From: Asterias amurensis
Lineage: Eukaryota > Echinodermata > Asteroidea > Forcipulatida > Asteriidae
DNA length: 64,000 nucleotides
Direction: 5' to 3'
NCBI RefSeq assembly: GCF_032118995.1
Contig: NC_092665.1
Location: forward strand, 17,008,012 to 17,072,011
Shown: piece after piece, positions 1 through 64,000 of the stretch
How positions within the stretch are numbered: position 1 is the first letter of the stretch
Layout of the letters: the number at the start of each line of letters is the position of its first letter
Notes under the pieces: model-generated
The model's database searches: none
Told to the model about the DNA's origin: nothing
The model's input: only the letters and a program-made list of their open reading frames with translations
Made by a program: the position numbers and the translations under genes

Positions 1-3000
1 CACCGAACATATTATTGATAACAAAGCCATTACATACTTGTGTTAGAGTTTGTGAGTGATATTTTGATTGAAAAGTCAAAGAGTTCGAAGTGCAGGGCGG
101 CATTTTTGTATTGGGGCATCGAGCCGCAGCAGGCACCGATCGGTTGCTAGGATAAAGTCACCTCGTTGTTTGGGACTCGCCATGATATGTTTCATTGCAT
201 ACGAAGGGGACGAATCTGCAATGAACGTGGACTAGCTGTTGTATGAATGAGTTTGGAAGGACTTGTTATGGATTGATCAGTTTAAAGGTAAATATTGGCT
301 TTCATGTTTCGTGTAGACCTTTAAATAAATCGTAACATTTTGATGTAAACGTCGTCTGAGGTTCTTGGTACAGGCAACTCCCATGTTCGAACTGTTGTCA
401 AGTTTCTAATTGGACCATTGTTTATGTAACATAATATTAGTTTGTCAATGTATCGTTTTAGGACAGACTGTTAATAGTTTAGGAGAGAAAATATTTGACT
501 ATGAAAAAAGTCTGAATAGTTTGATGGTCTAACTTGAAAGGTTTAGATTTGATGTGCTAAGCCGAAGGTTAAAAACAAAACCACCTATACACGGTGTTAC
601 TATTATTATTAAGATCTGAATCAGCTTTGTTGATAAATTCGATATCACACACAGGTTAAATAGACTCACTGGAAGATAAGACAGAAACACAATGTATTTG
701 TTTGTCCATGGGTCCTTAAAGTTAGGGTTGCTAGTTTATTTTTTAATTTTAACATAATACTTAGCCGTATTGGGGGGGGGGGGGCACAGAATCTCCTGCC
801 ACACCGAACCTAAGTGGAAAGTGTTGAGTTTTATGAACACAATTACGCAATTATGGCATTGTGAAGATTTGACAATTACCCAAGGAAAATGGGGTAAATT
901 CCTCCCTCTCTATGGAAAACTAGATTCTGAAGGACGGCTTCAAAACACCATTGGCTGTTTGCAAGTTTATAAAGTGTACCCCTTCTTGTTGCAAAGTAAA
1001 ACGAGACAACAACATTGTTTGGAATGACTTGTGATTCGATGCACTGTTCATCGTTGTATTAAGAATGACAAACATTCTACACTGCCTCAGTCGTATCTCA
1101 ATGACGTATGAATCGTTACTTTCTCAACTAATCTTTTCCAACTTTTAGGAATATTATCTCTGTCCATTTGTTTTCTTCAAAACTCCTTGCCGTTCATCAT
1201 GCCCACTCCCTTTCCTCCTACTTCCCTACCGTGTCCTTGAGGACTCCGCCCTCTTTGGCTCGGTTTCTTGAGGCTACTTTTTGTCAATCTTGCTTTCCAG
1301 AAAGAAAGGTTTTAGCCAAAATATCTTGTCTTGTGTATAATTTTTGGAATGATCTTCTGGCTATTTTTACCAAAACCAGAATATTTATACGGCAATGTTT
1401 TCTGCGGCAAGCAGCTAATAGTAATACGTATTGTCGTGTTTGGTGTGTAGGACCCCTACTTCAAATGTCAACAGGCGTTGAATAACAAGAGTCAGTATGT
1501 TGTCATTCATGGACCGAAAGACCAAACATAACAGCCTTAAATAAAATCAATATGACAACTTGTTCTTCTCTTCAACAAATAATGTTCAGACCTAGTTGAA
1601 TCTGTGTCAATACAAGAAGCAACAAAACCTAACTCATTTTCTTTGTGTGAATGGTCGATCTGTTCTGCATCCATATGTTAGTTCACACCAGGTGTTTGAG
1701 CGGAATTTAATAGCTCGGGAGATTTAATACCCTGTCAATTTGATGTCTATTTAGTTTAAATGATTTGTGAGGTATATATTTTATTCTTTCCTGTGTCTGT
1801 AATAAAAGGTACAAGGTAAATCGTGATCCCTAAACGAAGGTGTATGACCTCAAGATATGACGTCACGTAGCGCTTGCTGCATATGAACTCAAGACGCCAC
1901 AATAATTATTGCATGCCAGTAGAAAGTGCTTAATATAAATCCATTCATATCTACCACTCTCCTTATTGAATACTACGTATTAGGAAGGACAGAGTTTTGA
2001 AAATTACAATCAGAAGTAGGCCTAATTTGACTTCAATTATACGAATTTGAGTTTAAAGACACTCTTTTGGGAGTTCTTTGTTAAAGATGTATACACTACT
2101 TTGTAATGAGATAACATTTTTTTTTATTGTTGAAAGAAAAAAAAACTCTTTTGGTCGGAGTATAGAATCCGACCGTTTTAAATAGATTCTGAATAAGTTG
2201 ATAGGATGACGCCTATTCGATCAACGCGTTCCAAGTAGACCTAGATCTTTTACAAATAGATCTTGCTTCTAGCAACTAATGATTTTCTCCTCTCTTGCAA
2301 TTACAGAGTAGACTGTCTGTACAATTGCTTCTCATATTCAAAAGCTAAGTACACTCGTTATTAATTAACTATTTGCGCTTTGGTATTCCAGTGCCTGCAG
2401 GGCATAGCATTGATTCGTGTGGCTAGGATAGTCTGCTAGTAGCTGTGTGCTGTGGTCGCTTAGCACCAGGGGGGAGATCTGTGCGTCAGACGGGGAAAGT
2501 AGACATATTCACTGGTCAGTGTTTTCCAGCTCCACGCATGGGAAGGAATACCACGATGGGATGCTCTTCTGTTATTGTCTGCTAACTAAGGTGAGGTGAT
2601 TTCATGGTTGCTCTTTTGTATAGTATAGTCTGCTAATTAAAATAATTGTTCATGGTTAGGCTATAGTCTTTCCATAGGCTCCGTCTACTTTGAAGTGTCG
2701 CAAAGCAATTTCATTCATTTCATTCACGTTTTGCATGGCATAGTTTAATTTTCCCCCGAGGAATTAAAAGTTACATACCACTTGCAAATTACAATGGGAA
2801 AATTATAAACTAAATTAACTAATAGAGTAGAAAATAAAAATGTTGGCACAATGTGTTAATTTGGACAGACAGAAATAGGCCTAAAGGCACGTGTTCTCCG
2901 TTGAGATCTTGCTTGTCACAAAATGCTTGTCAGAAATTTAAAAAGATTGGTGACTTCATTAATCTTTAGAATAAATTTAAAATGTCACTGTCGACATATA

Positions 3001-6000
3001 TTGCTTTTTTTAAGTTTTGTGAAACCCTGTCCGACCATTCTGAGCAATGTTGATGTAATAAAATGAAAAACACAAATCTGAAAATTGCGTCTGAAGTCGC
3101 TTTTATGAATGTCCTTGTGAAGCGTACCCACGGCAAACGCCGTTGTCTCTCGTAATTTCTGTAGAGAAATAAAATGAAATTTATCTATAAGACAACCCAC
3201 ATCAGTTGTATAACTGATATCAAATAATAAACCACAATATGTAACTAGTAACAATGACACTTTGCTCCTAATTATTCTGATTACCATGATCCTTTCCACA
3301 CAGAGTTCTAATAAATTGCTATTTGTCTACAGTCAACATTATCTCAAACATGACCAAGATGTGTCAACAAAAGTAACCGATGAATTGTTTAATTATATTC
3401 TGACCGTGTCATGAATTCTTTAATATAGGTAAACTCTGTTGTTTTATCTACAAACACATTTTACTGTTTGAAATCGATTCGTCATCCTGGACTTGATACG
3501 TATATACATCTGTTTGAAGTTTTTTTTTAGTTTTTTTTTACGACCCAGTCCTGTCTGCTTAAAATAATGACAAACCGTGTACAGATTTTTCTTTTTATAA
3601 ACCGTCGTACTATTCCTGAGATTTATTTTCGATATAATTAGTTTCCTGACAAACGGTGGAAGAGAGTTTATGATTGAACTTGCTTAAAGTCCCTGACAAT
3701 ACAAACATGTTTCGCAACTTCGGTGGTAAGATTATATAAGTTTACTAATAACTGACTGTCACTTTTATCAAAGTTGAGTTATAAGTGTTTTTATGACATT
3801 GCAAGTTTCTTGTTGATCTTATGTTTCTTTTAATAATCTAAACAATAAACTGTAAATTAGTAATAAGCAGTCTTTTGATTGTAAAATATTTCCTTTTTTT
3901 CTGATTAATTTACCTATCTCTACCCCTCCCAAAATGCAACAGGATTACTATTCATATCCTCTGTATGCGTACTTGCTACTTGACTACACAATACACGGTT
4001 ATCGAGTAGCATTGAACTTTGGTCTAAAGTATTCAACCCATTTTACTAGTTCTGCTTTTCATTTTCATTCCTGGCTCAATATTACTGCCACCTATACAAG
4101 CATGCAACCGATTGTTGCTAGGAAACACATTAAAAACAAATCGTTAATAAAACTAGCCTCGAAGAAAAACAAATGAACAAATTTATCGCATTGCTGAGTT
4201 TGCAAATAAATTTTAAACACGAACTGCGAAGACATGTGAGTTACGTATAGGATAGATTGTATCGATTTGTTCAACACAGATTGAAACTTCTGATCTTATA
4301 ATTTGATATAGACACTTCAATGTTAGGGTTGATCAGGATCAAATTGATTGCTCACAGCTTGGCAGTTTGACCCGTCAGTTGCAGCAGTGTTGTAGTGGAC
4401 TCTGAGGTCAGGTCAATTTGGATTCCGTCTTAACGCTGAAGAAGTTGAACGAAGTTTTCGGTCGGATTGTAATTTGTCCCGGATCGTGGAATGGAATTAT
4501 GGACTCTGGAAGAGTTTTTGGTCAGAGAAGTTGATTGTTTTAGGTTGGATTTAAATTAAAGACACTTGTTATTTTGTGCAGATTCGATATACTTTAAAAG
4601 TGAAGGAGACGGCAAGTAATTATTATTCCAGACAGAGCCTTCTTGTTATTCTTCCTCAATTGTTGACAGGCTGGGTGTCAACAGTTTGACATGATATATT
4701 GTGTGATGTAATTCAACGAGTTTACTGTGTAAACACCATTGCGCTTGTCAGTTTAATATTATTCGAGGTAACTTATTACTTGTAGCATATTAAATGGTTT
4801 TTTTGGTGCAATTAAGATTATGATTGGTGAAATACAAACTAAACCGTTTGTTTTCATTTTGATTGAAGCTGTTGAGGAAATGAAATGTGAAGAAGACATT
4901 AACGGTGACAACTTGATCCGAATGATTTCGATCTGTCGTCCTCGTCTATGAGTTTGATCGCTTTGGCACTCCGTAGATTTGTAGATTCTTGGTGATTGGC
5001 CCGTCCTGCCTCTGGGGTTCACTGTTTGATCTCAGACTCTCTCGATGGGTTACCGGGTAGTAGTCTGTGTTCATTGTTGCTTTCAGTCAGGTTGGGAGGA
5101 CGAGGCTCCGTGTGATTCAGCTGCTGGGAAAAATTTGACGGATTTTTCTGAGGATTTTGCCTATTTTGTTTGTATTTATTTGTAAGAAGGGAGTAATTAA
5201 GATGACACTGGTAACGAGTTTTGGTGAGTAATTTATTTGAAGTGTTTTTTGTCTTGTCTCAATCACGGAGGTAGACATTTTTACCCCCATGTATCAATTT
5301 CCTTATACCGAAAGTGTTCGGTCTTGTTTACCGAAATGTGTCAACGAGTAAAATAAGTGGATTTGGATGATAGGTCCTTGGTCGTACTTAGCCTACAGGA
5401 CATAGATCGTCTGTAATGTGTTACCGGTGCTCTGGACTCATACACTCACTGTTGGTGAAGCGTTTTTTTTCTCATTAATGTGGTGAAATTTTGAATGTGT
5501 TGTGTGTTACAAACAGACCCACAAACCCTTTAAAACTGCATATAATCTGGTCCACCCTTGTATGCCGTTGCGTTGTTACGTTACGTTTTACTTGGGATAT
5601 TTGGTTGTAAATTTTGCACTTATTTTGCCAACAACCGTATAATGGTCCCCTTTCCAACGTGAATGCCGACATTATTGGAAACTTTTGCATCCCCTAAACA
5701 GACAGTGTTGGAAGTTGAAGTATTTGTACTTATTTATTGTGTAAATAAATCATTTGGTATTATTGGTTGCTATGGATACGGTATAGTGCTGCCCGTAAAT
5801 AAGCCTGTAATAAATCATAATCATGACCCTTGACCTTACGGTTGACGTGCCTCCCAAATGGCTGACATTCCATAGATAGTGGTTCACCATAAAACGGTTC
5901 AGGCCTCCTCCCGCAGGGGTTCGGCAGGGTTACTCGGCCTTGGCATCCCTCAATGCAACTTCTTGGAGACGCTAAGTGCGGAACTTTAAACACTCAGTTT

Positions 6001-6535
6001 GTATCTTAAAGGAAGCATGAAAAGTTTAGTATAAATACGCTAAAAGCTGCCAATGCAGTTCTTGTTCGACCTGGATGACAACATTAAAGGCTTTATTAGA
6101 GCATAGAGTATTAGAGCATAGAGTAATCCTTACTCTATGATTAGAGCATAGAGCAATGCTCTATGATTAGAGGAAATCTCTGTTCTTATTAGTGTATACA
6201 TTTCCAGTGCTTATGATTCAACGCTACAATGCGGCTAGTCTATGTGTTAACCATCGGAGATAATAAATGTAGACAACATTCGGCAGTAGTAACCTCCAGG
6301 GCAAATTGGCTACTGTGTATGGAACGCGGCTGGGGCAAAACTAGTCTGTTATAATTATACAAGTTGTTAAAGCTATTTATAGGCACACAGCGTGTTCGCT
6401 ATTCAACCATCCTTCATGATCACCCATTTTAAAGAAACAAATGAAAACAATCATAAAACAGAATGCAATAAAAACAACAACAACTTAAAATAATAGTATT
6501 TATATAGCTAATAATGTTTGTTTTGTGCATTACAG
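1..6535. other. Non-coding left flank, no gene supported
   Basis: I see no exon with convincing coding potential here. ORFs are short, compositionally AT-biased and unsupported by paired splice sites or recognisable motifs. The stretch ends at a clear splice acceptor (AG at 6534-6535) in front of the exon coding for the unrecognised 486-residue protein, so at least one 5' untranslated exon of that gene probably lies in or beyond this region. One candidate donor, GTGAGT at 5224, follows a GT-rich segment. A 13-base G run lies at 772-784. A palindromic CRE, TGACGTCA, is at 1858-1865. Confidence 0.5.
6096..6173. repeat. Cluster of TTAGAGCATAGAG repeats forming two hairpins
   Basis: The motif TTAGAGCATAGAG occurs three times in direct orientation. 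Inverted copies (ACTCTATG, GCTCTATG) let the DNA or RNA fold as two adjacent small hairpins, for example CATAGAGTAATCC/TTACTCTATG and CATAGAGCAATGCTCTATG. It lies in the presumed 5' intron of the downstream gene. No function is assigned. Confidence 0.7.
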
Positions 6536-6548
6536 TTGCTGAGGATCG

Positions 6549-8009
6549 ATGGTCAAAGCAGATGATTGTGAACTTGGGCTCGCCATGACAAGTGAAGGTG
6601 TACAGACGATTTTATCTGGAGACACGATGGTAAAGGCCGTCAACCGTAAACCAAGAACCTTCCAGACTCCTGGGGAAAAGATCTACAGTCTGGAAGAACA
6701 TGATACACGCCTACGGGAACGTCTACTACTGGTAAACCGCTTTGAAGACGCTCGGTTAGAGCGCCTCCAGCGGCAAATCACGTCCAATGAACGCGCTAAT
6801 ATCGGGCGGATTTTACGGAGGAAAGACCAGACTAGACTGACGCTCATTAACATTGCCTGTACGAAGCGCAAACTCCAAACTAATGTCGGATCTTTCGAAA
6901 GGCGACTGAAGAATGGGACCAACTCGCCGATTTTCTCCGTAGAGCTAGACCGCGTTCGGAGACGTGAGCAAGAACTCTCTAGTTTACGTCTGAAACTGCA
7001 AGCTCCAAACTCACAGTTTCTAGCTGCGCATGTGCGTGACGAATTGAGAAACATTGAGTCTAGACTGGATGCGAATCCAAGCCGTCTTACAAATTCAACA
7101 AATCCATCTTCTGTTGCAGGAAGTTATACTCACGTTAAATTGACGAATGATAAAGACACTGAAACGAGTCTAATCACGACGGGCAACAGTGAAAAGATGA
7201 CAACTGACAATTTAAAGGAACTTGTTGACGAAGTGCACACTAAAATGAGCCAAACGAATATTTCTACACCACCAGGAAAAATAACCCCAGTTCCTGAAGG
7301 ACAAGAAATAAATTTTCCTGTGACGCAGCCAGCTTCAGAACAGAACAAAATGCCGGATGATCAACTCAAAAGTTCATTTGCCCTTTCTGCCCCAAGTGTA
7401 GACAAGCCCTTAAATTTAAAGCTTGAAGACATACCAGAAAAGCCTGAAGATATTCCTGAAAATAAAGTTGTGTCTGTTGAGCTTCCCAAACAAGAATTAC
7501 CGCCATTACGGGTAACGCGGAATAAGAAACAGAAATATCTGTCCCTCATGCAGCAGAAACTGTTTAGGACCTCTATTAATGAGCGTGATCAGGAGATCAG
7601 CCATAGCGCCCTCAAACGGGAGAGGCACGCTTTGCAGCGAATGGCAGAACTTAAAGTTAAAACGCGGGAGGATATTCAAGGACGACGAACTGCTGATTCT
7701 GACGATTCATTAGGAAGTATCAAGCAGCAGGAGGCAGTGACCAGACTGAAAACAAGTCAAAAAGGTCAATCACAGCTTCCGAGTGTTCGTAGGGAGGAGC
7801 ACGAGAAGAGAACAAAACTTCGCGATTTCTCGCGAGCACAGACACTAAGGAAGAGACCGTCAGGTAAACGACGGGTTACCGACTCCTCTACTGCAGCTGT
7901 GGGTGTGAAGCTGCCACCGTTACGAATTGATAACAGTATATTGAAGGAGTTAAAAGAATCTCGGCTGAGGCACCGGCACCAGTCTAAAAAACTGCCCAAA
8001 TTACCGTGA
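6549..8009 (+). CDS. Unrecognised basic coiled-coil-like protein, 486 aa, one coding exon
   Basis: I do not recognise this protein. The frame is open for 486 codons, far longer than chance in this composition. A splice acceptor (TTTTGTGCATTACAG) ends at 6535, and an in-frame TGA at 6540-6542 precedes the ATG at 6549, so the start is the first possible one in this exon; a 5' untranslated exon must lie upstream. Residues about 45-170 are rich in Arg, Leu, Glu and Gln with heptad-like spacing, suggesting a helical or coiled-coil segment. Residues about 170-310 are low-complexity, rich in Ser, Thr, Pro and Lys. The C-terminal third is very basic. The short motif LPPLR occurs twice (about residues 317 and 454), each after a charged helix, and the protein ends in KKLPKLP. 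There is no signal peptide or membrane segment. A cytoskeletal, ciliary or nuclear scaffold role would be guesswork. Confidence 0.8.
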   Translation: MVKADDCELGLAMTSEGVQTILSGDTMVKAVNRKPRTFQTPGEKIYSLEEHDTRLRERLLLVNRFEDARLERLQRQITSNERANIGRILRRKDQTRLTLINIACTKRKLQTNVGSFERRLKNGTNSPIFSVELDRVRRREQELSSLRLKLQAPNSQFLAAHVRDELRNIESRLDANPSRLTNSTNPSSVAGSYTHVKLTNDKDTETSLITTGNSEKMTTDNLKELVDEVHTKMSQTNISTPPGKITPVPEGQEINFPVTQPASEQNKMPDDQLKSSFALSAPSVDKPLNLKLEDIPEKPEDIPENKVVSVELPKQELPPLRVTRNKKQKYLSLMQQKLFRTSINERDQEISHSALKRERHALQRMAELKVKTREDIQGRRTADSDDSLGSIKQQEAVTRLKTSQKGQSQLPSVRREEHEKRTKLRDFSRAQTLRKRPSGKRRVTDSSTAAVGVKLPPLRIDNSILKELKESRLRHRHQSKKLPKLP

Positions 8010-8032
8010 GCCCTGATGGATAAGTCACCATA

Positions 8033-8038
8033 AATAAA
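8033..8038 (+). terminator. Candidate polyadenylation signal AATAAA
   Basis: AATAAA lies 24 bases after the stop codon of the 486-residue protein. This would give a very short 3' untranslated region. A second AATAAA is at about 8529, which would give a more usual length. Which one is used cannot be told from sequence. Confidence 0.35.
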
Positions 8039-11000
8039 TTGTTTGTAACGATCGTGAGCGACTGCAACTAAAGAGCTAATTCGAAATATATAATAATGAA
8101 TATACTCTCTGTTGACTTAATAATCATATTTGATCCGTTTAATAATTTTTGTATGAGTATTTTTGCTATAGAAAAAGGTTTAACTGGCATCGGTCTCTAA
8201 CTAAACGACTTTTTTTTTAATTCATTTAATTTAACTGTGTATTTGTTTTAATGTGTCATATAATATTAATGTCAGAACTATCGCCTTATCAATCCGTCCA
8301 CAATGTGACCCTAAACCCGCCACAGAATAAGAGGAAAATAATCCCAATTTTTAAGTCCAATTGGAAAATAAATTTCAAGTGATGCACAAGATGAGTTTTG
8401 GATTGTTTGTTGTCATCCCACGATATTCTTTGACCTCTGTATTGCAATGCTTTTATTAGTGGGTTCGTGAATCGCATACTATACGAATAGTAGATGTATG
8501 TATGCATGTATCATTGTACACAGCTATTAATAAAACTTTCCTGTATTTATTCGAGTTTTGGATTCAAATGGGAATTAATTCATAGCGGTTCCTTGCCTTC
8601 AAACTATTGACGTCACCGGGTAGCTGTCACTGCAGCTGTGAATCGTAAACAGCGCCCTTTCATCGCACAATAACTCAAGCATGATCAACGAAACATGAAA
8701 CTCGAAGCATTCAAAGGGTTGTATTTCCTATTCATACTTTGTCCATAATGTTGATAATCTAAATATAGCACGTCATACAATGATTGAACAATTCAGCTTT
8801 GTGCGTTTGTGTTTGGTCTGGGTGTAGTGGCCCGTAAAATTAAAGGTTTCAGTTCCAAAGCATCTACAAAGCTACGGATCGTTTGAATTGACCGAATGAG
8901 ACATGCATGTTGCAATTTGTATTACGAAAGTGATTTCACTCTTTTTATGTGTGCATTATAAATCAGCGCATCAGTGCTTTAATTGACACATACTCGACCA
9001 CTTTTTAACATTATTATTGGGGGGGGGGGGGAGTCCCGTACGCACTTACAGGAGCCACCCAAAAAGCGACGCGTAAAACAAAAATGCAGCATACTGGTGT
9101 GTCGATTGAGAAAACAACACGAAAGTTCCAATAACTTCTGCTTGCATTTTTCCTTTTTAGAAAATCAAGGCACTATATGTAAATATCTGCCAAGTCCGAT
9201 AACATTTATACACAAATGTTTGTCAGGTCCAAGACGATCTCGTTACACACTGACGGCTTGGGCCAACTTTGACTAAACATCAAAGTGTTATGCGTAGAAC
9301 TTTTGGCGGTAATTCCAGACACGGTTTTACTAACATGTTTGAAGCCAAACAAAGTGACATACTAAGTACAATTTTCCCCACATTAGTTTGTTTGGGTTTG
9401 TTTTCCCAAGGTTAGGCCATGACTAATCCCCTAATCAGTCCTTTACATTACTAAGTCTTCCGTAAACTACTCTTTTGTGAGTTCGGCCTCCTGCCGGGAC
9501 GACCCACCCGCAGGACCGTGACGCTCCCGGCCAATTAAACACAAAATAACAAAGAAATTGGAAAATGTAAAACTGCTAGATTATTATTTTTTCCCCTCTG
9601 AACCCCCCCCCAAAAAAAAAAAAAAAAATAATAATAATAATAATAACTCAATTAAGTTTTAAACGTGGATGGAGTCGACGGAACTTTGATTAAAATCCCT
9701 TAACATTTTTTTGCTGTATTCTCTACAGATTATTCCGAATCAGCTAAAACTGTCCAAGTAGACTTGTTTTGCATCTTTCTTGTTTGTTTGCCTGGCGTTG
9801 ACACGATTTTATGACTTGACCTTTAAGTAATAAGTTTAGATTGGCAACACATTTTAAAAAGATAATTAATATTTACAATTTTATAATTATCTTTTCCAAA
9901 GCAAAACTAAACGTCCTTGTAAGATAAACTTTAAACTCAGTTTTCATTTATATTGTTTGTTTGAAAGATTCTACGTTATTTTGTTGATGCATATACAAGG
10001 CTTATACATATTGATACTTCGTGTGGGCAAACGACTATATTATTTGCATAACAAAGCTCGCTTTGTCTGACTGGGGTTCGTCCCAGCAGGCTAGATGAAC
10101 AACACTACCAATCGATCGCAACCCTCTGCCATATCTCAAATACACCGTCAAATTAAAAATTTTGTTTCTCCTTTTCCTTTTTATTAGTTATAACTTGATA
10201 AACAAAACACTAATATTGGTATTTGTAAGAAATGGTATAAGAGAAAGAGGGGAGGGTGATAAGAAACGGGAGGGGTAATAAAATACAGGAGGCCTTAGAG
10301 CAAAACAAGACGACAGGGAAAAATATTTTTTATTTTTTGTATTGCGTGAAGGGTAAAGATAACCCGTGCACTGTGCTGCAATTATTCCTCCATTAATTGT
10401 TATCACTAAACGTAGAACACGTCGAATATTATGTATGCGACAAAAACTATGAATGAAAATCCAGTTTCCCTTTTAACAAAACTGTTGTTCTCAGTAGTTG
10501 AACAGTCTATTTTATGTTAGCCTTTATGAAACATAAATGGGTGTCAGAATGTTGAGTTCGAGAACATGAGTGACTCATTAATAACAAAGAACCTTTCACA
10601 GTGTTGGCCTTTCGGAATGATTTAAACCACATTGTTGCTTTTCACCGAAAGAGAGATATTTATATTACTTGTGTTCCTGGATTATGAGCAGCCAATGGGG
10701 AACAAAGTGCGCTTACCCTCTGCGTAATGGGGCATTTAAATTACCCGGCTTATAAGAGAATATTCCAGTACGAAGTCAATACACCAACGAGTAGTACATG
10801 ACACAGTAGAGCGTGTACTGTATCGACCCCAGACACAGGTCCACCAGATCGCAGTCAATACCAAGGACGGTATACGGATAGCTACATCTTGACCGTCAGG
10901 GATACATTGCTCATGTACCACATTCTGGAGCAACTTCTGGACTAAAATATTTGAATTGTTGGCAATTATTCTGTAGAAAGCCTTATACTTTGCCATTGAC

Positions 11001-11696
11001 CGCAGAGCCAGCGAATCACATTGACTAGTTGACTGAAACACACCGGTTCAAGAGTCTGTTAAAGGTAAGTTTCTCATGCAGTAATGCTTTCCTCTGTCTC
11101 TCCACAACTAAATCATAAGTAATGAAACAACGATATCAATATATTTGACTACCTTAATCATACTATAATCCAGTATAGGCCAAGTCTACTAATTATGATT
11201 TGGAATAAGTTATATGAATCGTGACTTTTGACCTAGCAGGATATTGCTATTTAAAATAGCATTGTATTAAACCAAACATGACCTCTGATTCAAAATGGAT
11301 TGTCTTTGAAACGACGCATAAAGTCATGTGTCTAGATTTATACTATAGATGCTACTCATCATTCGCAAGGAAATCTAAAAACCAAGAAAATATATATTAT
11401 TACAAAACCAAATCGGTTGAATTTCTAATTTGTCAATTTTTTATATAAAATCAAATACCAGTGCACACTAAATATTAAGGCATGCTCGAAACTTTGTTAT
11501 CATTATGCTCGAAAGTATTCCATGAAATTTCACATTGTGCTCGAGGGAAGCTGTTTGTAAAAATGAACAATACATTGAGTTTGAAAGAATGCTGTTGTAG
11601 GAGGACTTGGGGCTAATGTGAAGGGCAGAGTGGTACGCGCTCTGGTATGCTATAGGCTATAAGAACATATCGATCGGTAATTGATTATTACATAAC

Positions 11697-11730
11697 AATC
11701 GTTAAGTCGTTGCAATCGTTAAGTCGTTGC
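11697..11730. repeat. 17-bp perfect tandem duplication
   Basis: Two exact adjacent copies of AATCGTTAAGTCGTTGC. It lies in the gene-poor spacer and has no evident function. Confidence 0.8.
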
Positions 11731-12414
11731 AAGAAAAGGTGGTTTTGAAACAACGCCTTTGTTTGGTGGTTTCTGAAATAGACGTTGAATCACCCTCCCT
11801 GTTTGAGAAAATGGACACTTCCACAGTGGTTTTTGGTATTCTGGCTGAACGCACCCAAACCAAAAGGTGTAAATGATGTTTGCCATAATTGTGGAATAGG
11901 ATGTTCCGTGGAATATTTCAAGTCTCTTGGTCCTTTTAAAATGATACCGTGCCATGTATTTTTGTTGAGAACGCAAACATTTCTTGTAAAATTATCCTTC
12001 AAAATGTGTTATCATGTTTTTCACGATACTCTTGATGCTACAAGACGTTCTTACGTTGCCATGCTCACTCAACAGTACATTACATTACGTCGCGACTATC
12101 CCCGTTAAAGGGTGTTTTATTTAACAAAATCGTCTTGTGCCAAGACTAATCAATTAACCATGCCATGGTTCAATTGTTTTAGACAACAACGGATTCAAAA
12201 GAAATGTTGATGAGATTTCAAGTATCAGTTTTCAGAACGACTGGCACCAGCACTAAATTAAGCGTATTAATTAACAATGCTTTATCTTATATATACCGAC
12301 ACGCTGTGTATTAAATGACTGTTCTTGATTTCCAGTGTGAATATATTCATATTATTTGTATTGTAAACCATCAGCGTATCAGACATAGAGTAAATAAAAC
12401 ACTCAGCACTCTTA

Positions 12415-12430
12415 TGACGTCATATATAAA
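12415..12430 (+). promoter_or_regulatory. CRE abutting a TATA-like box
   Basis: A perfect palindromic CREB/ATF site TGACGTCA (12415-12422) is followed at once by TATATAAA (12423-12430). This is the arrangement seen in compact inducible promoters, and would predict initiation near 12455-12460. No coding exon is recognisable directly downstream, so the product could be a 5' untranslated exon of the TRIM gene, a non-coding RNA, or nothing. Confidence 0.3.
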
Positions 12431-15400
12431 TGCTGGTAGTCTGAGGATGTGTTGACAAATTATTCATTGAACTCATAGAGAGAACCATTTTGCGTTGTGT
12501 ACTAAACGACCAGATTCACAAAAACGACTTTCGATCAGAATAATGTTCTGACGATGTTCATATAGGGAGATGGGTCATTAGATTTCTCAGAAGAAAAATG
12601 TTCATTGAAAGTCCCTTGTGCTGAAATAGTTGTTGATGAGTTTTACAGAATGATGACACTCTTTCAACACGGAAAATGTACTTATTAACATTCGCATAAT
12701 GTGATGGGCAATGCACACAATTGGCTGATGGACTTAAGATGGTTCTGACAAAAAATTATTTGTTCGATTTTAATTAACTACTGCTTATCTTGGCTGAATT
12801 TTTCGTTTTTTCAGTTTGTTTAATTATCAGCTAAAACTGCTCACGTTTCTGAGAAAATAAAACTGCATAATTACAGTTCAGTGGTGGAAATAAAGGGGAC
12901 AAAAACATAGATAAGTTGGTGTAGATCAGGGGGTAGATTGAGTGTCGGTTAAAAATTTAGTCTTTTTTTTTAATGAAGTTTCATATGGGATAGCATTTCA
13001 CTCTAAACGTTGTTTACACATTCCACAAAATCGTGAAACTGAGACGACTGCTTCGGTAATGAACCAAGCGATAGCCTGGTACTATCCAATGTCACCGTAC
13101 ACTGTTCTACTGATTTCCCATAGATTTGGCATCCAGGCTAACAACACGTATACCGGGTCATCGGTGACATCGTACCTGTTGCATGAACTTGATAGGTTAA
13201 ACCTATATAGGAAGAATTGATATCTAATTAAATGGAACATATGGGCACAAATATGTATAAAATCTAAATCTGTAATCTAAATTGCAGCCTATTGCATTGC
13301 GCATGCATGTAATTGTCAGTTGGCTGTGGATTAAATCCATACAGATCGCAATCACGGTGGAACCCTATTAATTGATTTTCGTATAACCAAACTGGGAACG
13401 GAATTGCAAATAGTCTATTTTGGTGTAGTATTTAGTATTCATATTGCGCACAGGCAATGAAGGCAGTGCACTTTTTTCAGTTACCCCGCCCCCTCCATAC
13501 ATGTGATTTCGGTCTGACCCTTGCACACAGATAAGGCAATTCGTTCCGGTATGAATAATATAATTGGTATTCTGTTTTGTTGTTGAGCTTGGTTCAAATA
13601 AAATCACGTCACTTTTTGGATGACTAAGGTCAAACAACTTGCCAGAAATGCAAATTTATTTTATGGTAAAAACAAAGCAAATCAGGACCTCGGAAGACAT
13701 ACCCAATTGAGAGATCTGTTGGCCGATGTTTACAACTGTCGCATTACATCATGACTTCCAACAATGACTCATCCAGGCTTATTCATGTATCTTCGGGAGT
13801 TTTTTTAATGCTTTTCCTATGCCAACGTAAGCTGGCAAATAGCTTGTTTAATGTGGTTAGAAGCATTTTAGCACATGGACTATAGGGTCAAAGTTTAACA
13901 CTTTCACGCTTGTCTGAGGTCCTATGTCAAACACGGATTGACGTGGTAAGAAAAAGCTTTTTACAAATTTATTTTGAAAATGTTGACAACGATCGGACGT
14001 TGAACTTTGCTGCATAAATAGAACCAATTGTCGTTCATGTTATTTTTTGCCATAAGTGAATACCTTGAATGGAGGTGTTTATAACTAGTGAGCGAACACA
14101 TGTACATTTACATGTTGTATATATACCTGTCAGGTACAACTTCCTCGGGAAGTAAAGTTTTGTTCGCTCAGGTAGAAAACAACACGTGGATCAATTTGTC
14201 ATTAGTTAATTCACTGGGTCTGTAAAGGTGGACATTAATTGACTGATCAACGATATTGCAGCCTCGGTATTGTACGACGGCCTTGAGAGAACATTCACAC
14301 CAGTACAAAAAAAGACAATTACGGCATTACGCTCTGGGACAAACAGATTAAAGACAATCATACCTGTATATTTTCGACGTCTGTGAGATAGTTGAGTTTG
14401 TTTAGCTCACACGGTTTAGCCCATGCATTCAAATTGCTGTATACTTTTCAGATTGTGGACAGGAAAATTGTATCATTGGTGGAAAAAAAAGGTTCACGTA
14501 CTATAATTGAAATCAAAGCGTAATTAAAAACAAACATGTTTGGGCCCTGTATGGCAAGTTTGACAAAGTACGCCTTTACAATGACGTCACTACACAGGGT
14601 GCTGATGTCTGCATTTATTTATCATAATATATGAACTAGACATTTCTCTTGCTGTCATTTCTGACCATGAAGTATAAGGCATTTGTGATATCAGGAGTTG
14701 TAAATGTTTGAGTGCCTTGTATTGTGTCTGACTGATGTGTTTTTCCAACACTGCGAGCTAAGATATACTTGTGTTCACAATGTAAACAACCAAACTGCGA
14801 TTCTCTATTGTTTATCCAGTAGTCATGTAAAGAGGTACAATGTCCATTATTGAATGAATGGCTGTTTCTGTTTGTCTGTCCTACTTTTTTTATAGATTGT
14901 ATCAATGATTGTTTGTTTGTTTTAGTTTGCACTTGCTCATGATTGTAGGTCCTATTGTGTATACGTAAATGCCGTGGGGGGGTCCATCCAACACTGGTTG
15001 TTTGGTTTGATATATAGAATAGATAAAAGTTTTTTTTGTGCAAAACAAACAAACGATGGTAATACGTCTGGCTCCTACAGACCTATTAGCAAATCATTAA
15101 TGTGAGGCTCACAGTGTAAACGTAAACGTTCATATATTATTTGGGATCACAGTTTTTGGTTTGGGTGGGTGTTGCAACTACAAAGGTACAGTTTTGTAAA
15201 TCAACCAGTAGGCTGCAATGAGATTGTTTCTTCTTCTAATTATTAAACCTTTTAGACCACAAATACAACTCTATGAACTCATACAATTGATGCTCGTGAA
15301 GTTCATGCTTTGTAACCTTCCAATCAACACACGGTGGGTTTTTATGTTAACAGATGGCTTATAATTAATGAGGAAATTGTAGTTGGTCTTTAAGAATGGT

Positions 15401-16601
15401 GTGCCATAAGGAAATGACGCTAGGCCATGTTTAAACGCGTTGTTCTGATTTTCAATATTACATAAGACACACTATTCAGAATCGTGATCTGCTTCGTCAT
15501 GGTTTCGCACAGCCTTTTTGAAACATAGTAAAGGGTAATTTTTGCAGTATATTGTCCTGTAAGAGGACTATGTTATTTCAGACACGCAATGAGCCTATAC
15601 TGTATATCTTTTATCTTAACTCATTTCTAACTTCTGAAAAGAATCTCTAAACACGTGAGGCAAGCAAGAGGAAGCTCTTAATTGGTTGACATCTGACAGA
15701 TGACGGGGTCCAGGTTGCTCCCATCCACCCCTCATCAGTTAATTAGTGGATAATTAGCTTGATCCTCAATAGGGCGAGCAAGCCTTGCTCTGTGGAGGAT
15801 GCCGCTAGAGCTTAGCGTTGCTCTATGCAGGCCTATCCTCCATACATTCTGTATTCCCGTTTGACCTTCCTCCTTATATAAGGCAGTATTTTCAACCCTA
15901 GATATGTTATTTATATCATTGCCCCCGTATAATTAACTTTACCCTCTCTCTTTAGTGGTGTTGTACTGTTTTCATCGATGTGCCTATTGCATCATGGGAT
16001 CTTTACCTCGTTACAAATAAGTCACATTAACATTTCTTGTCATTGATCAGTGTGCTGTTTCCACCTGTTAATCCCCACCATCTTAACCTGTGTCTTAGTT
16101 ATTTCTCGCATAATCAGCATTTGCCAGCCTGACCTCAAGTTGATATGTTTTGTTGATCGAGTATACCATAAAGCAAAGAAGGGGAATGAGTTTAGCTATG
16201 GCTTCCATCGTCTACGGTTTTGATCGTTTTTTGTACTTAATTTGATAACGGTGGAGTCATTTATTACAATTTTTCACTGAAACATGATACATGTAATGCT
16301 GTTTGAATTGCAGCAAGTGTTGATGCAACCTTGACAATCTCATCCGATAGCTTTTTCTCTCATAAAAACAAAGCTAAAAATTAATGTTTAAATTTAAAGG
16401 ATTCTTCACCTCGGTTTTTGAACCTTGTCTCCAAGTTTGTTAACTATAATATATAAAAGTGTGCATAGATGCGTTAAAATCAGAGGCTGATTGGGATGGA
16501 GCTTTTAAGCTAATCTATTTTTGAATCACATCCCGTCTTTCTAATCACGGGATCAGCACAGAACCTCATTGAGGAAGTATTTCATCAATGGAAGGAGGAA
16601 A

Positions 16602-16659
16602 TAAACTATTAGATTGAAGGTTGACGCATCTAAACTAATAGATTGAAGGTTGACGCATC
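16602..16659. repeat. 29-bp tandem duplication
   Basis: Two adjacent 29-base copies sharing AGATTGAAGGTTGACGCATC and differing at one position. Intergenic, with no evident role. Confidence 0.8.
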
Positions 16660-19600
16660 ACACGATTTCATAAGATTATAACAGGTTGGAGTAGGTTGTG
16701 GTTCCTTTTCTTACAATACAAAATGTCAAGTGTGGTTTCATAAGAGTATCGCCTTCTTGTGATACCTAAAAGCAAACATTAATGTTCCATGGGGATAAAC
16801 ATCGGAGGATAGTTTTCAGTCTTTACAGTTATTCACCATCCGGCCTCAGAGTGTGACGTCAACTGCTCTAAAGTCATATTCAAAGTATTAATGTATTTGT
16901 GTGTACAATGTACAATTTCTGTGCCCTTTGTATAAAGGCATTTTAAGGATATAAATCATAAAAACGATCTAACTATTGATTCGATTCTGTAAATCAATTA
17001 AATCCATTATGTCATTCCATATCTTAATGACAAGGGGATCATAATCAAATTTCGTACCGAATTGACACCAACTGCATGTTGGAACACAATCCTTCAATTT
17101 GTACAGTGAACGTCCTTGGTCAATGCTTATTCTTATACTGTGACGCAGTGGTTTACAGTCGTGAATTTATTCACACACGTGCCAGTATAACAACGTCTAG
17201 TACCGGACTCTATATGCAGCAGCTGTGTTGACAGCAACTCTATCAGTAAAACATACTCAGTCGCGGTCTGAACCTGTCAAAACTATATGAACCGATAGTC
17301 TGTCTGAACTTCTCGTATGTGTCACGATCCTATTTGACTTGAAGAAAGGTACGTAAATTGCTATGGATCTTGATTTTCTCACTGATATTATTTTTGCCAA
17401 TATTGTATTCGATCCTTTGTATTTTAAGGTAGCTATCGCGTCGTGGTTGATGAAGTTTGCACTTTTAATTGATGTCAGTATACACATGGAGGAAAAATTC
17501 CTCCATGGTATACACAATAGCCGTATATCTCCGCAGATATTAATAGCGTTATTCTCAAATCAATATTTTGGTGCCACGTTTTCATCTGAAATCGACGGAC
17601 ACTTGTGTTCGTGTTCCAGATCAGGATGTAACCAACTAAAAAGTGTTTCAGGTGCAGAAGTGTTGCTTTAACATGGAGCTTCAAATCAGGAATAACGTTA
17701 TTATCATCTCCCTTGCGAGTTAAAATTAGTGTGAATACCCGCTTCGAACCTGTAGGCCTATTACTAAGAGCTAAGCATGGGAATTATCTTCGCAGATTAG
17801 TAATAAATTCTGCACACAATTTTCAAAAGCAGTTCCTGTAGTCGTAAAATTATCAATAGTTTTCGATTATTTCTTTTTCAAAGGAAAACTTATCTTTTTT
17901 ACATTACTGCAAAGATTTAATGTCAACAAAAGAAACAAATATTGAAATGCATATTAATGAATATTATGCTTATCAGAATAGATTTTGTAATTGTTATCTT
18001 TTACGTCCAGTTATTTTGAAAGACGTGACGTTTACAAAAAATATATGACAAAAATGGTCTTGCCAAAGTCAATGGATAGTTGTGTGTAATATTGAATCCT
18101 GAACGCAGGGCCGCATATCAAACCCTCAGGCAATGTTGCGATCCACTGTGGAGTGTTGTGATACATGGACATGCAGTAAAACCTTTAGATATCGAATGCC
18201 CTTTTTGGAATTCAGTGCATGGTGCACTCTATCCCACCATCTAACGATCTGTTTATCGTAAAAGCATTTCCTTCATCTTCTATGATCACGTGATCCTTGC
18301 AATTTCCTTCTACGTCATCCAGTGCATCATAAAAGTCTCTATACCTATCTTGGCTGAATTTGCATTTGAAAGAAGGCAATGTTAGACGTCAGAATGATAC
18401 TTCTTTCGAACCACGAAGAATTGTTTAGATACACGCGCTTTATGTTTGACATTTCGTTAGCAACACGAGCAAACAATAGTCTGTGGAAAAAAAAAACAGC
18501 CAACATTTTTCATAAAAACAGTTGTCTTGGTGAAGACAAGATAAGTGTAATCGTAAAATCACATTTTAAAAACATGTCGTATTTTCAACCGCCTACAATT
18601 AAATTATCATTTGTATTAATAAGACAATCAATTAAGTTGCCATTGTTAAACACAGACGGTAGCCAACGCTATGGGAGCTGCTTATGGGGTTAAAGTACAC
18701 AACGTCTAAACACACATCAGCTGTATGCAAATTACTTTCGCGTGCTTTAAAGGCGCACTGCATTCGGCGGGTTATGTGGTTTGTTCCACAATTATAGAAT
18801 TGTCCCTTATAGTAGTTAAGTAATCCGGGTAATGACGTCATCTTCATTGGCTACATCACATTTTCATAATTAAGTTACATTCAAACAAACTTAGTTTTTA
18901 TTGTAACTTCTTTATTAAGATTAAAAACTGTTCTAATTTGTTTTTACTGGATGAAATAATTAGTAACATTACTGGGCTTTTAAACGTATTTCAACATAAA
19001 CATATAAATTATTGCAATGAAATGCCATGTATAGTTCGTGTTTTAACTGAACCCATAGTGCACTAATTAAGAGTAGCAATATCATTTTATTGCTAGACGA
19101 AGAGAGATGATATTGAGCTGAATTGTTGAAAGCCTCCCATTCACATACAACCATTATTTCATATTCAATTTGAACCACATGCAGTCTATATTCTGCTAGT
19201 GAATGGATCAAAGGACATGTCTCCCTTGGCAATATTGTTAATGCGACATTATTGTTGGCTCGCCGCTTATTAGATTGGCATTTTTCTTCAAAATATATCG
19301 CCGAACCTGGTCGGTGGGTATTTGCTTGAATGTTTTTGAAATGATGTGTCATGAAGACGAAAATACAGTTCTTTTCTAGTTGCAACATTTGTGTAGAATT
19401 AGGCCTATTGTATTTCACAGGTTGATGCAAACACTCAGAATATGCCGAAGTCCAGGAAAATACTCAAGCAAATATCGCATTAATTTTTCTGTGCTTATTT
19501 GGTTTGTTTTAACTAATTAATAATTAGTAAGTAACTCAGCGATATTAACAGATGTTTGTGTGTCAAGTTAACATAAATGCCTCCTAAATAAAGAATTCCC

Positions 19601-20025
19601 CAATCAAACTCTAGGACTAGGAGTGTCTTTACCACAAACAAATGAGTATTAATATTTAGGCACAATGTTTATGGTTGGCTCTACGGCATGGCAGCTCTCT
19701 GCCACAACCTCCCATCGTGCCAGTTATTCGGGGTATTGGCCACCATTAATTTAGCAGGTCAGATCTTGAGTCGCTACTCACTCCCCCAACAAGCACGCCC
19801 CAGGATTCTTCGTAAATTAATCCTAATGAAATTTGTAAATTATGTTGTGTGTTGGTGTACTTGGTGTCCCTAGCAATAAGGCGGCATGTGGAGCTGGGTA
19901 GTGAGGCCAGCAGGCGTGAACTCGTCTACAGGCGATGTAGAACCATACATGCTGACACCAAGCCAAGTGTACCAACTCCATGTTTGTGATACAACATTAC
20001 ATTTATAGATGCAAATGACAATGTG

Positions 20026-20183
20026 GTGACTTTGTATTAGGAGGTAACTTTGTCGGGGGGCGACTTTGTAGGGGGTGACTTTGTACGGGGTGACTTTGTA
20101 AGGGGGTGACTTTTATCAGGGGTTACTTTGTCAGGGGTGACTTTGAAAGGGGGTAACTTTGTCAGGGAGTGACATTTGTAACA
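20026..20183. repeat. Degenerate GGGGTGACTTTGT minisatellite
   Basis: About nine irregular copies of a 14-19 base unit built on GGGGTGACTTTGT, with variants GGTAACTTTGT and GGTTACTTTGT. The strand is strongly G/T-biased. Copies differ in the length of the G run, as expected of replication slippage. It lies about 1.5 kb upstream of the TRIM start codon. Confidence 0.75.
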
Positions 20184-21679
20184 ATTTATCAGAGAATGAT
20201 TTGATAGAAGTCTCAATAAAGTTTTCCCCTCCTAGAATGGGTTAAGCTCGAGGTAAAATGTACGTTTTCTTTCTTAGTGAATAATTCGGTTGAAAGCTGC
20301 GTTCAGGGTCCGTCTAATGCGTGCATCAGATATTTCCTATCAATTGTTAGCGTGTTTTTGTTGAGGTTGAACAAAGATTTTACCTTTTCTATACTACAAG
20401 TGCAGCAATTACTTTTCTAACCAGTATTTGTTTCATAATCTTGGTTTTGCCTACAATCAGTGAGCTTACCATGTAGCATAATATTATTTATATTAACAAA
20501 ATTAGAACCCCCATCTTTAAATGGCACAAGAGATAACAATGATTGAAGTTATCATTTGCTAGCCAAAATAACGCATTGTTTGGAGGCATGCTGGTTTGTG
20601 CAGGTCACATCAACGTTTATAGATCAATAAAAATACAATATTATTTTGTCCTCGAGAGCAAAAAATGGCGGCTCGTTATCATAATACATACCAGCTCCAG
20701 TGCATGATGCCATGAGCGCCATATTTGTTTGTATTCAAGCAACGTTAAGATCAGTGTTTTTATGGTATTTTGTTTTTCAGTTGTCTTGTTTAATTTTTTC
20801 TTTACTCAGGGAGGTAGTTTCATTCAGGGTTCTAAAAGATATGACCAGTTGAATATCGGGAGTATTAAACGTCCTTGTCAAACACTAATTGTTTATATTA
20901 TACATATTCACGCCATATGTTGAGGCATTCCAACTGACTAAAATGTGTTTCTATAATTAAGATTTAGCAACTCCTGTTGATTCACCAACTGTGATTAGGA
21001 CATGTGGGACGTTCATTTTCAGAAACATATGGGTTTGTAATCAGCTATATATAAACCATAGCAGACGTGTTGGCAAAACTTTCGATGTTTTTAACCACTT
21101 ATTAGTGAGGACTACATAAATCACCGGCATTGAAAGGTCAAGTTTATCAGCGTGAAGTATGAGTTGATCAATAGCTTCTGTGCTACACAGACGTCGGGAT
21201 CGGTTTGCTTCAAGTCCTGGGTACTGGCCGGATAGAGACTTGACATGTCATGAGCCGAGACGGCTTAAATACAGACGGGAAACTTGGTCTATAAATACAT
21301 CGAAGCTTCCTGGTTACAACCATCAGAGTCGGGGCTTCTTTCTACATAGCCAGTCTCGAGATGCGGGTATTTGTGGATACAATAGAAGTCTATGGGTCTG
21401 AATTATGGTGTAAACTATTTGACTCCATCCAGACAAACGTGAACACGTAATTGTTCTTAACGCCAGCCAGCTATAGGAAGAAACAGTGCAATGTCATGTC
21501 TGGGTTTTTACAGTCATTTTATTTAGTTCATGCTATAACCGGAGTAGGCCCTATCTGAGTTGTCGTTTTGGAGTGACAATTTTGAATAATATAATTTTTT
21601 TATATGCACATAATTTGAGACCGAATCCCCAGCTCATTATGATTTTATTTGTCAACACAGGTATCAATTTACAGTAACC

Positions 21680-24600
21680 ATGGAGACATCTAGCCTAGAA
21701 CGTGAACTCATCTGTCCAATTTGCCAGGACTACTTCACAACGCCATTGTCGTTGCCATGTCAACATAATGTCTGCCACAGATGCGCTAAAGAGCAGGTGC
21801 TCTCCCTAGCAACCACCGTTGGCAGACAAGAGCATAGTTCATCTGAGAGCCTTGCAACCAGTCCAACGAACTCTGTGGCGTCCCTTCCGGTAACACCATC
21901 TCGACCCCTGTCTCGGAGCAATTCACGTTCCTCCTTCCGGAGGAGGTCGACGATCAGTGGAGCGCCCTCTGGGGCTGGCACACCTGGTCGAACGCCCTCG
22001 AGGCAGACGGAATCGCCTGTGAATAGCCCACGAGGTACTACGTCATCGAAGGGAAAGTCATGTGTCCATGCTTCCAAATTCTTTTGCCCAACATGCCGAG
22101 AAAACGTGGAGCTGGGTGAGAAGGGTTTGAATGGACTTTACCGAAACTTTGCTTTGGAGGTCATCGTTGACAGGTAAGACACTTTCTGTTTACAAAAACA
22201 TGTTTTCAAAATTTGTTTTCTTTAAGGTACAACGCAAAGATGCCATAAATAGTGATATTAAACGACCTTATTTTCCACTTGCATGATCATGTGTACTTTT
22301 TGTGGTAAAAGATTATATGACATAAAAGAAACTGCAGTGTGTAAATGAAAATAACAACATAATTACTTTTAAAAAGCTCATCTAAAACAGAATTAAAAAC
22401 ATCTTTTTAAACGATTACAAGTTGTTGTACTTTGTACTTTTAAGAGATTTGAAATGTCATTGCTCAAGATGTTGATGAAAAGAGTAACACCATATGGATC
22501 TGAAGACGGTATTATGCTTGAGTCATGCCTCTGTGGAATCTATCTTCATCTGGATACGATCATATAAGAACAAGTTGTTTGTCGAAGGTTATATCGTAGG
22601 TCATCAGGGGTTAACAATTTGTACGTAATATCGTAAACAGGTATTACTCTTCATGAGGTCTATCTATTGGCAAAATGTTTGAAGTTTGATCAATCAACAA
22701 ATCAAAGATCAAACTTCAGGGTCAACACCAATAAAAACTAAAAAGTATACTAAAATAACCTCAAACGAGATTATAACTGGCCTGTCAAACTTGTTTTGAT
22801 CGAAAAGGCACGGGGGATCTGCAAGCATTTCCCCCATGAGCTGTTTCGTCTTTGCGTCTGGATCATACAGTATACTGGAATTACAGTAAATTGTTGGCAT
22901 GAATTTATCTAAGGTCAACTTTGACAGTGTTTGAGGCACAGACAGTCTTCTGGCTTCATCCCTAAAGATGTACCAAGGACGATCGACGTCCAAGCTGTCG
23001 GCATGTACCTAGAGAAGGAATGATCTGGAATAATGTTTGGATGCCATGGACTGGATTTAATCTCTTCGTCAAAATTATAAATGCGAAAACATACAATTGT
23101 CGCTTCAGTTTATAATGAAGTTTTATTCGTTGCAATAACTTATTGAAGTAAATTGTGTCTCCATTTTCAGCTAGACGAAGCAACAGTTTATGGCACAAAT
23201 TGGTACTGTAGAGCCATTTTGTCGACCACGTTTCTATCTGTCAAACTATACATTTTTTATTGGAACGGCAATAGGCTAAAAGGTGAAAGTAGGATGCACA
23301 ATTTTTTACGGAATAGGCGGAAATTTGATCTTCAATGTCAACTTCACGTTGTTTTCGTTCCCGTCGTAGGTTCAAGCTAGCCGCCAAGAAGGCAGCAAGT
23401 ATCCCGTGTGGACTATGTAAGGTTAAACCTCCTCTAGATGCAACCAAAAGCTGTCTGGATTGCAAAGTTAGCTACTGCAACGAATGTTATAAGAACTTCC
23501 ATGTGTGGGGAACTTCAAGGGCCCAACATGAACATATTGGACCGACACATAACTTCAGACCAAAGGTAAGCAAGGAACTTTTGAATCTTGAGAGTGCCTA
23601 TAACCAGTCAATCAGTCATTATTACTTGTATTATATTTATTTTATTTATATTTAAAACTTAACATTGCCTGTCGATGGCAAGCCACTTAACTTGGAAAAA
23701 CAACAAGTGGTTGACTTAAAGCAGTGTTGACTGCCTTTACCATTTATTTATAACTTTATTTTAACTTCTGCGCACAATTTGTACACAATGAAGTTCGTAT
23801 TAATTTTTTCCTCATTGCTATTGCTGTATAGACGATCACCTGCACTGAGCATCCAACCGAGAGGGTCACTATGTACTGTGATGGCTGCCAGAAACCAGTC
23901 TGCCACCGGTGTAAATTCAGCGGCACTCACGCCAAACACAAAATGTCCATCATTGAGAGAAAATACACCATTGTTAAGGTAAGACACAACTACCTTTTGT
24001 TTGCAACTCTTCTTTCTGAATGATATAAGAAATCAAATTAATACCTCATTTGTTTTTTCTTTTCATCACAATTTAAGGAGAAACTAGAGAGTTACCTCGC
24101 CGCAATCAGAGGGAAGCGGGAAGCAATAAGGAACAGCGTAGACGCCCTCAACGGCCTGAGTGGCAAAATAGAGGTAAAGAGATTACATGTATTACTGTTA
24201 ACATATTCTGCTTTTTTTATGGCTGCTGGATTAGACACCTTTTCCCTGTTAACAGTATTCAAGAGTTTCTACTTGCACAGAAACTGATTCTATAACGATG
24301 TATTTGATAGCTGAAACGTTCCTCTTGGTTTAAGAAGTTGGGTCCACTTGAACTCTCCGAAAGTGTTTTAGTCCTCGACTTAGCATTCAACAGTAGGCAT
24401 ACTCGTTTAAAATATGCACAAGTCAGGAAGTTTACATTTATTTTAATTTTAACTGATTTCAACCCATATGAGTCACATGAAATTCTCAAATGTGTATTGT
24501 TGTTATAATGGAAGAAGAAAAGAGGTGTGAGTTGTGTGTATCAAACGTAGTTATCTTCTGATCAATATTATGAGAATTTACACTCAACAGATCGACGACC

Positions 24601-27600
24601 GAATGTCGACCAAGAAACCTGTCGATTAAACGAAGTTCAGTAAATCAAATACCCCGAGTATATATAGTCGTCCTGGTGGGTTGTTCTAACACTAATAATA
24701 TGGTTTTCTCTTCTTGATCGCATTTTGAATGCTTCAGAACAACCAATTTACCGACTTTTTTACCTTGAACATTCTATCTGGTTTAGTAATAATGTTGAAG
24801 GTGTTGCTTCCTATTGCAACGCGTCTATCCCTTGGGTCTAATACCTTGTCGTTCCAGGGGCTAAACTTATTGTCCGCAGATAAATGCTGCAATTAGAAGT
24901 AAGATATAAACGTGACATCATCCATGGGCGTTTTCCAAATGTTGTCTCCATTTAATTGTAGACATCCTTCTGTTTAGACTGATAGCTTAGTGCATGATAC
25001 GCGGATGGCAAAGTCCTTCCCTTCGAAAAACACTAATACAGTATTTCTCGTTCAAGTTTAACTCGTCATGGTTAAAATTATTTACATGTGAATGTCGATT
25101 TTTGTTTCATTACGGAAGATTTTCTAGAATGAAAACAATGATGCTCTTTCATGAGTGAATGTTTATCTTTCAGGAAAATGGCGGCATTGCACGAGACCAG
25201 CTCGCCACTTCACTGGCCACTCTACAGGCCACCTTGGCAGACCGTAGGTCAAACCTCTCACAGGCCACTGAAGCAGAAATAGGTCGTAGAGTAGAGGCAG
25301 TCCAAACACAGCTCAAGAGCTATCAAGACATCTTGAAGGGATGTAGCGTGGTGGATCTAGCACAGGAAATGTTGAAAGAGACAGATAAAGCTTGCTTTGT
25401 GCAGGCTGCTAGGCCAATACTTGGACGGTGAGTGTACCGGGTCATCATACAAGAGTTTCTGATTGGCCGCCATATAGTTGATGTCAAACCCACGTGTATG
25501 CGCTGCACACGACTGTCAGCCAATGATATCGTTTCACGGGTGCACGTTTCATCAGTAATGGCGGCCAATGTAAAGGAGCCTATTGTACACAAGTTGTTTT
25601 TTATCATGGCTGGCTTTCTTGCGTAGAAATAGAAGTTCATTTCAGATACACAACATCAATCAGTACATTTTGATAACATTGTTAAAATGTCAAAATCAAC
25701 ATATAAACCGCGGTTTATAATCCGAAAATTACTAAGGAAAACTTAATCCTGCCAGTTAATGAACAATAAATAGAAATAGTTTGACATTAACATGTAGGAA
25801 AAAGAAGAAGCAAAAGCTTTTTTTCTCTCTCTTTCCTAAAGACAAAGACAATTTACACAAAAACGAACACTAACAAACAAAAGGGACATGGACATTATGC
25901 ATGAGTGAGACTGGGCAATAGATAAATAATTACTAAAAGATTTGGTGTATTAAAATAAAAGATGAATTGAAGTTTATATAAATAGTTGTTCTGATGTTAC
26001 ATTTATCTTTTGACCTTGACAGACTGATTGAAACTGTAAAGGTCATAAAAGAGGCGGAACTTAGTCCTGTCCATGCCTACCATGATTTCAACAACTTCAC
26101 TATCGACAATGAGGGTGCATTTCACGCCCTTATGAATCTCAGCTTTCATAAAGGTAAGCTGGGTGAACTACTTTGTATACAAGTTATACTTTAATAGAAT
26201 TGAAACAGGTGGCCCAAAAGCCAAAATCAATTCAAGCACACAATGTGTAAACGTATTTCATTTCATGTTTTTTTAATTAATTGCCAAAATTACATCATTA
26301 GTTAAAAATACTTAAAGAGGATCATGGTTTCGTGAAACTACTTACTCTGCATTATGGTGATGCATATAAAGCGTTTTAAAAGAGTTTTTGATGAGTACTT
26401 AAGTTTGATTGATTGAAGGCAACTGCTGTCAGAAGCCCATTCTTTATATTTTATGATCGGCAAATGATATCTTACATAATCACGCCAAAATTAATCAAAC
26501 ATTTTTAACCACTGAACAGCACCTGATGCTCCAAGCCTATCCACTAAGAGATGTCAATCATACAACCATGTGACCATCGAGTGGGACCCGCCCACTGGGA
26601 ACTCCAAAGCCGATACATATCGATTAGAGTACCGTAAATTGATTCGAAACGACGGCGGGACCAAGCCGCCCACTCCGACCACTCTGTCCAGGGAAAACAC
26701 GTTCAGTAGCCGGAGCGATTCGGGCTCGGACGATTTGTGGACGTCAGTTGAGGATATAAAACAATGCAGGTACGTCGTTTAACACTCATGGTGTGGTCGA
26801 GTGAATCGGGTCAAGACACAACATGAGTAATCTCAGTGACCTTTGAACTAAGACACAGTCATGTTCAGTTAATTATTCAATTACGAATGCGTTCGACAAA
26901 CTGCAGACCACTGAATTACAACATGGATCGAGAAAGGAAGAGTCCTCACCATCGCTACAATCTGCACCTGCAGACGTCATGTACATACATAAATTATGCA
27001 TCTGCGAGTGGATTTTACAAATAAAATAATTTCCAATCAAATTAGTTGACCATGTAAACATTGAATCTGTATTTGATGATGAGAATTAATTTATTTTGTT
27101 TACAGATTTGTCCTGACTGACCTCGAGCCAGAGAGTAGATATAAGGTCAGAGTTCGTGGCGAGAATCTGGCTGGAAAGGGAGAGTACAGCAAGAGCGTAG
27201 TAATCAGAACAGTTCCTGCCCCAGGTAAGAATGTACTGGTTTTAGTCGTAGCAAATATGCTAATTAATGTTATCAATCTATTTCGATGAGCAGACCTGAG
27301 TGAGAGACCTGGGCAATCATTTTGGTTTTCAGAAGTATGTTAACATCATGAGCCATTTTGATTATTTCGACTAATTACCTTTATATTGCTATTCTCTTAC
27401 AGTTTTATCTTTTAAATGGACATCATGTCAACCCAACGGAACTCATGGACCCTCCATCAGTAAAGATGGTTCCAGAGTCACTGTTCGTCCCAACCAGCTC
27501 TTCTCGCCCTTCAGCAGTCCAATCCCCTCCTCTCCCATCACACTTTCTCCTGCCTTCTGTCTCGGCGACCGGAAGCTCACAAATGGACGTCACTACTGGG

Positions 27601-28058
27601 AGGTCATTGTCGACCAATCACCATGCGCTGTTCAAATCGGCGTCATTAGTGAGAGACGATCACGCAGACTCGGTGACTCCATCAGTAGTCACACAGATGG
27701 TGACAGCGGCCATGATAGTTGCGAGGAGCTAGAAACCGACCGGGGTTCGCGAACCGATCCCACGGTGTTGATTAACTATTACGGAGGGAAGGTTTTCCTC
27801 CCAGGTGAATCAACAAAGAGTAGTAAAAAGGCAGGGATCAACGGTAATAAGCACAGTGTTCACACGCTGACGTCAAGCGCAGTCGGAGTTTGTGTCGAAG
27901 CTGACAAGGGACGCGTGTCTTTTTTCGACGGGGAAAATAAGGAGAGTTTCCACTGCGTAAATGTAAAACTAGAGGGCGCTGTTTATCCAGGCATAGTCGT
28001 TGTCGGTCCTGGTGTCGTTAAATTACGGCAGTTAGAGGAAAATGAATTTATGGTGTGA
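21680..28058 (+). CDS. TRIM36: TRIM36/TRIM46-like class I TRIM E3 ubiquitin ligase, 780 aa
   Basis: Coding exons: 21680-22173, 23370-23565, 23832-23978, 24078-24173, 25174-25427, 26023-26153, 26520-26769, 27106-27224, 27403-28058; all have GT-AG borders and matching phases. Domains: RING with first half C12/C15/C27/H29/C32/C35 and second half C136/C139, split by about 100 Ser/Pro/Arg-rich residues; B-box 1 (from C178); B-box 2 (from C234, C..H..C..C..C..H pattern); coiled coil and COS-type region (about 280-440); FN3 (about 440-562); SPRY (563-780). The B-box 1 run CNECYKNFHVWGTSRAQHE closely resembles vertebrate TRIM36, a microtubule-associated ligase; TRIM46 has the same architecture, so this may be the single pro-orthologue of both. 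Both FN3 and SPRY carry Ser/Asp-rich insertions, including DSGHDS at residues 663-668. The ATG follows an acceptor at 21659-21660; earlier exons would be untranslated. Confidence 0.93.
22760..23008 (-). other. Antisense exon-like ORF in TRIM intron 1, unrecognised
   Basis: On the minus strand a good acceptor (CATTCCTTCTCTAG) opens a frame of 83 codons reading VHADSLDVDRPWYIFRDEAR and onward, with LDKFMPTIYCNSSILYDPD and MGEMLADPPCLFDQ further in. Its residue composition is far more protein-like than most chance ORFs here. The frame continues to a stop at about 22709; the possible donor at 22757-22759 (GTTATT) is weak. I cannot name a family. It could be an exon of a nested minus-strand gene, a relic of a duplicated gene, or chance. 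No second exon was found nearby. Confidence 0.3.
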
Positions 28059-30950
28059 GTTAACAGTAGAAAAATAGAAAGATAAGAATAAGAACTGAAC
28101 CGTGAGAACGAATCTGCTCTTGTGGTTAAAACCTTGCCAAGTTTAGGTTGCCAAATAGCTTCAGAAAATGCCAGCGTCATACAAGTTAATGGCAAACTAT
28201 AAAGACGGAATAGGGGCCTAAGTGCAGGCAAGCTCAAATTTATCAGCATTAAAATTCATTTACTTAATACGATATAGGGCTGAGTATGATTGTCGCTTTT
28301 TGATACAGGCGAACAAATCCACAGTGCCTATTTTACGCTTCAAGTCACCACTGACTTCGATATGCATGAATAGACAAAGTTAACGTTAGGGTAAGACTTT
28401 GACAGATACAAACAATTCGCACATTATTTGTTTTAACTATTTTGACTATGTGTATGATATACAGCGGACATGTGACTTGTGAGGGGGGCTAAAGTGTTGT
28501 CTACATTTTAACTTTTAAGTTTTTAAGCTATTTTCTCCGTGACTAACATTTTAATGTAACTCCACTATACACGTAGATGATATTGATAGAAAAGGATTTA
28601 ACTACGCTACATGACAGCTGGACTTGAAATTTGGATTCAGCCAAATTTGTAAGATTTAATGCGACAACAAAAAGTTCTTATTTACTTGGAATCTCTATTC
28701 TCTTATTTTGTTTTTATATTTGCGGTTTGCACTGAATTATGGCAACTCCAGAAGCATGCTAAAACTAATTGCTTGTAAACTATAAAGTCACTGATCTATT
28801 CTGTCTGGAGTAAAAATTATGTAGTTATTTGTTTTTTGGGTTCAAATGTTTTGTTGTGTGCTTCCCACCGGACTTTGTGCAGTGTTTTTAACTAGTTTTA
28901 TCAAACTTAACTGTTGTATTCAATTATTTTTAAAGGTTAGTTCATTTTGGGCAATTAACAGCCTCTGTGGCAATATTGTGTAATTCACTAATAAGTATCG
29001 ATTGTCGTTGTTTTGGACGCAGAATGATTTTACTTTATGTCACTAAAATCAGCGATGCTGTTTGCATCAGTGCATTACATTTCCTGCTCAGCAGAGTTCT
29101 GTTTGTTAAGTTGGTAAACAATTTATACAAAACATCGAACACTGAACAAATGTAACAGTTCAGCAAGTTCAGTCTCTTAAAAACATAAATACGCATGCAA
29201 AAGAAGAAAATGCGAAAGGCGTAATTTTAACTTTTGTGGCTGACTAAGTGGCTCATATCCATGTACTGGTACTGGTTGGCTCTTTGGTTTACACCTCTGC
29301 ACACTTCTGCACACGTAAAGTCACAGCAGGCCTATATTACTTTTCTCTGCATATTTTTTTTATATAGCATTTTGGTCCAGGATGATGCGAGATGGCTAAT
29401 AGTCGGTCTTATCTGTCGCTGACGTTTCGATATCAATTCAAATTGTATACTGTGCACTTTAGTTACAGAGTGATAATTAATAATTTATAAACATTCAAGA
29501 TCTATTATATTACCCCCCCCCCCTCTTTTACAAAGCATACAGCAGCTCGATCTTGTTTCGGCAACAGGAAAAAAGTAATAAGGCCTGTTAGAAATTAATG
29601 GCTGGTAAACATGAAGTTATAAAACAATTTTAATGAGTCATTATTAGATGTTGAAAAACAGTTCTCTGATAAAAACACGGTTCGAATGAATAAAGGTTCT
29701 GTAACACATTGTGTGTTTTATTTCTCCGCTTTTTACAAAAGCTGAGCTGAAGCGGAGCATATCCATGGTGTTTAGACAATAGTTAAAGCTGAAGTTGTGT
29801 GCAATCACCTGTGTATATCTTAAAATAAACATGGAATCCAAAAATTTGCGTCATAGTACTTCTTTCAGTTGTTAGTTAAATGGATATTAAATCTATAATG
29901 AAACATTTTGTATAGTTTCCAATTATCATTAATCACCTGTTGCCGCCACCCGCCGTATTAATGCTGGATTGACTTATACAAGATTGCTCGTCGATTGGTA
30001 ATAACTGCACTGAGAAAACGCAAACTACTTCGGATGTTACCCGAATAATTATTTCGAGAGGATGTAAAGCCCATTTATAAATAACTGTAACACAATACAA
30101 ATATTAATCTTTGTTTTAGGTCCTTCATCGTACTGCACGTCCAGATCCCGGAGATGCTCCCAAGCCAACAAGGAAATTCAACATGTTTTTTTATATATGT
30201 TGTTTTTTCTTTACAATAAAATAAAACACAATACACAAAGAAACACATTGGTTGAAGGCGGTTGATTAAAAAGAGGGGCTATCAGAAGTAATTTATGGAC
30301 AGAGTTCGCCGTGGACAAAATCTCTTGGATATTAACACGCGGTGCTGCAGTGCTCCCCAGAGATTCAATTTTAAATCCTCCTCCTCCAGCCCATAATAAG
30401 TTTCCCATTAATTTGGGGAACAAATATCAGGCGTACGGAGTTCCCTCGGACACCGGCTTTACACTGTATACGTAATACCTACCCTCCCCGCCCTCGATTT
30501 TTCTTAAACTTTCCCCTCAAATTCAACCTAGCCTTTTTCGAATAATACCGTCTTCATACGGTCATACCTGCTCACAAATCCACCAACATTCCCAACCCCT
30601 ATGCTTTGATTGCCTCATTAAGATTAGTTCAATCCATGTTCTATTATTAGTCAGCAGTAAATCGTCAATGAATGTGACAGTTGAAAAGGATAGTTTGTTA
30701 ATGATGCATTTAGGAATCGGATGAGTAGGCCTACCTTGCAGAGTAGATACATTGGGTGTGTGTGTATGTGGGGGGGGGGGGGGGGTGAGGGCGGGAGGGG
30801 GAATTAATGTTATTCCGGGGAACAACCACCAAGCTGACACTAAAGTGTTGCTAATTAACATCATCCACTACCTTTGTTTACATCCCTGGGCTTAATCTAC
30901 AATACTACCACAAATTGATTGCAGTAATTTTGATATTTTGTTTGAATGAT
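28059..30950. other. TRIM 3' untranslated region and spacer
   Basis: No coding exon is supported. The first part must hold the 3' untranslated region of the TRIM gene, but several AATAAA-like sites (for example near 29822 and 30212) make its end uncertain. C and G homopolymers are at 29513-29523 and 30770-30785. Confidence 0.5.
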
Positions 30951-30979
30951 TAATTACAAGTTTGTTGTGGGGCTTTTTA

Positions 30980-31217
30980 TAGCAGAGAACTCTCGCAAGC
31001 GGATCGTGCAGCAGTCCATGCCGTCGCATGAGGGCGCTGTTTCACCTCCGCTTCTACGTATGTCATGCCATGTACGTTACATGTATGTTACATGTACTGT
31101 ACATTATGATGGCGCACGTTATGTAGCATGCTGGATGATTTTCACCGCCGGACAATTTCTCGTTTTTGTGGAGACTGCCACTTGGAGATTTGCTTTTATC
31201 TGTTCTAGTATTTTTCG
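30980..31217 (+). other. Candidate 5' untranslated exon of GMPS
   Basis: This stretch is richer in CpG than its surroundings and ends in a consensus donor (CGGTGAGT, GT at 31218-31219). The first coding exon of GMPS begins with an acceptor at 33659-33660 only 21 bases before its ATG, so an upstream untranslated exon is required, and this is the best one I see. Several ATGs lie in it. The left limit is arbitrary. The intron it would create holds the foldback cluster. Confidence 0.3.
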
Positions 31218-31365
31218 GTGAGTAAAGTAACTAAGTAAATAATGTACCATACGCGTGTGTACAATAATTAGTTAACAACATGAGAAATGTTGTAAATGAA
31301 TGTACAGACAGCCGTCCAGACTCCAGTCAATAGTCATGCATTGATTGCTAGTGCATGCAGTGCAT

Positions 31366-32972
31366 TAGTTGCGATAACGTAACCCTCCTGCCGACGGCGT
31401 ATCCGGAGGGTTACGAAGCAGACGCAATGTGAGCAGGGCGAAATGGTTAAAAACGTACAATTTCGACAGCTAGTCAGCAGATTTGCTCCATTTTTACCAC
31501 TTTTGAAAATCATGACACAAATTCTAGAAACACGAACTTGATCCTCAATGTCCGGTCCTACTAAAAGCCGACAATAAGCCGACAACGCCGACAACAAGTC
31601 CAGAGCGCCGCCAACACGCCGCCAACAAGTTTTAAATACCTCAAAAATGGCAAATAAACCATAGATATATTAGAACTATGTGTGTTTTGTAATATAAACA
31701 TAAATTTAATGTAAAAAGTTCACGAAAAGTGTGAATTTTTAACCAGAAAAAAAACTTAACGTTCACGGAGAGCAGTCGGACGCCATCTTGGCTTAAAAAC
31801 CGTGTTTGGACCAGACCATTATGATACGGGTAGATTTAGCACTTGTCAACAACAGAGGGCGAGCTTCATGTGAAGACCTTCACTACAGTGTGCACAGTGC
31901 ATGACGCCCGCCCTCTATTGCTAAGTCTGACTCACCCGCATCATAATGGACTGGTCCAAACACGATTTTAAGCCAAGATGGCGTCCAACCGTTCTCCGTG
32001 AACGTTAAGGTTTTTTTACTGGTTAAAAATTCACACTTTTCGTGAATTTTTTACATTAAATTTAAGTTTATATTACAAAACACACACAGTTCTAAAATGT
32101 ATATGGTTTATTTGCCATTTTTGAGGTATTTAAAACTTGTTGGCGGCGTGTTGGCGGCGCTCTGGACTTGTTGTCGGCGTTGTCGGCTTGTTGTCGGCTT
32201 TTAGTAGGACCCTCAATGTCTAATGAATCCTACAATATCACTCAAAACACCATTGAGGAATTAATTTGAAGAAAAGGCACAAAAACTTACCAGATTTCCG
32301 AGCGAAAGACCCAGGTTGAAGATTCGAACCTGAGGGGGGCGGAGCTTCGACCGTGTGTGCACGTCACTGGGGTCAACGACTCAGCGCTGCGTGTGGTGCA
32401 TTGTGTATCCCGGTAACTGTGTAGCCGTAGTCTTGATCCAAGTCCAAGACCATTGATGTTGCGCGGTCACACACAACCAACGTTCCGATCTATGCACGGC
32501 AAAAACTGTACACGCTTGTTATAATCGAACGTTAGCGGGCGCTCTGTTTCTCTGATTTCCTCATCTCACCGCGTGTACAAGACTATGGTTGCACAGTTGC
32601 AGGGATACAGAATGCACCCCACACACGCAGCGAGTCCGTGACGTGCACAAACAGCCGAAGCTCCGCCCCCCTCAGGTTTGAATTTTCAACCTGGGTCTTT
32701 CGCTCGGAAATCTGGTAAGTTTTTGTGCCTTTTCTTCAAATTAATTCCTCAATGGTGTTTTGAGTGATATTGTAGGATTCATTAGACATTGAGGATCAAG
32801 TTCGTGTTTCTAGAACTTGTGTCATGATTTTCAAAAGTGGTAAAAATGGAGCAAATCTGCTGACTAGCTGTCGAAATTGTACGTTTTTAACCATTTCGCC
32901 CTGCTCACATTGCGTCTGCTTCGTAACCCCTTCGGCTACGCCGTCGGCAAGAGGGTTACGTTATCGCAACTA
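31366..32972. mobile_element. Long foldback element with 9-bp target duplication (outer element)
   Basis: Ends are TAGTTGCGATAACGTAACCC and its reverse complement, flanked by exact 9-bp duplications GCAGTGCAT at 31357-31365 and 32973-32981. The arms pair over most of their length: 31366-31552 plus 32221-32445 against about 32575-32972. A second foldback is inserted in the left arm at 31553-32211; without it the element is about 940 bp. No transposase is visible, so it is non-autonomous. Long terminal inverted repeats with 9-bp duplications suggest the Mutator-like superfamily, but this is inferred. Related copies are at 33232-33475 and 51567-51637. Confidence 0.85.
31554..32211. mobile_element. 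Foldback element nested inside the outer foldback
   Basis: Ends are GGTCCTACTAAAAGCCGAC and its reverse complement. The insertion site is duplicated as CTCAATGTC (31544-31552 and 32212-32220); the matching place in the intact right arm of the host element has this sequence once, showing insertion into a pre-existing copy. Arms of about 300 bp pair around a centre near 31882. It contains no ORF of note. The 9-bp duplication again suggests a Mutator-like non-autonomous family, different in sequence from its host. Confidence 0.85.
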
Positions 32973-33035
32973 GCAGTGCATGGGACCATTGCTTACAATA
33001 CATTACAAATTACACGGCGGAGAACCGGACCACAC

Positions 33036-33150
33036 TACTCCCAGAACTATTTCGGTTTCGTCCGGCTATCATCTCCCTATTTCGGTTTCGTCCGGCTATC
33101 GTCTCCACGGGAGACGATAGCCGGACGAAACCGAAATAGTTCTAGGAGTA
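33036..33150. mobile_element. 115-bp palindromic MITE with 9-bp target duplication
   Basis: A hairpin element beginning TACTCCCAGAACTATTTCGG and ending in the near reverse complement, flanked by GGACCACAC at 33027-33035 and 33151-33159. The left arm carries the segment CTATTTCGGTTTCGTCCGGC twice in tandem, the right arm once inverted. It is a third family in this cluster with a 9-bp duplication. Confidence 0.8.
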
Positions 33151-33231
33151 GGACCACACATGGCACGCACTGAGGCTGAGCTGATTTGAATTATAAATGG
33201 GTCATTCCTAGGTGTCATCAGCTAGCATGGC

Positions 33232-33475
33232 TAGGATTGCGATAATGTAATCCTCTTGCGACGGCGGAGCCGGAGGGTTACAAAGCTTACTCGAGTGAAA
33301 AAGGCAAAATAGTTTAGTCAACAGATTTGCTCTAATTTTACCACTTTCAAAAATCATGACACAAATTCTAGGAACATGAACTTAATTCTCAATGTCTAAA
33401 CTCTAATGAATAACACTCAAAAACACAATTGAGAAAATATTTTGGAATAAAGGAAGGAACAAAACTTAAATACTA
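33232..33475. mobile_element. Diverged single arm of the TAGTTGCG foldback family
   Basis: Starts TAGGATTGCGATAATGTAATC and follows the left arm of the element at 31366 (shared words include ATCATGACACAAATTCTAG and the TCTCAATGTCTAA region) with many substitutions and short gaps. No matching inverted arm follows, so it is a fragment or an old copy. It sits just upstream of the first GMPS coding exon. Confidence 0.7.
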
Positions 33476-33681
33476 ATTATTTTTCTAAAACATGTTAATC
33501 TAGTATCAATCATTTGTACAAGATGTAGGTCTAAAAAGGCTATGTATTGGACACTTGGCAAACAAAATGCCAATTCCGAGGTGTTTCGGAAATAGTCCCT
33601 AGAAAGGGGCGTGCGAGTGATAACTTACAAACTGATGTTTCAACTTATATTTCATTTTAGCTCCGATCCTCACAAGAGACA

Positions 33682-36600
33682 ATGAATGGAAATACAGACC
33701 ACACAGATAACAAAGACAGTGGTTCAGTTGAAGAAAAAGTTGTCATCTTAGATGCTGGAGCACAATATGGAAAGGTAAATTAATCCCATGCCAAGCTCCC
33801 CCTTCCTTCCTTTCTCTCCCCCCCCCCAACATCCCATTGTTTGGACCTTGACGTTTGACAAGGGGGGTTCAAAAACAATGTGCTTCAGGAGGATCAACCC
33901 ACGACTAATCCACACAAAACGTTTGCAGTTGATATGCAAAGTCCTTCTTGAGTTATCACTCAGACATCTACTTTCATCTTAACAATATTATGTTTTTGTT
34001 TTTTCTTAGGTTATTGATCGCAAAGTAAGAGAGCTGTTTGTAGACACAGACATCTTACCTCTAGATACTCCGGCATATTTAATCAAAGAAAAGGGCTACA
34101 GGTAGTACACCTTCCCATCTTAATATTAACAATAAGAAGATTTATTAACTAAGACATTGAATTTAATCATCATTGTGATATTTTGTGTTTGCATTTATTT
34201 GAGAATAATTTTATACCCGGTTCATTGCAGTATTAGTCAATGCCTGCCTCTGTGCCTGTGGATTGATACCCGGTTCATTGCAGTATTAGTCAATGCCTGC
34301 CTATGTGCCTGCGGATTGATACCCGGTTCATTGCAGTATTAGTCAACGCCTGCCTATATGCCTGCTGATTTATACCATACATTATACTGTGAGCAATGAG
34401 ATAAAATAAAACTGTAGCACATATTCTATATTGTAAACTTGTAGTTGTACCCATGGAGGAAGGAGATACATTATACATAACCAAGCTAGGGATGACATTC
34501 TTGCAAGCCATATGTTTTTATGAGCCATATTTTGTTTGTAGGGCTATCATCATATCTGGTGGTCCTAACAGTGTTAATGCAGAAGATGCACCTGTGTATG
34601 ATCCAGCCATCTTTCATTGTGGTTTACCAGTTCTTGGGATTTGCTATGGACTTCAGGTAAATCACTATTTGACTTCTTTTGTGCTTACTTTTAAATGTAA
34701 AGCAACTTTGAACTACACACTGATATCACTTTGGCGTTTCTGATCAGCGGAGGAGTGGTATGCGAGTTCCCATGTAAAGCATTGGTATGCATGATCCCAC
34801 TGTAAAGCATACTTAATATAACTGTGTACAGCAGTCCTCAATCAAGTCATGGCATCTAGGTGTTTGGTTGATCTGGAGTGGTCAGGGTTAATCTTAAAGT
34901 TGAATTTGACTTGATAAACAATGTTTCCATGATAAAGCAGCAATTGAAATTTAAATGACTTAACACAAATGATTTCATGAACGCCAATTGTGTTATGCTG
35001 TTAAATGTTAATGTAGAAATCTTTTTTACTCTCAGATGATCAACAAAGAATTTGGTGGCACTGTGCAAAAAAAGACGGTTAGAGAGGATGGACAGTTTAC
35101 CATAAGCGTCAATACTGATGTGACATTATTCCGGTGAGTATAGTGAGGGTAGAACACAAGCTACATGTATTATAGGTAACAGTACTCTTATCTGGAACCA
35201 GGAACAAATTGCCTTGGCTTCCATTCAGGAACTAGAAACTTATCGCTTTGGCTAGTAATTGATATTAATAATATTGAACAAACACCAACCCTCAAAAATC
35301 TGAGAAATAATTCATGCATAAATCATCTCTCAAATTCAAATGTTTTGGGCTGAAAAATTATCCAAATCATCTTACTTTTAAGGGGAGTTCTTTCTCATTT
35401 TAGTTTGTACTATCAACAGCTGTTGTGGTTATCATTTTTGGTTTTGAGTATTATCACATATGAAGCTGTTATATAATATTATGTGCACTTTTATTAATGA
35501 CATTTTAAGGGGCTGACTTTTTGAAAGGTTGACATTATTGGTGAACTGTACTGTAATTAAGATACACATTTCTTCAAAAGGTCAAGTGAGATGAACTTTG
35601 TAAGAGTTTATTATGAAGGGTTGACAGTGTTGAAACTAAGTGACTATTCAAATATACAAGTAAAAGTTATGCAAGTTAAAGTTTAAGAAAAACATCATTT
35701 AAGCACAAGGCTTTATTCCGCTTATACATAACACCAAGGAATGTGTAATTATCACAAACATTGTAAGTTCACAACACACATTGTTATAAAATGGTTGGAT
35801 TGAAAGTTGTACTTGAAATTTGCAACAGACAGATTTATTATGAAAACCGAAAGTAGACAGTTCATGTCTACAGAAAACTAGATATGGTTAGTTGTGTGTT
35901 CAGTGGAACTTGCAACCTTTGGTTGTGGTTTGTATCATCATATTGAGTTTTTGTTGTACCTCAGGGGCCTTGCAAAGGAACAGAAAGTACTCCTGACTCA
36001 CGGAGACAGCTTAAATAAAGTGGCAGATGGTTTCATTGTGGCTGCTACATCAGGAAAGATTGTCGCAGGTACATATCTACTCTTTAAAAACTCACAATTT
36101 TGGGGGTTTAGTGAATTTAAATTTCTTTTCTCTTTGTGTTTTGTGGTATTTATGTACTATGTTTTGTGAGTAATTGTACTTTTATCTTTGTTTTGTGTGT
36201 GAATTGTCTGGGGTTAGGGATTGTGGAAAGGTATCATCTGTTTATGCTGGCATTTCTATCTGTTTGTTTCTAACAGCAATTGCAAGTGAGGAAAAACAAC
36301 TCTATGGAGTACAGTTCCATCCAGAAGTAGACCTGAGTGAAAATGGCAAAGAAATGATGCAGAATTTTTTGTTCCGCATAGCTGGTTTATCTGGGACTTA
36401 TACAATAACAAGCAGGCAAGATTCCTGCATTGCTGAGATCAAAGAGAAAGTGGGCTCAAGTAAAGTTCTGGTAAGTTCATTGTATATGGCTTTTTGTTTC
36501 ATTATTTCCCTGGCTTCTTTTCTCTTCTTTTAACACATTTTTGTTGTGTTGTTGTTTTTGAATTATTTCAGGATCCCTCTTTAACAAATGGTCACAAAGC

Positions 36601-39600
36601 ATAAAGAGATTTTATGGACCCACCTGTAGCCAAGTATAGATGAGATAAAGGCTTGAAAACTAATCTATGTTTTGATGACATTGTTTTATTTTGCAGGCAT
36701 TAGTAAGTGGAGGTGTAGATTCTACTGTCTGTGCTGCACTGTTATCCAAGGTAGGGTTAGGGTTACGCTATTATCCAAGGTAAATGCAAGTACTAAGATA
36801 TTTCAACACTATTCAATGTCTGTCACTTTCATTGCAAGTCCATCAAACAACTTTCTATGTTTGCACAGTATGTTGATTATATGATTACTACTTATATGGT
36901 GTGCCCTTCCTACACACATATCTAAGATGCTTCTGCTATAAGATGAGGGAAATCTACATGGAGTTTCATGTTGGAGTCCAGTTGAGTACAATTCTTGTAT
37001 GAGTGTTGTGGTTTTTCTGCTGTTTTACCAACTTGGGCTGTTGATGAATCATAATTGATGTACACTTCTGTTTCCTAGGCGCTTGATGAGGATCAGGTAT
37101 TAGCAGTACATATTGATAATGGATTCATGCGCAAGAATGAGACGCAGAATGTACAGGAGTCACTTGAGAGAATAGGTCTCCATCTTAAAGGTAAAGTCTC
37201 TAGCATATCAGAAGTCATTTAAGAATTGGTGCTGCTAATCTCATCAATATGTCACTATTACTAATTACAAAAACGAACTTTAACTGTTTTAACTCAGCAT
37301 GCAATGAACCATCAATTTGTTTCATTTTCAATATTCTGCCCTAAGTGTGGCCGTATTCTTTGATGTGTTGTTACACCTTGCTGTCTACTTACTTAAATTT
37401 GGAGTTTATGTGATGAAGATGTAAAGCGAGCTAAATGAAATCTGTCTGTAACATTCGATACATAACCTAATATGTCTCAAGGCTCCAACTTGTGTCTTTT
37501 TGGATAAGTGAACTTTATTTCAATCACATACCGTTGAGTGTCTCAAAGGATACTTGGCTTTACAAAAATTGTTACGCCATTTTGACTCCGTTAAAATCCA
37601 ATAAATACCTACACAACTACACTATGTTCATATATCTTTGTATTGTTTTTTATTAGTTGTGAATGCATCCCAATCTTTCTACTGTGGCACAACAACCGTC
37701 CCAGTAAAGAAGAACGATCCCAAGTCTGCTAAGCGTACAACTAAGATGCTAAATACAACCAATGACCCAGAGGAGAAGAGACAGATTATTGGGGATACAT
37801 TTATGAGGATTGCTGAAGAAGTCTGTATGGAGTTGAACCTCAAACCAGAAGATACCATTTTAGCACAAGGTAAAAGTTGGAGATATAAGACAACATTGCA
37901 TCATATATCTACACAACACACAAAGGAGGATAGCATCCATCCTTTTAGTTTATTTTTTAGATCATTTGTTTTTGCTGGTGTCATGTATTAGACATTTTGT
38001 TTGTTCACAGGAACGTTGCGTCCAGATCTTATTGAGAGTGCATCCCACATGGCAAGCGGCAAAGCAGATGCAATTAAAACCCATCATAATGATACTGAGC
38101 TTGTTCGTCAGCTAAGACGTGAGGGACGCGTTGTTGAACCCTTGAAGGATTTCCATAAAGACGAAGTAAGAGCATTGGGAAGAGAGCTGGGGCTTCCTTG
38201 TGAATTAGTACAAAGACATCCTTTCCCTGGTAAGCAAAATAAGTGTTATTTTAGTTTATGTATTTATGAATATGGACAATATTAATGGATTAGTGGAACT
38301 AAAGAGATATTTCTGACAGTTTTGTAATTTATTTGTTACTAGGTCCTGGATTGGCAATTCGAGTCATCTGTGCTGATGAGCCCTACATGTGTAAAGACTT
38401 TGTTGAGACAAACTCTATTCTACACATCTTAGTAGATTACAATGCAGCAATTAAGAAGGTAAGGTTAATTGCTAAAAGGCAAGATTTTTGTTAATGCTTG
38501 TCATGTTTGTGGCAATGTCTGTTTGCAGTTTGTTCATCAACACCCTGGACTTGTATCTGTTGATTTATTTCAAGGGGTTTTATTCTAGTTACTTCTTTTC
38601 GTTAAATTCCTCTGAACAATCTTAAATAATATGTGATAAAAAATGTTGGTGTTCAGATGATCTCTACAACTTTCAGTTTTATTTTAAAGGAACACGTTGC
38701 CTTGGATCGGTCGAGTTGGTCTTTGAAAAGCGTTTGAAACTGTTTTTTATAAAATGCATATGGTTGGGAAGATGTAAAAGTAGTATACAATGATCCACAC
38801 AAACATGCCTCGAAATTGCACGGTTTTCCTTTTACCTTGTCGACTAACACGGTCGGCCATTTATGGGAGTCAAATTTTTGACTCCCATAAATGGCCGACC
38901 GTGTTAATTCGCACAGTAAAAGGAAAACCACGCAATTTCGAAGCAAACTTGTGTGGATCATTGTATTCTACTTTACAAACATCTTTTCAACCATATGCTT
39001 TTTATAAAAAACGGTTTCAAGCGCTTTTTATAGACCAACTCGTCCGATCCAAGGCAACGTGTTCCTTTAAAGAGGCAAATTTGTCATCACAGAGATGAAA
39101 GGCTTGGCCGTTGTCACGACCAGACCTTTAGATATCTAATTGAAATGATGTAGTCTGTAAAACCTATACAATGTAACATCCGCTACATTTAGGGAGCTTC
39201 GTTTCCACACCAAGAGGAACATTTTATTAATTTTTTAGGATTGTTTTTTTTTTGTATACAATCTGATTTATCTGTGTCATGCTTTATGGTGAATTGATCA
39301 TGTTTGTTTTGTGTTTTTCTAAGCAGCCTCATGCATTAATGGGTCGAGTTACATCTTCAATGTCCGATGAAGAACAAGCTTTACTCTGCTCCATAACATG
39401 CTCAGATCAGTACTGTGCAACCTTACTACCTATTAAATCGGTTGGCGTTCAGGTAAGTTAGTCACATCGACCCTATACTTTATGTTAAGGTATCTTATAA
39501 GATGCTCAGATCAGTACTGTGCAACCTTACTACCTATTAAATCTGTTGGCGTTCAGGTAAGCTAGTCACATCGACCCTATACTTTATGTTAAGGTATCTT

Positions 39601-42256
39601 ATAAGATGCTCAGATCAGTACTGTGCAACCTTACTACCTATCAAATCTGTTGGCGTTCAGGTAAGCTAGTCACATCGACCCTATACTTTATGTTATTATA
39701 AGATGCTCAGATCAGTACTGTGCAACCTTACTACCTATCAAATCTGTTGGCGTTCAGGTAAGCTAGTCACATCGACCCTATACTTTATGTTAAGGTATCT
39801 TATAACATGCTCAGATCAGTACTGTGCAACCTTACTACCTATCAAATCTGTTGGCGTTCAGGTAAGCTAGTCACATCGACCCTATACTTTATGTTAAGGT
39901 ATCTTATAAGATGCTCAGATCAGTACTGTGCAACCTTACTACCTATCAAATCTGTTGGCGTTCAGGTAAGCTAGTCACATCGACCCTATACTTTATGTTA
40001 AGGTATCTTATAAGATGCTCAGATCAGTACTGTGCAACCTTACTACCTATCAAATTGGTTGGTGTTCAGGTAAGCTAGTCACATCGACCCTATACTTTAT
40101 GTTAAGGTATCTTATAACATGCTCAGATCAGTACTGTGCAACCTTACTACCTATCAAATCTGTTGGCGTTCAGGTAAGCTAGTCACATCGACCCTATACT
40201 TTATGTTAAGGTATCTTATAAGATGCTCAGATCAGTACTGTGCAACCTTACTACCTATCAAATTGGTTGGTGTTTAGGTAAGCTAGTCACATCCGCCCTA
40301 TACTTTATGTTAGGTATCTTACATTACATGTATGTGAAAATCAGTGTGAGTGCCACTGCGAGATCTCAACTGGTGTGTTTTGTGCGTTAGAGAAATGAGA
40401 AGGAAGCTGGCTAAATTTGTTCATCAAGTTATTGTATTTTGAAGTGAATAAATAAGTAGAAAGATGTTAACTGTAATACAGTGAGGCAATATTATGTCAG
40501 CTGTTCATTTTATTTTTGGAGTGGGTAATTATATTTGAAGTTGGTTGATGTACCTTCATCACTATCAATTTGATTAGGAACTATTCCAGCATTCAGTGCA
40601 AGATTCCACTGTATAATGTCTGTAATGGAAAGTTTCTTATTTACCTTTATAGGGAGATGGAAGGACGTACAGTTACGTAGCTGGGATTAGTACTCGCTCA
40701 GATCCTGACTGGGAGAAACTCTTGCTACTTTCTAAGATGATCCCTAAAATATGTCATAATATCAACAGGTATGGTTAGAATCAGTAGTGATTAGCAAAAC
40801 TTTCAACAATCCTGTGTTATATAATAGATGTTAAATCGTGTGTTAGCTCTAGGTCCCCTTTTTTTTATTTATGTGGTTCCCATTTCTGACCATTCCAATG
40901 TTTGGCCTTTAAAACCAAAACCAAAACAAACCTGCCATCCTGCCTTGGATTTTGTTTAATTCAGTTTCAATAGAAGAAACCAAATCATGACTTGACCCAA
41001 GTGACTTGATGCTCCAACTCGACACAAATGACTCAACTACAACTCTGGTTATTTCATTCTAACATTGTCTACCTGTTTTCACTTCCTTTAGAGTTGTTTA
41101 CATTTTTGGTGCTCCAGTTGAGGATTCAATAACAGACGTTACCCCCACTCTGCTTACACCAGGTGTGCTGGGCACACTCCGACAAGCTGACCACTTAGCA
41201 CAAGCAGAACTTGTCCGAAGTGGTACGTTACCTTTTACTCAACTTAACTTGAATTGAGCTTATAAAAAACCTTTGCCAACATATTTTCATGTTTTTGACT
41301 TCTCTTCCTGTTCTGTAACTTTGTCCTGATGAATATTTGACAACTTCACATTTTTGTGTGTAACTTTGTTTCTTGTATCTAACCAATTAACAAATATATA
41401 CTTATTTTAGTGTTTTGTTTGGAATGTCATGAATTGAATGTATACTTGAAACATGTTATTTAGCTACTATGGTTCTATATATGGTTTGAGGCATTGCATG
41501 CTGAGGTACCAAATGAAATATATACTATTGTCCTACAAAGTCAAAGGGTAAATCGTAAATATATTTAAATAGCATTTACTTCTGTAGGTCTAGATATGCT
41601 TTCTTACTGATACTGTTATAATTATTATCGGAATATAGGTTTGCTATAATGCCAGTTCAAAAGTCATAGTTTCATTTTGTAAATTAAAAATTACTCTCAA
41701 ATTTGTTACTACACCAAATGATTTCTTCGTTTCAAATGAATTTGAGATTGAAACTACTTCTTCCAACTGCTTAGGCTATTACAACAAGATCAGCCAGATG
41801 CCGGTCATCCTAGTGCCTATTCATTTTGATCGCAGTCCCACAATGCATCAGCCTTCATGTCAACGAAGTATTGTTATACGAACATTCATCACAAATGACT
41901 TCATGACCGGGATACCAGCACAACCAGGGAAGCAGTTACCAGAAGAGGTATGAATCAAGAAACCCAAATCTATCATGTTCAATTGATTTTGATTTCTTTT
42001 AATAAGAATTATTGCTTTTAATTCTTAAATATGATTAAACTGTTCTTTTTGCTTAGGTCCGTTGATTATATATGTTTATTTATTGAATATTTGACATGTA
42101 CGAAGTGATTTTGTTTGACCTTTCCCAATTCCTCCTTTTTGTTTCCCCCTATAGGCTCTGAATAGAATAGTAGAGAGTGTGTTGACTGTACCAGGTATAT
42201 CCAGAGTTCTGTATGATCTGACAGCCAAGCCACCAGGGACAACAGAATGGGAGTAA
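33682..42256 (+). CDS. GMPS: GMP synthase (glutamine-hydrolysing), 685 aa
   Basis: Converts XMP to GMP using ATP and glutamine, the last step of de novo guanine nucleotide synthesis. Coding exons: 33682-33774, 34010-34101, 34542-34656, 35036-35133, 35965-36068, 36277-36470, 36697-36750, 37079-37190, 37657-37869, 38011-38229, 38343-38458, 39327-39452, 40653-40768, 41092-41222, 41775-41947, 42155-42256; all phases match. The N-terminal glutamine amidotransferase has its triad as C96 (GICYG), H182 and E184 (FHPEV). The ATP-pyrophosphatase P-loop is SGGVDS at 236-241. Downstream are [14 protein letters not shown] and [12 protein letters not shown]. The C-terminal dimerisation part ends in the conserved PPGTTEWE. 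Length is close to the human enzyme (693). The ATG lies 21 bases into its exon, so the first exon is untranslated. The donors of exons 7 (36750) and 12 (39452) are tandemly duplicated. Confidence 0.97.
34213..34371. repeat. 53-bp tandem repeat, three copies, GMPS intron
   Basis: Three adjacent 53-base copies beginning ATACCCGGTTCATTGCAGTA, with a few substitutions, in the intron after the second GMPS coding exon. It contains no exon sequence, unlike the arrays at the exon ends of this gene. Confidence 0.85.
36742..36782 (+). repeat. Duplicated splice donor at GMPS coding exon 7
   Basis: TTATCCAAGGTA, the exon end plus donor, recurs 29 bases downstream (36742-36753 and 36771-36782), with GTAGGGTTAGGGTTACGC between. 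Only the first donor keeps the frame into the next exon (GCGCTTGATGAG, phase 0). The second would add 29 bases. Confidence 0.75.
38688..39066. mobile_element. 379-bp palindromic MITE flanked by TTAA, GMPS intron
   Basis: Ends AGGAACACGTTGCCTTGGAT and its reverse complement, flanked by TTAA at 38684-38687 and 39067-39070. The arms pair over nearly the whole length, with a perfect inner stem around ATTTATGGGAGTCAAA (about 38859-38896). TTAA flanks suggest mobilisation by a piggyBac-type transposase; no transposase is encoded. Both strands show similar ORFs, which are simply the two arms read in opposite directions. I recall this family as abundant in sea star DNA. Confidence 0.85.
39401..40319 (+). 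repeat. 104-bp array copying the end of GMPS coding exon 12 with its splice donor
   Basis: The last 52 coding bases of the exon (39401-39452), its donor, and the next 52 intronic bases form a unit repeated eight more times (starts 39505, 39609, 39706, 39810, 39914, 40018, 40122, 40226). All are 104 bp apart except one 97-bp step. The first donor is GTAAGTTAG, the others GTAAGCTAG. Reading past the first donor meets TAG in frame within three codons. Copies starting at 40018 and 40226 share an AAATTGGTTGGTG variant, showing later block duplication. Confidence 0.93.
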
Positions 42257-43445
42257 TGACATTCTTGCCATCTGCAGGCTGTCATTCTACAGTCTGGTCA
42301 TAATTTGTAGTGTTGCGCTTTGTAGTGTTGCCATTCTGCAGTCCATATTCTGCAATTCAGCGTTCTTCAAAGTTGCATTTTTGCAACCTGGTGCTCTTTT
42401 GATTTTTAGTCCACAGTTTTGTGCAGACAGATTTTACTGAAAAGAATTGTTTCTACTCACTGACAGAAATAATCTTGGAGTTTATTGGAAAGTTAAAAGT
42501 AGCAGCTGTGTTAATTACATGTTTTTGAGTCACCTATTTTTGCTAGCAAATCAAGAGAAAAAAAAGGAAATGAGCCCATTTTTGACATTAAGCACTGGTA
42601 TGAAATGCACCATAAATATATGTTGATTTGCTTTGATATGTTGCAATCTGATTGGGTGGTGTATGTTTCAATTATCTCTTCCATTATTTCACTTCAGAGA
42701 TACTGGTAGTATGACATCAGTGCATATTATTGTTTCAGAGCCAGTACTTCATGGAGGCAATAATTACCTCCATGTATTTGTCATTGCGTTGATGCCTCTT
42801 GAAAGGGGCCTGCATATGTGAATGTCCATAATAGAGCTGTCCTTTACTAAAGAAAAGCTGCTTTGCCATGACAGAAAGTGTCGGGCCTGAAGACTATTCT
42901 AGATCTGGGTTGAACCTTCGGGCAATTTAATCCTTTTAAAAAGCAAAGTATTTCATTTGAAATTTGACTATTTTTCTACGATTTAGCAAGCTTTTACGAT
43001 TTAGCAGCTCTTTAGCGGAACTGTTGATCATGTACATAATGTTTTGAATAGGCTTCCTAAGGGAAATTATACAGATGGCTGTAATGAGGGTAAGATACTG
43101 AAATAATTTAGTTTATCGATACAAAAATTAAAAATATTATTTGATCAAGCAAGTTGTGCAAAACAATATTCAAAAACACCCCTTGAAGTAAATAAAAATT
43201 TCCACCGAATTGAAATGTTAAGAATTACCAAAATGCTTAACCCTCGGCCTGAATTACATACATTCAAATTCAATGAAAAAATATTGGCATCAGTGTTCTT
43301 TTAATTTGATGAAATTATTTTGTTATTTTGTGATTTAATAATATTATTTGTTAATGCATTATTTTGCAAACGTCATGGGAAAAACTGTTTAATTATGTCT
43401 TAACTGCAATGTTTTATACACATTTTTAAAACGATTTGTCAAAAC

Positions 43446-43645
43446 AGAGACGTTGTTTAACGTTGTGTGTTTGCTGGGTTACAATTTGTCTGGTAAGAGA
43501 CGTTGTTTAACGTTGTGTGTTTGCTGGGTTACAATTTGTCTGTTAAGAGACGTTGTTTAACGTTGTGTGTTTGCTGGGTTACAATTTGTCTGGTAAGAGA
43601 CATTGTTTAACGTTGTGTGTTTGCTGGGTTACAATTTGTCTGGTA
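43446..43645. repeat. 50-bp tandem repeat, four copies, GMPS 3' UTR
   Basis: Four nearly identical 50-base units beginning AGAGACGTTGTTTAACGTTG. Each contains the inverted pair GTTGTTTAACGTTGTG, which may form a small stem. The copies differ at only one or two positions, so the array is recent. Confidence 0.9.
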
Positions 43646-44529
43646 AGACATTTACATTAATTTTGTGTTGCACCAGATGTTCGGAATAAGTTGTTCTTGA
43701 AGATTTATTTTCCACTAATGAATCTAGCAGGTTTTTTTTTCCTGAAAACATAAAGGGATTTTATGCAAAGAAATATCCTTGGTTGGCAGTTAATGTTGTG
43801 CTTCATTCTTGTGATGTTTTTTTGTTTTTTTGTCTTTCAATTTCTTGATAGCAACTTTGAATTTAAATGTAATGATAATTTGTTTTGCCTGCTTCATTTG
43901 ATTGTGGTGTGTTTAATATGTCAGAGTGATTTGTTTTTGTGTTTGCTCAGTTTATTCCCAAGGGTTAAATCTTCAGATTATGTCATATTTCTTAGAATTA
44001 CGGGGTTAAGATGGAAAACAATTTATGTACAACTATCTGAAACTTGTTAAACGTGGACTTGGAGTACCAGCCTTGCCCGTCTGCAGGGTGTTTTGAAATA
44101 GCTTGCCTTCAACTATAGTGTTTTAATTGCAATGTAACCCTAAAGTTGACAACATATTTTCACAGGTTGGTTACTTGGTGTTTTTGAAAGTAGGGGATTT
44201 GGAGCAAATTTACCCATCAGAAAGACCATGATGTCTCTGCCTTTAACTTGTAAGTAGCTCAAAAAGTCATTTTGTTTGCATTTAAGGGAAGAGATACATT
44301 ATGGCAGCCAAGTTACCATATGGTTAATGTTAGTTGTCACAAATGCAAGCGGGGAGATGTCCAACAATTGTGATTTTACAATTGTACAACTGAATTAATT
44401 TGATCTGAATAGTGTATCCAAAGTTTGAATTTTGTACATAATATATTGTGACAATATTAGTGTCTCATTTGGAGGAGTGTTTTATGTGCCTTTTACAGGT
44501 TGCATCACTATTAAAAATGACAGTTTTGC

Positions 44530-44535
44530 AATAAA
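44530..44535 (+). terminator. Polyadenylation signal of GMPS
   Basis: AATAAA on the plus strand, followed by a GT-rich segment (AATGTGTC...GTATGTTGTG). It is the last plus-strand signal before the PPP1R7 3' end. Confidence 0.5.
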
Positions 44536-44574
44536 ACAACAAAATTAAACAAAATGTGTCTAGACAATCCAGAG

Positions 44575-46334
44575 TATGTTGTGATTAAACAATTTATTTT
44601 ACAAAGTGTATTAACTTTATAATTCAACATACTGTTTACATAACAATTGTATGTACATTCAGGTTCAATCAACGCCTACATACTACACTGGAACACCCCC
44701 CTCCCCCTCCATGTACATGTATTTATACAGCAATGTTGTATGTTACGATTCAGTTTTACAACCTCTTTGTTCTGGTTGGACTTGTAACAACACATTGTGA
44801 ACATTCTGAACCAAGACTAAGTTTCATCTATTACAAAACACTCTGTCCACCACTGGTGGACTACCACTAGCTCATCGGAGTTACAGCGCGATATCTTGCT
44901 TCAAGAGTACTAAGAATATAGAGACACACTGTAAAACCATTGAAAGACTGACTACTTAATGGACAATCAAGTGGCTACATATTATGCGATCTTCACTCAA
45001 GAAAGCTGTTAAATATATGTTTATCTAAAAGTATATAAACTTCAAACAGTTACAATCCTTTTTAGTTTGTCTACCAAAAGTTGTGTATTTCTGTTGGCAG
45101 ACCATTAACTATTAATAAGTATTCTTATACCCTAAAATGTTCCTTCAAGATAAGTCCTTATGGTTAATAAATTGCTCCATGGTTTTAAGAGTTGTGGATT
45201 GACAGCTCAGACAAATCAATCATACTTTGAGTTAGGCTGGGCATTTCAATATTATTAACGGCAACCATGGAACTACTGTGCATTGTAACAGGCAATGGCA
45301 TGCATACAATTGAATTGTTAAGTACATTATAAGCAACACTCTAAAAACCAGCCTACCATTTGTACATGTTTAACTTCTCTGAGCTACTCCAGACGTGTGT
45401 GCTAGCATTGCTCTATTTTTGCATGGAAGGTACTACACATGTAGTTGCACATAATAAATCCTAACATTAGTTTCTATTTAATTGTTCATTTTTAGAACAA
45501 CACATGGAAATGAATTCATTCAAAATTTCAGAAATCACAAGGAAATGTAAATTTGTTGCAAGTGGTTTACAAAAGCCAAATGTCACTTAGCCCTGGTAGG
45601 ACTTCAGTGTGACTGCAACAGAGAAAACCAATCTGGGCTAAAAGTCACACATATAATTCCATTTCATTGTTAATTCTAATTATGTGAAGTAAAAAAGGCA
45701 ATGGCTGATGAACTGGTTTAGTTCTAAAAGATAACATTAATCTGTTGGCATTAATTCTACAATTTCTGACAGAAAATATACTGGCAGATCTATATTATAT
45801 ATACAAGGCTAACATTAACCTTTGTTATAGCTTGATAACAAATTGAGAAGTTTTGTTGGTTGAGACCAATGTGATACATATAGACGCATGTTCCATGGCC
45901 AATGTTTGAAGATGACAACAAAACTGCAAGAGGAATAATAATGTTACCAAGGTATAACAAAACAATTGTCCCGCACTGTGATGGACCAATGGCCCCCTGA
46001 GTCCAGTACAAATAACTCAAAACTATACTTTAATAAATTGTTTGGGTTGAACCCTTTTTCTTTATAATTTTAAACCACACTTCTGAGTTGTTTGCTACCC
46101 ACAAACAGTAAATCACTCGGAACATAAATTTGCTTAGCACTTTGAACAAACTCTTGCTTCACAGAAACAGGATACCCGCCTATATTCCAAGTAATATACG
46201 CCACTTTTAGGATTCCCTGCTCCTTTTGCATGTACTTTATGACTTGGTTTATTTGTAAGCTTTTTTTTCTTCTGTTGGACAACTTTACTGAAACTACCCT
46301 GTCAATCTTCGAAACATCAAACAAAACTCTGTTC
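44575..46334 (-). other. PPP1R7 3' untranslated region
   Basis: About 1.75 kb from the stop codon to the likely poly(A) site. Minus-strand ORFs in it (61-76 codons) have no features of real exons. Nothing else was recognised. Confidence 0.55.
44593..44598 (-). terminator. Polyadenylation signal of PPP1R7
   Basis: AATAAA on the minus strand. Its expected cleavage site falls around 44570-44580, almost touching the predicted GMPS cleavage site. Confidence 0.45.
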
Positions 46335-49300
46335 TTATCTTGTAAAGGTTGCATCAATTTGCGTCAATGAAGGAAGTGTTAACTTGATCTTCTTTCGATA
46401 CATTGGATCTTTAGCTATAGGGTTATGCTCAAAGTATACTGTCTGTAGCTTTGTTGCATTCTTCAGTTGCTCAATGTCAGACCAATGATCAAGCTGATTA
46501 CCATTGAACTGTAAAAATAAACGACAGTCATTTATAAGGCATTAGTTCATAACATAATCAACATTACTGGATGCAGGACATAATGATATTGCCAAACCTG
46601 TGTTCTCTATAAAACTATCGTACATTGGTGCAGACTTAACATAAATGTTTGTTTAAAATGAGTTTTTTAATTTTGATAGGTTGTATTGTTCAGTATGTAC
46701 ATTACAATGATTGGAAAGTTAAATATCAGTAACTCTTCTTACCCAAAACTCTTCAAGATTTGTTAGATGGCCGACATTCTCAATTCGAGAAATCCGATTA
46801 CTGGCAAGATCTAATGTGGTTAAATTCACCTGAACAAAAATGGAATGAAAAAAAAAATAATAACAATAATTATATGTATAAATCAGCTAAGTTAAACAAA
46901 AAACAACTATTAATATCAGATCTGGTCATCCCAAAGTACAAGCTCTCTTTTTTCTGACACTCACTTCCGGAAATTAAACATTGACAAAACATTTGACTTG
47001 TAAATGTGTGGCAAGTACTGGTTCATACCTATGATGTCTGAACCAATCTTTAGTTCATGTGTTGTTTTAGTCTAGCCTTTACCAGACTCACTTTCTAGAC
47101 TCAATTTTGTCAGAAAACTCATGTTGTTTTGTTCTTTCTACCCTAACCAGACCCTAACCTTATTGTCTTTATCTACTTACATTACATTGAAGATTTTCTA
47201 GTTTCTGAATTCCATTATGGCTGATGTAAAGTTCCTCTAAACTCTCTAATTCATCAAGACCTTCAAGCTTGGTGATTCTGTTGCTCTGTAAAACATGGCA
47301 ATCAAGTAGTCAAGTTAACCAATTATTTAATAATTCATTTGTATTTGTTGTTTACACATTCAACAGCGCAAGCGCCAATAACAGGATGGTGAATAGGACA
47401 TGTGGGAGGAAAACTTAAATGGGTGAAACTAACGCAGCCAGGTCGGGACTGAAAAACTAATCCACATCGAACCAGGGTGAAAGGCAGGGGGCAAAAAACA
47501 CTGGGCCAACTTGAGTTATACATGTGCATACATGTACAATGGAGGTTGCCAAAGTTCTCCACCATTATACAAATTGTTGCCTATTATTTTCTTCTGTCCA
47601 ACCTTAACTGGTACTCAAGATATTGTCGAAATGAACAGAAAGAAATCAAATGTCGTTTAGAGTTTTTGTTACTACCATGCTTTCTGCAGTGTAAATATTC
47701 TTCTACTGTACATACCTGTATACTCAGAACTTTCAGCTTTTTGAGAGGACCCAAATTTTCTAACTTGCTGATCTTGTTCTTGCCCACAAAGAGACTCTCA
47801 AGGTTCACTAATGAATCAAAATTCTCTAGTTTCTACAAGTAAAAACCAATCATACAATAATTGTTAAGATCAAATCCAAAGGGCACTACAATCAATAATG
47901 ACATACCAGATTACTCTTAGACATGCTAGACAAGAACACAGAATTTCCAACACCTATCAAACTGTTCTGGAAATGTATTCATTCAGTTATTTCAGTTTTT
48001 TTCTTAGTATCTTTCATCCATTCATTCTCAATGATAAGAACCAGAAGATGGTCTTTCTTTCAAGATTTAAAAATTTATTTGAATGTAAATTGGAATCGAC
48101 ACATCACATACCACAATCCGATTGTCACCAAGTTCCAACATTGTCAATTGGCTCAAGTTAGAGAGACTTCTGATGGATGAAATCTTGTTGTGAATTACAA
48201 ACAACTTCTGAAGATTTACAAGGGTGTCAAGATGTTCAAGCTTTCTTATCTTGTTGAACGATAGGTCCAGTATCCTGCAATTAGCATACAAACAATTGGT
48301 ACTTATTTATATATTTTTATTATTGATTCTTTCCTTTCTAAATGAAAGACTTGTGTTGATATTAAAGAACAGAATTGTACCTGCTGCTCAGCTGAAGTAT
48401 TGATTCCACCCATGGGTTAAAACTGAGATATGATGATTATTTTTTTAAAATATAACTGGGAGAACAAACTACGAACCACCCTGACAAATCAAGCTTGATC
48501 AATGCATGGCATGGTCACATTATTATACCATTGAGTTAGTTAAGGTTGACATACGTTAAGTTGACAAGTGTCTCAAGGTTTTCAATCTTAGTGAGAGCGT
48601 TGTCGTAAACATCCAGCTCAGTCAGAGTTGTTAACCCTTCTAGATTCTCCAACTTCTTGATGAGATTCTGACGCAAACATAATGTCTGTGGATTGTAAAC
48701 AAATTATTTGAACCAAGAGATCGTTTTTTTTTTCAACTGGGAAAGTATTCAACAACATACAATTTAACATGTACAGTATTATACCATTTGGAAATGTTGT
48801 TACGTTATTTAGTGTGGATAAATCCAACTCCAATAAACCACAAATTATACTTTGTAATAATTTTGTCATTTAACTTAAGTGTTGCCCTTGATAAATCAGG
48901 AAGACCAAGACCGTTAACAGCTCAGTTTTGTGAAAACATACCTCAATTTGTGTAAGTTTTTCAAATCCTTCAATTTTCTCAATGCGTCTATGGTTTAGAT
49001 CCACATCCTGCAGGGGTGTAATAAATAAAAATATAGTCAGTGAACAAACATTTTGTAATAATTGCAGTTTTCAACAAACTGTTTAATTGTGTGAACAAAC
49101 TTAGTTAAACGTTGTCCAGTCCAAACTTCCTCTCTCAAAAAGTTGACAAGTGTTGATGTGACAATTTATAAAATAATAACTATTTGTTGTAAGTTGAGTG
49201 TGAGCACTATGTCTTGGGAATACTTTGAAATCAAGCCAATAGATATGCATATTACCAAATCATCAGGGTTAAGATCTATAGGAGGTAAATTCCTAGGAGG

Positions 49301-49907
49301 AATTTCTTGAACTCCTGGTCCTCCTGCCTCTTCTTCTTCTTCTTCATCTGACTCTGAGGCCTCATCAGAAACAACATCTAAGTTTTGAAATAGAAAACAT
49401 CAACGCATCAAATCAAAGTTCATATGTTTTGTACAAGTTTTGACAAATTAAAAACATTGTGCTTACATTACTGTTACAAATACAATTACAATTACATAAC
49501 CATAAGCTGATAAACAACAATTTTCAAAGATATTAGATTTACTACAAATAAAATTTAAAAAACTAACACATTTGCTTGGTCGTATTAACAAATTTCGAAC
49601 AGTAACTGGGTCAATGTTGCTTTATTATTTCTACCTCCATTGAGTCCATGGTCAGACGATGGATAAGTCGCAGGCACTCATGCTTGAAATGAAATAATTG
49701 TTGACATTTGACAATGTATGATGGGTTTATGATACTTTTGTCTTATTTGATTTTTTGAAAAAGAAAGTTTTTGAGTCCGATCTCTTGACATAAAAGTTAT
49801 AAATATTACTTGTATGCTGTTAAAGATGTATTACCAGTTTGTGATTTAGCTTTTTCTTCCTCTTCCTGATTTACAGATTTCTCGGTTGGTGTAGTGTTGG
49901 TCGCCAT
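46335..49907 (-). CDS. PPP1R7: Protein phosphatase 1 regulatory subunit 7 (sds22), 345 aa
   Basis: A leucine-rich-repeat protein that binds the catalytic subunit of PP1 and regulates its assembly and mitotic role. Coding exons, in transcript order: 49835-49907, 49256-49377, 48942-49007, 48555-48685, 48112-48274, 47716-47832, 47181-47285, 46743-46829, 46335-46508. All have GT-AG borders and matching phases. Residues 1-65 are an acidic tail containing SDEASESDEEEEEE. Residues about 66-320 are SDS22-type repeats of about 22 residues (for example LVNLTILDLSFNKIRKLEHL and LNHRRIEKIEGF), about eleven in all as in vertebrates. The C-terminal LRR cap ends LPSLTQIDATFTR, matching the family (human LPSVRQIDATFVRF). 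Length is near the human 360. The ATG is the first codon of exon 1, 308 bp from the divergent NECAP start. Confidence 0.96.
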
Positions 49908-50214
49908 CTTTAGCCTTTTGCACCTTTTGCTCGGTTTTATTTTTGATTGTCAAAAAGTTGAACAGCGACCTCTTGAGGAAAAATGTTGTCATGAGGAAAA
50001 ACACTGGTAAACAGCAGACACATATCTAAGTATTCCGTAGGTCGACATAGTACCAGCTGGTCAGCGTGAAAGTGTGTACATGATGTTGTACATTACGTCT
50101 CAATGACGTGTGTGTGTGTTTAGTCTACGTCTACTGACTAAACTGCATGTCAGTTGTTTTTATTTAATTATCGTTTATAAATTCCATCCCCTGAAACTTA
50201 TTTTGTAAAACAAA
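49908..50214. promoter_or_regulatory. Shared head-to-head promoter of PPP1R7 and NECAP
   Basis: Only 307 bp separate the two divergent start codons, so both 5' untranslated regions and both core promoters must fit here unless an untranslated exon lies elsewhere. It contains a CRE half site (ATGACGTG, near 50104) and TACGTCT nearby. TATAAA at 50176-50181 lies too close to the NECAP ATG to be an obvious TATA box. Both genes are housekeeping type, the usual setting for bidirectional promoters. Confidence 0.6.
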
Positions 50215-53200
50215 ATGTCTTTAGAATACGAGAGTGTTTTGTGTGTTAAGCCGGAGGTGCAGGTCTTTACAAAAATACCAGCAAGATCATCAAATCGGGG
50301 ATTTAGGTAAGTAAATTACGGCTGCCAATTCCTCAATCCTACTAATTTTCCATTTGTTATGTATTATTTATTATAATTAATTAAGCCCACTTGTATTGTA
50401 AGTTGTTTGTTGTTTGTTGTTGGGCTGCCTTTTTTACATGGCTCTCTTTTTAACATCAGTCTGTAAGTTGTAATGTTCAATAGTTGCTTGCATACTTTTA
50501 TCTAAAGACTAAACAATGCAATGATGTGATTATTATACAACTTCTGAAGTTCTGTTCTGATCAACATCCCAGACAGAGAAGGGGGGGGGGGGGTGGTCGT
50601 GACACATGATTTGGGGCTCTGGAATGACGATACACTAAGTACATGATGAAAAGGTTGTTTAATAAGGGAATCAATGTGTGGTGAAGAGGTTTTCGGAAAA
50701 GTTTCCGTATGGCGCCACCACTTTTTCATTCGATATGAAATAATATAGTATCTAATTTACCTCAATGAGATATCCCTTTTTGTAAAAATGAGTGAAAAGG
50801 TGGTGGCGCCATACGGAAAGTTATCCAGGTTTTCAACTAGTGGTTTAATCCAAACGTGGCCTGGTTCTTGATAATTTATCGAGACGTAGTCAAGGTAAAT
50901 TAGAAAAGAACCACTAGTTGAAAACCGATTCAATTCAACCATGATTCAACACACTTTGATTCACATTCATAAATACCTTTTCGGTCAAAAACATCATCAC
51001 TTTTTGGTCAAAAAGTAAAATAAATGCAAAAATTATAATTGTTAAATGATTTCTTTCAACACAACACCCCTCCACGCTCTCCGCTGCCCTCGCATAAACA
51101 AAAGGGAATGCTGTGGGCGTCGCGCGTATCGTGTGATGTTGCACAACTGTTTCAGCCGTTGCTCTCGACCAATAAGAATGAAGAAACTGTCTTATAAGAA
51201 CAGGTGCAAGGTCGCGTGTCACGCTCATGAATTAACACTTTTTACAGGTCATTAACAAAAGGTTTATGCACACCCACGTAATGCGCTCTCCACCAATAGG
51301 AGTAGAGTAACTGCCTGGGGTATTTATGAATATTTAATAATAATATTGATACTATAAATAATAAGTAACAGTAACACAGTCTCAACTTGTTTGTTCCAAA
51401 TGTTAATTGTCTGGTGGTTTTTGTTTAGCCAGCAAAGTCTAGAAACCTAGGCCCTGTGCTGTGGCCTGTGTAAGCTGTGACACCTGTGTTTATTATAAGG
51501 TGTGTGTGTAGTAATTAAATAAACATCGATTTACAGTAACAAAACATTTTGAAACCCAACCTTCCATAGTTGCGATAACGTAACCCTCCTCCCTCTCCGG
51601 CTTCACCGTCGGGAGGAGGGTTACATTATCGCAACTACACCTTCCATTAGTTTGATTTTGTGGCATTACTTTGACATTAAAACACAATACAGGGATTTTT
51701 AATCATCAACTTGAACAATCAAGTTATTTTATCTTTTAGGGCCTCAGAATGGAAATTAGATAGTCCAGAATGGATTGGGAGACTACGGATTGTGGCCAGA
51801 GGAAAAGAATGCGTTATTAAACTTGAAGACAAAACAACAGGTAAACTTTCCTAGTGTAAGGATTTGTTACAATGTACATTGTAAGACCAGCTGTCGATTT
51901 CACAAAACTCTTCCCAACTTAAGACTAATCTTAGGACTTAGGATGAGTCCCAGCCCTGCACTGTAACATGCAGACCTTAAGATTAATCCCAAGTTAGGAA
52001 GAATTATCGTCCTAACTCGAGATAAGACGAGTCCTAACTCTTTGTGAAATCGACGGCAGGTTATTTAAATTTCATCAGCATGGATACTTCTTCCCTCATT
52101 TTTATTGCAAGACTTTCTAGGGGGATTTTGCATTTAATGTTAAATCAGGCTTTGTAGATTTGGAACCCTATCATTTGTTTGTTTTATTTTATTGGTACAT
52201 GTTAAAAGTCATGGCCAAAGGACGGAATGACTTGGAATTATAAAATAAGAATAAATATGTTAAAAATATTAAGTTAAAGCACAAACAAGAGCCACAAAAG
52301 ACTTACTACAAAATATAGGAACACCAAGACGAAACAATAATTATGGGCCCAATCGGCCAGTTTGTCCTCATAGACACCAAGGATTTTCATTGAGCTATTC
52401 TTCTTGTTCTAAACCAACACTCTCTCGTTGAGATGTAGAAAAAAAGCCAAACCAGCGAGCTGTTCCCTTATACATCTCTTTAGAACTTCTTGCCTGGTAA
52501 ATGTTTGAACCCTTCCCATCCTACAATCTAGAGAGTTTAAGAAGGAATAGCATGTTCTGGTATATTCATGTAAAATTTGTTCTTTTTGTAGCCCCTTACC
52601 AAGAGTGGCTTTTAGCCTTGTTTGGGGCAAACTTGCATGGACAAATTAATTGAATTAAACAAACAATAGAGCCTGGTAGTATAGCCTACATGTAGGCTGA
52701 GGCCTTACTACACATGAAGAGTCCAGTGGATCCTTATTTCAGTAATTCTATTTGAAATTCCCCTACATTATTCCAGGTGAACTGTTTGCTGAGGCACCAG
52801 TGGAGCAATTTCCTAGTATAGCAGTGGAGGCAGTGCTAGATTCCAGTCGATACTTTGTCATCAGAATATCAGATTCAGGTGTGTACTCTCAATCTAAGGA
52901 CATTTTAGTTTCAGGCACAATTCTTTTTTAATAGAAATATCAAATTATCAACAAGTAAAACATACATGTCTGATGTATGATGTGCATTGTCGCTATAGAA
53001 TAGAATACTCATTGCTGTTTTTTTTTGTTCCTTTACAGGTCGTAAGGCTTTTGTTGGTAAATACTCATTGCTGTTTTTTTTGTTCCTTTACAGGTCGTAA
53101 GGCTTTTGTTGGTATTGGTTTCACAGACCGAGGAGACTCATTCGACTTCAACGTTGCTCTTCAAGATCACTTCAAGTAAAAATCTTTTTCTTCACCATCC

Positions 53201-55264
53201 ACTTACCTGCTTCCCAAAAGTTGTTATCTGTTCTGATTTTGAATTTGTAAAAAAAAAGATGTAGGAACTTCTCTTTTCACATTGTAAACTTGTACCTTTT
53301 AAATGAAAGAAAGGACAAGACGACCATACTCAAAAGGCAACTTTAATGACTTGCTAGCCTACGCCACTCTATTACAAAAACAACCTGACCGTTTTCTATT
53401 GTATGTTTATTTGCAATTCTCAAAAGATGGTTTCCATGTTATACAAATGAAATTCTTTTTTGCATGTTGACCATTAGAAGACAGAATTGAATATCCATAA
53501 CCAATCGGGGAGTATAGTTTATTAAAATACTGATTGGATCACCCTGGTTCAATACAAATATAATATCTTTATATTCCTTGTTCGCAGATGGCTAAAGCAG
53601 TCTAAAGAGATTGAAGAACAAGAAAAGAATGCAGAGACGAACCCGGGCCCAAAGCTGGACTTGGGCTTCAAGGAGGGACAGACTATTAAAATAAATATTG
53701 GGGTGAGGAAGTTAGCTCGAGTTAAGGCCATTCTGTTCTTGTGCACTGCAGAGCTTACTGTCAGCAAAATGTCTTTGTTGTTCAGATTGGATTATTAGCT
53801 GTAATATGTCCTGTGTACTAATGTTGGGTTAAAAAGTTCAGCATGTAAAATAACTAAGGGAATTACTGTGGAAAAAGTAGTGGTTTTTATTTCAGTCCAC
53901 CAACTAGTCAGAGCCTGTGTCCTTGAGCAAATACTCTACAAACTTGCTATAACCGCTATTTGATTGGTGTTACAATCTCTGCAAACTAGGAAATATATTG
54001 GGATATTGAAGAACCCAGAAAAATGAGTTCACGCAGGGCTAGCTAATAACTCATCTTTCAAGTTTGTTCCTTTCTCTTCATTGTAGGGTAAGAAAACAGG
54101 AACATCATCATCTAGACCAAGGAGCACAGGGGGTGGGATTGCTGCACCAGGTCTTCTTCCCCCACCCCCTGGAGGTGTTAAACCACCCATACAACCCGCT
54201 CCTGGTGCAATAGGTACCCAGTCTGGAGGTCAGAGTTCAATGGGCATATTTACCCAGCAGCAGCAACAGCAGCCAAATGTACTACAACAACCTAATAATA
54301 ACTTTGGCATTTTCGGTAAATAGCATTTTATCCTCTTATTAACTTAAGACAAACTAATTCATAAACCCTAACCACCCCAGAAATCTCTAAACTTACTTAC
54401 CATAAAGATGATTTTGATGGAGATTGTCCCAGTCTTATCAGAATTCTGAATTCTAATCTTACCAGAATCCAATTATGTGCATTGATTTAGCATTGAAGAT
54501 ATTTTATATATGGGTTGCGTGTTGGGTTAAGCCATTCCCACTGATCATTGTTTTAATGTATTATTCCACTATAATCATCTCCTCCAGGTGGCAATAATCA
54601 AGTGCAGTCAAGTCTCGACTTATTAGGAGGGTTTGGAGCCCCAGGAATGCCACAAGCTTCAGCACAGCCAATGACACAACCGATGACACAACCGATGACA
54701 CAACCCATGACACAACCCATGGTACAACCCATGGTACAACCCATGGCGCAACCTATGGCGCAACCTATGGCACAACCTATGGCACAGCAAACCCAACAAG
54801 CATCAACAGACTGGGGGGATTTTACGAGTGCCCAGTAAGTGTTGTCTTTTGTTTGTTGTTAACAAGCTAAAAACCTAACATGTAAGTTAACCCATACATA
54901 ACCAATAACCAGCTTTTGTTTGAAAGTTATTCTATCTTTTATGACAGGTAGGATTTGAATTTCTTTTTTCACTGAATTTTGTCTATGGTTGTTTGCTATT
55001 GTGAAAAGAATTATCAGTTTAACAAACACATCCTCAATTTGCCTTGATTGTTTTTTATCAGAATCCATAGTTTGTGTTGTGCTGCTTATTATGACAAACG
55101 GAAGTTTAGGTTTTGAATGTCCAAGTATTGAAAGGATTGAATCTTTATCATTTTATGAATATTGAAACAAAATAAAAGCAATGAGAATTCTTCAAATTTC
55201 ACATCATAATGTTCTTATTCTGTTTAGATCTGGAGGTGCTAAGAATAGCTGGGTAACATTCTGA
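50215..55264 (+). CDS. NECAP1: Adaptin ear-binding coat-associated protein (NECAP), 334 aa
   Basis: Helps AP-2 and clathrin in endocytosis. Coding exons: 50215-50306, 51740-51840, 52777-52878, 53094-53175, 53588-53702, 54087-54315, 54588-54834, 55228-55264; phases match. The N-terminal PH-like (PHear) domain, residues about 1-165, is strongly conserved: [62 protein letters not shown]. The tail (166-334) is Pro/Gln-rich and contains ten consecutive four-residue repeats of (A/T/V)QPM (about 266-305), absent from vertebrate NECAPs as I remember them. Two adaptor-binding motifs are present: WGDF (about 316-319) and the extreme C-terminal WVTF, corresponding to the vertebrate WVQF end. The tail makes it longer than NECAP1 (275). 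Vertebrate NECAP1 and NECAP2 are paralogues, so this is probably their common orthologue. Exon 4 has a duplicated acceptor. Confidence 0.95.
50695..50826. mobile_element. 132-bp MITE in NECAP intron 1
   Basis: Terminal inverted repeats contain TTTCCGTATGGCGCCACCAC. It is flanked by an 8-bp duplication AGGTTTTC (50687-50694 and 50827-50834), typical of hAT-type insertion. It appears inserted into the left end of the neighbouring inverted-repeat element. Confidence 0.7.
50828..50926. mobile_element. Inverted-repeat element adjacent to the MITE
   Basis: Eighteen-base perfect inverted repeats, GGTTTTCAACTAGTGGTT at 50828-50845 and its complement at 50909-50926, enclose about 63 bp. The left end overlaps the target duplication of the preceding MITE, which suggests the MITE landed inside this older element. 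Its own target duplication is not clear. Confidence 0.6.
51567..51637. mobile_element. 71-bp hairpin of the TAGTTGCG foldback family
   Basis: Both ends match the terminal repeats of the long element at 31366 (TAGTTGCGATAACGTAACCC), leaving almost no internal sequence. Flanks AACCTTCCA (51558-51566) and CACCTTCCA (51638-51646) agree at eight of nine positions. It is thus a minimal derivative of the same family, inserted in NECAP intron 1 near the second exon. Confidence 0.8.
51890..52058. mobile_element. Foldback MITE with TCGATTTCACAAA ends, NECAP intron 2
   Basis: Ends share TCGATTTCACAAA (from 51894) with its complement TTTGTGAAATCGA near 52042-52054. The arms pair imperfectly across the whole element, with repeated TAGGACT and TCCTAACT words. 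No coding capacity. A target duplication could not be fixed. Confidence 0.7.
53004..53113 (+). repeat. Tandem duplication carrying the acceptor and start of NECAP exon 4
   Basis: A 55/56-bp unit (AATACTCATTGCTG, a T run, GTTCCTTTACAG and the exon start GTCGTAAGGCTTTTGTTGGT) occurs twice. The acceptors are at 53037-53038 and 53092-53093. Only the second gives a full-length protein. The first would add 55 bases and reach TAA after the phrase AGGTCGTAA. Confidence 0.9.
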
Positions 55265-58200
55265 GAACATCCAATCAGATTCATCATACTTAAAGATTGA
55301 GCTAAAGCAACCAATAACACCATCCCGTTCACATCCATGTAGTCATTCCTGCTAGACGATTGGCTGAGGTGCTTAATCAGCTGAATCACCATAGAAACCA
55401 GCTTTCTCATCCAACATTAGTTGTTCTGACTAACTAGTCGTTCTGACTAGCTATCGATGTTGTAGTAAGTATGGTAATGAAATACTGCAAGCAGGCTTTG
55501 TAATTTGCATCCATCGTATCATTAGGTTTTAACAGCCTCCACTCCTCCCCAACAAATAAATATATTAATAAATATACATGTACAAAAAGTCTGAAAAAAG
55601 CATTTCAACAATAAACAAAAGTAGTGAAGGCCTTGTGTTCCATCCCCTACAGTGTATATTTCTCAAGAACTAAAGGCAACATGATGTGAGAGGTACATGT
55701 ATCAATGATATTAAACCGAGTAATGCATCTACCCACACTGACATACATTTAATATGAACAAATGATTATTGTCATTACAATTCATCACGTATTCCGCAGA
55801 GATAATAAATACAAGTACATGTACACTGAATAGTGAGGAATGAAAGTACCTTGTTATGATTGATTTATGCATCGAAAGGAAAAGTAGAGAATAGATGTCA
55901 AAACATTCAGTAAGTTCATGTCATTCATGTGTACTTTCTTTCCCCAATATCCCATAATGCAAGTACTTGTTTCAAGTTGTATTATTACAAAGCAAAATTC
56001 TGGCAATGTAATAACTATTTGTAAATAATGTCGACAGTTGCCTATTATCAAGTGTTTAATATAGTAATGTCATGTTTTCATAACAACAAGTTATGTGAAG
56101 TTTTTACTGGACAGGTCTGATACATTATTAAGTGGCACAATTTTTCTCTCTAATCAATTTGTGTTCAATTCAAATGATTATTTCAATTCTTATTTGCCTA
56201 AATTGTAGAAGTTAAGGACCCCACAATGTTATTGATAACAAATATCACTTTCCATAATAATTACTTCTTCCGGCCTCCCATTTGTTCCCTAAATGTTTAC
56301 ATGGAAAACAAACCAAAGAAGAAGGTTAATGTTAGAGATTGGTAGATGTACATGGTTTTTGTTCTGTATTTAAGAGGAATTGATGGGTTTCATTCAATCA
56401 TGGAGGTAGACATACCTCTATGATTCATTTAAGATGTCATCCCTTTACATCACAGTTAAACTACATGTTAATCACATTCCAAAATGGACAGAAACTTAGG
56501 TAAAATGTCTTATTTTGAGAGAAATGCTTTCCTTACAAGTATACAGTTAAATATATTTATACTCATTTCTAATTTGTCTTGTAACTTGTAGGGTCAGTCC
56601 CTAAAACATTTGAACAAGTGTTCTTGAATAAAAGCAAAAATGTGAAGCGTGTAGATGTTCTGTCGCGTTGCAACTGTAGTTTGGGGAACATTTCAGCGGT
56701 CTAATTCTCCTTTAATGAAATGTTATTAAAGGAGGCAATGATTTTAAGGTATAAAGGTTTAATGCGGATGGGAAAACCTCCCAAACTTATCATCAGCTAT
56801 AATTATAAGCCTGTACAATTAGTTTTTATTAACAATATTCTTTTCACAGATAAAGAGCAGTGAAGAAATGTAATTCAACAACACTAAAAACTATTATACC
56901 GTGTCGCTCTGTCCAAACAAAATGTTGTTGGGTTATTTGTTGTGTAACTTTTTCATCTTATGATGAACACACCTTACTGAAAACTACAAGTAGATAAGAC
57001 AATTATTAGTGCAGTCTCAAGCTCTTACAATCTATGGTAGACGTTTTGTGATTTGCTTTGGGTTGGTGATGGTGCTTGTTGATTTTTATGAATTTTTGTT
57101 AAATAAGTGTTTCATCGATCAAGAAAATAGTATAGGCCTAGATGTTTTACGATGTAAATTGACGTGTCTTTCTATTGCAGAAGCTCATCTCATATTTGAA
57201 GCACCAAGAAATGTTTGCTTCACAGAAAAAGATCTTAGGTTAATTTATAAGAACAGAAAGGAAGATTGTTGATTAAAATAGGGTTCATATCCTGTTAACA
57301 GTTTTGTGCAATTATGTTGGTTATCAAAAGCTCTCATTTGAGTTTAGTGTGAACTGCGCATGGTGGGGCATTGTGCCGATCTCACATCAAAGATAATATT
57401 TGTGTGTGTGTTTGGTGCTTTGTTTCAATGAAACAAGTCTTTTAAGTTTCAGACGAACAACTACATGAAATTTTGTACGTTCCCCTTCATTTGTTTCTTG
57501 GTTAACCGTTTTAAACCAAATGAATAAGAAAGATTGGTACTGACGTTTATAAAATAACAATATTGTGGCCAGATAAAAGAAATGTTTACAAGCTCCTTGA
57601 ATCTTAAAATGCCTTTCTTGTGGATTGGTGACCACTTAAATGGTTGTTTATGAAACATGATGGGGATCTGTGAAGAATGTGTAAATGAAGTCTTTAATTT
57701 GAGGAAACATTTTTTTTTTTTATTCAGTTTGTAAATTTGGATCGCTGAATGGATATTTTGACAACAAATTGATGGCAACAAATCAATGACAAATGTAATA
57801 TACATGTAGTTTTTTGTTGTTTGTTTCCCTGTCCCTTTTTTCCGTTCTTTACATCAAGACTCACTGTTACCCTGGTATTGAGCTAATATACATTAATGTA
57901 CTTCATATGAGTCCATGGAATGGTTTCAATAAGTGATGCGATTCCCGGTTTCATATTAAGGTTTACAATACAATACAATAAATAATGCTTAGTTTGGGGA
58001 TAAAGGTCTGTATAACTAATGTGAATTTGTTTTTTATAACAAGGGAATGATCATTTTCCTGATGTGTAATTCACAAAACCAGAATAGTGTACATTTATGT
58101 TACGTTTATTAACCAGTACTCTAAGTTGACCAATCATGTGTTTATATAGTCTTTGTATGAAGAGTGACTATCGTGTTCCGATTTCAGCGCAGTGTATTAT

Positions 58201-60898
58201 CAACATTTCCAAACACATTATTTTCTATATCTTTGAGATCCACAATTTAAACACTGAGGGTAATGACGTAGGCTGTTCGCGTTTTCTGCTTGTGGCTTGA
58301 AAGTGGTGGACCGAGCTTTGACCTAATTGGTTTAGATCTGGTGGTTGTGATGAAGGCTATGTAAGCACATCCACTCAGTCCACCTTGTGGTTCAAAAAGG
58401 GATGTAATATCATCCAAGAATTAGGATCATGGTCTCAGTTTGGTGGTGACTCTTCGTATAAGGATATACCTCACCTCCATGATAATGATGATAAAATATT
58501 ACTGCACTATATTAAAGAGATATTATTTAACTTGTACAAAGAATAATTATGGTAAATGGATAGGTACACACATCATGATGATAAATAAACGTTTGACAAC
58601 GTGAGATTTGGGTAATGCTTCGTCATTTCTTTGAATCTGTTATATCATTATGGTAAATGGATAGGTACACACATCATGATGATAAATAAACGTTTGACAA
58701 CGTGAGATTTGGGTAATGCTTCGTCATGTCTTTGAATCTGTTATATCATTGAGTAAACCGTCTGACAATATTTTCTAAATAACTTATTTACAACTCATGG
58801 AAACTTTTAGATCGCTATTTTACAAATAAAATAGCTCTCCGTACTATTTGTAAATTAAACGGGAAAGTTCAAAGAGGGCTTTTATGACACAAACCTAGGC
58901 ACTAGATTTCACAATGGTATAACCATGGATGTATAGGAATGGTTCTGCTTGCGTTTGATGATTGTATTAGTGTTACCGCAGTTTGTATGGCATAGCTCAA
59001 TGACTTTTTGTTCTCATGAGTTCTGAATCTGAGTTGCAAAGTCAATAATGGCGAACTATTGCTCCATGACTAAACATATACAGATCAAATCCAGCTTATG
59101 TGGTTGTTTCAAATCACAGCGCTGTTGGTGTTGGGTTACCTCCACTGTTCAGAATTGGACCTTGAACAGATATCAAAGGAAGTTAGCGTTGAGTAGGGTG
59201 GAGGATTTCCGCGGGTCTGTGTGTACGGTCGGTTAAAATGACCTCCAGTGCAGTGCGAAAGGTATGTTAAATTACCGCTAAACTATTTAGCATTGCTTCC
59301 CGGTTCAGCCTCTTTTTGATAGACACAAAGCCGCACTGTATACATAATATTGCGTAACCTGTTCATCGGGTACATGGGCTTGGTCATCCACGACACGGTG
59401 TCAGTTTAAAACTCCTATCATCCCACACAGTCAACACCCTGGAGGTTACCATCTAAGGTCCGCACTTGACAAGATTTGGTTGGTGAGTTTGGATACAATA
59501 CGTTACCATGTTCTTCTCTGCATGAGTTTTGTCTTTTCTCCATTAATAACTTTTGCTTTTTGGACAACCATTGGGCCGTAATGACAATAAATATTCGTTC
59601 ACCTATATATCATGGAACTTTTTTATCATCTATACCTCCATGCATACATATAGGTACAAATTTACTCGGTGTTATAACTCATGTTCTTTAGACGTAACAG
59701 TGATCATCTAGATTGTGTTTTGTGTGGAATCAATCAGCTGTGGAATTTTCGATCAGCGGGGGCGGTACGTAAAGTTGAAGCCTCAAAATGTCAAGGCTTA
59801 ATATTGTTCTATTAACAATGTCGACTGCACCTAGTTTCTCTGTATGACTCGAACCAAACAGTGCATGTGCCCATTTCCCAAAGGCCAATAAGGTTGCTGT
59901 CACTCAGGAGCGCCATTTATAGTTGTCACTGTCATCAATGAACCAACACTGATCTTGGACCCGTTTTGACACGAAAGCTACAGAGGCAGTTTGTGAACTA
60001 TCACTCATCTCATGTAAAAAGGCCTAAAAATTCTCCACAGTTCTGTTTAACATCCATTGTTTATAGACTCTAAAGCATTTGGTGTTCAGTTCAATTCACT
60101 ATGAAAAGATGTCAACTTGATGCAAAAAAGAAAAGTTATTCCCGTTTTAGATCAAAGACAGCACAGCATTTATAAACATTCTTAATAAAACTCTTAAATG
60201 CATAATATTATAGTCAATTGTTTGACTCTTGAGGAAACCGATTGAAGTGTTGCGTCGAACTCCTCACCTCTTCTGAAACGGTAACGATTTTCAAATAATG
60301 ATAGTAAAACGAAAGACGCGAAGATATTTTTAAGTGAGCTTCTTCACAGCTTCGACAGGCTTACTTTTTGCTGTGTTTTTGCATCGTTTATACCCCAAAA
60401 TGAAATTAATAGATGTCACCATGTTGCCTTTAAGACCTACATTTTTAGCAACCGAGGGCATGCCACGCCCTAGTGGTACATCTAACGCTTGGTGCCAGGG
60501 AATAGTGGATTTATTTTTTGGCTGAAGATTTTGGTACGTTTTGTTTTTAACAATTCTTCGCAAGGATCGTATTATGGACCATTTGCATTCATCTAATGAG
60601 TAATAATCATATTTCAAAGTAAGACCCAAAACATGCTTTATTGTTTTCTTAAAAACGAAAGGTTTAATTTCCTGTTCTTGTTTGATGTGTGGGTGCGGTG
60701 AGATCGCATCGGCCTTTCAATGAGGTCAACTGTACAGAAGTCTTTTTATTGAGTGTTTGAGTTAACGTTTAAAAACTTACAATGTCACTTACCCCCCCCC
60801 CCCCCCCCCCCGATTAACATAATAAAACTACCGTATGTGTCTCTCAGTGGAAAATTGACTACATCTTCTAGATCAACCGTATAATTCTCAAGAGCAAG
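55265..60898. other. NECAP 3' untranslated region and spacer
   Basis: No coding exon is supported. Several AATAAA sites from about 55553 onward could end NECAP transcripts. The segment ATGACCTCCAGTGCAGTGCG before a GTATGT donor near 59271 looks like a first exon but has no partner I can identify. A 101-bp direct duplication lies at 58546, and a run of 20 C at 60792-60811 about 90 bp before the dehydrogenase start codon. Confidence 0.5.
58546..58749. repeat. 101-bp tandem duplication
   Basis: Two adjacent copies beginning ATTATGGTAAATGGATAGGT and ending TTATATCATT, nearly identical (one T/G difference seen). Recent duplication in non-coding DNA. Confidence 0.88.
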
Positions 60899-63782
60899 AT
60901 GGCGAGCACAAATAACGGTTCGACATTCGACCTGGCGACGGCACACTTCAACCCCGACACTGTGGCCATCGTAACGGGATCTGCTGAGGGGCTGGGGAAG
61001 GCGTTTGCTGAAGTCATGCTTCAGAAAGGTGTCAAGGTAATTCAATTTTTTGTCCTTAAAAGAAGGCTCATATTTCGGTAACAACCCCCCCCCCCCAAAA
61101 AAAAAAAAAAAAAAAAAAAAGTGTTATATATCCGCAGGCTTACTTGTTATAAAGGTGGTACAAAGTTGTCGAAAAATATGAAACTTTATCTTTGGAAAAA
61201 CTTGATACAGTGCCGGGCCATTAAGAAAGAAACAGCTGCGCAATTCTGATATTTCATCCTCATTTATTTTCGTTAAGGGCGTTTGTTTAGCAGATATCAA
61301 CGAATCAAAAGGAAAGGAAACACTGGAAGAGTTCAAAAAGTTTGGGGAGGAAAAAGTAATATTCGTCAAATGTAACGTCACATCGGAATCTGACATAGAA
61401 GGTAAATATAACAACATTCTGGACTGAAAAAATGCATAATAAAGAAATAAGTAAATGAACAACATCAAGCTAACGTTTTAACCGTCACTCCTTATGGGTT
61501 AAACTGATTAAAACAATTATTGACTGAACTTCTCATTTGCGCCGATTTTCCCTCTAAACAAGAGTGTATTTCCGTCATTTTGAGTATTTGTTTTTGTCTA
61601 CCATTCCAGCTGCTTTCACGGAGACCAAGACAAAGTTTGGTACCGTCAATCTGTTAGTGAATAACGCTGGTGTACAGAACGAACAAAACTGGCGACTGTG
61701 TGTGGACGTAAATGTGGTGAGTATGTCCTAATACATCTCAGAATAAACTGGCGACTGTGTGTGGACGTAAATGTGGTGAGTATGTCCTAATACATCTCAG
61801 AATCTAAAACTGGCGACTGTGTGTGGACGTAAATGTGGTGAGTATGTCCTAATACATCTCAGAATAAACTGGCGACTGTGTGTGGACGTAAATGTGGTGA
61901 GTATGTCCTAATACATCTCAGAATAAACTGGCGACTGTGTGTGGACGTAAATGTGGTGAGTATGTCCTAATACATCTCAGAATCTAAAACTGGCGACTGT
62001 GTGTGGACGTAAATGTGGTGAGTATGTCCTAATACATCTCAGAATCTAAAACTGGCGACTGTGTGTGGACGTAAATGTGGTGAGTATGTCCTAATACATC
62101 TCAGAATAAACTGGCGACTGTGTGTGGACGTAAATGTGGTGAGTATGTCCTAATACATCTCAGAATAAACTGGCGACTGTGTGTGGACGTAAATGTGGTG
62201 AGTATGTCCTAATACATCTCAGAATAAACTGGCGACTGTGTGTGGACGTAAATGTGGTGAGTATGTCCTAATACATCTCAGAATAAACTGGCGACTGTGT
62301 GTGGACGTAAATGTGGTGAGTATGTCCTAATACATCTCAGAATAAACTGGCGACTGTGTGTGGACGTAAATGTGGTGAGTATGTCCTAATACATCTCAGA
62401 ATAAAACGATTGCAAAAATTGTTGATACACAATTCAGACATCATTCTACCATATTCATTTACTAAACGAGAAAAGAATTATATGTTAGAGCTACGCCAAT
62501 TATATTTATCTGAGTTAAGGCACTGGGTGGAGTTATTCTGAAAGATCAAAACTGTCTCATAATCTCTTGGATCTGTCCCTAACTCAACCTTGAGTGTCTT
62601 CCTAAGTAGGCCAATCAATTCCAAACCTGCGTTGTATTCCTTTTACACAGTTGAACTTACATCCATTCTTTCCGGCTTCCGGAACTTTTCTTACTGTTGT
62701 TTTGCTGTTATCAAATCGTCTACCATCATAATACATTGTTACTTAATTTGTACTTTATATAGAAAGGAACTTTGTCAGGCACATACACTGCACTCAAACA
62801 CATGAGTCTGAGTGAAGGTGGGGACGGCGGTACTATTATCAACATTTCGTCTTTGGCAGGTTAGTAATGTAAAACATTTGTTTTGTTTTGAATATTATCA
62901 GGTTCCCAAATCATAAATATTATAATTTAATATCTTGTTGTATTTGATTTAATTTCTAGAATGTTGTATCGCTATTGTATTTTTCTGCACAGGTTCAATT
63001 AGGTTCAGTTATTTATAAACGTTGGGTTTTCTGTTGAGGATTGAAAACAAGTTCGACTAATTTTCTACAGGAGTTGCTCCGTGTTTAAAAACATCCTTTT
63101 TCACAGAACGTCCTGCTCGTTGCAGCACTATATGTAATACCTATAACCAATTGAAATGGATTGAGTTTCCGCGAATCTTTAAACATGCTTTTTAGTAGGA
63201 AATAAAATGCACATTATTGGCCTACTGGAAACGATTTATCTTGATTTGTTCATAATATCCCCGGTGACGTTTTTCATCATTTAATGGTCCGTTTTCTACA
63301 TCAGGTCTGATACCTATTCCCTACATGCCGACGTATGCAGCTACTAAACATGCCGTTATCGGTTTATCTAAATCAATCATGGTGAGTATTTCAGATCTTA
63401 AAAAATGATTCTGACTTCGTTGTCTTAATGCCATAACAATCGTAATTCCTCGTTGTTTGAGACTTTAGAGCCATTTTAGAAGTTAATTGTACCAAAAAAA
63501 ATCGTCTGGAGATGTTATTACTCGACTGTTTACATCGAAACAAATTGAAACTGCAAAATAAAAACATAAAATCTAAAGAGAACCCGAGTTTGTTTTGTGA
63601 TTCCGTATTTTCCCACTTTGTCTTCAGGCACACCCTACTACCAAGGCATCTGGTATTACAATCGGTGTATTGTGCCCATCTTTTGTAGATACCGCGATGA
63701 TACATGAAGATAATGTTATACTGAGGACTGAATCAGATCGTGCACTCGCAAAGGGAATTCAACAGCAAGCAGGAATATTGCA
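60899..63782 (+). CDS. HPGD: 15-hydroxyprostaglandin dehydrogenase-like SDR, 3' part outside window
   Basis: A short-chain dehydrogenase most like NAD-dependent 15-PGDH, which inactivates prostaglandins. Coding exons seen: 60899-61036, 61278-61401, 61610-61716, 62763-62859, 63305-63381, 63628-63782, with matching phases; the last ends in a GTGAGT donor, so at least one more exon follows. About 233 residues are visible against 266 in the human enzyme. Motifs: nucleotide-binding TGSAEGLG (26-33), Asp52 at the end of the second strand (favours NAD), NNAG (105-108) in NNAGVQNEQNW, which resembles human NNAGVNNEKNW, and the catalytic S153, Y166 and K170 (YAATK). The N-terminus is about 16 residues longer than in human HPGD. 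Other SDR subfamilies are possible because the substrate-binding C-terminus is missing. Exon 3's donor is in a twelve-copy array. Confidence 0.88.
61085..61120. repeat. C12-A24 compound homopolymer
   Basis: A run of C (61085-61096) followed directly by a run of A (61097-61120), in the first intron of the dehydrogenase gene. A similar C-then-A tract followed by TAA repeats is at 9603-9645. Confidence 0.9.
61686..62404 (+). repeat. 59/62-bp array copying the end of dehydrogenase exon 3 with its splice donor
   Basis: Twelve copies of a unit holding the last 28 coding bases of exon 3 (CTGGCGACTGTGTGTGGACG onward), the donor GTGAGTATG and CCTAATACATCTCAGAAT. The first copy is the real exon end (donor after 61716). 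Units are 59 bp (AATAAACTGG type) or 62 bp (AATCTAAAACTGG type) and otherwise almost identical, so the array is young. Reading through the first donor gives GTG GTG AGT ATG TCC TAA, a stop. Confidence 0.93.
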
Positions 63783-64000
63783 GTGAGTTTGTTTATGCGA
63801 TTCTAAGAATTCCCTCTCTGTCCCCCTTAATGTCTGGTTTACTGTATGAAAGTGAAATCAGCTGGTTCAACATATTATTCTAAGCTTTATTTCATGTAAC
63901 AGCTTTGTATTTAGAAACAAATTATATACTTTACAGGAATGTTAGCCCTATTGTTTATAAAACACACTTGATAACTATGTGTGGCTATTTCTTGTTGGGC

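Follow-up and report, generated by a model that had tools for sequence, protein, structure and literature searches.

Tandem minisatellites that lie across an exon–intron border are a real and previously described kind of repeat. The minisatellite of human IFI6 (6-16) was reportedly found by Turri in 1995 to give multiple splice donors, and Rogers in 1989 and Zhuo in 2007 are said to have dealt with introns gained when AG/GT sites are duplicated in tandem and with introns from tandem arrays. For IFI6, the available text describes the use of two downstream units, resulting in three mRNA species (PMC4526556). Introns formed from tandem copies bearing splice signals are described in the accessible parts of two further papers (PMC2891723, PMC2812944), and one of these indicates that new introns may arise from variable tandem repeats located where exons and introns meet in human paralogues (PMC2812944).

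The closest described systems are the so-called mirages of amphioxus, which have been found in Adh3, the globins BflGb6 and BflGb9, troponin C, and PGBD5, according to the available portions of two reports (PMC3087553, PMC3902484), the troponin C and PGBD5 cases coming from the second (PMC3902484). These mirages are minisatellite-like, occur at 5' and 3' borders with units of 10-160 bp, and have homogenised inner copies, the cluster ends being excluded from homogenisation. RT-PCR on amphioxus mirages revealed regular splicing, as stated in the accessible text of the first report (PMC3087553). Copy numbers in PGBD5 were 2 vs 7 and 3 vs 6 between lancelet versions, and re-sequencing argued against assembly error in the part of the second report that is available (PMC3902484). 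All mirage-named examples found in these partial texts are cephalochordate. Among the open-access entries listed, judged by titles and the starts of abstracts, none announced arrays of this kind in echinoderms or in any marine invertebrate but lancelets, which is weak evidence, and a search naming echinoderms returned no papers.

Gene models and repeat inventory

In the current study, a stretch of DNA of 64,000 nt (the window) was analysed. Five genes were assembled from their open frames under the guidance of homologues: a TRIM-like gene (21680-28058), GMPS (33661-42256; 16 exons), an LRR gene on the minus strand (46335-49907; 9 exons), which we take to be PPP1R7, NECAP (50215-55264; 8 exons), and an HPGD-like dehydrogenase (60899-63782; 6 exons), which is probably truncated by the window end. 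Every frame in these models is open, and the models provide 44 donors and 44 acceptors (88 junctions), including the GMPS 5' untranslated acceptor and the last HPGD-like donor, two sites placed from the sequence alone.

The joined GMPS protein aligned with 2vxo_A at 1039 bits, covering residues 17-685, the HPGD-like protein with 15-hydroxyprostaglandin dehydrogenase (2gdz_A; E 3.1e-47), and the NECAP protein with 6owo_N (E 6e-79). No gap interrupted the alignments with these solved homologues where GMPS exon 12 joins exon 13 or where HPGD-like exon 3 joins exon 4, and a one-residue gap was located near the NECAP exon 3/4 join. A Pfam scan of the four proteins other than GMPS identified RING/B-box/fn3, LRRs, DUF1681, and adh_short, with SPRY slightly under the cut-off. 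Rfam returned 0 matches at the gathering score in the window, and the GC content ranged from 0.345 to 0.410 across the window in 4-kb steps. Word scans of viral sequences and of genome contigs were uninformative, each giving a single hit: the viral one is GC-rich over the 601 bases inspected by eye and shows no additional likeness, and the other, in a Xanthomonas MAG, is taken as chance. We also observed a single 488-aa open frame (stop to stop) at 6543-8009; palindromic, MITE-like sequences at 33047-33140 and 51560-51640, a TTGCGATAA-type end also being seen by eye near 33240; and two near-identical 101-bp copies at 58546-58750, between NECAP and the HPGD-like gene.

TRF produced 25 rows in the window, which were merged into 19 arrays, and a modelled splice junction lies inside three of the 19, namely the GMPS exon 12 donor, the NECAP exon 4 acceptor, and the HPGD-like exon 3 donor. 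In all three, the unit itself spans the exon–intron junction, as in mirages, and the unit sizes (104, 56/55, and 59/62 bp, respectively) are within the minisatellite-like 10-160 bp of the published cases. A first-pass annotation of this DNA had claimed four junction-straddling tandem duplications in three neighbouring genes. Three of the four are borne out by TRF and the gene models, and three genes do bear arrays, but the fourth duplication, in GMPS at 36742, is absent from the TRF list, and the minus-strand LRR gene separates GMPS from NECAP. The copy numbers given there, 9 in GMPS, 2 in NECAP, and 12 in the HPGD-like gene, were confirmed by counting the copies.

Anatomy of the duplicated junctions

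The GMPS array (39393..40321, plus strand; TRF 104 bp x 9.0, 95% match) begins within coding exon 12 (39327..39452, plus strand, gene model), and its unit consists of the last 60 nt of this exon, the donor, and the start of intron 12, one spacing being 97 bp. The exon 12 donor (39452/39453) lies within the array, and the nine donors start at 39453, 39557, 39661, 39758, 39862, 39966, 40070, 40174, and 40278. In the computed frame outcomes, copy 1 leads to the full 685 aa, and copies 2-9 each lead to a stop at codon 514. Donors were scored with a matrix built from 41 window donors, the three affected donors being excluded. The copy 1 donor, CAGGTAAGT, scored 13.6, the top of the 44 modelled donors, and the decoys scored 11.95 (copies 2-8) and 9.2 (copy 9), corresponding to the 55th-93rd percentile of the same 44.

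Signs of copy turnover were directly visible in the GMPS array. Copies 3, 4, and 6 are identical, copy 5 equals copy 8, and copy 9 is closest to copy 7. The most divergent copies are 9 and 1 (8/89 apart), followed by inner copy 7, which is nearly equal to copy 1 in this respect; the array therefore combines concerted inner copies with divergent ends, as mirages do, though inner copy 7 is fairly divergent. This pattern would fit minisatellite turnover with block exchange. The ordered variants and the block pattern argue against a simple assembly duplication, an argument that is weaker for the HPGD-like array. Variable columns were found in 6/60 exon-derived and 3/29 intron-derived positions (Fisher P=1), and copy 9 carries a stop in its exon-derived part; both the equal variation and this stop are as expected of unused copies.

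The GMPS unit holds CAG/GTAAG, which is readable as both an acceptor and a donor. Recursive splice sites have the form AG/GTAAG. If donor 1 were spliced to the CAG in one of the subsequent copies, a donor might be restored and the mRNA would be unaltered; acceptor-like sites in the array are weak, the best reaching the 23rd percentile of modelled acceptors.

Two other repeats were observed near this array. Intron 11 of GMPS contains a large foldback element (38683-39071) approximately 250 bp before the array-bearing exon, whose arms pair over 93 nt (91%) and over 98 nt (87%). This element may resemble echinoderm repeats, and a literature search on it returned no papers. It was rejected as a breakage source for the array, as the same search found only 14-20 nt pairs in the NECAP array region and none in the HPGD-like region. 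Approximately 1.2 kb beyond the GMPS stop codon lies a 50-bp x 4.1 array (43446-43648), whose unit includes a strong donor-like word, CTGGTAAGA, picked out by eye (score 10.6, P=0.005).

The HPGD-like array (61686..62405, plus strand; TRF 59 bp x 12.1, 98%) is composed of 12 units of 59/62 bp and includes the last 31 nt of exon 3 (61610..61716, plus strand, gene model), whose donor (61716/61717) is within the array. The donors, at 61717, 61776, 61838, 61897, 61956, 62018, 62080, 62139, 62198, 62257, 62316, and 62375, all scored 8.7 (34th percentile). The frame stays open from copy 1, and copies 2-12 each lead to a stop at codon 127. A 52-nt core is identical in 12/12 copies and is thus uninformative on concerted evolution; the spacer has two forms, with an irregular alternation of 59 and 62 bp. 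Acceptor-like sites are weak in this array as well (best at the 27th percentile of modelled acceptors).

In NECAP, an acceptor was duplicated (53004..53114, plus strand; TRF 55 bp x 2.0, 98%), and the unit (56 and 55 bp) consists of the intron end, the acceptor, and the first 21 nt of exon 4. The two acceptors correspond to exon starts at 53039 and 53094, and exon 4 as modelled (53094..53175, plus strand) uses the last, exon-proximal one (junction 53093/53094). Both acceptors scored equally, at the highest value among the 44, and the T tracts of the copies differ. The upstream acceptor leads to a stop at codon 118. An 18-nt micro-exon, formed by acceptor 1 and a weak new donor (14th percentile), would keep the frame and repeat six residues, so that the use of an extra copy need not always be destructive. 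Two copies are too few to inform on concerted evolution. Exon 7 of NECAP additionally includes an in-frame 12-bp coding minisatellite (54662-54786).

The GMPS exon 7 donor region (36742..36782, plus strand) contains a direct repeat of the 12-mer TTATCCAAGGTA (36742-36753 and 36771-36782) and not a tandem array, as a 17-nt insert (36754-36770) separates the copies; donors are present at 36751 and 36780. The insert together with its left edge holds the telomere-like TAGGGTTAGGG, the sole such word in the window on both strands. The repeat doubles the donor but looks like a small insertion, and the telomere-like insert could be a repair insertion. Use of the second donor leads to a stop at codon 267, although it outscores the donor that keeps the frame (10.3 vs 7.3).

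Origin and tolerance of the arrays

We consider it likely that the three arrays are mirage-type minisatellites within genes, which covered a junction by chance and are tolerated as the exon has not lost its own splice site. A short tandem duplication would by chance take in a splice junction; later, in two of the genes, it would expand via unequal exchange or slippage. The original exon would retain its own site, the additional copies being on the intron side; therefore, exon-proximal splicing would give the normal message, the array would be carried along as intron sequence, and direct use of the other copies would result in a frameshift or a stop. According to the computed frame outcomes, the protein is preserved in each array by the exon-proximal copy, which is the first of the donors and the last of the acceptors. 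Of the first-pass suggestions, the one that agrees best with these data is tolerance owing to a first donor that remains functional, since copy 1 is in frame and all extra copies of GMPS (8) and of the HPGD-like gene (11) lead to a stop. We infer that the exon-proximal site is probably the one used, that the arrays are probably near-neutral, and that they may have been born and grown in the way described.

As the HPGD-like decoys are as strong as the first donor and the NECAP acceptors are equal, nothing in the sequence gives a reason why the exon-proximal copy should win. First-come-first-served pairing during transcription would explain the choice of donor, not that of the NECAP acceptor.

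The placement of the arrays is compatible with chance, which we counted for this chance-minisatellite reading, and the result for units of at least 40 bp was counted against it (P=0.015 in the window, 0.049 and 0.064 in the gene-rich sub-regions), so that a mild bias may exist. Splice junctions or donor-like words might be favoured birthplaces of tandem duplication, linked to transcription or repair, an explanation that we regard as unlikely. In favour of it, border duplication recurs in several amphioxus genes. The one-unit test, in which one unit per array was placed randomly and wholly exonic positions were barred, gave 0.97/19 expected with 3 observed for all arrays in the whole window (P=0.067), 1.23/13 at 21-64 kb (P=0.114), and 1.24/10 at 33-64 kb (P=0.113). 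With units of at least 20 bp, the expectations were 0.82/12 (P=0.041), 1.14/10 (P=0.093), and 1.17/8 (P=0.096) in the same three regions, and with units of at least 40 bp, where 3/6 were observed, they were 0.60, 0.92, and 1.02. The junctions were taken from the five modelled genes only, and missed genes would raise the expectation. In collapsed coordinates, the 19 units represent 1.1% of the sequence.

Placement of full arrays gave 2.73/19 expected against 3 observed (P=0.54), an overstated expectation because arrays grow after birth. In the position control, 4/88 junctions were in a local direct repeat of at least 12 nt vs 3.99 expected (4.5% of 3224 non-exon positions); this control leans against a bias because all copies count as targets, and the one-unit test is fairer. 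The excess at junctions is mild at most and, in a window selected for the feature and with tests run on several subsets, not secure. The clustering that the first-pass annotation called striking thus concerns arrays really present in the sequence, but a secure excess over chance does not follow.

To evaluate donor-like words, the top donor-like score within each unit was compared with 400 random stretches. In the 16 arrays off modelled splice sites, the combined Fisher P was 0.034, driven by 2-3 arrays: the words were strong in two, at 7418 and 43446 (P=0.005 each), and one more array gave P=0.05. The median P was 0.43, and seeding at donor-like words was judged unconvincing. A seeding bias at splice-site-like words, as proposed earlier, is not established by these marginal words or by one-unit P values of 0.015-0.114 depending on the subset. 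R-loop formation, also proposed, found no clear support in a weak test, as GGG is absent from all three units and the GC skew is -0.10 (GMPS), 0.28 (HPGD-like), and 0.16 (NECAP). Microhomology at the array flanks, assessed by eye, was dropped as evidence: the HPGD-like flanks share AAAAC at the junction, with copies that lack the exact predicted join, and the shared stretch is 2-3 nt in GMPS and none in NECAP.

A broader proposal, which we consider doubtful, is that splice junctions acquire or retain tandem duplications more often than the rest of this genome does, that donors tolerate long arrays and acceptors do not, and that the GMPS copies could form a recursive ladder leaving the mRNA unchanged. 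The difference in tolerance would come from the order of transcription, which reaches the exon-proximal donor first and the exon-proximal acceptor last. The asymmetry between 9 + 12 donor copies and 2 acceptor copies, seen in three cases only, offers a testable prediction.

A regulatory function, in which decoy donors tune splicing or yield decay-targeted isoforms, appears very improbable. All decoys in GMPS (8/8) and the HPGD-like gene (11/11) lead to stops, so that their use would reduce protein output, and the GMPS decoys reach the 55th-93rd percentile of the modelled donors; however, many out-of-frame duplications would act alike, the GMPS copies vary to the same extent in their exon and intron parts, the identity of all 12 HPGD-like cores fits recent turnover as well as it fits conservation, and the lancelet Adh and TnC mirages make no aberrant mRNAs according to the available text (PMC3902484). 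An assembly artefact or inflated copy number, the main dull alternative of the first-pass annotation, is hardly to be expected: it would suit the identity of the HPGD-like cores and has lancelet parallels in the accessible literature, the BflGb6 array being aberrantly assembled in the draft (PMC3087553) and the PGBD5 arrays differing among sequence versions (PMC3902484), but the variants of the GMPS copies are ordered, one of the spacings there is shorter by 7 nt, and the end copies diverge, the 59/62 bp HPGD-like spacers alternate irregularly, and the NECAP copies (56 vs 55 bp) have unlike T tracts; the exact copy number is less certain, most of all for the 12 identical cores.

Comparison with described systems

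The present arrays resemble AG/GT intron gain in their tandem copies with splice signals, including the CAG/GTAAG of GMPS. They differ from it in that an existing junction was copied, the protein needs no new intron, and the internal acceptor-like sites are weak. With IFI6, as far as its accessible description extends, they share an exon-border minisatellite with donors in downstream units; unlike IFI6, the units measure 104, 59/62, and 56/55 bp, and every GMPS and HPGD-like donor past the first leads to a stop. Further coding isoforms from downstream donors, as in IFI6, were not found among the outcomes computed from the sequence for the 8 GMPS and 11 HPGD-like extra donors.

Regular splicing and length differences are features of the amphioxus mirages in the available reports, and the arrays described here are known from one DNA sequence. 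The genes are other than those of amphioxus, and the copies number up to 12. Three mirages in one window provide clean material for investigating how the cell picks among up to 12 near-identical splice sites. In comparison with the accessible accounts of amphioxus, the likeness extends to the duplicated border, the unit size, the presence of both border types, and the homogenised inner copies with divergent end copies, and the copy turnover in GMPS resembles that of BflGb6 (PMC3087553). In a host other than a lancelet, these arrays would make the mirage phenomenon wider than the papers found report.
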